DNA of 64,000 bases, from contig NC_035444.2 of NCBI RefSeq assembly GCF_002127325.2, forward strand, positions 40,227,379 to 40,291,378, in the 5' to 3' direction. The stretch comes from Helianthus annuus (taxonomy: Eukaryota > Streptophyta > Magnoliopsida > Asterales > Asteraceae). Positions 1 through 64,000 of the stretch are shown here, piece by piece; position 1 is the first letter of the stretch, and each line of letters starts with the position of its first letter. The notes beneath the pieces were generated by a model that saw only the letters and a program-made list of their open reading frames with translations, was not told where the DNA came from and ran no database searches. The translations under genes were made by a program, and so were the position numbers.

Positions 1-658
1 ACGTATACTTTTTTGTGACCGTGAGAACCCATTTAGGGAAAACTCACGTGGCCCACCAATACACTGCTAACCAGTGGAATACTGTCGTGTGCTTGTTTCT
101 TGTAGGCTTATTTAGCATATGGGACACATAACAACACAAAAAGTAATTCGATTTTAAAGGTAAAACATGTTTATTATCATATGTTTATAGTAACGATTCG
201 GATTAACTTTTAATGTGGGTTTATAATCTTGTATATCAGGCGACTTATAACATCGGGGGACACTCCATCAACGCATATATTATACAGATCTCTATATTAG
301 GAATCAAATCACACTTTAGATCACCGGTTTGTCTCTCATCCGTATTTAACTGTCTTTAATACGATTTATTCACTTGTTTTAACCACTAATATTTTGTGGG
401 TCATATAAGATGATGAATGCTGAATGTAAGAAAAATGGTATAACTAAATGGAATTTTTATGGTATCTTAAGTAACATAGCTTAATTAATGCAGTGGCTAC
501 AGTCATTGTTATCTCCCGGTAGGAAGTTGAAGATGGAGCCTAATAAACATATGTATGCCATCGAATACCCGGAGCCACTTGTCCATTTTGCCCTTTCTTT
601 AGGGTCATTTTCAGACCCCGCGGTACGCAAATATTTTTAATTTTACATTTTTTTTACA
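1..658. other. intergenic, no gene recognised
   Basis: AT-rich sequence with no ORF of convincing length or composition on either strand and no recognisable repeat end. It is the distal downstream side of the LYK gene at 1.9-5.2 kb. Confidence 0.5.
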
Positions 659-667
659 TAATACTAA

Positions 668-1059
668 GAGTAAAATGTCATTTTCGTTCCCGCAGTTTGG
701 CCAGTTTTGCGACTTTCGTTCAAAGGTTTGTTTTTTTGCATCTGGATCCAAAGGGTTTGAAATCTTGCCATTTTTATCCGGCTCATTAACTCCATCCATT
801 TTCTCCATTAAGTCGGGTATTTCCGTCTTTTTTGTTAACTTATTTGGCAATTCGGTCTTTTTCACTTTATGTAAAAAGACCGAATACCTCTGAAAAAGAA
901 CGAATTGCTATGACTTAACGGAGAAAAATGAATAAAGTTAACGAGCCGGATGAAAATGACAAGATTTCAAACTTTTTGGATCCAGATGCGGATAAACAAA
1001 CATTTAGACGAAAGTCGCAAGACTGGCTTAACCTCAGGGACGAAAATGGCATTTTACTC
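668..1059. mobile_element. palindromic MULE-type MITE (392 bp)
   Basis: The two arms are inverted copies of each other: the left begins GAGTAAAATGTCATTTTCGT and the right ends ACGAAAATGGCATTTTACTC, and the similarity continues inward for well over 100 bp (for example the shared blocks around GCGACTTTCGT and TTTGGATCCAGATGC). The element is flanked by a near-perfect 9-bp target duplication, TAATACTAA at 659-667 and TAATACCAA at 1060-1068. A 9-bp duplication with long inverted repeats is the Mutator-superfamily signature. There is no coding capacity; the short ORFs in it are products of the palindrome. Three further GAGTAA-ended elements occur in this window. Confidence 0.8.
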
Positions 1060-1068
1060 TAATACCAA

Positions 1069-1500
1069 TAATGCAATTTAAATTATTGAGCACCATTTTG
1101 GTATTAATGAAGAATCCTTAAAACATAGGTTCGGGTCTACAACGCAAAGACTATTTTTCAGGATCTAAGGCTTGCAAAAGAAGAGTTTATACGATCAACG
1201 GTTTATGTGAACAAAGAAACAAGAATATACCTACCCAAAATTTTATACTTTTTTGCAAAAGATATGGCAATGAGTATGGCAAGCCTTTTAGAAATAGTCA
1301 ACGCATGCTTACCCGAAAGTCAACAGAAATTGATGAAAACGAGCATCAAAGGTAAACCTGAAAAATGCGTCTACTGGTTGTCCCAAAGTTGTATATTTCG
1401 ATACGCGATTCATCGAGAGACAGTTCATGGGGGACATCATCTGTAAGATATTTTGAGTTCTGTTTTGTGATATAATATATATTTGTGAATTTGAATTGTT
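1069..1500. other. intergenic, one unassigned short ORF
   Basis: A 79-codon ORF runs 1207-1446 on the plus strand. Its product shows no motif I recognise and there is no second exon or duplicate elsewhere in the window, so I do not call it a gene. Confidence 0.4.
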
Positions 1501-1936
1501 TTTTTATTATTAAGTTTTAGAGTGTATAGATTTGTTTATAACAACTCTGAATAGTGGATTAAGGTTTAATTAGCTTAGTTTGTTTCAACATTTTGAAGCT
1601 TGATAGCAAAATATAAAATGATCTTAAAATATCCTATAAACATTCTTCTTTCAGACCCTTCACAAACAAGTATATAAAACTAATAAAACATTAAATGACC
1701 AAAATCATTTTGGATAGCATGGCTGCACTTATGAAAAAGCTCAGACTATTAAACCGCGCAGACCTGTACAGGCAGTAGCGGTTCACTGGTTCGATGTAGG
1801 CTTGGAATCGGCTCGGTCCAAAACCGGACTACGAGGACTCAAACTTTGAAACATTCTTTTATTCTCTCAACACTCAAAACACTAGTATTGTAAAGAGATA
1901 TTATATTACACTAGTTAAAGTTAAATAGTATCTTCT
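1501..1936. repeat. shared 3' flank of the LYK genes, copy 1
   Basis: This downstream flank of the first LYK gene is recognisably the same as 33311-33783 and 39523-39984, downstream of the other two LYK copies. Shared landmarks are GTGTATAGATTTGTTT, GAATAGTGGATTAAGGTTTA, ATATATAAAACTAATAAAAC and TTCACTGGTTCGATGTAGGC. It is clearly more diverged than the other two are from each other, so the first LYK gene split off earlier. Confidence 0.8.
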
Positions 1937-4900
1937 TTATCTGCCATGACTAAGAGACCTTGAGTGTTCAAGTTCATCAGACGGATCCCAGTCTAATGAA
2001 GAAGACAATATCTTAGACAGTGTCGCAAACACCTCCGAAATAGAAGGGCGGTCGTTTAGGTCAACCGCCACACATTTACCAGCAATCTCCGCCATCGAAT
2101 AGGCCAGTTCCACCGGATATTCGCCGCTTAGCCTACTGTCCATAAACCCGGCCAACTTCTCCCTCACGTCATCCCCCCCTCGAACCACCTCTTTTACCAT
2201 CTCTGACAGCAGCCCCTCTTGTAACTCCGCCACATCCTTCTCATCACCACCGTCAGGTGATCGTGTGGCGGCTTCTTTTCCGGACAGTAGCTCGGAAATC
2301 AGTACCCCTAAAGCAAATACATCCATTTTAGGTGTGATCAAGCCGTTCTCGATGTATTCTGGTGGCATGTAACCGAATGTCCCTACAACATGTCTAGTCA
2401 ACTGAAGCTCTCCATCGTCGGTTTCCTCCACGCTTCTAGCGAGCCCGAAGTTTGTTATTTTCGCTCGCATATGCACGTCTAGCAACACATTACTGCACTT
2501 TAAATTCTTGTGAATGTATGGTGGAGTGATGAAATTGTGTAGGTAATTCAATGCATCAGCTATATCATGTGCAATTTGAACTCGTTGTTTCCATTCCAAA
2601 ACCGATTCATATTTGGTGTTCTTGGTGGTCGAGTGCAGCCAGTCGCTGAGCGAACTGTTGTCAGCGAACTCGTAAACCAGATAGGTGTTTCCTTGATGCA
2701 AGCAGAATCCAGATAGTCTGATTATGTTGGAGTGATTGATCTGTTTAAGTATGTTGATCTCGCCGGAAACATCCCCTTTCATAACCTTCACCGCTGCAGA
2801 ATCCCCATTGAAAATTCCCCTGTTGTTTCGAGATATTAGTTAGAATTTATTGTAATTATCTCGACCATAATTAGAAGACTAAATTACTTGGTTTTCATTT
2901 GTAGTTTTCATTTATAAATAAGTAACTGGCTGCGTCACATGCCACAATTCTGTGAGCACAAGGATCTTTTTTCCCGCTTCTCTTCTTTCACCCCTTCGTA
3001 TTTTATTTCTTCATTTAAAAAAGTTGCTAACTATTTAATATTTCTTTTATTCAACCTATGTAATGCACGAAAGTAATTATAATATGTAAGATTCGGGGTT
3101 TTCATTATTCTATACCTGTATACAGATCCTTTCACTCTGTTTTCTTCCGAAAAATCTCCGGTAGCCTTTTGCAGATCCTCATACTTATAAACCGTCAATG
3201 ACCCAACCGCAATCCGAACCCCTTCCGATGAAATCGACCATGAATTACTCCTCCCAGGCGGGATTAAAGCGGTGGCCGGAGAGTGCTTCGTCAGAGGGAG
3301 ACCATTCTCCCCCTCCTGAATCTTCCTTCTTCTAAAGCACCAAACAATAACTCCAGACAGGGTAACAATCAGGAGCAAACCGACACCAATTCCGACACCG
3401 ACAAAAACCCACTTGCTGGACGAACCACCACCACCGCTGCTAGGCGCCACCGGAATCACTGGTGGAGCAGGAGGCGGTGCTGGAGTTGCAGTAGTGTTGA
3501 TTCTTGATGGTGTCGTTGTAAGCGGGATCAAAATCGGCGTAAAGGGGAAGATTATATGCGTTGCATTGAGCTCATTAGCATCTAAAATACTCTGAACATT
3601 AACACCATCAAAAAGATTGGACATATATTCATATGTGTCGCCCCATGTGATGAGGTATGTAAGCAGATACCTACAGTTTTACAAGTATAATTAGAGTGTG
3701 TGTGAAGGACTAATGCTGCACAGATTTGAGCTAGCGTAATAATAATCAAGTGTTTACAAGTAGCGTAATAACTTCATTTTGTTGTAGTTATTACCGTACA
3801 ACAAAAGGAAGTAACATAATAATAATTACGCTACTTATAATAATAATTACGCTACTTATAAAGCAATTATGCTAATCTTGATGTGTTCTAACATAATTAC
3901 ACTATATTTACCAAAATGACACCGTATGTTTTTTTTTCATTCACTTCGCAAGCTAAGCGCAGTTTGTATTTGTATAATTAAAGAATGTGTAAGTTATCCA
4001 GAAAAAAGAAAAAAAAAAAGCAAATAGCTACACTTTTAGCCGTTTCGAAAAAAGATAGCTACAATTTTAGAACTAAAATAAAAGAGTAAATTGGCAAAAG
4101 GTCTCTGAGGTGTTTGTGCGTGTTTGTCATTTTTATCCAAAACAACTTTTTTGTACAATATAGTCTTTCACTTTTGGGATTTTTTATCATTTTCATTCAA
4201 ATGTCTAATTTGCTTTATTTTTTCTATCAAATATTTGGGTGAAAATGGCAAAAAGTCATAAATCTCTGGGACGATTTTGGCAAAAAAAATCAGACGCTTA
4301 GATGAAAATGGCAGAAAATCTGGAAGGACTATATATGATACAAAAATATAGTTTTGAATGAAAATGATAAAAATGCTCAAACCTTTGGACGATTTTGGTA
4401 ATTTACTCAAAATAAAATTATAGTCGATAAAAACGAAAAACAAAGAAAGAAAGAAAAAAAGGCTTCTAAAATTACACTATTAAATCTACTATTCTACTAT
4501 TCTCAATCAATCTCTCTCTGAATATCTATCTATGGATAGAGATATCTATGGATAGAGAAACAGAGGTGTGGGGTGTGAGTTGTGGGGTGTGTGAATATTA
4601 ATTAATAAAAGCACATACCTAATTCCGGCGGCCGTTTGGTTGGGCGTCGGACAAGCACATCTAATCGGAACAGTAACATTATTCCCAACAGCCAAACTCC
4701 GAAAATTAAACGGATTCTGAGCAATCATAGCCTGACAAGTAGTAAGCCCCTCATAAGTATTATTCGCAACAGAAAAGTAAGTCTCATTAGTCCCTCTAAG
4801 CACATAACTTGCGTTATGCTGATACCACCCACCAGAGCAAGAACAATTGCTGATCGGAACAACTACGACGGTGTTGGTGGGGATGGTGGCGGAGGTGGAG

Positions 4901-5160
4901 GAGAAGTTGTTGAGGGTTGTGATGGTGGTGGGGTTAGAGTTGAGGAGGGTGGCGATGGTGGTGGGGGTGTTGTAGAGAGGTGGTTGTGATCGGAAAGTTA
5001 CGTAGGAGAGGCAGGAGGTGGGGCCGTTGCAGGTGTAGCCGGAGGCGGTGGTGTAGTTGTTGTTGCAGTCGAGTTGTCGGTTGTCGACGTAGGTTTGTTG
5101 GGAGTGGGAGCGGTGGATGAATAACAATAATAAGAGCACCGACGGTAACCACCGTAACAT
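1937..5160 (-). CDS. LysM receptor-like pseudokinase, LYK4/LYK5 type, copy 1 (intact, 3 exons)
   Basis: Exons on the minus strand are 5160-4619, 3670-3116 and 2819-1937, giving 659 aa, the usual length for LYK4/LYK5. Both donors read AG|GTAT, both acceptors AG|G, and both introns split an Arg codon in phase 2. The product has a signal peptide (about 1-20, ending SHSQ), a Cys-rich LysM ectodomain with CSC and CAC pairs, a Pro-rich stalk, a transmembrane segment at about 268-293 (ends VIVWCFRRRK) and a kinase domain. The beta-3 Lys is K377. The catalytic loop reads HKN (469-471) instead of HRD, and the metal-binding motif reads NFG (489-491) instead of DFG, so it should be catalytically dead. 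Proteins of this family bind chitin oligomers or related glycans at the plasma membrane and signal through an active CERK1-type partner. That role here is by family analogy. Intron 1 (948 bp) holds a MULE-MITE. Splice sites are my prediction. Confidence 0.92.
3740..3870. repeat. small inverted repeat in LYK intron 1
   Basis: AAGTAGCGTAATAACTT near 3758 is mirrored by two direct copies of AATAATTACGCTACTT downstream (about 3824-3858). It lies within intron 1 of the first LYK gene and is absent from the 70-bp intron 1 of the third copy, so it is probably part of a small foldback insertion. Confidence 0.5.
4084..4408. mobile_element. MULE-type MITE inside intron 1 of LYK copy 1 (325 bp)
   Basis: The ends are GAGTAAATTGGCAAAAGG and, inverted at the right, GAGTAAATTACCAAAATCG. 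The flanks are a perfect 9-bp duplication AAAATAAAA (4075-4083 and 4409-4417). It accounts for about a third of the 948-bp intron, whereas LYK copy 3 has only 70 bp there. There is no real coding capacity. Confidence 0.85.
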
Positions 5161-5958
5161 GGTAGCAGGTGGTATGAGGGTGAATAAGTAAGTTATGAAT
5201 TGGGGGAAGTATTTTATTCTGGGAAAAGGATTGGAGTGAATTTGGATTATGATATTTTTAAGGAAGGAAGGAAGAATAATAATGGAAGACTAGAAAATTC
5301 AACGCGTTTTCAGGTTTGACGATTGCGGTTTGCGGATTGGAGACAGAGGTGAGATGATGAAATGTCTAACGAATTTTTTTTCTCCAAACTAATAATTCAT
5401 AAATGAAATTAACGGGTCTTCTCATCACTAACGGCCACTTCTTTCAACTATCCTATAGCTCTTTCTTTAATAACAAAATCATTCACTAAATCGCGCAAAG
5501 TTAAGATAAGGATTAAGGAATAGAGAGGCTGCTTCCAATGAAACTCCCAGTTTGATGGTAGTTTTGCATCAAATCTTGGACATAAGGCGCATAACATTCG
5601 ACAATTAAGACAAAGGCCAATTAGCGCATGTACGCTTTTTGTCTTTCGGCTATCAACGCCATCACTTAATGCATGATTAACCATCCGCTCTTTTAACATT
5701 ATTTTCACGAAAGTATTAAAATAACGTTAAAATTAATGCACTTTCACTTTTGTTCTCGAACGTCCACACATATATATAGTAAATAATTAAAAATGACTAA
5801 ACTTTCATTAAAAAATACATAAATTAGAAAACACCTAAATGAAATTAAAATATATACATAATTAAAATGGTACTTAACAAAATCTATTCATTGCGGATGG
5901 GTTCATCATCATCATCATTCTTCCCTCAAATCGATCTCAAAGAACCCTAACCATGTCT
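5161..5958. other. LYK copy 1 upstream region, then non-coding spacer
   Basis: About 5161-5340 is the promoter-proximal flank of the LYK gene and resembles 42096-42250 upstream of LYK copy 3 (shared GAAAATTCAA and ACAGGTTTGA-like blocks). About 5505-5545 carries GGAATAGAGAGGCTGCTTCC, a block that recurs at about 45950 and looks like a degenerate SINE fragment. From 5880 on, the sequence reads like the leader of the small ORF that the array interrupts. Confidence 0.5.
5954..5958. repeat. target-site duplication, left side of the array
   Basis: TGTCT immediately precedes the first LTR. The same five bases follow the last LTR at 32376-32380. Five base pairs is the usual LTR-retrotransposon target duplication. 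Confidence 0.85.
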
Positions 5959-5962
5959 TGTT

Positions 5963-5999
<37 letters not shown>

Positions 6000-6311
6000 C
6001 TTAATTATGTTAATATATGTTTAATTATTATATAGTTTAGTATGCAACGGTTGAGGGAACACAACCGTTCAAATGACAGTTGTTCCCTCCATCTATAACC
6101 GCCAAAATTTCTGCATATATATATGTAATGACCGACAACTTTTGTTGGCACCAAGACAATTATCATTCTTATGAATTGTCCACTTTTTCTTATGGTTTTT
6201 GCATACTCTGCTCTGTTATCATATACAAACATGAATATGCAATCCGATTCGAGTGATTACGTGAGAGATATGGGTATAATTTCCGCTGCGACGAACTCCG
6301 AAATTCTAACA
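5959..6311 (+). repeat. first LTR of the array (353 bp), reference copy
   Basis: Starts TGTTAGA followed by (TA)n and ends TCTAACA. From left to right it holds the (TA)n tract, four MYB-core motifs (6048-6101), a TATA tract (6116-6124), a 7-bp inverted repeat GACAATT/AATTGTC (6155-6161 and 6174-6180) whose loop contains the ATG of the unit ORF, and the first 47 codons of that ORF. Confidence 0.9.
6048..6124 (+). promoter_or_regulatory. predicted LTR promoter: four MYB-core motifs plus TATA tract
   Basis: Four matches to the MYB core CNGTTR lie within 54 bp: CGGTTG (6048-6053), its reverse complement CAACCG (6062-6067), CAGTTG (6077-6082) and TAACCG (6096-6101). They are followed by TATATATAT (6116-6124). 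A start site about 25-35 bp further on would fall just before the ORF ATG at 6171. The arrangement recurs in all LTRs; the copy at 30992-31330 has lost the fourth motif (TAACTG). Regulation by MYB factors is inferred by analogy with Tto1-type LTRs. Confidence 0.5.
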
Positions 6312-6980
6312 AGTGGTATCAGAGCCACGGTGGGAAATCGAAGAAAATCGATCGATGTTATACGATTCCGGGCACAACCGGATGAAGAACAAAACAGAGT
6401 GTACGGAGACGGAGACGAATTCAACCCCGATCGCACACGAATGTTTGCAAGAATGAAGCGAGAAACAATGCGATGCAAACACTGTTCGGATGAAATGAAT
6501 GAAAGACGAAGGAAGATGCGATTGGAACAAGATGTTCCAACAATGAATTACGTCTGCAAGAAGAACCGTGGAATAGCGAACGGAATCGATAAAGATTCCC
6601 AGAATTTAAAGAACGGACAAGTAAGTGTCCCAAGTTCCAGCCATGTAAGGGCTGAAGACGGTTATGATAAGGGCCGTAGTATTCACGCAGACGGGGAACA
6701 ATTCAAGAGTACCATACGGGGAAAAGATGAAATACCAAGCGTGAATTTCGCAACACGTGCAGATGACGAAGAAGACGTTCGATTGAAGAAGGTAATCAAA
6801 ACGAACTTTCCGGGTCTTACAATCGGTGATGACAGGCTGATGTATAAAGACGGTAGAAGGCAAACCAAACAACAGGTCAAACGAGCAAGGATAAAATTCA
6901 AAAGCGCCATGGTTCAGTTTATTAGGGGGATGAAACGAGCAAGGATGAATTACCTTCACAATCCTCATGCATGCTTCTAA
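6171..6980 (+). CDS. array unit 1 ORF, 269 aa, unknown protein (reference description)
   Basis: The ORF opens within the LTR (codons 1-47), crosses the LTR end and the primer-binding site without a stop, and closes 23 bp before the next LTR, so nearly the whole internal region is coding. The product is highly charged and basic, with a short hydrophobic N-terminus (about 4-18), one CKHC pair at 102-105, Arg/Lys-rich blocks (107-117) and a basic C-terminal third (229-257). I recognise no Gag CCHC knuckle, protease, integrase, reverse transcriptase or RNase H motif. It sits just downstream of the predicted LTR start site, so it would be the first ORF on an element transcript. It might be a diverged Gag-like packaging protein, or an ORF kept open only because the array is young. 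Unit 1 encodes the consensus protein. Confidence 0.6.
   Translation: MNCPLFLMVFAYSALLSYTNMNMQSDSSDYVRDMGIISAATNSEILTSGIRATVGNRRKSIDVIRFRAQPDEEQNRVYGDGDEFNPDRTRMFARMKRETMRCKHCSDEMNERRRKMRLEQDVPTMNYVCKKNRGIANGIDKDSQNLKNGQVSVPSSSHVRAEDGYDKGRSIHADGEQFKSTIRGKDEIPSVNFATRADDEEDVRLKKVIKTNFPGLTIGDDRLMYKDGRRQTKQQVKRARIKFKSAMVQFIRGMKRARMNYLHNPHACF
6314..6326 (+). other. primer-binding site (initiator-Met tRNA), first unit
   Basis: TGGTATCAGAGCC lies two bases after the LTR end. It is the standard plant PBS complementary to the 3' end of initiator-Met tRNA. The same site occurs 143 bp after the ORF ATG in every unit. In the ORF frame it encodes the stretch around S48-T53. Confidence 0.93.
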
Positions 6981-6988
6981 ACATAATT

Positions 6989-7003
6989 AAGTTTAGGGGG
7001 ATG
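6989..7003 (+). other. polypurine tract, first unit
   Basis: AAGTTTAGGGGGATG directly precedes the next LTR (TGTTAGA at 7004). This is the position and composition expected of the plus-strand primer. It is present before every internal LTR and before the last one. Confidence 0.85.
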
Positions 7004-7007
7004 TGTT

Positions 7008-7050
<43 letters not shown>

Positions 7051-7221
7051 CTTAATTATGTTAATATATGTTTAATTATTATATAGTTTAGTATGCAACG
7101 GTTGAGGGAACACAACCGTTCAAATGACAGTTGTTCCCTCCATCTATAACCGCCAAAATTTCTGCATATATATATGTAATGACCGACAACTTTTGTTGGC
7201 ACCAAGACAATTATCATTCTT

Positions 7222-8031
7222 ATGAATTGTCCACTTTTTCTTATGGTTTTTGCATACTATGCTCTGTTATCATATACAAACATGAATATGCAATCCGATT
7301 CGAGTGATTACGTGAGAGATATGGGTATAATTTCCGCTGCGACGAACTCCGAAATTCTAACAAGTGGTATCAGAGCCACGGTGGGAAATCGAAGAAAATC
7401 GATCGATGTTATACGATTCCGGGCACAACCGGATGAAGAACAAAACAGAGTGTACGGAGACGGAGACGAATTCAACCCCGATCGCACACGAATGTTTGCA
7501 AGAATGAAGCGAGAAACAATGCGATGCAAACACTGTTCGGATGAAATGAATGAAAGACGAAGGAAGATGCGATTGGAACAAGATGTTCCAACAATGAATT
7601 ACGTCTGCAAGAAGAACCGTGGAATAGCGAACGGAATCGATAAAGATTCCCAGAATTTAAAGAACGGACAAGTAAGTGTCCCAAGTTCCAGCCATGTAAG
7701 GGCTGAAGACGGTTATGATAAGGGCCGTAGTATTCACGCAGACGGGGAACAATTCAAGAGTACCATACGGGGAAAAGATGAAATACCAAGCGTGAATTTC
7801 GCAACACGTGCAGATGACGAAGAAGACGTTCGATTGAAGAAGGTAATCAAAACGAAATTTCCGGGTCTTACAATCGGTGATGACAGGCTGATGTATAAAG
7901 ACGGTAGAAGGCAAACCAAACAACAGGTCAAACGAGCAAGGATAAAATTCAAAAGCGCCATGGTTCAGTTTATTAGGGGGATGAAACGAGTAAGGATGAA
8001 TTACCTTCACAATCCTCATGCATGCTTCTAA
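7222..8031 (+). CDS. array unit 2 ORF, 269 aa (type C)
   Basis: Preceded by LTR 7004-7362. Differs from consensus at S13Y (unique to this unit), N212K and A257V. The N212K/A257V pair recurs only in units 14 and 17. Confidence 0.6.
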   Translation: MNCPLFLMVFAYYALLSYTNMNMQSDSSDYVRDMGIISAATNSEILTSGIRATVGNRRKSIDVIRFRAQPDEEQNRVYGDGDEFNPDRTRMFARMKRETMRCKHCSDEMNERRRKMRLEQDVPTMNYVCKKNRGIANGIDKDSQNLKNGQVSVPSSSHVRAEDGYDKGRSIHADGEQFKSTIRGKDEIPSVNFATRADDEEDVRLKKVIKTKFPGLTIGDDRLMYKDGRRQTKQQVKRARIKFKSAMVQFIRGMKRVRMNYLHNPHACF

Positions 8032-8258
8032 ACATAATTAAGTTTAGGGGGATGTGTTAGATATATATATATATATATATATATAATCTTAATTATGTTA
8101 ATATATGTTTAATTATTATATAGTTTAGTATGCAACGGTTGAGGGAACACAACCGTTCAAATGACAGTTGTTCCCTCCATCTATAACCGCCAAAATTTCT
8201 GCATATATATATGTAATGACCGACAACTTTTGTTGGCACCAAGACAATTATCATTCTT

Positions 8259-9068
8259 ATGAATTGTCCACTTTTTCTTATGGTTTTTGCATACTCTGCT
8301 CTGTTATCATATACAAACATGAATATGCAATCCGATTCGAGTGATTACGTGAGAGATATGGGTATAATTTCCGCTGCGACGAACTCCGAAATTCTAACAA
8401 GTGGTATCAGAGCCACGGTGGGAAATCGAAGAAAATCGATCGATGTTATACGATTCCGGGCACAACCGGATGAAGAACAAAACAGAGTGTACGGAGACGG
8501 AGACGAATTCAACCCCGATCGCACACGAATGTTTGCAAGAATGAAGCGAGAAACAATGCGATGCAAACACTGTTCGGATGAAATGAATGAAAGACGAAGG
8601 AAGATGCGATTGGAACAAGATGTTCCAACAATGAATTACGTCTGCAAGAAGAACCGTGGAATAGCGAACGGAATCGATAAAGATTCCCAGAATTTAAAGA
8701 ACGGACAAGTAAGTGTCCCAAGTTCCAGCCATGTAAGGGCTGAAGACGGTTATGATAAGGGCCGTAGTATTCACGCAGACGGGGAACAATTCAAGAGTAC
8801 CATACGGGGAAAAGATGAAATACCAAGCGTGAATTTCGCAACACGTGCAGATGACGAAGAAGACGTTCGATTGAAGAAGGTAATCAAAACAAACTTTCCG
8901 GGTCTTACAATCGGTGATGACAGGCTGATGTATAAAGACGGTAGAAGGCAAACTAAACAACAGGTCAAACGAGCAAGGATAAAATTCAAAAGCGCCATGG
9001 TTCAGTTTATTAGGGGGATGAAACGAGCAAGGATGAATTACCTTCACAATCCTCATGCATGCTTCTAA
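8259..9068 (+). CDS. array unit 3 ORF, 269 aa (type B)
   Basis: Preceded by LTR 8055-8399. The protein is consensus. It carries the silent ACG-to-ACA change at T211 that defines type B, plus a private silent change near codon 232 (ACC to ACT). Confidence 0.6.
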   Translation: MNCPLFLMVFAYSALLSYTNMNMQSDSSDYVRDMGIISAATNSEILTSGIRATVGNRRKSIDVIRFRAQPDEEQNRVYGDGDEFNPDRTRMFARMKRETMRCKHCSDEMNERRRKMRLEQDVPTMNYVCKKNRGIANGIDKDSQNLKNGQVSVPSSSHVRAEDGYDKGRSIHADGEQFKSTIRGKDEIPSVNFATRADDEEDVRLKKVIKTNFPGLTIGDDRLMYKDGRRQTKQQVKRARIKFKSAMVQFIRGMKRARMNYLHNPHACF

Positions 9069-9287
9069 ACATAATTAAGTTTAGGGGGATGTGTTAGATA
9101 TATATATATATATAATCTTAATTATGTTAATATATGTTTAATTATTATATAGTTTAGTATGCAACGGTTGAGGGAACACAACCGTTCAAATGACAGTTGT
9201 TCCCTCCATCTATAACCGCCAAAATTTCTGCATATATATATGTAATGACCGACAACTTTTGTTGGCACCAAGACAATTATCATTCTT

Positions 9288-10097
9288 ATGAATTGTCCAC
9301 TTTTTCTTATGGTTTTTGCATACTCTGCTCTGTTATCATATACAAACATGAATATGCAATCCGATTCGAGTGATTACGTGAGAGATATGGGTATAATTTC
9401 CGCTGCGACGAACTCCGAAATTCTAACAAGTGGTATCAGAGCCACGGTGGGAAATCGAAGAAAATCGTTCGATGTTATACGATTCCGGGCACAACCGGAT
9501 GAAGAACAAAACAGAGTGTACGGAGACGGAGACGAATTCAACCCCGATCGCACACGAATGTTTGCAAGAATGAAGCGAGAAACAATGCGATGCAAACACT
9601 GTTCGGATGAAATGAATGAAAGACGAAGGAAGATGCGATTGGAACAAGATGTTCCAACAATGAATTACGTCTGCAAGAAGAACCGTGGAATAGCGAACGA
9701 AATCGATAAAGATTCCCAGCATTTAAAGAACGGACAAGTAAGTGTCCCAAGTTCCAGCCATGTAAGGGCTGAAGACGGTTATGATAAGGGCCGTAGTATT
9801 CACGCAGACGGGGAACAATTCAAGAGTACCATACGGGGAAAAGATGAAATACCAAGCGTGAATTTCGCAACACGTGCAGATGACGAAGAAGACGTTCGAT
9901 TGAAGAAGGTAATCAAAACGAACTTTCCGGGTCTTACAATCGGTGATGACAGGCTGATGTATAAAGACGGTAGAAGGCAAACCAAACAACAGGTCAAACG
10001 AGCAAGGATAAAATTCAAAAGCGCCATGGTTCAGTTTATTAGGGGGATGAAACGAGCAAGGATGAATTACCTTCACAATCCTCATGCATGCTTCTAA
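9288..10097 (+). CDS. array unit 4 ORF, 269 aa (type D)
   Basis: Preceded by LTR 9092-9428. Carries I61F, G138E and N145H, the type D haplotype. Its tail before the polypurine tract reads ACACAATTAAG instead of ACATAATTAAG, an intermediate towards units 16 and 20. Confidence 0.6.
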   Translation: MNCPLFLMVFAYSALLSYTNMNMQSDSSDYVRDMGIISAATNSEILTSGIRATVGNRRKSFDVIRFRAQPDEEQNRVYGDGDEFNPDRTRMFARMKRETMRCKHCSDEMNERRRKMRLEQDVPTMNYVCKKNRGIANEIDKDSQHLKNGQVSVPSSSHVRAEDGYDKGRSIHADGEQFKSTIRGKDEIPSVNFATRADDEEDVRLKKVIKTNFPGLTIGDDRLMYKDGRRQTKQQVKRARIKFKSAMVQFIRGMKRARMNYLHNPHACF

Positions 10098-10124
10098 ACA
10101 CAATTAAGTTTAGGGGGATGTGTT

Positions 10125-10159
<35 letters not shown>

Positions 10160-10330
10160 CTTAATTATGTTAATATATGTTTAATTATTATATAGTTTAG
10201 TATGCAACGGTTGAGGGAACACAACCGTTCAAATGACAGTTGTTCCCTCCATCTATAACCGCCAAAATTTCTGCATATATATATGTAATGACCGACAACT
10301 TTTGTTGGCACCAAGACAATTATCATTCTT

Positions 10331-11140
10331 ATGAATTGTCCACTTTTTCTTATGGTTTTTGCATACTCTGCTCTGTTATCATATACAAACATGAACATGC
10401 AATCCGATTCGAGTGATTACGTGAGAGATATGGGTATAATTTCCGCTGCGACGAACTCCGAAATTCTAACAAGTGGTATCAGAGCCACGGTGGGAAATCG
10501 AAGAAAATCGATCGATGTTATACGATTCCGGGCACAACCGGATGAAGAACAAAACAGAGTGTACGGAGACGGAGACGAATTCAACCCCGATCGCACACGA
10601 ATGTTTGCAAGAATGAAGCGAGAAACAATGCGATGCAAACACTGTTCGGATGAAATGAATGAAAGACGAAGGAAGATGCGATTGGAACAAGATGTTCCAA
10701 CAATGAATTACGTCTGCAAGAAGAACCGTGGAATAGCGAACGGAATCGATAAAGATTCCCATAATTTAAAGAACGGACAAGTAAGTGTCCCAAGTTCCAG
10801 CCATGTAAGGGCTGAAGACGGTTATGATAAGGGCCGTAGTATTCACGCAGACGGGGAACAATTCAAGAGTATCATACGGGGAAAAGATGAAATACCAAGC
10901 GTGAATTTCGCAACACGTGCAGATGACGAAGAAGACGTTCGATTGAAGAAGGTAATCAAAACAAACTTTCCGGGTCTTACAATCGGTGATGACAGGCTGA
11001 TGTATAAAGACGGTAGAAGGCAAACCAAACAACAGGTCAAACGAGCAAGGATAAAATTCAAAAGCGCCATGGTTCAGTTTATTAGGGGGATGAAACGAGC
11101 AAGGATGAATTACCTTCACAATCCTCATGCATGCTTCTAA
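10331..11140 (+). CDS. array unit 5 ORF, 269 aa (type E)
   Basis: Preceded by LTR 10121-10471. Has Q144H, a silent AAT-to-AAC change in N22, the type B silent change at T211, and private T181I. Unit 21 shares the first three, and both units follow a type D unit. Confidence 0.6.
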   Translation: MNCPLFLMVFAYSALLSYTNMNMQSDSSDYVRDMGIISAATNSEILTSGIRATVGNRRKSIDVIRFRAQPDEEQNRVYGDGDEFNPDRTRMFARMKRETMRCKHCSDEMNERRRKMRLEQDVPTMNYVCKKNRGIANGIDKDSHNLKNGQVSVPSSSHVRAEDGYDKGRSIHADGEQFKSIIRGKDEIPSVNFATRADDEEDVRLKKVIKTNFPGLTIGDDRLMYKDGRRQTKQQVKRARIKFKSAMVQFIRGMKRARMNYLHNPHACF

Positions 11141-11363
11141 ACATAATTAAGTTTAGGGGGATGTGTTAGATATATATATATATATATATAATCTTAATTA
11201 TGTTAATATATGTTTAATTATTATATAGTTTAGTATGCAACGGTTGAGGGAACACAACCGTTCAAATGACAGTTGTTCCCTCCATCTATAACCGCCAAAA
11301 TTTCTGCATATATATATGTAATGACCGACAACTTTTGTTGGCACCAAGACAATTATCATTCTT

Positions 11364-12173
11364 ATGAATTGTCCACTTTTTCTTATGGTTTTTGCATACT
11401 CTGCTCTGTTATCATATACAAACATGAATATGCAATCCGATTCGAGTGATTACGTGAGAGATATGGGTATAATTTCCGCTGCGACGAACTCCGAAATTCT
11501 AACAAGTGGTATCAGAGCCACGGTGGGAAATCGAAGAAAATCGATCGATGTTATACGATTCCGGGCACAACCGGATGAAGAACAAAACAGAGTGTACGGA
11601 GACGGAGACGAATTCAACCCCGATCGCACACGAATGTTTGCAAGAATGAAGCGAGAAACAATGCGATGCAAACACTGTTCGGATGAAATGAATGAAAGAC
11701 GAAGGAAGATGCGATTGGAACAAGATGTTCCAACAATGAATTACGTCTGCAAGAAGAACCGTGGAATAGCGAACGGAATCGATAAAGATTCCCAGAATTT
11801 AAAGAACGGACAAGTAAGTGTCCCAAGTTCCAGCCATGTAAGGGCTGAAGACGGTTATGATAAGGGCCGTAGTATTCACGCAGACGGGGAACAATTCAAG
11901 AGTACCATACGGGGAAAAGATGAAATACCAAGCGTGAATTTCGCAACACGTGCAGATGACGAAGAAGACGTTCGATTGAAGAAGGTAATCAAAACAAACT
12001 TTCCGGGTCTTACAATCGGTGATGACAGGCTGATGTATAAAGACGGTAGAAGGCAAACCAAACAACAGGTCAAACGAGCAAGGATAAAATTCAAAAGCGC
12101 CATGGTTCAGTTTATTAGGGGGATGAAACGAGCAAGGATGAATTACCTTCACAATCCTCATGCATGCTTCTAA
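11364..12173 (+). CDS. array unit 6 ORF, 269 aa (type B)
   Basis: Preceded by LTR 11164-11504. Consensus protein with the type B silent change at T211. Confidence 0.6.
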   Translation: MNCPLFLMVFAYSALLSYTNMNMQSDSSDYVRDMGIISAATNSEILTSGIRATVGNRRKSIDVIRFRAQPDEEQNRVYGDGDEFNPDRTRMFARMKRETMRCKHCSDEMNERRRKMRLEQDVPTMNYVCKKNRGIANGIDKDSQNLKNGQVSVPSSSHVRAEDGYDKGRSIHADGEQFKSTIRGKDEIPSVNFATRADDEEDVRLKKVIKTNFPGLTIGDDRLMYKDGRRQTKQQVKRARIKFKSAMVQFIRGMKRARMNYLHNPHACF

Positions 12174-12394
12174 ACATAATTAAGTTTAGGGGGATGTGTT
12201 AGATATATATATATATATATAATCTTAATTATGTTAATATATGTTTAATTATTATATAGTTTAGTATGCAACGGTTGAGGGAACACAACCGTTCAAATGA
12301 CAGTTGTTCCCTCCATCTATAACCGCCAAAATTTCTGCATATATATATGTAATGACCGACAACTTTTGTTGGCACCAAGACAATTATCATTCTT

Positions 12395-13204
12395 ATGAAT
12401 TGTCCACTTTTTCTTATGGTTTTTGCATACTCTGCTCTGTTATCATATACAAACATGAATATGCAATCCGATTCGAGTGATTACGTGAGAGATATGGGTA
12501 TAATTTCCGCTGCGACGAACTCCGAAATTCTAACAAGTGGTATCAGAGCCACGGTGGGAAATCGAAGAAAATCGATCGATGTTATACGATTCCGGGCACA
12601 ACCGGATGAAGAACAAAACAGAGTGTACGGAGACGGAGACGAATTCAACCCCGATCGCACACGAATGTTTGCAAGAATGAAGCGAGAAACAATGCGATGC
12701 AAACACTGTTCGGATGAAATGAATGAAAGACGAAGGAAGATGCGATTGGAACAAGATGTTCCAACAATGAATTACGTCTGCAAGAAGAACCGTGGAATAG
12801 CGAACGGAATCGATAAAGATTCCCAGAATTTAAAGAACGGACAAGTAAGTGTCCCAAGTTCCAGCCATGTAAGGGCTGAAGACGGTTATGATAAGGGCCG
12901 TAGTATTCACGCAGACGGGGAACAATTCAAGAGTACCATACGGGGAAAAGATGAAATACCAAGCGTGAATTTCGCAACACGTGCAGATGACGAAGAAGAC
13001 GTTCGATTGAAGAAGGTAATCAAAACGAACTTTCCGGGTCTTACAATCGGTGATGACAGGCTGATGTATAAAGACGGTAGAAGGCAAACCAAACAACAGG
13101 TCAAACGAGCAAGGATAAAATTCAAAAGCGCCATGGTTCAGTTTATTAGGGGGATGAAACGAGCAAGGATGAATTACCTTCACAATCCTCATGCATACTT
13201 CTAA
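12395..13204 (+). CDS. array unit 7 ORF, 269 aa (type A)
   Basis: Preceded by LTR 12197-12535. Only C268Y separates it from consensus. Confidence 0.6.
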   Translation: MNCPLFLMVFAYSALLSYTNMNMQSDSSDYVRDMGIISAATNSEILTSGIRATVGNRRKSIDVIRFRAQPDEEQNRVYGDGDEFNPDRTRMFARMKRETMRCKHCSDEMNERRRKMRLEQDVPTMNYVCKKNRGIANGIDKDSQNLKNGQVSVPSSSHVRAEDGYDKGRSIHADGEQFKSTIRGKDEIPSVNFATRADDEEDVRLKKVIKTNFPGLTIGDDRLMYKDGRRQTKQQVKRARIKFKSAMVQFIRGMKRARMNYLHNPHAYF

Positions 13205-13231
13205 ACATAATTAAGTTTAGGGGGATGTGTT

Positions 13232-13268
<37 letters not shown>

Positions 13269-13438
13269 CTTAATTATGTTAATATATGTTTAATTATTAC
13301 ATAGTTTAGTATGCAACGGTTGAGGGAACACAACCGTTCAAATGACAGTTGTTCCCTCCATCTATAACCGCCAAAATTTTGCATATATATATGTAATGAC
13401 CGACAACTTTTGTTGGCACCAAGACAATTATCATTCTT

Positions 13439-14248
13439 ATGAATTGTCCACTTTTTCTTATGGTTTTTGCATACTCTGCTCTGTTATCATATACAAACAT
13501 GAATATGCAATCCGATTCGAGTGATTACGTGAGAGATATGGGTATAATTTCCGCTGCGACGAACTCCGAAATTCTAACAAGTGGTATCAGAGCCACGGTG
13601 GGAAATCGAAGAAAATCGATCGATGTTATACGATTCCGGGCACAACCGGATGAAGAACAAAACAGAGTGTACGGAGACGGAGACGAATTCAACCCCGATC
13701 GCACACGAATGTTTGCAAGAATGAAGCGAGAAACAATGCGATGCAAACACTGTTCGGATGAAATGAATGAAAGACGAAGGAAGATGCGATTGGAACAAGA
13801 TGTTCCAACAATGAATTACGTCTGCAAGAAGAACCGTGGAATAGCGAACGGAATCGATAAAGATTCCCAGAATTTAAAGAACGGACAAGTAAGTGTCCCA
13901 AGTTCCAGCCATGTAAGGGCTGAAGACGGTTATGATAAGGGCCGTAGTATTCACGCAGACGGGGAACAATTCAAGAGTACCATACGGGGAAAAGATGAAA
14001 TACCAAGCGTGAATTTCGCAACACGTGCAGATGACGAAGAAGACGTTCGATTGAAGAAGGTAATCAAAACGAACTTTCCGGGTCTTACAATCGGTGATGA
14101 CAGGCTGATGTATAAAGACGGTAGAAGGCAAACCAAACAACAGGTCAAACGAGCAAGGATAAAATTCAAAAGCGCCATGGTTCAGTTTATTAGGGGGATG
14201 AAACGAGCAAGGATGAATTACCTTCACAATCCTCATGCATGCTTCTAA
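13439..14248 (+). CDS. array unit 8 ORF, 269 aa (type A)
   Basis: Preceded by LTR 13228-13579, which has lost one base upstream of the TATA tract (AAAATTTTGC for AAAATTTCTGC) and has TATTACATAG for TATTATATAG. The protein is consensus. Confidence 0.6.
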   Translation: MNCPLFLMVFAYSALLSYTNMNMQSDSSDYVRDMGIISAATNSEILTSGIRATVGNRRKSIDVIRFRAQPDEEQNRVYGDGDEFNPDRTRMFARMKRETMRCKHCSDEMNERRRKMRLEQDVPTMNYVCKKNRGIANGIDKDSQNLKNGQVSVPSSSHVRAEDGYDKGRSIHADGEQFKSTIRGKDEIPSVNFATRADDEEDVRLKKVIKTNFPGLTIGDDRLMYKDGRRQTKQQVKRARIKFKSAMVQFIRGMKRARMNYLHNPHACF

Positions 14249-14475
14249 ACATAATTAAGTTTAGGGGGATGTGTTAGATATATATATATATATATATATA
14301 TAATCTTAATTATGTTAATATATGTTTAATTATTATATAGTTTAGTATGCAACGGTTGAGGGAACACAACCGTTCAAATGACAGTTGTTCCCTCCATCTA
14401 TAACCGCCAAAATTTCTGCATATATATATGTAATGACCGACAACTTTTGTTGGCACCAAGACAATTATCATTCTT

Positions 14476-15285
14476 ATGAATTGTCCACTTTTTCTTATGG
14501 TTTTTGCATACTCTGCTCTGTTATCATATACAAACATGAATATGCAATCCGATTCGAGTGATTACGTGAGAGATATGGGTATAATTTCCGCTGCGACGAA
14601 CTCCGAAATTCTAACAAGTGGTATCAGAGCCACGGTGGGAAATCGAAGAAAATCGATCGATGTTATACGATTCCGGGCACAACCGGATGAAGAACAAAAC
14701 AGAGTGTACGGAGACGGAGACGAATTCAACCCCGATCGCACACGAATGTTTGCAAGAATGAAGCGAGAAACAATGCGATGCAAACACTGTTCGGATGAAA
14801 TGAATGAAAGACGAAGGAAGATGCGATTGGAACAAGATGTTCCAACAATGAATTACGTCTGCAAGAAGAACCGTGGAATAGCGAACGGAATCGATAAAGA
14901 TTCCCAGAATTTAAAGAACGGACAAGTAAGTGTCCCAAGTTCCAGCCATGTAAGGGCTGAAGACGGTTATGATAAGGGCCGTAGTATTCACGCAGACGGG
15001 GAACAATTCAAGAGTACCATACGGGGAAAAGATGAAATACCAAGCGTGAATTTCGCAACACGTGCAGATGACGAAGAAGACGTTCGATTGAAGAAGGTAA
15101 TCAAAACGAACTTTCCGGGTCTTACAATCGGTGATGACAGGCTGATGTATAAAGACGGTAGAAGGCAAACAAAACAACAGGTCAAACGAGCAAGGATAAA
15201 ATTCAAAAGCGCCATGGTTCAGTTTATTAGGGGGATGAAACGAGCAAGGATGAATTACCTTCACAATCCTCATGCATGCTTCTAA
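14476..15285 (+). CDS. array unit 9 ORF, 269 aa (type A)
   Basis: Preceded by LTR 14272-14616. Consensus protein with a silent ACC-to-ACA change near codon 232 that is shared only with unit 22. Confidence 0.6.
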   Translation: MNCPLFLMVFAYSALLSYTNMNMQSDSSDYVRDMGIISAATNSEILTSGIRATVGNRRKSIDVIRFRAQPDEEQNRVYGDGDEFNPDRTRMFARMKRETMRCKHCSDEMNERRRKMRLEQDVPTMNYVCKKNRGIANGIDKDSQNLKNGQVSVPSSSHVRAEDGYDKGRSIHADGEQFKSTIRGKDEIPSVNFATRADDEEDVRLKKVIKTNFPGLTIGDDRLMYKDGRRQTKQQVKRARIKFKSAMVQFIRGMKRARMNYLHNPHACF

Positions 15286-15508
15286 ACATAATTAAGTTTA
15301 GGGGGATGTGTTAGATATATATATATATATATATAATCTTAATTATGTTAATATATGTTTAATTATTATATAGTTTAGTATGCAATGGTTGAGGGAACAC
15401 AACCGTTCAAATGACAGTTGTTCCCTCCATCTATAACCGCCAAAATTTCTGCATATATATATGTAATGACCGACAACTTTTGTTGGCACCAAGACAATTA
15501 TCATTCTT

Positions 15509-16318
15509 ATGAATTGTCCACTTTTTCTTATGGTTTTTGCATACTCTGCTCTGTTATCATATACAAACATGAATATGCAATCCGATTCGAGTGATTACGT
15601 GAGAGATATGGGTATAATTTCCGCTGCGACGAACTCCGAAATTCTAACAAGTGGTATCAGAGCCACGGTGGGAAATCGAAGAAAATCGATCGATGTTATA
15701 CGATTCCGGGCACAACCGGATGAAGAACAAAACAGAGTGTACGGAGACGGAGACGAATTCAACCCCGATCGCACACGAATGTTTGCAAGAATGAAGCGAG
15801 AAACAATGCGATGCAAACACTGTTCGGATGAAATGAATGAAAGACGAAGGAAGATGCGATTGGAACAAGATGTTCCAACAATGAATTACGTCTGCAAGAA
15901 GAACCGTGGAATAGCGAACGGAATCGATAAAGATTCCCAGAATTTAAAGAACGGACAAGTAAGTGTCCCAAGTTCCAGCCATGTAAGGGCTGAAGACGGT
16001 TATGATAAGGGCCGTAGTATTCACGCAGACGGGGAACAATTCAAGAGTACCATACGGGGAAAAGATGAAATACCAAGCGTGAATTTCGCAACACGTGCAG
16101 ATGACGAAGAAGACGTTCGATTGAAGAAGGTAATCAAAACGAACTTTCCGGGTCTTACAATCGGTGATGACAGGCTGATGTATAAAGACGGTAGAAGGCA
16201 AACCAAACAACAGGTCAAACGAGCAAGGATAAAATTCAAAAGCGCCATGGTTCAGTTTATTAGGGGGATGAAACGAGCAAGGATGAATTACCTTCACAAT
16301 CCTCATGCATGCTTCTAA
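15509..16318 (+). CDS. array unit 10 ORF, 269 aa (type A)
   Basis: Preceded by LTR 15309-15649, whose first MYB motif is altered (CAATGG for CAACGG), a change shared only with the LTR before unit 22. Consensus protein. Confidence 0.6.
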   Translation: MNCPLFLMVFAYSALLSYTNMNMQSDSSDYVRDMGIISAATNSEILTSGIRATVGNRRKSIDVIRFRAQPDEEQNRVYGDGDEFNPDRTRMFARMKRETMRCKHCSDEMNERRRKMRLEQDVPTMNYVCKKNRGIANGIDKDSQNLKNGQVSVPSSSHVRAEDGYDKGRSIHADGEQFKSTIRGKDEIPSVNFATRADDEEDVRLKKVIKTNFPGLTIGDDRLMYKDGRRQTKQQVKRARIKFKSAMVQFIRGMKRARMNYLHNPHACF

Positions 16319-16539
16319 ACATAATTAAGTTTAGGGGGATGTGTTAGATATATATATATATATATAATCTTAATTATGTTAATATATGTTTAATTATTAT
16401 ATAGTTTAGTATGCAACGGTTGAGGGAACACAACCGTTCAAATGACAGTTGTTCCCTCCATCTATAACCGCCAAAATTTCTGCATATATATATGTAATGA
16501 CCGACAACTTTTGTTGGCACCAAGACAATTATCATTCTT

Positions 16540-17349
16540 ATGAATTGTCCACTTTTTCTTATGGTTTTTGCATACTCTGCTCTGTTATCATATACAAACA
16601 TGAATATGCAATCCGATTCGAGTGATTACGTGAGAGATATGGGTATAATTTCCGCTGCGACGAACTCCGAAATTCTAACAAGTGGTATCAGAGCCACGGT
16701 GGGAAATCGAAGAAAATCGATCGATGTTATACGATTCCGGGCACAACCGGATGAAGAACAAAACAGAGTGTACGGAGACGGAGACGAATTCAACCCCGAT
16801 CGCACACGAATGTTTGCAAGAATGAAGCGAGAAACAATGCGATGCAAACACTGTTCGGATGAAATGAATGAAAGACGAAGGAAGATGCGATTGGAACAAG
16901 ATGTTCCAACAATGAATTACGTCTGCAAGAAGAACCGTGGAATAGCGAACGGAATCGATAAAGATTCCCAGAATTTAAAGAACGGACAAGTAAGTGTCCC
17001 AAGTTCCAGCCATGTAAGGGCTGAAGACGGTTATGATAAGGGCCGTAGTATTCACGCAGACGGGGAACAATTCAAGAGTACCATACGGGGAAAAGATGAA
17101 ATACCAAGCGTGAATTTCGCAACACGTGCAGATGACGAAGAAGACGTTCGATTGAAGAAGGTAATCAAAACGAAATTTCCGGGTCTTACAATCGGTGATG
17201 ACAGGCTGATGTATAAAGACGGTAGAAGGCAAACCAAACAACAGGTCAAACGAGCAAGGATAAAATTCAAAAGCGCCATGGTTCAGTTTATTAGGGGGAT
17301 GAAACGAGCAAGGATGAATTACCTTCACAATCCTCATGCATGCTTCTAA
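16540..17349 (+). CDS. array unit 11 ORF, 269 aa (type C without A257V)
   Basis: Preceded by LTR 16342-16680. Carries N212K but keeps A257, so it is either the ancestral type C or a recombinant. Confidence 0.6.
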   Translation: MNCPLFLMVFAYSALLSYTNMNMQSDSSDYVRDMGIISAATNSEILTSGIRATVGNRRKSIDVIRFRAQPDEEQNRVYGDGDEFNPDRTRMFARMKRETMRCKHCSDEMNERRRKMRLEQDVPTMNYVCKKNRGIANGIDKDSQNLKNGQVSVPSSSHVRAEDGYDKGRSIHADGEQFKSTIRGKDEIPSVNFATRADDEEDVRLKKVIKTKFPGLTIGDDRLMYKDGRRQTKQQVKRARIKFKSAMVQFIRGMKRARMNYLHNPHACF

Positions 17350-17376
17350 ACATAATTAAGTTTAGGGGGATGTGTT

Positions 17377-17411
<35 letters not shown>

Positions 17412-17582
17412 CTTAATTATGTTAATATATGTTTAATTATTATATAGTTTAGTATGCAACGGTTGAGGGAACACAACCGTTCAAATGACAGTTGTTCCCT
17501 CCATCTATAACCGCCAAAATTTCTGCATATATATATGTAATGACCGACAACTTTTGTTGGCACCAAGACAATTATCATTCTT

Positions 17583-18392
17583 ATGAATTGTCCACTTTTT
17601 CTTATGGTTTTTGCATACTCTGCTCTGTTATCATATACAAACATGAATATGCAATCCGATTCGAGTGATTACGTGAGAGATATGGGTATAATTTCCGCTG
17701 CGACGAACTCCGAAATTCTAACAAGTGGTATCAGAGCCACGGTGGGAAATCGAAGAAAATCGATCGATGTTATACGATTCCGGGCACAACCGGATGAAGA
17801 ACAAAACAGAGTGTACGGAGACGGAGACGAATTCAACCCCGATCGCACACGAATGTTTGCAAGAATGAAGCGAGAAACAATGCGATGCAAACACTGTTCG
17901 GATGAAATGAATGAAAGACGAAGGAAGATGCGATTGGAACAAGATGTTCCAACAATGAATTACGTCTGCAAGAAGAACCGTGGAATAGCGAACGGAATCG
18001 ATAAAGATTCCCAGAATTTAAAGAACGGACAAGTAAGTGTCCCAAGTTCCAGCCATGTAAGGGCTGAAGACGGTTATGATAAGGGCCGTAGTATTCACGC
18101 AGACGGGGAACAATTCAAGAGTACCATACGGGGAAAAGATGAAATACCAAGCGTGAATTTCGCAACACGTGCAGATGACGAAGAAGACGTTCGATTGAAG
18201 AAGGTAATCAAAACAAACTTTCCGGGTCTTACAATCGGTGATGACAGGCTGATGTATAAAGACGGTAGAAGGCAAACCAAACAACAGGTCAAACGAGCAA
18301 GGATAAAATTCAAAAGCGCCATGGTTCAGTTTATTAGGGGGATGAAACGAGCAAGGATGAATTACCTTCACAATCCTCATGCATGCTTCTAA
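17583..18392 (+). CDS. array unit 12 ORF, 269 aa (type B)
   Basis: Preceded by LTR 17373-17723. Consensus protein with the type B silent change. Middle unit of the C-B-D block 11-13. Confidence 0.6.
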   Translation: MNCPLFLMVFAYSALLSYTNMNMQSDSSDYVRDMGIISAATNSEILTSGIRATVGNRRKSIDVIRFRAQPDEEQNRVYGDGDEFNPDRTRMFARMKRETMRCKHCSDEMNERRRKMRLEQDVPTMNYVCKKNRGIANGIDKDSQNLKNGQVSVPSSSHVRAEDGYDKGRSIHADGEQFKSTIRGKDEIPSVNFATRADDEEDVRLKKVIKTNFPGLTIGDDRLMYKDGRRQTKQQVKRARIKFKSAMVQFIRGMKRARMNYLHNPHACF

Positions 18393-18619
18393 ACATAATT
18401 AAGTTTAGGGGGATGTGTTAGATATATATATATATATATATATATAATCTTAATTATGTTAATATATGTTTAATTATTATATAGTTTAGTATGCAACGGT
18501 TGAGGGAACACAACCGTTCAAATGACAGTTGTTCCCTCCATCTATAACCGCCAAAATTTCTGCATATATATATGTAATGACCGACAACTTTTGTTGGCAC
18601 CAAGACAATTATCATTCTT

Positions 18620-19429
18620 ATGAATTGTCCACTTTTTCTTATGGTTTTTGCATACTCTGCTCTGTTATCATATACAAACATGAATATGCAATCCGATTCG
18701 AGTGATTACGTGAGAGATATGGGTATAATTTCCGCTGCGACGAACTCCGAAATTCTAACAAGTGGTATCAGAGCCACGGTGGGAAATCGAAGAAAATCGT
18801 TCGATGTTATACGATTCCGGGCACAACCGGATGAAGAACAAAACAGAGTGTACGGAGACGGAGACGAATTCAACCCCGATCGCACACGAATGTTTGCAAG
18901 AATGAAGCGAGAAACAATGCGATGCAAACACTGTTCGGATGAAATGAATGAAAGACGAAGGAAGATGCGATTGGAACAAGATGTTCCAACAATGAATTAC
19001 GTCTGCAAGAAGAACCGTGGAATAGCGAACGAAATCGATAAAGATTCCCAGCATTTAAAGAACGGACAAGTAAGTGTCCCAAGTTCCAGCCATGTAAGGG
19101 CTGAAGACGGTTATGATAAGGGCCGTAGTATTCACGCAGACGGGGAACAATTCAAGAGTACCATACGGGGAAAAGATGAAATACCAAGCGTGAATTTCGC
19201 AACACGTGCAGATGACGAAGAAGACGTTCGATTGAAGAAGGTAATCAAAACGAACTTTCCGGGTCTTACAATCGGTGATGACAGGCTGATGTATAAAGAC
19301 GGTAGAAGGCAAACCAAACAACAGGTCAAACGAGCAAGGATAAAATTCAAAAGCGCCATGGTTCAGTTTATTAGGGGGATGAAACGAGCAAGGATGAATT
19401 ACCTTCACAATCCTCATGCATGCTTCTAA
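18620..19429 (+). CDS. array unit 13 ORF, 269 aa (type D)
   Basis: Preceded by LTR 18416-18760. I61F, G138E and N145H, but with the normal ACATAATTAAG tail, unlike the other D units. Confidence 0.6.
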   Translation: MNCPLFLMVFAYSALLSYTNMNMQSDSSDYVRDMGIISAATNSEILTSGIRATVGNRRKSFDVIRFRAQPDEEQNRVYGDGDEFNPDRTRMFARMKRETMRCKHCSDEMNERRRKMRLEQDVPTMNYVCKKNRGIANEIDKDSQHLKNGQVSVPSSSHVRAEDGYDKGRSIHADGEQFKSTIRGKDEIPSVNFATRADDEEDVRLKKVIKTNFPGLTIGDDRLMYKDGRRQTKQQVKRARIKFKSAMVQFIRGMKRARMNYLHNPHACF

Positions 19430-19456
19430 ACATAATTAAGTTTAGGGGGATGTGTT

Positions 19457-19495
<39 letters not shown>

Positions 19496-19666
19496 CTTAA
19501 TTATGTTAATATATGTTTAATTATTATATAGTTTAGTATGCAACGGTTGAGGGAACACAACCGTTCAAATGACAGTTGTTCCCTCCATCTATAACCGCCA
19601 AAATTTCTGCATATATATATGTAATGACCGACAACTTTTGTTGGCACCAAGACAATTATCATTCTT

Positions 19667-20476
19667 ATGAATTGTCCACTTTTTCTTATGGTTTTTGCAT
19701 ACTCTGCTCTGTTATCATATACAAACATGAATATGCAATCCGATTCGAGTGATTACGTGAGAGATATGGGTATAATTTCCGCTGCGACGAACTCCGAAAT
19801 TCTAACAAGTGGTATCAGAGCCACGGTGGGAAATCGAAGAAAATCGATCGATGTTATACGATTCCGGGCACAACCGGATGAAGAACAAAACAGAGTGTAC
19901 GGAGACGGAGACGAATTCAACCCCGATCGCACACGAATGTTTGCAAGAATGAAGCGAGAAACAATGCGATGCAAACACTGTTCGGATGAAATGAATGAAA
20001 GACGAAGGAAGATGCGATTGGAACAAGATGTTCCAACAATGAATTACGTCTGCAAGAAGAACCGTGGAATAGCGAACGGAATCGATAAAGATTCCCAGAA
20101 TTTAAAGAACGGACAAGTAAGTGTCCCAAGTTCCAGCCATGTAAGGGCTGAAGACGGTTATGATAAGGGCCGTAGTATTCACGCAGACGGGGAACAATTC
20201 AAGAGTACCATACGGGGAAAAGATGAAATACCAAGCGTGAATTTCGCAACACGTGCAGATGACGAAGAAGACGTTCGATTGAAGAAGGTAATCAAAACGA
20301 AATTTCCGGGTCTTACAATCGGTGATGACAGGCTGATGTATAAAGACGGTAGAAGGCAAACCAAACAACAGGTCAAACGAGCAAGGATAAAATTCAAAAG
20401 CGCCATGGTTCAGTTTATTAGGGGGATGAAACGAGTAAGGATGAATTACCTTCACAATCCTCATGCATGCTTCTAA
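19667..20476 (+). CDS. array unit 14 ORF, 269 aa (type C)
   Basis: Preceded by LTR 19453-19807. N212K and A257V. Opens the second adjacent C-B-D block (14-16). Confidence 0.6.
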   Translation: MNCPLFLMVFAYSALLSYTNMNMQSDSSDYVRDMGIISAATNSEILTSGIRATVGNRRKSIDVIRFRAQPDEEQNRVYGDGDEFNPDRTRMFARMKRETMRCKHCSDEMNERRRKMRLEQDVPTMNYVCKKNRGIANGIDKDSQNLKNGQVSVPSSSHVRAEDGYDKGRSIHADGEQFKSTIRGKDEIPSVNFATRADDEEDVRLKKVIKTKFPGLTIGDDRLMYKDGRRQTKQQVKRARIKFKSAMVQFIRGMKRVRMNYLHNPHACF

Positions 20477-20705
20477 ACATAATTAAGTTTAGGGGGATGT
20501 GTTAGATATATATATATATATATATATATATAATCTTAATTATGTTAATATATGTTTAATTATTATATAGTTTAGTATGCAACGGTTGAGGGAACACAAC
20601 CGTTCAAATGACAGTTGTTCCCTCCATCTATAACCGCCAAAATTTCTGCATATATATATGTAATGACCGACAACTTTTGTTGGCACCAAGACAATTATCA
20701 TTCTT

Positions 20706-21515
20706 ATGAATTGTCCACTTTTTCTTATGGTTTTTGCATACTCTGCTCTGTTATCATATACAAACATGAATATGCAATCCGATTCGAGTGATTACGTGAG
20801 AGATATGGGTATAATTTCCGCTGCGACGAACTCCGAAATTCTAACAAGTGGTATCAGAGCCACGGTGGGAAATCGAAGAAAATCGATCGATGTTATACGA
20901 TTCCGGGCACAACCGGATGAAGAACAAAACAGAGTGTACGGAGACGGAGACGAATTCAACCCCGATCGCACACGAATGTTTGCAAGAATGAAGCGAGAAA
21001 CAATGCGATGCAAACACTGTTCGGATGAAATGAATGAAAGACGAAGGAAGATGCGATTGGAACAAGATGTTCCAACAATGAATTACGTCTGCAAGAAGAA
21101 CCGTGGAATAGCGAACGGAATCGATAAAGATTCCCAGAATTTAAAGAACGGACAAGTAAGTGTCCCAAGTTCCAGCCATGTAAGGGCTGAAGACGGTTAT
21201 GATAAGGGCCGTAGTATTCACGCAGACGGGGAACAATTCAAGAGTACCATACGGGGAAAAGATGAAATACCAAGCGTGAATTTCGCAACACGTGCAGATG
21301 ACGAAGAAGACGTTCGATTGAAGAAGGTAATCAAAACAAACTTTCCGGGTCTTACAATCGGTGATGACAGGCTGATGTATAAAGACGGTAGAAGGCAAAC
21401 CAAACAACAGGTCAAACGAGCAAGGATAAAATTCAAAAGCGCCATGGTTCAGTTTATTAGGGGGATGAAACGAGCAAGGATGAATTACCTTCACAATCCT
21501 CATGCATGCTTCTAA
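20706..21515 (+). CDS. array unit 15 ORF, 269 aa (type B)
   Basis: Preceded by LTR 20500-20846. Consensus protein with the type B silent change. Confidence 0.6.
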   Translation: MNCPLFLMVFAYSALLSYTNMNMQSDSSDYVRDMGIISAATNSEILTSGIRATVGNRRKSIDVIRFRAQPDEEQNRVYGDGDEFNPDRTRMFARMKRETMRCKHCSDEMNERRRKMRLEQDVPTMNYVCKKNRGIANGIDKDSQNLKNGQVSVPSSSHVRAEDGYDKGRSIHADGEQFKSTIRGKDEIPSVNFATRADDEEDVRLKKVIKTNFPGLTIGDDRLMYKDGRRQTKQQVKRARIKFKSAMVQFIRGMKRARMNYLHNPHACF

Positions 21516-21740
21516 ACATAATTAAGTTTAGGGGGATGTGTTAGATATATATATATATATATATATAATCTTAATTATGTTAATATATGTTTAATTATTA
21601 TATAGTTTAGTATGCAACGGTTGAGGGAACACAACCGTTCAAATGACAGTTGTTCCCTCCATCTATAACCGCCAAAATTTCTGCATATATATATGTAATG
21701 ACCGACAACTTTTGTTGGCACCAAGACAATTATCATTCTT

Positions 21741-22550
21741 ATGAATTGTCCACTTTTTCTTATGGTTTTTGCATACTCTGCTCTGTTATCATATACAAAC
21801 ATGAATATGCAATCCGATTCGAGTGATTACGTGAGAGATATGGGTATAATTTCCGCTGCGACGAACTCCGAAATTCTAACAAGTGGTATCAGAGCCACGG
21901 TGGGAAATCGAAGAAAATCGTTCGATGTTATACGATTCCGGGCACAACCGGATGAAGAACAAAACAGAGTGTACGGAGACGGAGACGAATTCAACCCCGA
22001 TCGCACACGAATGTTTGCAAGAATGAAGCGAGAAACAATGCGATGCAAACACTGTTCGGATGAAATGAATGAAAGACGAAGGAAGATGCGATTGGAACAA
22101 GATGTTCCAACAATGAATTACGTCTGCAAGAAGAACCGTGGAATAGCGAACGAAATCGATAAAGATTCCCAGCATTTAAAGAACGGACAAGTAAGTGTCC
22201 CAAGTTCCAGCCATGTAAGGGCTGAAGACGGTTATGATAAGGGCCGTAGTATTCACGCAGACGGGGAACAATTCAAGAGTACCATACGGGGAAAAGATGA
22301 AATACCAAGCGTGAATTTCGCAACACGTGCAGATGACGAAGAAGACGTTCGATTGAAGAAGGTAATCAAAACGAACTTTCCGGGTCTTATAATCGGTGAT
22401 GACAGGCTGATGTATAAAGACGGTAGAAGGCAAACCAAACAACAGGTCAAACGAGCAAGGATAAAATTCAAAAGCGCCATGGTTCAGTTTATTAGGGGGA
22501 TGAAACGAGCAAGGATGAATTACCTTCACAATCCTCATGCATGCTTCTAA
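21741..22550 (+). CDS. array unit 16 ORF, 269 aa (type D')
   Basis: Preceded by LTR 21539-21881. I61F, G138E, N145H and T217I, with tail ACACAACTAAG and a long (TA)n in the following LTR. All of this is shared only with unit 20. Confidence 0.6.
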   Translation: MNCPLFLMVFAYSALLSYTNMNMQSDSSDYVRDMGIISAATNSEILTSGIRATVGNRRKSFDVIRFRAQPDEEQNRVYGDGDEFNPDRTRMFARMKRETMRCKHCSDEMNERRRKMRLEQDVPTMNYVCKKNRGIANEIDKDSQHLKNGQVSVPSSSHVRAEDGYDKGRSIHADGEQFKSTIRGKDEIPSVNFATRADDEEDVRLKKVIKTNFPGLIIGDDRLMYKDGRRQTKQQVKRARIKFKSAMVQFIRGMKRARMNYLHNPHACF

Positions 22551-22577
22551 ACACAACTAAGTTTAGGGGGATGTGTT

Positions 22578-22634
<57 letters not shown>

Positions 22635-22805
22635 CTTAATTATGTTAATATATGTTTAATTATTATATAGTTTAGTATGCAACGGTTGAGGGAACACAAC
22701 CGTTCAAATGACAGTTGTTCCCTCCATCTATAACCGCCAAAATTTCTGCATATATATATGTAATGACCGACAACTTTTGTTGGCACCAAGACAATTATCA
22801 TTCTT

Positions 22806-23615
22806 ATGAATTGTCCACTTTTTCTTATGGTTTTTGCATACTCTGCTCTGTTATCATATACAAACATGAATATGCAATCCGATTCGAGTGATTACGTGAG
22901 AGATATGGGTATAATTTCCGCTGCGACGAACTCCGAAATTCTAACAAGTGGTATCAGAGCCACGGTGGGAAATCGAAGAAAATCGATCGATGTTATACGA
23001 TTCCGGGCACAACCGGATGAAGAACAAAACAGAGTGTACGGAGACGGAGACGAATTCAACCCCGATCGCACACGAATGTTTGCAAGAATGAAGCGAGAAA
23101 CAATGCGATGCAAACACTGTTCGGATGAAATGAATGAAAGACGAAGGAAGATGCGATTGGAACAAGATGTTCCAACAATGAATTACGTCTGCAAGAAGAA
23201 CCGTGGAATAGCGAACGGAATCGATAAAGATTCCCAGAATTTAAAGAACGGACAAGTAAGTGTCCCAAGTTCCAGCCATGTAAGGGCTGAAGACGGTTAT
23301 GATAAGGGCCGTAGTATTCACGCAGACGGGGAACAATTCAAGAGTACCATACGGGGAAAAGATGAAATACCAAGCGTGAATTTCGCAACACGTGCAGATG
23401 ACGAAGAAGACGTTCGATTGAAGAAGGTAATCAAAACGAAATTTCCGGGTCTTACAATCGGTGATGACAGGCTGATGTATAAAGACGGTAGAAGGCAAAC
23501 CAAACAACAGGTCAAACGAGCAAGGATAAAATTCAAAAGCGCCATGGTTCAGTTTATTAGGGGGATGAAACGAGTAAGGATGAATTACCTTCACAATCCT
23601 CATGCATGCTTCTAA
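22806..23615 (+). CDS. array unit 17 ORF, 269 aa (type C)
   Basis: Preceded by the long LTR 22574-22946 (373 bp). N212K and A257V. Opens a C-B-B-D' block (17-20). Confidence 0.6.
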   Translation: MNCPLFLMVFAYSALLSYTNMNMQSDSSDYVRDMGIISAATNSEILTSGIRATVGNRRKSIDVIRFRAQPDEEQNRVYGDGDEFNPDRTRMFARMKRETMRCKHCSDEMNERRRKMRLEQDVPTMNYVCKKNRGIANGIDKDSQNLKNGQVSVPSSSHVRAEDGYDKGRSIHADGEQFKSTIRGKDEIPSVNFATRADDEEDVRLKKVIKTKFPGLTIGDDRLMYKDGRRQTKQQVKRARIKFKSAMVQFIRGMKRVRMNYLHNPHACF

Positions 23616-23842
23616 ACATAATTAAGTTTAGGGGGATGTGTTAGATATATATATATATATATATATATAATCTTAATTATGTTAATATATGTTTAATTAT
23701 TATATAGTTTAGTATGCAACGGTTGAGGGAACACAACCGTTCAAATGACAGTTGTTCCCTCCATCTATAACCGCCAAAATTTCTGCATATATATATGTAA
23801 TGACCGACAACTTTTGTTGGCACCAAGACAATTATCATTCTT

Positions 23843-24652
23843 ATGAATTGTCCACTTTTTCTTATGGTTTTTGCATACTCTGCTCTGTTATCATATACAA
23901 ACATGAATATGCAATCCGATTCGAGTGATTACGTGAGAGATATGGGTATAATTTCCGCTGCGACGAACTCCGAAATTCTAACAAGTGGTATCAGAGCCAC
24001 GGTGGGAAATCGAAGAAAATCGATCGATGTTATACGATTCCGGGCACAACCGGATGAAGAACAAAACAGAGTGTACGGAGACGGAGACGAATTCAACCCC
24101 GATCGCACACGAATGTTTGCAAGAATGAAGCGAGAAACAATGCGATGCAAACACTGTTCGGATGAAATGAATGAAAGACGAAGGAAGATGCGATTGGAAC
24201 AAGATGTTCCAACAATGAATTACGTCTGCAAGAAGAACCGTGGAATAGCGAACGGAATCGATAAAGATTCCCAGAATTTAAAGAACGGACAAGTAAGTGT
24301 CCCAAGTTCCAGCCATGTAAGGGCTGAAGACGGTTATGATAAGGGCCGTAGTATTCACGCAGACGGGGAACAATTCAAGAGTACCATACGGGGAAAAGAT
24401 GAAATACCAAGCGTGAATTTCGCAACACGTGCAGATGACGAAGAAGACGTTCGATTGAAGAAGGTAATCAAAACAAACTTTCCGGGTCTTACAATCGGTG
24501 ATGACAGGCTGATGTATAAAGACGGTAGAAGGCAAACCAAACAACAGGTCAAACGAGCAAGGATAAAATTCAAAAGCGCCATGGTTCAGTTTATTAGGGG
24601 GATGAAACGAGCAAGGATGAATTACCTTCACAATCCTCATGCATGCTTCTAA
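23843..24652 (+). CDS. array unit 18 ORF, 269 aa (type B)
   Basis: Preceded by LTR 23639-23983. Consensus protein with the type B silent change. Unit 19 next to it is also type B, suggesting a single-unit duplication. Confidence 0.6.
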   Translation: MNCPLFLMVFAYSALLSYTNMNMQSDSSDYVRDMGIISAATNSEILTSGIRATVGNRRKSIDVIRFRAQPDEEQNRVYGDGDEFNPDRTRMFARMKRETMRCKHCSDEMNERRRKMRLEQDVPTMNYVCKKNRGIANGIDKDSQNLKNGQVSVPSSSHVRAEDGYDKGRSIHADGEQFKSTIRGKDEIPSVNFATRADDEEDVRLKKVIKTNFPGLTIGDDRLMYKDGRRQTKQQVKRARIKFKSAMVQFIRGMKRARMNYLHNPHACF

Positions 24653-24873
24653 ACATAATTAAGTTTAGGGGGATGTGTTAGATATATATATATATATATA
24701 ATCTTAATTATGTTAATATATGTTTAATTATTATATAGTTTAGTATGCAACGGTTGAGGGAACACAACCGTTCAAATGACAGTTGTTCCCTCCATCTATA
24801 ACCGCCAAAATTTCTGCATATATATATGTAATGACCGACAACTTTTGTTGGCACCAAGACAATTATCATTCTT

Positions 24874-25683
24874 ATGAATTGTCCACTTTTTCTTATGGTT
24901 TTTGCATACTCTGCTCTGTTATCATATACAAACATGAATATGCAATCCGATTCGAGTGATTACGTGAGAGATATGGGTATAATTTCCGCTGCGACGAACT
25001 CCGAAATTCTAACAAGTGGTATCAGAGCCACGGTGGGAAATCGAAGAAAATCGATCGATGTTATACGATTCCGGGCACAACCGGATGAAGAACAAAACAG
25101 AGTGTACGGAGACGGAGACGAATTCAACCCCGATCGCACACGAATGTTTGCAAGAATGAAGCGAGAAACAATGCGATGCAAACACTGTTCGGATGAAATG
25201 AATGAAAGACGAAGGAAGATGCGATTGGAACAAGATGTTCCAACAATGAATTACGTCTGCAAGAAGAACCGTGGAATAGCGAACGGAATCGATAAAGATT
25301 CCCAGAATTTAAAGAACGGACAAGTAAGTGTCCCAAGTTCCAGCCATGTAAGGGCTGAAGACGGTTATGATAAGGGCCGTAGTATTCACGCAGACGGGGA
25401 ACAATTCAAGAGTACCATACGGGGAAAAGATGAAATACCAAGCGTGAATTTCGCAACACGTGCAGATGACGAAGAAGACGTTCGATTGAAGAAGGTAATC
25501 AAAACAAACTTTCCGGGTCTTACAATCGGTGATGACAGGCTGATGTATAAAGACGGTAGAAGGCAAACCAAACAACAGGTCAAACGAGCAAGGATAAAAT
25601 TCAAAAGCGCCATGGTTCAGTTTATTAGGGGGATGAAACGAGCAAGGATGAATTACCTTCACAATCCTCATGCATGCTTCTAA
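24874..25683 (+). CDS. array unit 19 ORF, 269 aa (type B)
   Basis: Preceded by LTR 24676-25014. Same haplotype as unit 18. Confidence 0.6.
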   Translation: MNCPLFLMVFAYSALLSYTNMNMQSDSSDYVRDMGIISAATNSEILTSGIRATVGNRRKSIDVIRFRAQPDEEQNRVYGDGDEFNPDRTRMFARMKRETMRCKHCSDEMNERRRKMRLEQDVPTMNYVCKKNRGIANGIDKDSQNLKNGQVSVPSSSHVRAEDGYDKGRSIHADGEQFKSTIRGKDEIPSVNFATRADDEEDVRLKKVIKTNFPGLTIGDDRLMYKDGRRQTKQQVKRARIKFKSAMVQFIRGMKRARMNYLHNPHACF

Positions 25684-25910
25684 ACATAATTAAGTTTAGG
25701 GGGATGTGTTAGATATATATATATATATATATATATAATCTTAATTATGTTAATATATGTTTAATTATTATATAGTTTAGTATGCAACGGTTGAGGGAAC
25801 ACAACCGTTCAAATGACAGTTGTTCCCTCCATCTATAACCGCCAAAATTTCTGCATATATATATGTAATGACCGACAACTTTTGTTGGCACCAAGACAAT
25901 TATCATTCTT

Positions 25911-26720
25911 ATGAATTGTCCACTTTTTCTTATGGTTTTTGCATACTCTGCTCTGTTATCATATACAAACATGAATATGCAATCCGATTCGAGTGATTAC
26001 GTGAGAGATATGGGTATAATTTCCGCTGCGACGAACTCCGAAATTCTAACAAGTGGTATCAGAGCCACGGTGGGAAATCGAAGAAAATCGTTCGATGTTA
26101 TACGATTCCGGGCACAACCGGATGAAGAACAAAACAGAGTGTACGGAGACGGAGACGAATTCAACCCCGATCGCACACGAATGTTTGCAAGAATGAAGCG
26201 AGAAACAATGCGATGCAAACACTGTTCGGATGAAATGAATGAAAGACGAAGGAAGATGCGATTGGAACAAGATGTTCCAACAATGAATTACGTCTGCAAG
26301 AAGAACCGTGGAATAGCGAACGAAATCGATAAAGATTCCCAGCATTTAAAGAACGGACAAGTAAGTGTCCCAAGTTCCAGCCATGTAAGGGCTGAAGACG
26401 GTTATGATAAGGGCCGTAGTATTCACGCAGACGGGGAACAATTCAAGAGTACCATACGGGGAAAAGATGAAATACCAAGCGTGAATTTCGCAACACGTGC
26501 AGATGACGAAGAAGACGTTCGATTGAAGAAGGTAATCAAAACGAACTTTCCGGGTCTTATAATCGGTGATGACAGGCTGATGTATAAAGACGGTAGAAGG
26601 CAAACCAAACAACAGGTCAAACGAGCAAGGATAAAATTCAAAAGCGCCATGGTTCAGTTTATTAGGGGGATGAAACGAGCAAGGATGAATTACCTTCACA
26701 ATCCTCATGCATGCTTCTAA
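25911..26720 (+). CDS. array unit 20 ORF, 269 aa (type D')
   Basis: Preceded by LTR 25707-26051. Same protein as unit 16 (I61F, G138E, N145H, T217I) and the same ACACAACTAAG tail. Followed by a 377-bp LTR with expanded (TA)n. Confidence 0.6.
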   Translation: MNCPLFLMVFAYSALLSYTNMNMQSDSSDYVRDMGIISAATNSEILTSGIRATVGNRRKSFDVIRFRAQPDEEQNRVYGDGDEFNPDRTRMFARMKRETMRCKHCSDEMNERRRKMRLEQDVPTMNYVCKKNRGIANEIDKDSQHLKNGQVSVPSSSHVRAEDGYDKGRSIHADGEQFKSTIRGKDEIPSVNFATRADDEEDVRLKKVIKTNFPGLIIGDDRLMYKDGRRQTKQQVKRARIKFKSAMVQFIRGMKRARMNYLHNPHACF

Positions 26721-26747
26721 ACACAACTAAGTTTAGGGGGATGTGTT

Positions 26748-26808
<61 letters not shown>

Positions 26809-26979
26809 CTTAATTATGTTAATATATGTTTAATTATTATATAGTTTAGTATGCAACGGTTGAGGGAACACAACCGTTCAAATGACAGTTGTTCCCTCCA
26901 TCTATAACCGCCAAAATTTCTGCATATATATATGTAATGACCGACAACTTTTGTTGGCACCAAGACAATTATCATTCTT

Positions 26980-27789
26980 ATGAATTGTCCACTTTTTCTT
27001 ATGGTTTTTGCATACTCTGCTCTGTTATCATATACAAACATGAACATGCAATCCGATTCGAGTGATTACGTGAGAGATATGGGTATAATTTCCGCTGCGA
27101 CGAACTCCGAAATTCTAACAAGTGGTATCAGAGCCACGGTGGGAAATCGAAGAAAATCGATCGATGTTATACGATTCCGGGCACAACCGGATGAAGAACA
27201 AAACAGAGTGTACGGAGACGGAGACGAATTCAACCCCGATCGCACACGAATGTTTGCAAGAATGAAGCGAGAAACAATGCGATGCAAACACTGTTCGGAT
27301 GAAATGAATGAAAGACGAAGGAAGATGCGATTGGAACAAGATGTTCCAACAATGAATTACGTCTGCAAGAAGAACCGTGGAATAGCGAACGGAATCGATA
27401 AAGATTCCCATAATTTAAAGAACGGACAAGTAAGTGTCCCAAGTTCCAGCCATGTAAGGGCTGAAGACGGTTATGATAAGGGCCGTAGTATTCACGCAGA
27501 CGGGGAACAATTCAAGAGTACCATACGGGGAAAAGATGAAATACCAAGCGTGAATTTCGCAACACGTGCAGATGACGAAGAAGACGTTCGATTGAAGAAG
27601 GTAATCAAAACAAACTTTCCGGGTCTTACAATCGGTGATGACAGGCTGATGTATAAAGACGGTAGAAGGCAAACCAAACAACAGGTCAAACGAGCAAGGA
27701 TAAAATTCAAAAGCGCCATGGTTCAGTTTATTAGGGGGATGAAACGAGCAAGGATGAATTACCTTCACAATCCTCATGCATGCTTCTAA
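26980..27789 (+). CDS. array unit 21 ORF, 269 aa (type E)
   Basis: Preceded by LTR 26744-27120. Q144H plus the silent N22 change. It lacks the T181I of unit 5. Confidence 0.6.
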   Translation: MNCPLFLMVFAYSALLSYTNMNMQSDSSDYVRDMGIISAATNSEILTSGIRATVGNRRKSIDVIRFRAQPDEEQNRVYGDGDEFNPDRTRMFARMKRETMRCKHCSDEMNERRRKMRLEQDVPTMNYVCKKNRGIANGIDKDSHNLKNGQVSVPSSSHVRAEDGYDKGRSIHADGEQFKSTIRGKDEIPSVNFATRADDEEDVRLKKVIKTNFPGLTIGDDRLMYKDGRRQTKQQVKRARIKFKSAMVQFIRGMKRARMNYLHNPHACF

Positions 27790-28008
27790 ACATAATTAAG
27801 TTTAGGGGGATGTGTTAGATATATATATATATATAATCTTAATTATGTTAATATATGTTTAATTATTATATAGTTTAGTATGCAATGGTTGAGGGAACAC
27901 AACCGTTCAAATGACAGTTGTTCCCTCCATCTATAACCGCCAAAATTTCTGCATATATATATGTAATGACCGACAACTTTTGTTGGCACCAAGACAATTA
28001 TCATTCTT

Positions 28009-28818
28009 ATGAATTGTCCACTTTTTCTTATGGTTTTTGCATACTCTGCTCTGTTATCATATACAAACATGAATATGCAATCCGATTCGAGTGATTACGT
28101 GAGAGATATGGGTATAATTTCCGCTGCGACGAACTCCGAAATTCTAACAAGTGGTATCAGAGCCACGGTGGGAAATCGAAGAAAATCGATCGATGTTATA
28201 CGATTCCGGGCACAACCGGATGAAGAACAAAACAGAGTGTACGGAGACGGAGACGAATTCAACCCCGATCGCACACGAATGTTTGCAAGAATGAAGCGAG
28301 AAACAATGCGATGCAAACACTGTTCGGATGAAATGAATGAAAGACGAAGGAAGATGCGATTGGAACAAGATGTTCCAACAATGAATTACGTCTGCAAGAA
28401 GAACCGTGGAATAGCGAACGGAATCGATAAAGATTCCCAGAATTTAAAGAACGAACAAGTAAGTGTCCCAAGTTCCAGCCATGTAAGGGCTGAAGACGGT
28501 TATGATAAGGGCCGTAGTATTCACGCAGACGGGGAACAATTCAAGAGTACCATACGGGGAAAAGATGAAATACCAAGCGTGAATTTCGCAACACGTGCAG
28601 ATGACGAAGAAGACGTTCGATTGAAGAAGGTAATCAAAACGAACTTTCCGGGTCTTACAATCGGTGATGACAGGCTGATGTATAAAGACGGTAGAAGGCA
28701 AACAAAACAACAGGTCAAACGAGCAAGGATAAAATTCAAAAGCGCCATGGTTCAGTTTATTAGGGGGATGAAACGAGCAAGGATGAATTACCTTCACAAT
28801 CCTCATGCATGCTTCTAA
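28009..28818 (+). CDS. array unit 22 ORF, 269 aa (type A)
   Basis: Preceded by LTR 27813-28149, which has the CAATGG variant otherwise seen only before unit 10. The unit has private G149E and the silent change shared with unit 9, so it combines markers of units 9 and 10. Confidence 0.6.
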   Translation: MNCPLFLMVFAYSALLSYTNMNMQSDSSDYVRDMGIISAATNSEILTSGIRATVGNRRKSIDVIRFRAQPDEEQNRVYGDGDEFNPDRTRMFARMKRETMRCKHCSDEMNERRRKMRLEQDVPTMNYVCKKNRGIANGIDKDSQNLKNEQVSVPSSSHVRAEDGYDKGRSIHADGEQFKSTIRGKDEIPSVNFATRADDEEDVRLKKVIKTNFPGLTIGDDRLMYKDGRRQTKQQVKRARIKFKSAMVQFIRGMKRARMNYLHNPHACF

Positions 28819-28851
28819 ACATAATTAAGTTTAGGGGGATGTGTTAGATAT

Positions 28852-28912
<61 letters not shown>

Positions 28913-29083
28913 CTTAATTATGTTAATATATGTTTAATTATTATATAGTTTAGTATGCAACGGTTGAGGGAACACAACCGTTCAAATGACAGTTGTTCCC
29001 TCCATCTATAACCGCCAAAATTTCTGCATATATATATGTAATGACCGACAACTTTTGTTGGCACCAAGACAATTATCATTCTT

Positions 29084-29893
29084 ATGAATTGTCCACTTTT
29101 TCTTATGGTTTTTGCATACTCTGCTCTGTTATCATATACAAACATGAATATGCAATCCGATTCGAGTGATTACGTGAGAGATATGGGTATAATTTCCGCT
29201 GCGACGAACTCCGAAATTCTAACAAGTGGTATCAGAGCCACGGTGGGAAATCGAAGAAAATCGATCGATGTTATACGATTCCGGGCACAACCGGATGAAG
29301 AACAAAACAGAGTGTACGGAGACGGAGACGAATTCAACCCCGATCGCACACGAATGTTTGCAAGAATGAAGCGAGAAACAATGCGATGCAAACACTGTTC
29401 GGATGAAATGAATGAAAGACGAAGGAAGATGCGATTGGAACAAGATGTTCCAACAATGAATTACGTCTGCAAGAAGAACCGTGGAATAGCGAACGGAATC
29501 GATAAAGATTCCCAGAATTTAAAGAACGGACAAGTAAGTATCCCAAGTTCCAGCCATGTAAGGGCTGAAGACGGTTATGATAAGGGCCGTAGTATTCACG
29601 CAGACGGGGAACAATTCAAGAGTACCATACGGGGAAAAGATGAAATACCAAGCGTGAATTTCGCAACACGTGCAGATGACGAAGAAGACGTACGATTGAA
29701 GAAGGTAATCAAAACGAACTTTCCGGGTCTTACAATCGGTGATGACAGGCTGATGTATAAAGACGGTAGAAGGCAAACCAAACAACAGGTCAAACGAGCA
29801 AGGATAAAATTCAAAAGCGCCATGGTTCAGTTTATTAGGGGGATGAAACGAGCAAGGATGAATTACCTTCACAATCCTCATGCATGCTTCTAA
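29084..29893 (+). CDS. array unit 23 ORF, 269 aa (type A)
   Basis: Preceded by LTR 28842-29224 (383 bp, with an interrupted TAGATATA start to its (TA)n tract). Private V153I and a silent change at V203. Confidence 0.6.
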   Translation: MNCPLFLMVFAYSALLSYTNMNMQSDSSDYVRDMGIISAATNSEILTSGIRATVGNRRKSIDVIRFRAQPDEEQNRVYGDGDEFNPDRTRMFARMKRETMRCKHCSDEMNERRRKMRLEQDVPTMNYVCKKNRGIANGIDKDSQNLKNGQVSIPSSSHVRAEDGYDKGRSIHADGEQFKSTIRGKDEIPSVNFATRADDEEDVRLKKVIKTNFPGLTIGDDRLMYKDGRRQTKQQVKRARIKFKSAMVQFIRGMKRARMNYLHNPHACF

Positions 29894-29920
29894 ACATAAT
29901 TAAGTTTAGGGGGATGTGTT

Positions 29921-29987
<67 letters not shown>

Positions 29988-30158
29988 CTTAATTATGTTA
30001 ATATATGTTTAATTATTATATAGTTTAGTATGCAACGGTTGAGGGAACACAACCGTTCAAATGACAGTTGTTCCCTCCATCTATAACCGCCAAAATTTCT
30101 GCATATATATATGTAATGACCGACAACTTTTGTTGGCACCAAGACAATTATCATTCTT

Positions 30159-30968
30159 ATGAATTGTCCACTTTTTCTTATTGTTTTTGCATACTCTGCT
30201 CTGTTATCATATACAAACATGAATATGCAATCCGATTCGAGTGATTACGTGAGAGATATGGGTATAATTTCCGCTGCGACGAACTCCGAAATTCTAACAA
30301 GTGGTATCAGAGCCACGGTGGGAAATCGAAGAAAATCGATCGATGTTATACGATTCCGGGCACAACCGGATGAAGAACAAAACAGAGTGTACGGAGACGG
30401 AGACGAATTCAACCCCGATCGCACACGAATGTTTGCAAGAATGAAGCGAGAAACAATGCGATGCAAACACTGTTCGGATGAAATGAATGAAAGACGAAGG
30501 AAGATGCGATTGGAACAAGATGTTCCAACAATGAATTACGTCTGCAAGAAGAACCGTGGAATAGCGAACGGAATCGATAAAGATTCCCAGAATTTAAAGA
30601 ACGGACAAGTAAGTGTCCCAAGTTCCAGCCATGTAAGGGCTGAAGACGGTTATGATAAGGGCCGTAGTATTCACGCAGACGGGGAACAATTCAAGAGTAC
30701 CATACGGGGAAAAGATGAAATACCAAGCGTGAATTTCGCAACACGTGCAGATGACGAAGAAGGCGTTCGATTGAACAAGGTAATCAAAACGAACTTTCCG
30801 GGTCTTACAATCGGTGATGACAGGCTGATGTATAAAGACGGTAGAAGGCAAACCAAACAACAGGTCAAACGAGCAAGGATAAAATTCAAAAGCGCCATGG
30901 TTCAGTTTATTAGGGGGATGAAACGAGCAAGGATGAATTACCTTCACAATCCTCATGCATGCTTCTAA
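30159..30968 (+). CDS. array unit 24 ORF, 269 aa (type A, most diverged protein)
   Basis: Preceded by LTR 29917-30299 (383 bp, the longest with its neighbour). Private M8I, D202G and K206N, yet still fully open. Confidence 0.6.
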   Translation: MNCPLFLIVFAYSALLSYTNMNMQSDSSDYVRDMGIISAATNSEILTSGIRATVGNRRKSIDVIRFRAQPDEEQNRVYGDGDEFNPDRTRMFARMKRETMRCKHCSDEMNERRRKMRLEQDVPTMNYVCKKNRGIANGIDKDSQNLKNGQVSVPSSSHVRAEDGYDKGRSIHADGEQFKSTIRGKDEIPSVNFATRADDEEGVRLNKVIKTNFPGLTIGDDRLMYKDGRRQTKQQVKRARIKFKSAMVQFIRGMKRARMNYLHNPHACF

Positions 30969-31189
30969 ACATAATTAAGTTTAGGGGGATGTGTTAGATA
31001 TATATATATATATATAATCTCAATTATGTTAATATATGTTTAATTATTATATAGTTTAGTATGCAACGGTTGAGGGAACACAACCGTTCAAATGACAGTT
31101 GTTCCCTCCATCTGTAACTGCCAAAATTTCTGCATATATATATGTAATGACCGACAACTTTTGTTGGCACCAAGACAATTATCATTCTT

Positions 31190-31999
31190 ATGAATTGTCC
31201 ACTTTTTCTTATGGTTTTTGCATACTCTGCTCTGTTATCATATACAAACATGAATATGCAATCCGATTCGAGTGATTACGTGAGAGATATGGGTATAATT
31301 TCCGCTGCGACGAACTCCGAAATTCTAACAAGTGGTATCAGAGCCACGGTGGGAAATCGAAGAAAATCGATCGATGTTATACGATTCCGGGCACAACCGG
31401 ATGAAGAACAAAACAGAGTGTACGGAGACGGAGACGAATTCAACCCCGATCGCACACGAATGTTTGCAAGAATGAAGCGAGAAACAATGCGATGCAAACA
31501 CTGTTCGGATGAAATGAATGAAAGACGAAGGAAGATGCGATTGGAACAAGATGTTCCAACAATGAATTACGTCTGCAAGAAGAACCGTGGAATAGCGAAC
31601 GGAATCGATAAAGATTCCCAGAATTTAAAGAACGGACAAGTAAGTGTCCCAAGTTCCAGCCATGTAAGGGCTGAAGACGGTTATGATAAGGGCCGTAGTA
31701 TTCACGCAGACGGGGAACAATTCAAGAGTACCATACGGGGAAAAGATGAAATACCAAGCGTGAATTTCGCAACACGTGCAGATGACGAAGAAGACGTTCG
31801 ATTGAAGAAGGTAATCAAAACGAACTTTCCGGGTCTTACAATCGGTGATGACAGGCTGATGTATAAAGACGGTAGAAGGCAAACCAAACAACAGGTCAAA
31901 CGAGCAAGGATAAAATTCAAAAGCGCCATGGTTCAGTTTATTAGGGGGATGAAACGAGCAAGGATGAATTACCTTCACAATCCTCATGCATGCTTCTAA
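31190..31999 (+). CDS. array unit 25 ORF, 269 aa (type A, last unit)
   Basis: Preceded by LTR 30992-31330, which has three private substitutions (AATCTCAATT, CATCTGTAACTG). The protein is consensus. Confidence 0.6.
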   Translation: MNCPLFLMVFAYSALLSYTNMNMQSDSSDYVRDMGIISAATNSEILTSGIRATVGNRRKSIDVIRFRAQPDEEQNRVYGDGDEFNPDRTRMFARMKRETMRCKHCSDEMNERRRKMRLEQDVPTMNYVCKKNRGIANGIDKDSQNLKNGQVSVPSSSHVRAEDGYDKGRSIHADGEQFKSTIRGKDEIPSVNFATRADDEEDVRLKKVIKTNFPGLTIGDDRLMYKDGRRQTKQQVKRARIKFKSAMVQFIRGMKRARMNYLHNPHACF

Positions 32000-32022
32000 A
32001 CATAATTAAGTTTAGGGGGATG

Positions 32023-32026
32023 TGTT

Positions 32027-32063
<37 letters not shown>

Positions 32064-32375
32064 CTTAATTATGTTAATATATGTTTAATTATTATATAGT
32101 TTAGTATGCAACGGTTGAGGGAACACAACCGTTCAAATGACAGTTGTTCCCTCCATCTATAACCGCCAAAATTTCTGCATATATATATGTAATGACCGAC
32201 AACTTTTGTTGGCACCAAGACAATTATCATTCTTATGAATTGTCCACTTTTTCATATGGTTTTTGCATACTCTGCTCTGTTATCATATACAAACATGAAT
32301 ATGCAATCCGATTCGAGTGATTACGTGAGAGATATGGGTATAATTTCCGCTGCGACGAACTCCGAAATTCTAAAA
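32023..32375 (+). repeat. last LTR of the array (353 bp), altered 3' terminus
   Basis: Runs from TGTTAGA to TCTAAAA, so the terminal CA is now AA. One base in the ORF-start region differs (TTCATATGG for TTCTTATGG). No internal region follows; the target duplication TGTCT (32376-32380) and host sequence do. Confidence 0.88.
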
Positions 32376-32479
32376 TGTCTGCAACTTCATCATCAACAAC
32401 TTTGAAATTACTGGCGGATTGAATGTTGTATGCTTGTGTGGTGTTCATACTTGCTTTCATCCTATCATATCCTTATTAG
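32375..32479 (+). pseudogene. small ORF interrupted at its start codon by the array
   Basis: The terminal A of the last LTR plus the TG of the target duplication recreate an ATG. From there the frame reads MSATSSSTTLKLLAD, a TGA (32420-32422), then MLYACVVFILAFILSYPY and a TAG (32477-32479). Together this is a plausible 34-residue protein with a hydrophobic C-terminal segment. The TGA would be a broken Trp codon. On the left of the array the same ATG-TCT stands at 5953-5958 behind leader-like sequence. I do not recognise the protein. Confidence 0.35.
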
Positions 32480-33310
32480 AAATGGATTATAACAAAAGGT
32501 AAAAAGAAGCTTCTACTTCAACAATGCAGAATGATGTAAGGGAAGTTGTTTGGGTTGATGAAAGTGAGTGTGTGAATCACGAGGATGATCAAGACACAAT
32601 TGCAATTGTGAAAGAGCATGATGTAGATGTAAAGGATAAAGAAGCTCAAATAAAACCTGTGAAGAAAGGATCTACAGCTATCGAAGACCATCTAAAGTTG
32701 GATAATCACTCATATGTATTAAAAAGGCATGGGATTATTATAGTTCTAACAAAGATGATTATCAATGGAAATAAGGGTCACTAGGTGTTTGCACACTTTT
32801 GTTTGTTGTTTTTTTTTTTTTTTGGTTAATTGTGTAACATGTGTTGTGTTCAATAACAAAAGTATGCTTGAATTTTCTTAGATTCTAACACAATTATGAT
32901 CATAAAGCAAGATGACAAATTCAACATAAGAAAGACATTATCTATTACATTCCACAAGAAAAAATAATTGCTCAAATTCCAGCAACATAACCATCCTAGT
33001 TGTTCAAATAGTTGTAGAAATCAACGACAACCATACTAAACAGAAACAAGGACAAACAAACTAAAGTGTTCAAACACAACAACGAAAGACACATGATATA
33101 GCTGATGAGATGAGATCGGTGATTTTGTTGGGTCCATGTTGGCCTTTGAAGTATTAGAGATCTCTTATCTTTGAATGTTTCTTTCTCAACTAGTTAGTTA
33201 TTTAGACAAATAACCGGGGAAGAAGAAATCATATGAGTTTTTTAGACAAGAACTATAGACATAACAATGATGGATTCGTGAATCTTGAATAAAATTCTTA
33301 TATTTTGTAG
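32480..33310. other. non-coding flank, start of the duplicated LYK block (copy A)
   Basis: From 32509 the sequence matches 37087 onward. An 86-codon ORF (32524-32784) is not preserved in the other copy, which is frameshifted, so I do not call it a gene. Nothing else is recognised. Confidence 0.5.
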
Positions 33311-34210
33311 TAAGTGTATAGATTTGTTTTAACAACATTGAATAGTGGATTAAGGTTTACTTGTTTTAACATTTTGAAGCTGGATTCCGAATAGATTCGA
33401 ATTCGAAACAGATTTAGAAACAACAATTTGAATTTGAACATTCAATAAAATGAGCTTATTAAAGTAAACATTCTACTTTCAGACCCTGTACAAACTAGCA
33501 TTTTTTCTGGACACCAAAAAACAAATATATAAAACTAATAAAACATCACATGACCAAAATCCTTTTGGATAACATGGCAGCACTTATGAACACGCATGCT
33601 GCATAACAAAGTGGCGATTCACTGGTTCGATGTAGGCTTCGGTTTAAACCTGGACTATGAGGACTCAAAATTATGAATAGGACCTATTGCCATATAGAAT
33701 CTTATTTGTGATCAAACTTCCTCTTAATGTCTTTCAGTTGAAACAATATTATTACACTAGTTAAAAGTTAAATAGTATCTTCTTTATCTGCCATGACTAA
33801 GAGAGCTTGAGTGTTCAAGTTCATCAGATGGATCCCAGTCTAAAGAAGAAGACAGTATCTTAGACAATGTCGCAAACACCTCCGAAACAGAAGGGCGGTC
33901 GTTTAAATCAACCGCCACACATTTGCTAGCGGTCTCTGCCATTGAATAGGCCAGTTCCACCGGATACTCACCTCTTAGCCTGCCGTCCATAAATGCAGCC
34001 AGCTTATCCCTCACATTATCCCCCCCTCGAACCATTTCTTTTACCATCTCCGACAGCAGCAGCACCTCCGCCACATTCTTCTCGTCGCCACCACCCTCTA
34101 CTGATCGACTAGCGGCTTCTTTTCCCGAAAGTAGCTCTGATATCAGAACTCCTAAACAAAATACATCCATTTTAGGGGTAATCAAGCCGTTCTCGATGTA
34201 TTCTGGTGGC
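32509..34210. repeat. segmental duplication, copy A (pairs with 37087-40411)
   Basis: The match begins at GCTTCTACTTC in both copies and continues through the LYK 3' flank into the LYK kinase coding region. Copy B differs mainly by the Harbinger insertion at 37656-39519 and a deletion relative to 32770-32900. The truncated copy A ends abruptly at 34210. Confidence 0.88.
33784..34210 (-). pseudogene. LYK copy 2, 3' kinase fragment (truncated)
   Basis: Encodes the last 133 residues of the LYK kinase domain plus the preceding PPEYIENGL. Over those residues its sequence is the same as LYK copy 3, so the duplication is recent. At 34210 homology stops in the PPEYIENG region and unrelated, transposon-like DNA begins. 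The ectodomain, transmembrane segment and N-lobe are missing. It cannot make a receptor. Confidence 0.9.
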
Positions 34211-35515
34211 TCGTGTAGTATGCGAGTTCGTAAACCAAACGAGTATGGAGGCTCGTGTAGTATGGTTTAACAAAGCCTACATACTAAAATGAAACCTAAC
34301 CTAAGTGCTTGCGACCCATTACGACCCGTTTAGGTAGCTTATGCCACCTTAACGTGTCGTTCGCGTATAACGCGTTTGGAACGCCTAACATCGTGACCAC
34401 AAGGTATAACCTCGGAAGGTTACAGCTATGGTCACCTAATGTGTTTGGTCGGATCCTAATGATCGACCAAATGGGCCGGGTTCGAAAGTATAAGCGATGG
34501 TTTAGATCGCTTACCTTACGACTCTATATAAGCACTAGATTAAAAGTGACGAGCTAAGCATGTTAGAACATGCTTAACTAAGTTTAGAAAAATAGGTTTT
34601 GCATCAAAACAAACGGCTTTGATGCTCACGATTAGTTTGGTTACAAAATATGCAAGAATGCGCATTTTAGCCTAAACTACGACTCATCACTGAGCCTAGA
34701 TAACGTGGTAATCAGTAGGTATAGTCACCATGGACTATAACCATCGTGATCACACTCACGTTATGAAGTTCCATGAACTTCGTGTTGACCATAGGCTGGT
34801 CACACAGAAAGTCAAACAAAACTTTGACTTTCGGACTCGAAAAGCGAATAAAAGAACGAAAGAACACTTACGAAGGGTCCCCGAATGCTAATCTAGATCA
34901 AAATGGCTCAGGTATTACGACGGAATGCGCATAAACGCGAAAAACGATCCAAATGACGCGACAAATGGATTTTCCTTATGCCAAACACTAAAATAAATTA
35001 TTTTAGTGCTTACATAAATTTTTGGATGTCCGGATGTATTCAGAACGTAAGTTATGCGCGAAAGTGCAAACTTGTGCACTTTTTGACACTTTTAGCCCCT
35101 GAATGATCCAAAAGTTTGTTTTAGCATACCAAACCTCTCAAAGCCTATTTCTAAGCTATGTAAAGGATATTTATGGTATGTTTAACTTATGGACATGTTC
35201 CGGAATGTTCGTTACAGTTCAAATTGGCATACTTTCGCAGTTTGTCAAGTTTAGTCCCTGTAAGCGAATTAACTTGTTTTTGCCATACCAAAGCCTTCAA
35301 AACTTATTTCTAAGTTATGTAAAGGTTATTTAAGGTATGTTAAGTATATGTTGATGTTCCAGAGTATTTGTCGCATCAAACTGAGTACGTTTACGCACCA
35401 GTTTGCGTATAATTCTCCAGAAAGCGTTGTAAAGTTTGAAATTGAACAAGAACTGGTATGTGCAAAAGATACACATATTTATACACGATCCCAAGTATGA
35501 AATACAATATTTCAT
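34211..35515. mobile_element. LTR-retrotransposon-derived sequence, probably a Gypsy LTR fragment
   Basis: There is no coding potential. GACCCGTTTAGG-type sequence, a TATA-like CTCTATATAAGC (about 34530) and two imperfect copies of an approximately 150-bp segment (35105-35215 and 35260-35365, sharing CTTATTTCTAAG and TATGTAAAGG) are typical of long plant Gypsy LTRs. A 15-bp motif GGCTCGTGTAGTATG occurs at 34208 and 34252, next to the LYK breakpoint. Ends and target duplication are not identifiable. Confidence 0.45.
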
Positions 35516-35579
35516 CGGCTTGGTATTTGTTTGATGGTCGCGGTGACACAGGTGTCACAGTTGTGGTTTTCGGACATCC

Positions 35580-36608
35580 ACATCTGACAGCTCCTTGTTT
35601 ATCTATAAAAAGGGCAACGACATGGCCTACCTCCTTTGATATGTGGATGATATTGTTCTCACTGCATCTAATGATCGTCTCTTACATCATTTTATCACAG
35701 CTATGTCTCGGGAGTTCTCTATGACTGATCTTGGCAGGTTACATAATTTCTTGGGCATTGAGGTCACACATAATTCTGGCAACCTTTTTCTCTCATAGTG
35801 TGCCTACATTCAGGATATTCTAAGTAGAGAGAAAATGGACAATTGCAAACCTTGTCGTACGCCTGCTGATACCCATTCAAAACTCAGTGCTTCGGATGGT
35901 GCACCTCTTTTAGACGGGACTTTATATCGCAGTCTTTCGGGCGCTTTGCAATACCTTACTTTTACTCGCCCGGACATCTCCTATGCTGTACAGCAAGTAT
36001 GCCTCTTTATGCATGCCCCACGGGAGCCTCATTTTGCTTATCTCAAACGCATACTTCGCTACCTCAAGGGCACTGCTGATCATGGTTTGCACTTAACCCC
36101 CTCCAAGTCGACGAATCTCACAGCTTATTCAGATGCTGATTGGGGGGGTTGCCCTGACACACGACGTTCGACGTCCGGCTACTGTGTTTTTCTCGGGGAC
36201 AATTTGGTATCTTGGTCCTCCAAACGTCAGCCCACTATCTCGCGCTCCAGTGCTGAAGCGGGATACAGAGGGGTCGCGAACACTACTGCTGAGTTATCTT
36301 GGATTCGCAACCTTCTTCTTGAGCTCCATCATCCGGTTACACAAGCATCAATTATTTACTGTGATAATATTTCTGCCATGTACTTGTCACAAAATCCGGT
36401 TCAGCATCAACGTACCAAGCACTTTGAAATTGATATCCATTTTGTCAGAGAGAAAGTTCGTCTTGGAGCTGTACGAGTTCTGCATGTTCCTACAGATTAT
36501 CAATACGCTGACATCTTCACGAAAGGTCTCCCACGTCTTCTGTTTGAACGTTTCAAGTCCAGTCTTTGCATCCGGCCGGCTACTGCTTCGACTGCGGGGG
36601 GCTATTAG
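35580..36608 (+). pseudogene. Copia pol relic: end of reverse transcriptase and RNase H
   Basis: In one frame it reads SSLFIYKKGND, then the YVDDIVLT reverse-transcriptase box, followed by the connection region and RNase H with SDADWGGCPDTRRSTSG and the C-terminal ADIFTKGLP. The frame is broken by TGA at 35637-35639 and TAG at 35796-35798; the rest (35835-36608) is open. Gag, protease and integrase are absent, so the element is 5'-truncated. It ends in a G-rich polypurine tract (about 36594-36602) before its LTR. Confidence 0.9.
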
Positions 36609-37086
36609 GGTATACGGGGCACTCTCGGTGACCCCATGCGGTGACCCAAGTCCCCGCTAGGGAACACCGCCGCCATCCCTGCGGTGAGGCAAATCGGGGA
36701 CCAAGCTCGGTGTATGTTCACCGCATGAAGGAGAGAGGAGATGGTGGGCCACCCTCATTTTCAACCAATCAATTATTTTCCTTTTTTTTTGAATAAAAAA
36801 ACAGTTCCCCCAAGAGAGGAGTGCCGCCATCAAATTGAGGGTGTGAGGGGAGTTTAAGAGGGGAGTTGACGTGGCATAACCTGATTGGGTGTGTGTAAGA
36901 GAGGGGACTCCTCTAAGAGGGGAGTGCCCCTCTCACCCTTAGCGGAATATACTATAGCATTTATTGTATTTATTGTATAGATAATCTCTCCTTGATTTAC
37001 GGAGATATAGTTTCCTAGTGCTATTGTTTCTTGTATTTATACCCAGCTTTGTATAATGAGAAATCATTGAGTTTTACCAAATAACA
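36603..37086 (+). mobile_element. Copia 3' LTR, split by a MITE
   Basis: The LTR starts TATTA just after the polypurine tract (TG decayed to TA), is interrupted by the MITE at 36608-36938, resumes at TTAGCGGAATATAC and ends TAACA at 37086, where the duplicated LYK flank begins. Without the MITE and its duplicated TTA it is only about 150 bp long. Confidence 0.7.
36608..36938. mobile_element. PIF/Harbinger MITE (331 bp) in the Copia LTR
   Basis: Ends GGGTATACGGGGCACTC and, inverted, GGGTGAGAGGGGCACTCC. Flanked by the 3-bp duplication TTA (36605-36607 and 36939-36941). Subterminal sequences (GGGAACACCGCCGCCATCC; AAGAGGGGAGTTGACGTGGC) match the full element at 37656-39519, so that element or a sibling could mobilise it. 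Confidence 0.88.
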
Positions 37087-37655
37087 GCTTCTACTTCCAC
37101 AATGCAGAATGATGCAAGGGAAGTTGTTTGGGTTGATGAAGTGAGCGTGTGAAGCACGAGGATGATCAAAACACAATTGCAGTTGTGAAAGAGCATGCTG
37201 TAGATGTGAAGGATAAACAGCTGTCGAAGACCATCTAAAGTTGGATAAAATCACTCAGACGTATTAAAAAGGCATGGGAATATGATAGTTGGATCATAAA
37301 GCAAGATGACAAATTCAACATGAGAAAGACATTGTCTAATACATTCCACAAGAAAAAATAATTGTTCAAACACCAGCAACAACCATCCTAAACAGAAACA
37401 ATGACAAACAAACTAAAGTGTTAAAACACAACAACGAAAGACACATGATATAGCTGATGAGATGAGACCGGTGATTTTGTTGGCCTCTTAAGTATTAGAG
37501 ATCTCTTATCTTTGAATGTTTCTTTCTCAACTAGTTAGTTATTTAGACAAATAACCGGGGAAGAAGAAATCATATGAGTTTTTTAGACCAAGAACTATAG
37601 ACATAACAACGATGGATTCGTGAATCTTGAATAAAATTCTTATATTTTGTAGTAA

Positions 37656-39519
37656 GGGTGAACGGGGCGTACAACGGGAAGGGGAGCGGTGACCCTATCC
37701 ACCGATCGGGAACACCGCCGCCATCCAAGCGGGGACCCGAATCGGGGAGGGTGAGCGGTGTGGAGTCACCGCGTTGAATGGCTCGATTTTCAAAAAAGGA
37801 CCGTTGGCAACGGTCAAATTTAAAAAAAAAAATTCAATTTTTTAACAATATAAATATAAACCAACCTAATCAAATTTTTTACCACACCCACCACTCTCAA
37901 ACTCACAAATCTTTCAAATACAACACAAAATGGATTCCAAGTTTCCGTTTCTTTCTCCCCTACCCGACTTTCCCGACGATGGAGATGCATCGTCAAGCGA
38001 TGGTAGCTTAATTTTCTTCCAAAATCTCATCCAACAAGCGGAGCTACTAGACACGGCATCGTCTAGTAAAAAAAAAGTAGTCCGTCGAGATCGTGAGGAA
38101 GGCCATGAGACACTCATGGCCGATTATTTTGTTGAAAATCCAAAATTTAATGCCGATACTTTTCGTCACAGATTTCGTATGTCCAAGTCTTTGTTCCTAA
38201 AAATTGTTAGTGATGTGGAAGCGTATGACGAGTGGTTTAAAGAGGGCTTAGACGGGAGAATGAAGAAAAGTTTCACGCCGTTGCAAAAGGTTACTTCGGC
38301 GATTAAACAACTTGCAACCGGTAACCCACCAGACGAAAACGACGAGTATTTAAATATGTCTGAAAGGACCTCTCGTGAGTGCCTTGAATATTTCTGCGAG
38401 ACGGTCTGTAAAAGGTATGCCGGTGAATTCTTACGTAGACCAACGAGCCACGACGTTGCGCTATTGTATCAGGCTCATAAGGAGAGGCATCACCTACCTG
38501 GTATGTTGGGTAGTCTGGATTGTACACACTTCGTCTGGAGAATGTGCCCCACAGAATTGCGTGGACAATACATGAGAGGCGATCATCAATACCCGACGGT
38601 TATGTTAGAAGCGGTGGCGTCTCAAGATTTGTGGATTTGGCATGCTTTTTGTGGCCCGGCGGGTTCACAAAACGACATCAACGTGCTGCAACAATCTCCA
38701 TTATTTCTTGCTCAACGAAACGGAACGGCGCCAAATTGTCCATTTCAAGTGAACAACCACTTATACAAACGCGGGTATTATCTTACTGATGGGATCTACC
38801 CTACCTGGTCCGTGTTTGTGAAGTCTTTTCCATATCCTCACGACCCGAATGAAAAAAAGTTCAAGAGGCAACACGAGGCCGCAAGAAAAGATGTGGAACG
38901 GGCGTTTGGTGTGTTAAATGCGAAGTGGGGAATACTAAATCGTCCAATGCGTTCGAAAACGGTGAAAAAGATAAGGTCCATCGTGTATACGTGCCTTATT
39001 TTACACAACATGATTATAAAAGACGACGGAAGGGCGATAGCACCGGTACATATTCAAGATCCTCCAGTCGAACCCGTCTTCGATGATACAGCTTATAGCG
39101 AGCTCATTGACGAAGACACGCATTGGAGACTAAAACACGATCTCGTTGAGCATCTCGGAAGTTTAGATCTACCTCACCTTGAAGTGAGTTCCGACGACGA
39201 GTAGTTTGTTTTTATATTTTTCTAGTTTGAATGTAATTTTTATTTTTCTAGTTTGAATGTAATTTTTATTTTTCTAGGTTGTTTTTTTTTTAATTTAATG
39301 AATTGTCTTTTATTTAATTTTTATTTTTATTAATATTTTTTTAATTTATAAACATGCATAATTTTACAAAAAAAAAAAAAACCCAAGTCCCCTAAGAGGG
39401 GAGTGCCGCCATCAAAATGGGGTGTTAAGGGAGTTTAAGAGGGGAGTTAACGTGGCACTAGCTGATTGGTGGTGCGTAAGAGAGAGGACTCCCCTCTTAG
39501 GGGAGTGCCCCTTACACCC
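37656..39519 (+). mobile_element. PIF/Harbinger transposon, complete (1,864 bp)
   Basis: Termini are GGGTGAACGGGGCGTAC and, inverted, GGGTGTAAGGGGCACTCC. It is flanked by TAA (37653-37655 and 39520-39522). The duplicated locus at 33301-33320 contains the same flanks with a single TAA, a direct empty-site confirmation of both ends. It carries one ORF (transposase); no Myb-like second ORF, which PIF elements usually need, is present. Confidence 0.93.
37930..39204 (+). CDS. PIF/Harbinger DDE transposase (424 aa, intact)
   Basis: Nuclease of the DDE_Tnp_4 / ALP1-like family that cuts and pastes PIF/Harbinger elements at TWA-type sites. The acidic triad is visible as D197 (in GSLDCTHF), D249 (in GSQNDINVL) and E323 (in DVERAFGVL). 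The N-terminal part (about 60-165) carries the usual helical region with SFTPLQKVTSAIKQLATG. The length is normal for the family and there is no stop or frameshift. The first ATG follows a short AT-rich leader inside the element. The C-terminus is acidic (EVSSDDE). A fully open frame plus a clean empty site means a recent insertion. Domesticated relatives exist, but location inside intact termini argues for a transposon gene. Confidence 0.95.
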   Translation: MDSKFPFLSPLPDFPDDGDASSSDGSLIFFQNLIQQAELLDTASSSKKKVVRRDREEGHETLMADYFVENPKFNADTFRHRFRMSKSLFLKIVSDVEAYDEWFKEGLDGRMKKSFTPLQKVTSAIKQLATGNPPDENDEYLNMSERTSRECLEYFCETVCKRYAGEFLRRPTSHDVALLYQAHKERHHLPGMLGSLDCTHFVWRMCPTELRGQYMRGDHQYPTVMLEAVASQDLWIWHAFCGPAGSQNDINVLQQSPLFLAQRNGTAPNCPFQVNNHLYKRGYYLTDGIYPTWSVFVKSFPYPHDPNEKKFKRQHEAARKDVERAFGVLNAKWGILNRPMRSKTVKKIRSIVYTCLILHNMIIKDDGRAIAPVHIQDPPVEPVFDDTAYSELIDEDTHWRLKHDLVEHLGSLDLPHLEVSSDDE

Positions 39520-39984
39520 TAAGTGTATAGATTTGTTTTAACAACATTGAATAGTGGATTAAGGTTTACTTGTTTTAACATTTTGAAGCTGGATTCCGAT
39601 TAGATTCGAATTCGAAACAGATTTAGAAACAACAATTTGAATTTGAACATTCAATAAAATGAGCTTATTAAAGTAAACATTCTACTTTCAGACCCTGTAC
39701 AAACTAGCATTTTTCCTGGACACCAAAAAACAAATATATAAAACATCACATGACCAAAATCCTTTTGGATAACATGGCAGCACTTATGAACACGCATGCT
39801 GCATAACAAAGTGGCTATTCACTGGTTCGATGTAGGCTTCAGTTTAAACCTGGACTATGAGGACTCAAAATTATGAATAGGACCTATTGCCATATAGAAT
39901 CTTATTTGTGATCAAACTTCCTCTTAATGTCTTTCAATTGAAACAATATTATTACACTAGTTAAAAGTTAAATAGTATCTTCTT

Positions 39985-42095
39985 TTATCTGCCATGACTA
40001 AGAGAGCTTGAGTGTTCAAGTTCATCAGATGGATCCCAGTCTAAAGAAGAAGACAGTATCTTAGACAATGTCGCAAACACCTCCGAAACAGAAGGGCGGT
40101 CATTTAAGTCAACCGCCACACATTTGCTAGCGGTCTCTGCCATGGAATAGGCCAGTTCAACCGGATACTCACCTCTTAGCCTGCCGTCCATAAATGCAGC
40201 CAGCTTATCCCTCACATTATCCCCCCCTCGAACCATTTCTTTTACCATCTCTGACAGCAGCAGCACCTCCGCCACATTCTTCTCGTCGCCACCACCCTCT
40301 ACTGATCGACTAGCGGCTTCTTTTCCCGAAAGTAGCTCTGATATCAGAACTCCTAAACAAAATACATCCATTTTAGGGGTAATCAAGCCGTTCTCGATGT
40401 ATTCCGGTGGCATGTAACCGTAAGTCCCGACAACATGTCGAGTCAACTGAAGCTTTCCATTGTCTGTTTCTTCCATACTTCTAGCGAGCCCAAAATTTGT
40501 TATTTTCGCTCGCATATGCACGTCTAACAACACATTGCTGCTCTTTAAATTTTTGTGAATGTATGGTGGAGTGATAAAATTGTGCAGATAATTCAATGCA
40601 TCAGCTATATCATGTGCAATTTGAACTCTTTGTTTCCATTCCAAAACTGAATCATATTTCGTGTTCTTGGTGGTCGAGTGCAGCCAGTCGCTAAGCGAAC
40701 GGTTGTCAGCGAACTCATAAACGAGATACGTGTTTCCCTGATGCAAACAGAATCCAGATAGTCTGGTTATGTTGGAGTGATTGATTTGTTTGAGTATGTT
40801 AATCTCGTCGGAAACATCCCTTTTCATAATCTTCACCGCCGCAGAATCCCCATTGAAAACTCCCCTATTGTCGTCAAGTACCATAATTAAAACATAAGAT
40901 TAATTTTCTTCTGTAATTAAAACATAAGATCAATAATATACAATACCTGTAGACAGATCCTTTCACTCTATTTTCTTCAGAAAAATCTCTAGTGGCCTTT
41001 TGCAGCTCCTCATACTTATAAATCGTCAATGACCCAACCGCAATTCGAACCCCTTCTGATGAAACCGACCACGAATTGTTCTCTTTCGGCGAGTGTTTCG
41101 TCAGAGGAAGACCATGCTGCTGTTGAACCTTCCTCTTTCTAACGCACCAAACAAGAACAGCGGAAAGCAAAACCATTACAAGCAACCCGGCACCTATCCC
41201 AGCCCCAATGAAAGCCCACTTGCTAGACGACCCGCCAGTGCCACCGTGGCTAGGCGCCACCGGAATCATTGGTGGAGCAGGCGGCGGTGCTGGCATTGCA
41301 GAAGTGTTGAATTTTATTCGCTCCGTTGTAAGCGGAATTAAGATCGGCGTAAACGGGAAGATAACATCATTCTCCAAGAGCCTGTTCGCATCTAAGATGC
41401 TTTGAACATCAGCACCTTCGAAAAGCCCCGCCATATATTCCACAGTGTTGCCCCATGTAATGAGAAAAGTAAGCAGATACCTATATATATTAAAGACTGT
41501 GTAATTAATTATTACTTTTGAACGCAATTACACTAGAAGATAACATGTACCTTATTCCGGCGGCTGTTTGATTAGCGGTCGGACATGCGCATCTAATCGG
41601 AACGCTGAGATTCTCACCGGCTTCTAACTCACGTAAATTGTAGGGATTATGTGTAATCATAGCTTGGCAGGTGGTGAGACCTTCGTAGGTATTATTAGCA
41701 ATGGTAAAGTAATTGTCGTCACCTTGAACAACATAGCCGGCGCTGTGCTGGTACCAGTGGCCATCAGAGCAAGAACAGTTGCTGATCGGAACCACGACGA
41801 CGGTGTCTGCGGGGATGGCGGTGGAGGTAGAGGAGAAGTTGTTGAGGGATGTGATGGCGGTGGGGTTAGAGTTCAGGAGGGTGGCGATGGTGGCGGGGGT
41901 GTTGTAGAGTGGTGGTTGTGATCGGAAAGTTATGTAGGAGAGACAGGAGGTGGGGCCGTTGCAGGTGTAGCCGAAGGCGGTGGTGGAGTTGTCGCTGCAG
42001 TCGAGTTGGGTGTTGTTGACGTAGGTTTGTTGGGAGTGGGAGGTGTGGATGAATGATAATAAGAGCACCGCTGCCGGTAACCACCGTAGTGACAT
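39985..42095 (-). CDS. LysM receptor-like pseudokinase, LYK4/LYK5 type, copy 3 (intact, 3 exons)
   Basis: Exons on the minus strand are 42095-41551, 41480-40947 and 40864-39985, giving 652 aa. Donors are AG|GTAC and AG|GTAT and acceptors AG|G; intron positions and phase are identical to copy 1, but the introns are only 70 and 82 bp. Signal peptide (about 1-22), LysM ectodomain with CSC and CAC pairs, Pro-rich stalk, transmembrane segment at about 270-294, then a kinase domain with Lys K371. The catalytic loop is HKN (463-465) and the metal site NFG (483-485), so it is a predicted pseudokinase like copy 1. Versus copy 1 there are many substitutions in the ectodomain and juxtamembrane region, consistent with separate ligand or partner specificity (inference). 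Upstream sequence at 42096-42250 resembles the copy 1 promoter region. Confidence 0.92.
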
Positions 42096-42250
42096 TGTAG
42101 AGCGTGGTTGGGAAGAAGTGGTTGTGAGTTGTGGATATTTACGATTGGAGTAAATTTGGGTTGTGGAAATGAATAATGGAATACTTGAAAATTCAATGCC
42201 TTTACAGGTTTGAGTGTTTGACGATTGCCGTATTGGAGGTGCAGGTCAAC

Positions 42251-43414
42251 GGATCATTTATCTCCAAACTAGTATGGTCCGGTTAAGATAAGATGGCCAA
42301 TGACAGCTAGGGTGTGTAATAACTGAACCGTTAATCGAAACCAAACTGAAAGTCGATAAAACTGAATCGAAATTAACCGAAACCGAATTAACCGAAAGTC
42401 GGTTAACAGATAATTTTTTTTTACCATCGGTTAACCGAAATTAACCAAACCGAAATCATTTATTTTTATTTATATATTTCTAGTTTTTGTACCTCTATTT
42501 CATGTTTTATACTTTCATTTCATTTAATAAAACCTCTATTACATTTATTTATACATTCATTTCATTTATTTAAACATCAATTCATGCATTTATACCTCCA
42601 TTTCATTTATTTATACATCCATTTCATGTATTTCTACAACTATTTCATGTATTTTGTACCTCCATTACATTTATTTCTAAGCAAAAAAAAATAGCCCTTG
42701 TTTGAATTGGTTATTAACCGAACCGAACCGAAAACCGACAAATTAACCAAATTAACCGAACCGATTAACCGATGACTTCGGTTACGGTTACGGATAATGC
42801 TAATAACCGAACCGAACCGTACCCCCCCCCCTCTAGTAATAGGGCAGTTCAATCTGAGAAATGCGATAACCTAATACAAAAATGTCGTCGCTTAAAGAAT
42901 CTTTTTGAGTCCATAGACACGATAGGTTTTTTTTTTTTCTAAAGGAGTTAAGTTTCAAAAGTTATTTACGAAAATTGCTAGTTTTAAAAGTATTTACTTA
43001 AATGATGTATTTTCTATAAAATGACATTTTGACCCTTTTCATTAAAAACTAAGATTGTCATGTCTAATGAAATAAAGATGCATTCCCACAGCTTGTGGCA
43101 AACATATTGGGCATATTGTGCCGGATGACATCCCTAATCGGGGAGAAAACGTGGTTCGCAATTTGGTTGACCGAATGATATGCAAATTGTGTGACATAAT
43201 GAAATTCAATTTGGTTACTCAAAGAGAGAGTAGTTCCCAAATTTTATTTATTTATTTATTATTTCTTTTAAAAATTGTCCATTTATACACGATACACCAT
43301 TTTAAATAATTTTGAAACTGTCCATTTTAATCAATAATTATTAAAACTACACTCTTAAAAAAAACTTCCCTAAATACATTAAACAAGTTTTATTTAATTA
43401 CTAATATTACTATA
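42251..43414. other. spacer with a degenerate hAT-like foldback repeat
   Basis: 42293-42836 is bounded by TAGGGTGTG-like and C-rich CTCTA ends and is filled with AACCGAA/TTCGGTT motifs in both orientations, the look of a common plant hAT-type MITE. No clear 8-bp duplication was found. The rest, to 43414, is AT-rich with no gene. Confidence 0.45.
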
Positions 43415-43423
43415 TATAACAAA

Positions 43424-43607
43424 GAGTAACCTGCAATTTTACCCTCTGGTGTTTAAGCCAATTGACACTCTGACCCCCTCTCTGAAAAATATTGCAATTT
43501 GCCCCCCCCCCCCCCAACATTGTTGTTATGTCGCAAGATTACCCCATGTTAACAATCAACGATTGTTTGACTGTTATAGGTGCGGGTATTTTGGTAATCT
43601 TACCCCA

Positions 43608-43685
<78 letters not shown>

Positions 43686-44738
43686 AAAAATACGAATCTA
43701 GTCCAGGTTACTCCATCATCATGTTGAACTTTTTTCATCACCATCATCATATTCATATGCTTTTTAATGAACCACTAACAACCACCACCACCTTATATTC
43801 ATATGTTCCATACAAAAGATGTAATCAAGTAGGCTCTCACTTACACCATCTACGACAAGGTTCCATACAGAAGACCGATTCGGTTTCTTCTAATGCTTGC
43901 ATCTAAAAAATGACCTTGGTAGATCTAATCGGTTACAACTGTTTTGCTTATTTGTATGGAACCAAAACTTCTTGGTAGATCCAATCGCCACTCCCTTTAA
44001 CCCACTGAAATCAACATTGAAACCCTAGCCACCACTTGAATTGGGGTTGTTGACCGCCGGTGCGGTGACCGGACAACCCTGTACAACAATCGTTGTTGCA
44101 AATTAGGCCGGCACTCCAGCTTCTACATCATCTAATAACCCAGATCTGGAATAGGAACCATCTCACTCTGTTTCTCTCTCTAAAAACCCAGTCATTGTCT
44201 CTCTCTACAAACTACGACCGCGTAGGGTTTGGAACATGAACAGGTACAGATTTGCCACTGTAGGTGGCTAGGGTTAGAGTTTGGAATAGGAAGGAGGTGG
44301 TGGCTGAGTTGATGGTGGCGGTGGTGAGAAAGGGGAAGCAGGTGATGGGTGAGTTGATGGTGGCGGTGGTTAGAAGAGGAGAAGGAAGTGGTGGTGGAGT
44401 TGATGGTGGCGGTGGTCAGAAGAGGAGAAGGAGGTGATGGTGTGATGAACTTGAGAGTATGAATCTGGGAATGAAGAATGAACTGATGATGAACTTGATG
44501 TAATGGATTTGGTTGATTCTTGATTTTTTATATAATTTTAATAAGATAGGGGCAAAAACGACTTTTCACATGTTATTAACAGTCAAACAAACGTTGATTT
44601 GACAGAGTTGGGTGCCAGGGGGTAAGAGTGCAACGTTTCCCATTAGTTGAGGGAGGGGGGCAAATTGCAATATTTTCTAAGGAGGGGGTCAGAATGCCAA
44701 TTGGCTTAAACCTCACGGGGTAAAATTGCAGTTTACTC
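43424..44738. mobile_element. MULE with 9-bp target duplication (1,315 bp)
   Basis: Long inverted ends: left GAGTAACCTGCAATTTTACC, right the inverse GAGTAAACTGCAATTTTACC, similar for roughly 90 bp or more (both contain TTTAAGCCAATTG and ATATTGCAATTTGCCCC). Perfect 9-bp duplication TATAACAAA at 43415-43423 and 44739-44747. The interior has a (TTA)n microsatellite (about 43611-43685), a (CACCAC)n patch, and GTGGTGGCGGTGG repeats resembling captured, decayed coding sequence. No transposase. Confidence 0.88.
43611..43685. repeat. (TTA)n microsatellite
   Basis: About 25 perfect trinucleotide repeats inside the MULE. ORFs here reading poly-Ile or poly-Tyr are artefacts. Confidence 0.95.
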
Positions 44739-45249
44739 TATAACAAATAGAGTAGGATCTTGTGTACAGTAAACCCTGAAATTACAGTTATACCCTTAGT
44801 CCAGCCTTGATATTACTCATACTACCCTTGGTCCAAAACTGTAATCACAAATTTTACCATTCTCTGAATCGTACAAACATTTTTTGATTGCCACGGTTGT
44901 TTCACCACCACCGTACCGGCACCGCTACAGGGTTCAATATTGGTTTATAGGAGTTTCGCCTGAACTGCCCAGAACTCTAGCCGCCCTTTCCGGAGACGGC
45001 GGCTAGGTCTCTGGATCACCACCATCTTCTTCGTCTCCACCTCACAGATCGGGTAGAAGACCATCTTACAGTGGCCGGAATCTTTCGAAAATCGTACCGC
45101 CGCCGCTCATCAGTCCAATATGTCACCGCCAATGGGTTTCTCAGCTTTATATTAGGGGTCGGAGGTGAAGCACGCGCTGGAAGGGGCATCGCTGCCGCAG
45201 CGCCACAACGACTCCGACAGGGTTGCCGGACCAGATTTCATATCTCTGG

Positions 45250-45293
45250 CTCTCTCCCTCTCTCTCTCTCTCTCTCTCTTCTTTGTATCCAGA

Positions 45294-45324
<31 letters not shown>

Positions 45325-45343
45325 TCTTTGTATCCAGAACGCG

Positions 45344-45382
<39 letters not shown>

Positions 45383-45393
45383 CTCTTTCTATC
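45250..45393. repeat. (TC)n microsatellite with duplicated spacer
   Basis: Three (TC)n runs separated by two copies of CTTTGTATCCAGAACGCG, so a composite unit of about 50 bp was itself duplicated. Confidence 0.9.
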
Positions 45394-46183
45394 TCTATGA
45401 ACGGATTTGTCAAGAATGAAATGGGAAAATGATGGGTTTGTTTGTATGTATACCAGGTTCTGTAATGGTATTCAGCTCAAATGATTTTAAGGGAAAATGA
45501 TGGATTTGTGTGTATGTATACCAGGTTCTAGGTTCTCTAATGATTTTCACCTCAAATGGTTTTGAAGAAGGGTAAATAAAATGTATAAAGTTTTTATTAC
45601 AGCAAATTCATTCTTTGGACAATATAACTTTACCTTAGATTTAAATTTCTAGACATAATTCGAGACTTTTTTAATAAATCGGAGCCTTTTTTTAATGAAA
45701 CGAATTAGCATGTTGTCTCTTTTTCTACATACATTATTTCCTTTTATGTTTGAAAAATAAACAGAATCTAAGTTATTTTAGCTCATGTATATCTATCAAG
45801 TAACTACAATATTAGCTCCATTTATTCTAGAGACTCATTGCCAATTTATTTCAGGTTCATCATCATTATATTCAGTAAATCTCGCCAATAGCAAAGCTAA
45901 AGTAGTGTCTGAAGAGGGTAGGACGTAGACAGCCTTATCTCTATCCTGTAGGAATAGAGAGGCTGCTTCCAGTGAGACCCCGACTCGTTGGTAGTGGCTG
46001 CCAATTTATTTCAGGTTCTCATTCCTATATTTTTTTTGATGTTCAGAAACTAAGTATACGCTAAAAAAAGCATACACCAAAGAAAAAAAAATCATATGTG
46101 AGTTAGCCTTGAAACCCAAATTAAAAGCTTAGATGGGAGGGGTACTTACCCTAAGTTTTTATATATGTTTTTATACTTTAATT

Positions 46184-46357
46184 TTATTACGATCGATCTA
46201 ATACACGTGTTGATATTCTTTAGGTCGTGTCGTGGCTATTTTTTAGGTTTTTCGCTTTCGCTTTCAATTGTTATTACGATCGATCTAATACACGTGTTGA
46301 TATTCTGTAGGCGGTGTCGTGACTATTTTTTGGGTTTTTGGCTTTCACTTTCAATTG
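46184..46357. repeat. 87-bp direct tandem duplication
   Basis: TTATTACGATCGATCTAATA begins at 46184 and again at 46271, and both copies run on through GTGTCGTG and TTTCAATTGTTAT with a few mismatches. Confidence 0.85.
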
Positions 46358-47799
46358 TTATATCGAATATCAGTACCGTGCTGATGCCATTATGAATCGA
46401 TTCAATACCAACCAAGTTTTCACGCAACGTGCAGGGAATTTTTACTATATATAACATTTAGAGTATGTTCTTAGGAATAGTACTCAAAATACCCCTATTT
46501 TGCAAATTAATTACAAAAATGCTTGGCAACTAACATGGTAAGAAAATTTTCCTCTGGTGCAAATAAGTAAGGGATAGAGCCGTAGACAGGGTCCACCATA
46601 GAAAAAAAAAACAAAAAACAAATTGTGCTTTTGGTATTTCTAGATTTTAACCAGCAAAATTTATTTAGTAGTCAACTTTGATCCCTCAAATTTTTTTCGT
46701 CTTTTATTTAAAGTTTTCTTTATTTTCCCCTTAAGTTTTAAAGTTGTCACTTTTGCTGTCATTTTCTAAAAACCTTATATTTGTCGTCGTTTGCTATGCC
46801 CGCTTTCTCGGGTTTGTCTAAAAACCTTATATTAGCCGTCGTTTGGGTTTTTAGGTTAAGCTTTCTCGGTAAGAATTTGGGTTTGTCTATGTTTTACGAT
46901 AGCTCGCGGTATAAGTTCGCGTTTGTCTTTGCTTATGTTTTACATCACATGGCACTATAAATTCGTATGTTTGTTTTATGATTTTTTTCAATCGTTGTTT
47001 GCTTACTATTTAGCACGGTTTTAAGACCAACGCACCCGCAACGCAGGACAGGTTAACCACTAGTTATATAATACAATTTGGATAGCTTCTTGGCTACAAT
47101 AGCCAAAGAAGTCTCAAATTTCAAAACATTTACAAAAATGCCATGCTTTAATTTACTTTTCATCATATACAAGTTTTCACCATATAACAAGTTCAACGGC
47201 TCATATACAAAGGGAAATTGTGAAAACCTTGAAAAGAAGCCTCTAATTTCAATATTTTTACAAAAATGCCACACTTTAATTTTTGGTGTGGGCTATGTCA
47301 TCTCTATGCTGGTAATATTTCTTAATGAAGTTATCTTGATGTTAAAAAATAAAAAGAAAATTATTATATAAAGTAACTAGAAGGTAGTTTAATACAATTT
47401 TTATATACATAACTTATAATTGGGTGGATCTTGGATCTAATTGGCAAAATCATTAGAGCTAAAGTGTTGCTCCCTCTAAGGTTAAAGTTAGAGTCTCACC
47501 AAGTGCGGATTCATTTTTCAAACTCTTTATATTGACAAATTCTATTAAAATGTGGTTTCCAAAATTGCTTATTCTAAGATCAATTCGTTTGTGTGTAGTC
47601 GATTGTTCATTGTGAATTGGTATATATGTTGTATTAGCATATTAGTTTGATAATAACATGAGAATACCAACTCCTTTTATTACAGACAAAACCCGCCACA
47701 AAACGCGAGGTTCGTTACTAGATTGTTACATAAAGTGATAAACCATTTCTATATGCACAAAAGAATCCAAGCGATTTTAACAAATTTATTATTACCCTA

Positions 47800-48850
47800 C
47801 ATATACATTTACAAGTTAAAAGGAATAGTACCAGCCAGCTTGCCTGTCACTTTCTTATTGGACCAGCCCATTTTTAATTTAATTTTATTCTCAGTTTAAA
47901 ATTACGCTTTCGTCCTTCGTTTAAAATTACGGTTTTGCCCATAGCTAAAAAATAAAACATATACATTTACAAGTTAAAAGGAATAGTGCCAGGCAGCTTG
48001 CCTGGCACTTTCCTATTGGACCAGCCCATTTTTAATTTAATTTTATTCCCAGTTTAAAATTACGCTTTCGTCCTTCGTTTAAAATTACGGTTTTGCCCCT
48101 AGCTAAAAAATAAAACTATAATTTTGCCCCTAGCTAAAATTACGTTTTTGCCCCCAGCTCAAAATAAAATTATAATTTTCCCCTTAGCTCAAAATTACGC
48201 TTTTGCCCTCGATAAAAAAAACTCATCTTTAATTTTGTTCCCAGTTTAAAATTACGGTTTCGCCCTCCGTTTAAAATTACGGTTTTGCACCCAGTTCAAA
48301 ATAAAATGTTGTTTTTCCCTCTAGCTAAAAATTACGATTCTGCCCTAAGCTCAAAATTACGTTTTTGCCTCCAGTTCAAAATAAAATTATGTTTTCCCCC
48401 TAGCTCAAAATTATTAGCTGCCTGTCACTTCTCTATTGGACCAACTCATTTTTTATTTAATTTTATTCCCTGTTTAAAATTACACTTTCGTCCTTCGTTT
48501 AAAATTACGTTTTTGCCACCAGCTAAAAATAAAATTATTATTTTGCCCTAGCTCAAAATACGCTTTTGCCCTCGGTTCAAAAACTCTTTTTTAATTTTGT
48601 TTCCAGTTTAAAATTACGGTTTCGCCCTCCGTTTAAAATTACGTTTTTGCCCCCAGTTAAAGATAAAATGTTGTTTTTTCCTCTAGCTCAAAATTACGAT
48701 TCTGCACTCAGCTCAAAATTACGTTTTTCCCACAGTTAAAAATAAAATTATGTTTTCCCCCTAGCTCAAAATTATGCTTTTGCTCTCAGTTTAAAATCAT
48801 GATTTCACCTCTTGTTCAAAATATAATTTCGATTTTGCCCTCTGTACAGA
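47800..48850. repeat. degenerate repeat of AAAATTACG/TTTTGCCC motifs
   Basis: About 30 imperfect copies of a 15-25-bp motif around AAAATTACGTTTTTGCCC, plus a larger duplication of about 160 bp (47803-47960 and 47963-48120, sharing TTTACAAGTTAAAAGGAATA and CTATTGGACCAGCCC-like blocks). No coding sense. Confidence 0.8.
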
Positions 48851-48952
48851 CATACATGTTATGAGAGAGAAATATTTGTCTTATTGCCTCACAACACGGG
48901 CGGGGGAAAAACTAGTTACATACAAATAAAGAATTTTGAATTCTCAACTGAG

Positions 48953-49444
48953 TTAACAACCCATCATGACCCTAAACTCATCAAAATCCAACACCCCATC
49001 ACCATTAACATCAAACCTTCCGATCATCATCTTACACTCATTCACCGTAGTCTCCTGCCCCAACCGCCCCATCATCTTCTTCAAACTCTTTGGTGTAATC
49101 ACACTCGATTTCATCGAATACATCACAAACGCCTCTCGTAGCTCCTCCTCTTCCCCCTCTTTCATCATCTTCACAAAATCCTCCAACCCCAACACCCCAT
49201 CTCCGTCTGCATCCGACGAACTCACCGCCATCTCCGCCTCCTCATCCGACAACTGCAACTCGTTTTTCAGCCGGTTCTGCAGTTCCGACGCCGTTATCTT
49301 GCCGTCACCGTTCTCGTCGAAGTGGTTGAACACGTGGTAAATGTCTCCGGAACAGTCTGGAGACGGTGGTGATGTGGGTTTTCTCGGTGGGGATAGGAGG
49401 TGCCGGAAGAATCTGATTGGAGATGAAGATTGGTATGAATTCAT
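48953..49444 (-). CDS. calmodulin-like EF-hand protein (CML), 163 aa
   Basis: Intronless. EF-hand loops are at 43-54 (starts DENGDGKI), 78-89 (DADGDGVLGLED, with Asp instead of Glu at position 12), a degenerate third hand at about 108-119 (no acidic ligands) and 145-156 (DVNGDGVLDFDE). Three of four hands should bind Ca2+. The Ser/Pro-rich N-terminal extension (1-32) precedes the first hand. The pattern resembles the CML30/31/37-39 group, cytosolic or nuclear Ca2+ sensors often induced by stress; assignment within that group is tentative. A TATA box lies 83 bp upstream of the ATG. Confidence 0.92.
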   Translation of the reverse strand: MNSYQSSSPIRFFRHLLSPPRKPTSPPSPDCSGDIYHVFNHFDENGDGKITASELQNRLKNELQLSDEEAEMAVSSSDADGDGVLGLEDFVKMMKEGEEEELREAFVMYSMKSSVITPKSLKKMMGRLGQETTVNECKMMIGRFDVNGDGVLDFDEFRVMMGC

Positions 49445-49526
49445 AGTGAAAGTTTAAGTGGACGCAAAGTGTTTGATGAAATGCTTGTGTGAAGCTAATG
49501 AGTATACTTTGAGCGGGTGATTTTTG

Positions 49527-49534
49527 TTTATATA
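49527..49534 (-). promoter_or_regulatory. TATA box of the CML gene
   Basis: TATATAAA on the minus strand, 83 bp upstream of the start codon. This leaves room for a leader of about 50 nt. Confidence 0.6.
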
Positions 49535-49577
49535 GAAAGATTCCCGTGGCGGTTTTGTGTGTGCCGCCCACACTCAT

Positions 49578-50231
49578 TTACGCGTATCTTTTTTAAAATA
49601 TGGCGTGATTAATGCCTATCTTTTTCTTTCTTTTGATATTTTTTATTTTTATATTTATTCAAAGATTGTGTCTGTTATTGTTTTGTTTGTATGTTTGTGG
49701 TTATGTGTACGTAATTGAATAATAATAATATCCTTTTGTTTAAGCTGAATCATGGTGTAAGGATCATTAGAGTCGGTAAATTCGGTTATATGTTGAATTT
49801 GATGTATTGTTTTTTTTATATATATAAATGGTCGGTTCCAATATTCTTTTTTTAGTAGACGAAGGTAGCTCGGTTAGAGCATTAACATCCATCTCACTAT
49901 ATTTTTACTCTAAATTACACTAAAAAAACAATATATTTTCTTTTCTTTTTAATTAAAGAATATTTTTATACATTTTTCATTACCTTTTTCTCTCATCCAC
50001 TCACAGCCACTTTCAAAATATATTAAAAAATTATAGGGGGTGAATAGTGTCCCCCTAAATATACAATGAACAATAACATTTTCTCTCATACACTCACAAT
50101 CACTTTTTATACTTTTTATATTTTAAAAACACCACACAAAGAATTTGATGCCATGGATGTGAATGCTCTTAAATGTCATTTGTCAATGGAAGCCAATAAG
50201 TTATTTCAAGCTTTTAATCAAGTAAGAAATA
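49578..50231. other. intergenic, no gene recognised
   Basis: AT-rich sequence upstream of the CML gene. A repeated CTCTCAT(C/A)CACTCACA motif occurs at about 49992 and 50083, but no ORF or element end is convincing. Confidence 0.5.
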
Positions 50232-50234
50232 TAA

Positions 50235-50553
50235 GAGTATACGGGGTGCATGCGGGGAACCAGTTTGCCACGAGGGGAGTCCACCGTCGACCCTGGTTTT
50301 GCCGCGCGGAGAGGGTGAATGCGGGGAGAACTTGACGCATGCGATGAAGGTGTGGGAGAGGGGATAAAGGTGAGGTCCATTAGTATTCAATCAATCATGC
50401 CTTTTATTTTTATTTTTTTAAATGGTTTGAAGGAAACCACCCCTTGTGTTTTTAGACAAAAGTGGTGTATGAGAAGAGAATTGACATGACACATCATGAT
50501 TGGGTGGGTGAAAATTTTCCCCCATCTCATGAGAGGTGCATCCCTTTTCACCC
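50235..50553. mobile_element. PIF/Harbinger MITE (319 bp)
   Basis: Ends GAGTATACGGGGTGCATGC and, inverted, GGGTGAAAAGGGATGCACC. Flanked by TAA (50232-50234, 50554-50556). Interior like the other Harbinger MITEs (GGGTGGGTGA near the right end) but more diverged. Confidence 0.75.
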
Positions 50554-50686
50554 TAAGGGTAAAGAGTGTTATGGCAGCGAAACCATGTTTGCCAAGCATA
50601 CTGAAGCCTCACCCTGCTTCTCATTTTTCGTTCGTTGTTTTCCTCTATCAAGACATGGCCCATGGGTATGCTGAACAACACCCTTA

Positions 50687-51018
50687 GGGTGAACCGGGGG
50701 GGGGGGGGGGGGGGGGTGACCCCTTTTACCGCGCGGCAACACCGCCACTGACCCTCCCCACCCCGTGCGGGGATGTTAATTACTGTCACTACTCACAACA
50801 TAGGGGAAAAAGAGAGAGACTTGGAGAATGGTGGACCTACTCTTTTCAACCAATCACAATTTTTTTTGTTTTTTATATTTAAGAATCCAAAAGAGAGGTG
50901 ACCACCCCTCTATGTTTTAGTGCAAAAGAGGACTTAGAGAAGTGAATTGACAAGACAAGATGTGATTGGATGGATGAAGAGTTTACGTCTCGTCGAGAGA
51001 TGACCACAACTTTCACCC
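50687..51018. mobile_element. PIF/Harbinger MITE (332 bp)
   Basis: Starts GGGTGAACCGGGG followed by a G homopolymer and ends ACAACTTTCACCC. Flanked by TTA (50684-50686, 51019-51021). Contains GGCAACACCGCCACTGACC and CAACCAATCACAATT, counterparts of blocks in the 36.6-kb MITE and the 37.7-kb transposon. Confidence 0.8.
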
Positions 51019-51021
51019 TTA

Positions 51022-52113
51022 TTTCAACATTTTTCGACGCCTTAAGGGGTGGAACAAGGTTCTGCGCAGTATAGTTGTTCAACCTCATTGCCACATCACC
51101 CATGCCGCACTACATTCACTCCCCTAGGACTGGCATAACAAGTCTCATATTTTTTCTAACAAATTTTTAGATATAGTATGTTATTTATATAGAAAAAAAT
51201 ATACAAAGTTTAACTTAATGATGGTTTATTTCGGTTATTTATATCAATTAGTTTCGTTTTTTCAGCTCAGTTTTTCGATTATAATTTGATTATTCTTTTT
51301 TTGTACTCCTCCCCAATGTAGCTCAACATAAGCATATTCAATGATCAATAGGTTTGTATAATATATGACAAGGGGAAGGTTCATTTGAGAAAAAAAATTT
51401 ATTGAGAAGAAAAAGAATAAAAGGGTATAATTGTAAAACATTAAATAGTTTTTTTCTCATCTCATTTATTATTATGTTTGACTAATTAATTAGTCATTAA
51501 GACTATAATCCTCCACAGTAAATATTTTTGCCTACACACATCAAAAGTTATCCTACACATTTCGAAATTTATCCTACACATATTGAAATTTATCCTACAC
51601 AACTCGTAATTTATCCTACACGCCTCGTATTTATCCTACACTATAAATGAAATTTTATTTTTATTTTTTGTGAAAAATATATATCTTAAAAATAAGTTAC
51701 AAATTTAGTATAGTTAATTATTAAAGATAAAACTACCAATTAATGATGTATGTAAGTTTACTAACATACCCTTATAGTTACATTAAGTACAAATATTAAA
51801 TGAAGTCTAATGAAGCATTTCTATTGGTTGAAATTTCTTCTTTTTTCTTCTTACAAAGAATTTCTTCTTATTTGAAACAAACTCAGCATTTACCACACGA
51901 AATAATATTAAACTCAATATCCTATTTTTTTCACACAACCATCTCATTTGTATTACCAAATGGACATTCACCAGATACATAATAGTTACACCATAAAAGA
52001 AACAACATAATAGACAAGACAGCACAAGCATTAGGATCCAAACTGGAGGAAAGAAATATAGCACATTAATACATACAAGAAACAACTATGCAATTCAATT
52101 CTCCTCTCTAATT
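51022..52113. other. intergenic, no gene; one minisatellite
   Basis: AT-rich 3' side of the At1g76660-like gene. The only structure seen is the minisatellite at 51530-51642. Confidence 0.5.
51530..51642. repeat. 21-bp minisatellite, about 5 copies
   Basis: Direct repeats around TTATCCTACACATTTCGAAA with small changes between copies. Confidence 0.85.
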
Positions 52114-54437
52114 TCATGGCCATTTTCTGCTCTCTCTTAAGCTTCTCCCTCTTCTGTAATCGATTTCTGCATCCGAATTTGATTGCCCCATACCCATATG
52201 ATACTTCACGTTCATTCTTGAACCACCCATCTTCGAGAATATGTCTTCATCGTCCGTCAAACAATGGTCAACAGGCTCTCTCACATCTAAAATCACACCA
52301 ACATGAAAACATATTATCAGACAAAGGTTCATATAGAAGATTCCCGAAAGTCGAAAGATATATGTGCCTTTATAGGGTGCTAAACGAGTGACGTTCGTGG
52401 ATTGATAGGAACATGGCCCATTTAATCCGTTTTTAACTATTTTTTAGCATTTTAACACTCTAAATATATAACTAAAATTACAAAGGTTTATAAAACAATT
52501 ATGTTTAAATCATGACATAAACACAATTTTAAAAAAATAAATAAAAGGTTTATAGGTCAATCGGCAAAACCTTCAGGTTGCCCCGAAACTGACAAAATCT
52601 CGTTTAGACTAAACCCAAACCCGTGAATTTCATGATAGATTCATGTTGTTTCATAAATTCACACCCCTACATAAGAATAATCATAATAAGATATAATTCA
52701 CCTTTTACAGCATGACATGAAGTCGGGTCACTCTTGCTAGAGTGAATTGCCTCCGCTCGACAACTTTGCGGGCTTGGCGCTTCATTTGGGAGTACAGTTT
52801 TGATCTCGGGCAGCTTATTGAGCCCAGCGGGTATCATGGAAAACGAGTCATCCGCAACATCAGAAATCTCAACATAATGAGGCGTGGAAACAATTTCATC
52901 AGCACTAAACCCAAACGAAGCTCTATACGCTTCTAGTTCTTCAATGTCTTGTTTGCAAACTTTACTCTGCCTGCTTTGAACCCCATTTCCAGCATTGGAA
53001 TACCCATCTGATTCCTTCGACACACTCAACCTCCCACCAGTTTGAGGAAACGAAGATTGATCGTAATAAAACTGCGCAAATGTTTCCGGGCAGAAGAAAT
53101 TAGCGTCTTGAGGTAACTTGGAGTCTGACCCTTTTTCTTGCGAATAATTCCATTGCGGGCTGAAATCCCGTTCAGGGAAAGATGATGACAGACCATCATT
53201 TGATGCGCGTGATATCGGTGATCTAAGCGTACTCGCCGGACTTCCGGGGTATAAAGAATACGTTGCTTGAAGATCGTTTGTTTTATGATCATTTTTAAGT
53301 TTTAAAGTAGACGAAAGGAACTGTGCATACGGGACATCAGGGGACGAGGGTGTGGTCAGGTGGGCTAGCTCGGGTGGTGGTGTGAGTGGAGCCGTTGACG
53401 GCTCGGTGGTGAAGGTTGAGAACACGGGTGGTGATACGAGTTGGGTCTCGTGAGCGTATGGGCCGGTAGCAAACATTGATGGGCCTCCGGGTGAGCTTGC
53501 AGATAAGAAACAATTTGGTGATTGGGCTGTAGATTGAAGAGCCGATTGTGAAAACGATGCGGGTGAAGACGGTGGAGCTAATAACGACGGATGAACCGCG
53601 TTACTTGGGTTTGTCAGCCCGACAGCTTGAGGCCCGTTTTGCTGGTTCGCTGTCGCAACAGTCTCAGGCATACGAGACGCAGGCACAACCCGTTTTCCGC
53701 CCTTTTGTAACCCGAAACATGATAACCCACTTAAACAACCACCCCATCTTTTCCTCTGCAGCACAAGATCAAACAAAAAACAGATTACTTTTCACAATAT
53801 GAACTTATTAGCAACATCACCCTCCAACAATTAAGTAAATAAATATAATAAGAGCTTCCATTTCTATATACAGATCAAATAATTCATGACGTTTGATAGG
53901 GGTGTAAACGAGCCAAGCTGCTCAAGATCAGCTGGCTAAAAGCTTAAATCGAGCCGAGCTTTACCGAGCTCGAGCCTAAGCTTCACTTATCGAGCTTGAG
54001 CCAGGTTGCGAGTCTAAACTCTAAACAAGCCTATTATTTATATATATATTTTTTTTATATATTTACATTAAATCTAATTTTATATATAAAACTATGATAA
54101 AAACAACTAAAATTAATATATTATAATATAATTTATATGTTATACATTATAAAACAAGTCAAATAACAGATCTATAATAATAATATGTTAACACATGAAA
54201 TAAAGTAAAAACAAACACAATGTAGATCTGAAAGTGATCATCAACCGAGGAATACTTTCTTTATTTAACCAACAAAAGTAAAACAATACAAACAGATCTG
54301 AACAAAACAAAACCAAGATAAGGAAGAATGATGACGTAAGATCTATCTATCTATGTAGATAGAGTTGGTAAAATTACCCGCGAAGAAGGTGGTTGATGTT
54401 GTGGATGAAGCAGTAATCTATGCTGCTCAGACGCCAT
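52114..54437 (-). CDS. At1g76660-like (hydroxyproline-rich-annotated) protein, 428 aa, 3 exons
   Basis: Exons on the minus strand are 54437-54378, 53755-52702 and 52286-52114, with junctions CGG|GTAATT, CAG|AGG, G|GTGAAT and TTAG|AT keeping one frame. Exon 1 encodes MASEQHRLLLHP to R20; exon 2 opens with RKRWGGCLSGLSCFG and GGKRVVPASRMPE, the diagnostic conserved N-terminal block of the plant At1g76660 family. The middle is Ser/Pro/Thr-rich and probably disordered. The C-terminus has SDAEIDYRRGRSLRE, also conserved in the family. Total length is very close to the Arabidopsis protein. The molecular function is not established; despite the common annotation there is no signal peptide or extensin repeat, so a cell-wall role is doubtful. 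Intron 1 contains a GGGGTGTAAACGAGCC hAT-like repeat end. The upstream 54.7-kb region is GA-rich (CT-rich leader on the coding strand). Confidence 0.88.
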
Positions 54438-55383
54438 TTTCAGCCAAAAATCAATCAATCCAGCTAAATAAATACAAATATGCCATTGGGATGTTTACAA
54501 ATTACATACATACAGCTTTCAATCGAACTTGATAAGTGATCCGTACAAGTACGTGTGTGAGTGTGAGTGTATGCAGTTAGTTAGACGATAAGAATTAAGA
54601 AATGTTTTGGTGAAGAGAGAAAGAAATGGGGGTGAGTTAATGGAAGGGAGCCAATGAAGGGGAGGCCATTGTTGAAGTTGTGTGCTTGCTTGCTTTATGA
54701 TGCAGAGAAAAAGAGAAAGAGAAAGAGAAAAGGAAAAGGAAAGAAGAGGGAGGGTTTGTTTGTTTTTATTTGGCCTTAAAAGAAGATCAGAAGAACGTTC
54801 AGACTACGCGCGTGCCCAATTGTATATACTCTCTTTTTAGTAAGGGTGTCTTTGGTCAATGCTTACTTCTTCAAGGGTTGTTTATGTGCATTACATGTAT
54901 TTTCATCATTTAATCCTTTTCTTTATTCATTATTAGTTATATCGTATTGGCTATACGTTGTGCTTTAAAATAATAATGTCTCGTCAGATTACTATCATGC
55001 ATCATGTAGATAATGAACTTTAGCTAATTGGGAATTTAACTATTATGTTATGTTTTAACTATAACTTTTAAAGAAAATATGATTGGTTGATTTTGAGGTG
55101 GACTCTATGGAGAAACCCTTCTTGAGGCGTTAATTGGGTTGGCGCCCTCTCTTACTACCATGACGTGGTATTTAGGGGCACTAAAGGGTGATATGGAGGA
55201 TGGTGTGACACTATAACATGCAGTCAAAGCTATTCTTATAATTTGAAGTTTGAGCTAGGGTATCATTCATCAATCTAAGCTCACTCACTACCCACTAACC
55301 ACCTTTATTCCTCTCCCACTCCCAAGTTCCCCAACTTGATTTTCATCTTTGTCTCAAATACTAGGCTTAGAAGGGATGGTGTA
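54438..55383. other. promoter region of the At1g76660-like gene, then spacer
   Basis: 54700-54760 is a pure purine stretch of GAGAAA repeats (pyrimidine-rich on the gene's strand), as often found in plant 5' leaders and core promoters. 54830-55383 shows no gene. Confidence 0.45.
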
Positions 55384-55391
55384 CCCCGATT

Positions 55392-55901
55392 CAATGTTGC
55401 AGAAATCAGCCTAGGCGGCCGATTAATCGGCGCCTAGGCGCTAGTCGGTGGGTTACAGCCTAAATTTATGCTAGTCGGTCAAAAAATCGGTTATGGTCAA
55501 AATCGGTCAAAGTCGGTGAAAATTGGTCAAAGTCGGAGAAAAACGGACTTATTGATCTCATGGTTTTTGACCCAATAAACCAAAATTTTAAAGTCTAGCC
55601 CATGGTTTAAAGCCCAAAATTTAATTATAACCTATTTTAACATTTAAGTTTAGGTATTTTAACATTTAACCCCCTCTATCTTTCACTAGTTTACATATGG
55701 TTCCTAAACTTTTAAATTTGTTAATAAAAAGTATAAAGTTATCTCCTAAACTTGTAAATTTATTAATAAAAAGTATAAAGTTATCTATATATATAAAAAA
55801 ATTGAAAAATTATACTTAAAAAGTCCAATCCGATTAATCCCGATTAATCCCTAGACGGTACCTCACCGCCCGACTAGCGCCTAGCGCCTTCTACATCATT
55901 G
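55392..55901. mobile_element. hAT-type MITE with 8-bp target duplication (510 bp)
   Basis: Inverted ends CAATGTTGCAGAA and CAATGATGTAGAA. Flanked by a perfect 8-bp duplication CCCCGATT (55384-55391 and 55902-55909). Internal palindromes GATTAATCGGCGCCTAGGCG and the reverse near the right end. Non-coding. Confidence 0.85.
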
Positions 55902-56529
55902 CCCCGATTACTTAATCCAACGTAAAAGTACTCGGGGTATCTGAGTGAAGCACCGCTTCCCCTTATGATTTAAAGTTTGAACTATGACGTCATTCCTTAT
56001 TAATTTTGTTCAAGGAATTCTTTATGAACCGAAATTCACTAGATTTTTTGTTCATTTGGTTATATGAGCGTATACGGATAAGTTTTTTGTTCATGTACAT
56101 TTAGTTATTATTGATATTATATGTATATATGTTTGCGTTCGTTTATTTATCAAACGTATGAATATGAGTAAACATATTTTTCTTTACTGGACGAACATGA
56201 ACATAATAATGTGTTCATTTAGGTTATTTGGTGTTCTTGTTCGTGTTTGTTTATTTGTTCGATTAAATTTAAACGAACAAACAAAAACAAACCATCGTTT
56301 GTGTTCACCTGGTTCTTGTACATGTCTAAATTTAAATGTTTGTTTTTGGTTTTGGTCAACGTTTCTTAATCATTATCAGGTCAGTTATTATCTTAAATGT
56401 TATCGAGTCTGATATCATTTTTATTGGTGACCATTTTATTTTGCTTTTAATTTTAAATCTTTGTTTACTTTAAGTTTTAGTTAGCCCATACATTTGTAAT
56501 TTTGAATGCTAACTAGCCCTTTGATTATA

Positions 56530-57957
56530 GAGTAAATTACAAGTTTTGTCCTTTATGTATGTCCCAAATTGCAGGCGTTGTCCTTTGTCTTTAAAATTGA
56601 TGAGTTTTGTCCTTAATGTTTGCAAATCTTGCATGTTACGTCCTTTAGGCCAAACCTAGTTAGATTTTTTGATTAAATATGGTCATGTGCTTTGCACATG
56701 AGGGTATTCTTGTCACATTTTACTTTTCTCAGGGTCTATTATGTAAATAACTAATATACATGGACTATTTTTTAGAAAACTAAAACTTCATCCCTTTATC
56801 TTCTCCTTCTCTCTCTAATTTGAAACTTCATCTCTCTCTCTAACACCTACAGAAACTCCCTATTTCTCTCTTCTCCCTATCGAAAATCTGGTGGTAGGTG
56901 AGGTTGGTTATAGCGACTAAACGATCCTTCGCTGCATCCACCTATCGTAAACAACCTGCAACTGAACGCCGCCGCCGTGAACCACAGTCGTCGTTGACAC
57001 TCGTCGTGATATGTCGCCGCTTCCAACTCATCTCGTCAGGCAAGTTCTTCAATCAAGCAATTAGTCGATTCATCTTTGTGAACAAATCAACTTCTCGATT
57101 CATCTTTCTCTGCAGGACCTTTGGTGAACTGCATTATAGTTTCTTAGATTTTCATAGAGTAGCTAAGTTATGGTCCCGATGATACGGATTGTGACTTTTC
57201 AAGGTTGTTAGTTTAAGTCTCTTTAATTTTCTCTGGAAAACGGGCGCACATCGAATGATTTTTGGAGAAATGCAGACTTTGACTTTTATGTAAACAAAGA
57301 GGAGTGGAATAGAGTGGGAGAACCGGGTGAAATTTAGTACAATTAGGGTTTTTTTTTATGGTTGGGTTTAATGATGTTGAGTAGTTGAATTAGGGTTTTT
57401 TTGCTGGGGTTTTTTCTCTCTGCGATCTTTTATGTAACAAGGTCGGAAGACGAAGGACGGCGGTAGAGAGGGGAGAGAGAGAGAGTGGGGGCGGTGGCAG
57501 ATGATGATGTTGACAGTGACGGTGGTAGGTGGGGACGGTGGTGGCTGGTGGCACTGGCGGTGGTTGGGTAAGAGAGAGTGGAGTAAGTGGTGATGGTGGG
57601 TCAGGCGATGGTGGAGATGGTGGAGATGGTGGGTGGCCGGCGGCAGGTGAGGGTGGGAGCTGGTGGTGGTCGGCGGCGGGTGAGGGTGGAAGGTGGTGGC
57701 GGCAGGTGATTGGCTATGTTTTATTTGATTTCTAAAAATCATTTATAAATTAGATAAATTAGGATGTGAAAAGACAATGTTACCCTCATGTGCCTTGCAC
57801 ATGACCAGATTTAACCAAAAAAGTTAACTGGGTTTGCCCTAAAGGACATAACGTACAAGATTTTGCAACATTAAGGACAAAACTCATCAATTTTAAAGTC
57901 AAAGGACAGCGCCTGCAATTTGGGACAAACATAAAGGACAAAACTTGTAATTTACTC
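56530..57957. mobile_element. MULE with 9-bp target duplication (1,428 bp)
   Basis: Inverted ends of about 190 bp beginning GAGTAAATTACAAGTTTTGT on both sides. Perfect 9-bp duplication TTGATTATA (56521-56529 and 57958-57966). No transposase. The interior has a Ser/Arg-coding stretch (56898-57182), CT-rich leader-like sequence and GGTGG/CCACC repeats, similar in style to the MULE at 43.4 kb, which suggests transduplicated gene fragments (Pack-MULE-like). Confidence 0.88.
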
Positions 57958-57966
57958 TTGATTATA

Positions 57967-59185
57967 TGTATAAATATAATATAATTTAGTTTTTTTAGAG
58001 TTCAACACACAAACACAAATGAGTTGTTAATTTTAAGAGTGAACAAATTTCAAACGAACAATAACAAAAGGAGATAAAATCCAAAAATTATGTTAAAGTC
58101 GATAAACCAAATGGGAAATTCACATGTTAAATCGATAAACCAAATGGGAAATTCACGTAGTTTAATGTCTCGGGTACGTAAAAAAATTGGAGTTTAATAC
58201 AAAGTTAAGATTATGGGGTGTGGAGTAGAGTAGTCTTTAAAGGATGATTTGTTATGTAGTCGTCCACGTAAGCGAACGTGAGGATGAGCCTAAAGAGGAT
58301 GGACCTAGGGTGTGGGGATGAGCCTCAATTAATATATATGTATGTATGTATGTATATGTATGTGAGAGATAAAAAAGAAACCTGGCCCCTCTTCTCCGTA
58401 TTGCCTTCGACGTTTGCGACGGGGACGTCCCGGAGGGGGGGCGGGGTTCCGGCCCGTCACCACTTCTCGACGCCCCGGGAACGAGCCCCACTTTGATTAG
58501 TCTAAGATTTACAAAACTTACACCATGAATTGAGTTATCAGCTTTTTTTTAAGTTTATAAATAATCAATGTGTATATATTACAAATTATACATATTTTTT
58601 TCTATACAATGATGTAATAGTCCCCCTAGCAGTATATATAGTTAAAACTTTTTAGGTAATTATGTACATTTTACATAATTTTACTAGTCCCCCTATGTCT
58701 TATTATTTTTTTTTTTTTTTTTTTTTGTTTCTATTTGATCAACTACCAATACAATATAACAATTTGTTGTTGTATAAAGATGCTAAAATTTGTTGCTTCA
58801 TGCACATATCCTAGACTCATTTTATACATTCAAAATATAAGGGACATGCTAAAATTTATACACTATGCTTGTGAAGTGTAGAGAGAGAGAATAGTGGTTA
58901 TACACTCACGTAATGATCATATGTGTCATGAGGAAAGTATAGAAAAAGTAGTAACATAATTTTCACACTTCTCAACTTTAAATTAATACTAGGTTTATCA
59001 ACATTCTCCGCATTGCGGCAGCTTCTTTTATTATTTAGTCTGTGTTTAGTTGTGTTTTGAAATCACTACGAGCGTGTTGCGTACGGAACCACTGACAAGA
59101 ATAAAAAGAAAATGTAGAAAAAACACTAAAAAATAACCGAAAGAAAATCAACAAAAAAAGTTGTATGGTAATGATGTTGTTCGTA
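57967..59185. other. spacer without genes
   Basis: Contains a 35-bp direct duplication (about 58092-58160, GATAAACCAAATGGGAAATT twice), a (GTAT)n tract (58340-58360), an isolated GC-rich block (58380-58490) and a possible reversed Helitron end (ACTAG at 58988-58992). No supportable gene. Confidence 0.5.
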
Positions 59186-59189
59186 TGAA

Positions 59190-59390
59190 ACTAATGGTCA
59201 GAGATGAGCAAATGGTACTGGGTACCGGTACCGAATTTCCCGAACCGAAAGATCTTAAGTACCAATTCGGTACCGACTTTTGGCATTATTGGTACCGGTT
59301 CGCAACCGGTTTTTATCTTCATATATCGGTACCGTAACCGGTATTTTCGGTATCGGTTGGCTCCGAGCTCATCCATACCTCTGAAACTAA
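59190..59390. mobile_element. foldback MITE, hAT-like, low confidence
   Basis: Dense GGTACCGGTACC/CGGTATCGG palindromes, with CAGAG ends and AAACTAA on both sides. The exact ends are not settled. Confidence 0.4.
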
Positions 59391-59508
59391 AAAAAGAAAG
59401 AAATCATTAAAAGTTGAAGAAAATAAAAAAAAATTGTGTGATACCGTTGTTGTTCGTAAGATACCCGTAATCAATGATGAACAAATGGTACCAGGTAGCA
59501 TTTATCCT

Positions 59509-59762
59509 AACCTAAGAAAAATAATAAAGGAAATAATTATTATTATAATATTAGAATAATAAAAGTTAATAAAAAAACTATATATTATAATAATAAAAAT
59601 ACTATTCAATAGGTTTGTTTATTAATATATAGATAACCTAAGAAAAATAATAAAGGAAATAATTATTATTATAATATTAGAATAATAAAAGTTAAAAAAA
59701 AACTATATATTATAATAATAAAAATACTATTCAATAGGTTTGTTTATTAATATATAGATAAT
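59509..59762. repeat. 126-bp direct tandem duplication
   Basis: CCTAAGAAAAATAATAAAGG starts at 59511 and again at 59637. The two AT-rich copies are almost identical apart from homopolymer length. Confidence 0.9.
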
Positions 59763-60199
59763 AATTGTAACAGGTTTCACTAGTATTGTATATATCTTGT
59801 GAATAACATTTGCTACTAAATTGTATTCTCAACATTTTGTACACTAGGATACATAACACACTTTTTAAAAACAGACAATATAAAAAGGAGATATTTTTAT
59901 ATTTGTATTTTAATTATAAAGCTCTTTTGTATAAATGGGTAGAAGAATATAAAGCTTTTAATTACAGGATTACTTTAAAATGTTTTTCACCAACTTTAAT
60001 TTGACGGTCTCTATCAATGGTCCCTTCAACCCTTAGACAAGAGTCACACTCAAAGCCCTAAATCGATTCCTTTTTCAACTCAATTTGCCACGCATCCCTA
60101 TGTGTTTTAAAGCAATTTTGCAACTTATGCCTTTTTCAATACAGTAAATTGCACTTGTGAATTACATGGTAATTTAAACAAATCAAATTTGTATCACTA

Positions 60200-60400
60200 A
60201 CGGATTACTGGAGATCATTGTGTCATCAGTGGAATCACTCGATCATATCCATCTCCATTAGATATAATGGCTATACACCAATTCAGAAGGAAACCCAATA
60301 AATATGGTAAAACGCTCTTGCGGGAATCGAACAGAGCACCTATTGGTCCTAAAGCCTTATATCACCTCCAAGATGCCACTAGGCTATAAAGTCATGGGCG
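60200..60400 (-). mobile_element. tRNA-derived SINE-like element
   Basis: On the minus strand TAGCCTAGTGGC (A-box-like) is followed about 50 bp later by TGTTCGATTCCC (B-box-like), the spacing of a tRNA-type RNA polymerase III promoter, and then by a non-tRNA body. It cannot fold into a proper tRNA. Ends and target duplication are not resolved. Confidence 0.5.
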
Positions 60401-60420
60401 GTTAAACCAAATATATATGT

Positions 60421-60790
60421 TTTTTTTAAACGACGACTTTCATTAAACCAAAAACTAGCAAGAAGCTAGCGATGCAACAACGGAAAGCAAAGTTACAAAG
60501 GGCAACGGTTCCAATCCGACCAAACCACATTCAAACATTTCGACCTATTCTTGTACCAAAGAAAGGTAAGCGATTTGATATCCTCAAAGAAGGAGTAAAT
60601 GTTCCTTCTTGTAGTTGTGAATGCAAGCTCGTTCATTGTCTTCCAAATGCACCAACACATCGTGTATAGAATGCCAAGAAACGTATCCATTTTGCTTTGA
60701 TCAAGCCCTGAGAACTTATGAACTGTAAGAAGGTCCTTGACTGAATACGCATAAATAGGAGAAATTATGCATCATCTGAATAATAAATAT
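60421..60790 (-). pseudogene. LINE 3' fragment
   Basis: The minus-strand frame 60690-60493 encodes a short piece with WCIWKTMNELAF and SLTFLWYKNR, the pattern seen at the C-terminus of plant LINE reverse-transcriptase ORFs. Downstream on that strand comes a short A-run (the T-run at about 60421-60428). Only the tail of the element remains. Confidence 0.6.
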
Positions 60791-60792
60791 CA

Positions 60793-61245
60793 TGTGACAA
60801 CCCGAAACTTCAAGACCGTTTATTGTGTGATATTTCCTCTCACGACCCGTCTAGCGTTGTAATTATGTGTACGTATATGAATTAGTATTGCATGTTGGTT
60901 TATGTTTGAATGTTAAATGTTAAGCGTTGTGTGTTGTAACTTGATCTCGGCCCAAACCTCCCTCACTCGGTGTTCGGCTCTCGGCCCAAAACGAAGCCCG
61001 GGGCTGGGCCCGTTTCATTTGCTAGTCGTATACACCCTCCAATTGGGTGTGTACTCCTCATATTTTGCAAACACACAAAATATACAAAACCCTACTTCTT
61101 TCTTTCCCACTCAAAACCGGAGGCAACCATACATTCATTTGAAGTTCTCTCCTCTCATCGATCCAAGCATCATCGTGTACACACAATACTCCGGTTAGTA
61201 TGAGTACACTTGTTTTAATCTTTGTTGGTTATTCTCGATTATGTC
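60793..61245 (+). mobile_element. probable Gypsy LTR start (TGTGACAACCCG)
   Basis: TGTGACAACCCG is a common beginning of plant Gypsy LTRs. It is followed by LTR-like, non-coding sequence up to the 48-bp repeats. The right end and any target duplication are not found, so it may be a fragment. Confidence 0.4.
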
Positions 61246-61413
61246 CAAAATGGCTCATTCCAACACACCATCATCTTTTTGGCGCGCATGCGCCAAAATG
61301 GCTCATTCTAGCACGACATTAGCTTTTCGGCATGCATGCGCCATAATGGCCCATTCCTGCACGCCATCAACTTTTCGGCACGCATGCGCCAAAATGGGTC
61401 ATTCCTGTATGCC
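61246..61413 (+). repeat. 48-bp tandem repeat, 3.5 copies
   Basis: Units 61246-61293, 61294-61341, 61342-61389 and half a unit to 61413. Each ends in a CATGCGC-containing near-palindrome (GGCGCGCATGCGCC in the first). The length is a multiple of three and the frame is open, giving a 16-residue protein repeat of the form KMAHSNTPSSFWRACA. Confidence 0.9.
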
Positions 61414-61539
61414 AATTACCCACAGTATTTGTCACTCGACTCGTTTCTGTGACTATGGTCATATCGTTGTTGGGTCCGTTCACCCAAAAGTGACGTATAT
61501 CATGATTTAGGCACGCTCGCCTAAAATGATAAAAACAGT

Positions 61540-62454
61540 AGTAATGTGCACAATACCCCACATACCGGCTGGAATTGAAGACTACAAAGACTTAATCAAT
61601 GTAATTATAACTTTGGAAAACAATTTGGAGTATTGTAAAACAGTTGATAAAAAGAGAATGACTCACATTGCAAGTTTAACGGGCAGAGTTTTAGCCTACT
61701 GATTAGCTTGATTAACCTAATTCAAATAACAATGCACACGAAAACTAGGTCAGTAACTAATACAGCATTTACGATAACTCACGAGATACAACCCTCACAA
61801 CGAATGACAAAGTGAGATACTTAAATATCCAGCGGATTCGCAACGAATGACAGAGTATAGCCCGGATTTGGGCGATACCCAAACATCCTGTCGGAATCAC
61901 GACGAATAACAAAGTATAACCCTAATGCGGGCAGCACTTAAACATTCGTTGGATAGTTTCAATCGATCGGATATTTAATCGTAGCAGCGATCGAGTTATT
62001 ACCCTGTTTGTCGTGGCAGCGTTTCGTGCGGTGTGTGTTTTGTAGTAAACAGTGTATAACTCAGTGCATGAAGCGAGTTTTAACGTCGAAGTAAGCAAAC
62101 AGTTCAAGCCCCAAGCCCCCCTATTTATACCCGAAATTTGCACCTCCCGCGTGTTGCGGAAGAATCCACGACACTTGCCGCGTGTCGCGGGGCAAGTCCC
62201 CCTAGCCTAGAGTAGGCTTGTCACTAGTATAGCCCTGATGAGTCAACGTACGACGAAAACTTGATTTAGATAGCGAATTGTAATGATAATTATCAATTAG
62301 GGTTTAACCCCCCTTGAGTTTTAGGGGCCCTGATCCTGATTCTGAAGGTTCTGAAAATTTTAGGGTTTATGCAGGATCACTTGGGGGTCTCAATTAGGGT
62401 TTTCTATTGGACAAATAAAATAATAAATTAATAGTTTTGGTGAGAGTTGTTACA
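61540..62454 (-). mobile_element. 3' LTR of a Tekay/Del-type Gypsy element
   Basis: On the minus strand the polypurine tract AAGGCGGGGAGGA (62467-62455) is followed by TGTAACAACTCTC, the LTR start at 62454. A TATAAATA box (62122-62129) marks its promoter. The far end, near 61540, is not certain. The pol gene of the same element lies to the right. Confidence 0.65.
62122..62129 (-). promoter_or_regulatory. TATA box in the Gypsy LTR
   Basis: TATAAATA on the minus strand inside the LTR, in the context GGGTATAAATAGGG, as in typical LTR promoters. Confidence 0.5.
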
Positions 62455-62469
62455 TCCTCCCCGCCTTAA

Positions 62470-64000
62470 GAAAAACCTCGTCCTCGAGATTTACTGGAAT
62501 AAATGAGGATATTTTCGCTTCATTTCTGATTCCAGCTCCCAGGTGTACTCCGGCCCTTTCTTCGAATCACGCTTGACTTTGACTAGCACAAGTCGTTTGT
62601 GTTAGAGAAACTTGACTTTTCTGTCCTCTATTTGCAGTGGTTTCTCTACAAATTTCAGTTTTTCGTTTACCTCTACATCTTGAAGAGGTATTACCAGGGT
62701 TCGTCAGACATACATTTCTTGAGGTTGGATACATGAAATACATCATGTACCCCAGCTAATTCTTCTGGTAGTTGTAGGCGATAGGCAACTGGCCCTATTT
62801 GTTGAATTACTTTGAAAGGTCCTACGTACCTTGGACTTAGCTTTCCTTTCTTTCCGAATCGTACTACTCCTTTCCAAGGAGAAACTTTCAAAAGTACTTT
62901 GTCTCCGACTTGAAACTCTAGTGGCTTGCGGCGATTGTCTGCATAGCTTTTCTGACGATCTCGGGCCGTTTTCAGTCTTTCTTTGATTTGCGTGATTTTG
63001 TCTGTGGTTTCTTGCACAATTTCAGGCCCTGATAATTGGCTTTCTCCTATTTCTGCCCAACAAACCGGAGTTCTACACTTTCGTCCGTACAGTGCTTCGA
63101 ACGGGGGCATCTTCGATGCTTGAATGATAACTATTGTTATAGGAGAATTCAATTAAGGGTAAATAATCATCCCAGTTTCCACAAAATCTATTACACATGC
63201 CCTGAGCATGTCTTCCAATGTTTGAATGGTTCTTTCACTTTATCCGTCTGTTTGGGGATGATAAGTTGTACTTAAATTTAATCGTGTCCCCATGGCTTCT
63301 TGGAAACTTGTCCAGAAATGTGAAGTCAAACGACTATCCCTATCTGATACAATGGAGAGTGGAACTCCATGTAGGGATACTACTTCATCTACGTATAATT
63401 TTGCTAATCTTGCCATGCTGAAAGTTCCTTTCATGGGTAAAAAATGAGCTGACTTGGTTAATCGATCTACAATTACCCAAATCGCATCATTACCTTTTCT
63501 GGTTTTGGGTAACTTAGTAACAAAATCCACAGTTATCAGTTCCCATTTCCAAACAGGCATTTCTAACTGTTGAAGTAACCCTGAAGGTTTCTGGTGTTCT
63601 GCCTTAACTTGTGAACAAGTAAGACACTTAGATACATAACTAGCTATATCCTTTTTCATACCTATCCACCAGAAATTATTTCTTAAATCTTGATACATCT
63701 TATTATTTCCAGGATGTCTTATTTCTTAAATCTCCTTGCTTAGGTACCCAAATTCCATCAGTTCCTTGTTCCAGTTCTTTTATTCGTCCTTTCATTGCTT
63801 CAGCATCATCCTTGATTGCTGTGATTTGAACATTCTTTAATTGCTCCATTAAATCTAATTGTAGATTTAATCTAAGAGCACGAATTCGCTTTTGTTTCTC
63901 ATGATACTTACAACTTAAGGCATCTGCAACTACATTTGCCTTTCCTTCGTGATATTGAATATCACAGTCGTAATCACTTAGAATTTCCATCCATCTTCTT
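62470..64000 (-). pseudogene. decayed Gypsy (Tekay/Del) pol: RNase H end, integrase, C-terminal region
   Basis: Reading leftwards: the RNase H end with [14 protein letters not shown] (63990-63703), then integrase with a zinc-binding CLTC pair, the core Asp positions in TVDFVTKLP and IVSDRDSRLTSHFW (63698-63240), then [16 protein letters not shown] and [13 protein letters not shown] (63152-62691), then a GPEYTWE...KYPHLF tail near the polypurine tract. It is broken by a deletion and frameshift before the integrase, a stop right after the HPQTDG motif (about 63240), disruption around 63150, and a frameshift at about 62690. The element continues beyond the right edge. Confidence 0.9.

Follow-up and report, generated by a model that had tools for sequence, protein, structure and literature searches.

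A 26-kb shared-LTR array of a TRIM-like element in Helianthus annuus, with variant order suggesting growth by block-wise exchange after a single insertion

Did a long row of near-identical retrotransposon units enter the genome as a ready-made concatemer, or did it grow in place from one insertion? This question is raised by a locus of Helianthus annuus (contig NC_035444.2 of assembly GCF_002127325.2), lying in a stretch of 64,000 nucleotides that was analysed as a whole and is called the window below. The array and its first and last components are as follows.

5959..32375, + strand: tandem array of 26 LTRs and 25 internal regions in alternation
5954..5958, no strand: left target-site duplication TGTCT
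32376..32380, no strand: right target-site duplication TGTCT
5959..6311, + strand: first LTR (LTR01), without substitution relative to the majority outside its AT run
6312..7003, + strand: first internal region (I01), 692 bp
6314..6325, + strand: first primer-binding-site (PBS) motif TGGTATCAGAGC, present in 25 of 25 units
6989..7003, + strand: first polypurine-tract (PPT) motif AAGTTTAGGGGGATG, purine-rich, present in 25 of 25 units
32023..32375, + strand: last LTR (LTR26), with two private substitutions, one of them in the terminal CA

The array measures 26,417 bp and all its LTR/internal units stand head to tail on the + strand; the 26 LTRs and 25 internal regions in single orientation of the original prediction were found again by direct counting. 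It had also placed TGTCT on the outer flanks only, and a search of the array sequence indeed gave no occurrence between the two ends. Both edges are complete LTRs and no unit is truncated. The PBS and PPT, expected in every unit, are present as exact motifs in all 25 internal regions, and each of the 24 inner LTRs directly abuts a PPT motif on its left and a PBS motif on its right. The internal regions are all exactly 692 bp long, starting with AGTGGTATCAGAGC and ending with AAGTTTAGGGGGATG (25/25 for each). The LTRs vary from 337 to 383 bp, most of this variation coming from an AT run of 16-62 bp; without the run, the LTR body is 315 bp in 25 of the 26 copies and 314 bp in LTR08. TGTTAGA opens all 26 LTRs and TCTAACA closes 25, LTR26 ending in TCTAAAA through one substitution within the terminal CA, a detail absent from the original prediction. 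Within the window, neither an empty insertion site nor a further copy of the unit was found (blastn, E up to 1; the sole match was of 17 bp, with an E-value of 0.44).

LTR retrotransposons are recognised by TG...CA LTRs with short inverted ends, a PBS, a PPT and a target-site duplication of 4-6 bp. The units described here have these LTR ends, with the one end substitution in the last LTR, together with PBS, PPT and the TGTCT duplication. A single element with two LTRs would measure 353+692+353 = 1398 bp, and the original TRIM description reportedly concerned a smaller element. The criteria of Gao and colleagues, as given in the accessible text of PMC4717578, are a length below 1,500 bp, the lack of any retrotransposon protein and, further, separate copies with different target duplications; the length of 1398 bp lies within their limit, and protein was sought here by Pfam scans where those authors used BLASTX. 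More than two LTRs sharing internal regions inside one outer duplication, which defines a TA-TRIM or tandem LTR retrotransposon, are likewise present. The motif TGGTATCAGAGC is described as a tRNA-complementary PBS in the accessible text of PMC7215508.

One + strand frame of the internal region is open for 222 codons in 25/25 internals, a length reached by 4 of 3000 dinucleotide shuffles of I01 and thus longer than expected by chance. It gave no Pfam match at E up to 1, its internal part none at E up to 10, and five open frames on the minus strand of unit 1 none at E up to 10; the two other + frames are each broken by 15-17 stops. A protein-coding element was rejected on these results for the long + frame and the five minus-strand frames. 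Across the array the long frame carries 13 non-synonymous and 4 synonymous variants, a small number in which there is no sign of coding constraint, and its agreement among units is not independent evidence of coding since the units are recent copies. Two other kinds of small element were considered and rejected. Cassandra LTRs carry 5S-like boxes A and C, 18 nt apart; Rfam gave no 5S match, nor any family at gathering score anywhere in the window, and the closest candidates within the 315-bp LTR body, a box A with 1 mismatch at position 37 and a box C with 4 mismatches at position 235, are far apart and do not form a spaced pair. A retrozyme would have a duplication of 4 bp, compared with 5 bp here, and a hammerhead ribozyme, which was found neither at E up to 10 in 5900-8200 (two units) nor at gathering score in the window. 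The scan of 5900-8200 at E up to 10 returned three chance-level matches to unrelated families. The element is thus probably a small, non-autonomous, TRIM-like LTR retrotransposon, a probability that we attach to the whole explanation by single insertion and unequal exchange.

The internal regions differ on average by 0.47% between pairs (maximum 1.3%) and 20 of the 300 pairs are identical. Outside the AT run, LTR01 and LTR26 differ at 2 of 315 bases, which, at a substitution rate of 1.3e-8 per site per year, corresponds to an age of about 0.24 million years; this is only a rough figure because exchange between LTRs can reset their divergence. The array had been called homogeneous, which holds for its low divergence and not for its arrangement, as the units fall into ordered haplotype classes and do not look like a uniform concatemer. 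Eleven variants of the internal regions are common to at least two units and 8 are private, and in the LTR bodies 2 variants are shared and 9 private; in all there are 59 unit-variant occurrences (46 in internals and 13 in LTR bodies), the AT-run interruption of LTR23 being excluded from all variant counts. When the internals are sorted by their commonest variants into four haplotype classes, units 1-25 read O-ABC-BB-OOOO-ABC-ABC-ABBC-B-OOOO. The blocks that can be delimited in this string, and two pairs of elements within them, are the following.

7004..11163, + strand: block 1, classes A-B-C-B' (units 2-5 with their 5' LTRs)
16342..19452, + strand: block 2, classes A-B-C (units 11-13), without 629T and 673C
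19453..22573, + strand: block 3, classes A-B-C (units 14-16)
22574..27812, + strand: block 4, classes A-B-B-C-B' (units 17-21)
10121..11163, + strand: LTR05 (body 240 T>C) and I05 (291 G>T), preceded by class C
26744..27812, + strand: LTR21 and I21, the matching trio, preceded by class C

B follows A in 4 of 4 cases and precedes C in 4 of 4 (permutation p 6e-5, post hoc), and AB and BC neighbour pairs number 8 for 2.56 expected (p 9e-5, in a test designed post hoc); A-A and C-C neighbours do not occur. Variants 629T (units 2, 14 and 17) and 673C (units 4, 16 and 20) mark the same three of the four blocks, two to three units apart. Finally, 240C is restricted to LTR05 and LTR21, and 291T to I05 and I21, the two pairs lying 16 units apart (chance about 7e-5). 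As the ABC order, the joint marking by 629T and 673C and the LTR05-I05/LTR21-I21 pairs recur, and as A-A and C-C neighbours are absent, these results indicate that units were copied several at a time, in blocks, and not singly.

Not every measure detects this order, and the tests of order and the scans were selected with the data already in view. Exact-haplotype k-mer tests are not significant (p 0.17 and 1.0). Over 12 lags, the autocorrelation of shared variants is mostly non-significant (without correction, p is 0.07 at lag 3, 0.04 at lag 12 and higher elsewhere). AT runs of equal length are not overrepresented at any of the 12 lags, and absolute differences in run length are nominally low at three of them, lags 3, 6 and 7 (uncorrected p 0.03-0.04). 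A period-4 pattern seen by eye in LTR lengths was rejected (lag 4, p 0.20). LTR10 and LTR22 share 52C>T and have 555A neighbours on opposite sides, an arrangement not accounted for by simple copying of blocks; since the site is a CpG, it may have mutated more than once or undergone gene conversion.

The private variants are also unevenly placed, 11 of the 17 being at the right end. When 16 of them were tested, the 17th (LTR25, body position 6) being hidden by a column filter, 10 were in the last eight segments (p 9e-4, post hoc scan), and a core without any private substitution was delimited.

13580..28149, + strand: core without private substitution, from I08 to LTR22 (14 internals and 14 LTRs), AT runs not counted

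This core, composed of I08-I21 with LTR09-LTR22, covers 14.1 kb without the AT runs (p 4e-5, in a test chosen post hoc). The pattern was compared with simulations, in which 62 mutations were placed for the 59 occurrences counted. One-step integration followed by independent mutation gave, in 500 runs, at most 5 shared sites compared with 13 observed, and a private-free run of 14 units in none. A growth model of unit copying and loss was accepted on similar variant numbers, with 150 accepted runs for each of 8 settings; depending on the setting, 0-19% of the accepted runs contained a 14-unit private-free run and 4-14% contained at least 10 private changes in four neighbouring units. The private-free core and the right-end excess are thus extreme even under simulated growth, possibly on account of a recent burst of block copying. 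In the simulations, the order test could not tell growth by single units from growth by blocks, a distinction that comes from the absence of A-A and C-C neighbours and not from the simulations.

The ordered shared variants and the uneven private ones are best accounted for by one insertion that was expanded via unequal exchange of multi-unit blocks, which we consider likely. The original prediction had proposed either repeated unequal recombination between LTRs of one insertion or integration of a concatemer; a single insertion followed by unequal exchange is supported, and one-step entry of a full concatemer is disfavoured by the ordered, multi-unit shared blocks and the uneven private variants. 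A monomeric, two-LTR element of about 1.4 kb would first have inserted, creating the TGTCT duplication. Its LTRs would then have exchanged unequally, in the simplest case between sister chromatids, leaving three LTRs and two internals, and later unequal exchange in a 1-kb register, often of three- to five-unit blocks, would have brought the array to 25 units. In this order of events, private mutations would have persisted mostly towards the right edge, and the core, copied recently, would hold a partial A-B-C trimeric higher-order repeat.

An alternative start, to which we give a small though real share of probability, is an oligomeric cDNA or circle-derived concatemer of two to several units, integrated whole and later enlarged by exchange. 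The single duplication fits such an integration equally well, and the oligomer could be supplied by template switching or by read-through transcripts of tandem copies; in the accessible text of PMC11899658 and PMC7215508, both routes are put forward for tandem LTR elements as not (necessarily) excluding each other, the latter paper also reporting multi-unit Cassandra transcripts. An oligomeric start, however, explains nothing beyond what a monomeric one does, and the entry of all 25 units in one step is contradicted by the ordered shared variants and the private-free core. It is far less probable that the assembler inflated or collapsed the number of units. Near-identical 1-kb units across 26 kb are hard to assemble, the copy number is that of the assembly, and the SNPs of units 14, 15 and 16 are those of units 17, 18 and 20. 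A false duplication would nevertheless be expected to copy AT-run lengths and SNPs exactly, and is disfavoured since AT runs, error-prone as they are, differ between these neighbouring blocks (34, 26 and 22 before units 14-16; 52, 24, 18 and 24 before units 17-20) and some blocks, such as units 11-13 and 14-16, differ in SNPs; of the two errors, collapse, with a true number that is higher, is the easier to envisage. Nothing was found to support a series of independent insertions of one family, nested or side by side, and this reading is refuted by the unit junctions, with shared LTRs, no internal TGTCT and 24 inner LTRs joined directly to PPT and PBS.

The growth of a single insertion by block exchange can be set against tandem systems already in print. 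The original prediction had stated that short shared-LTR tandems of TRIM-type elements are known in plants, and TA-TRIMs, Wukong and Cassandra bear it out in the accessible literature. TA-TRIMs, present in 35 of 43 plant genomes according to the available text of PMC4717578, and including maize Zma-SMART and Wukong, resemble the present array in the alternation of shared LTRs and internals, the PBS and PPT, the lack of protein, the outer duplications and a size below 1,500 bp; in the accessible parts of PMC4717578 and PMC4528315, however, most have 3 LTRs and 2 internals, a maize example reaches 5 LTRs and 4 internals and Wukong up to 7 LTRs, compared with 26 and 25 here. Long Cassandra arrays share near-identical shared-LTR units and the same PBS motif, but those in the accessible text of PMC7215508 are of at least 12 units and about 6 kb, seen by PCR, and their LTRs carry the 5S boxes A and C whose spaced pair was not found here. 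Tandem LTR retrotransposons of rice, Arabidopsis, almond and cotton also have shared LTRs and a single duplication and are ascribed to one insertion, whereas the rice tandems are for the most part Gypsy elements that contain protein-coding regions, the two loci detailed in the accessible text of PMC11899658 consist of two units, and the mechanism is left open. Maize CRM1TR and CRM4TR are retrotransposon-derived tandem repeats with local homogenisation and haplotype sets, but their monomers, as described in the available text of PMC3648361, are parts of LTR and UTR, and not complete LTR-internal units. Outside plants, the tandem TRIMs of cestodes are attributed to unequal crossing over (PMC4558846, accessible text), and the biv-TRIM arrays of bivalves, an animal element, share terminal repeats and reach 58 repeats and 57 internals per locus in the accessible text of PMC6934838, the longest locus, at 16.6 kb, having fewer bases but more units than the present one. 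The array had been called unusual, which stands for plants in the literature examined and, given this bivalve locus, does not stand in general. Neither a plant array of 25 TRIM-like units nor a higher-order repeat inside a TRIM-like plant array was found among the literature matches listed, which mostly do not include subscription papers and are therefore weak evidence of absence. The kind of array is thus already known; this one is long and still records its growth.

A retrotransposon turning into a satellite, the image used in the original prediction, is a fair description of what may be under way. A satellite is a long tandem array under concerted evolution; the present array has 26 kb and 25 units, with variant order that points to block-wise copying. 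A - strand gene for a LysM receptor kinase, with LYK4/5-type LysM and kinase domains in Pfam, has its presumed start codon 799 bp from the start of the array, which lies upstream of it; two related features lie beyond the other end of the array, and a Plant_tran Pfam match was also found.

33787-34266: kinase fragment
39988-42245: second LysM receptor-kinase gene

The full reading is that a young single insertion next to a receptor-kinase gene is already a satellite, in which a trimeric higher-order repeat is emerging and the order of variants records multi-unit unequal exchange after integration; we consider it as likely to be right as wrong. If true, it speaks directly to a question that the rice tandem study leaves open. 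How tandem LTR elements form is left undecided in the accessible text of both the rice (PMC11899658) and Cassandra (PMC7215508) papers. Tandem LTR elements are common in plants, and the present array, long and little diverged enough for its mutations to order the duplications, provides a test case between growth by unequal exchange and integration of a concatemer. It may represent an early stage in the passage from mobile element to satellite, and the number of units upstream of the LysM receptor-kinase gene could differ between plants.

A 222-codon open frame is carried by all 25 internal regions of the array (first copy at 6312-6977, and again in each later unit), and a frame as long was found in 4 of 3000 shuffles of I01, the first internal region. 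No Pfam match to this frame was obtained and no sign of constraint on it was seen among the array copies; it is perhaps a gag remnant.

One variant pattern within the array is not accounted for by block copying, the proposed growth by unequal exchange of multi-unit groups. LTR10 (15309-15649) and LTR22 (27813-28149) have in common the substitution 52C>T, outside the AT run, and the internal regions carrying the variant 555A lie on opposite sides of them, I09 preceding LTR10 and I22 following LTR22.

Elsewhere in the window, a foldback at 667-1060 aligns with its reverse complement at 77% identity, and diverged direct repeats (identity 70-90%) are clustered at 47799-48822. Judged by eye, the reading frame at 35799-36605 resembles a Copia RNase H fragment, with no match in a Pfam search at E up to 1, and that at 62694-63999, likewise by eye, a Gypsy integrase fragment.

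The following features were also annotated:
1940-5289, - strand, LysM receptor-kinase gene, LYK4/5-type
33787-34266, - strand, kinase fragment
37656-39519, element flanked by TAA duplications, with GGGTG...CACCC as its ends and a Plant_tran/DDE transposase frame inside
39988-42245, - strand, LysM receptor-kinase gene, LYK4/5-type

The two LysM receptor-kinase genes and the kinase fragment are a local duplication. Between the segment 33311-34210, which includes the fragment, and 39520-40411 the identity is 97.7%. The transposase-bearing element is missing from the duplicated copy near 33311, a paralogous empty site for it.
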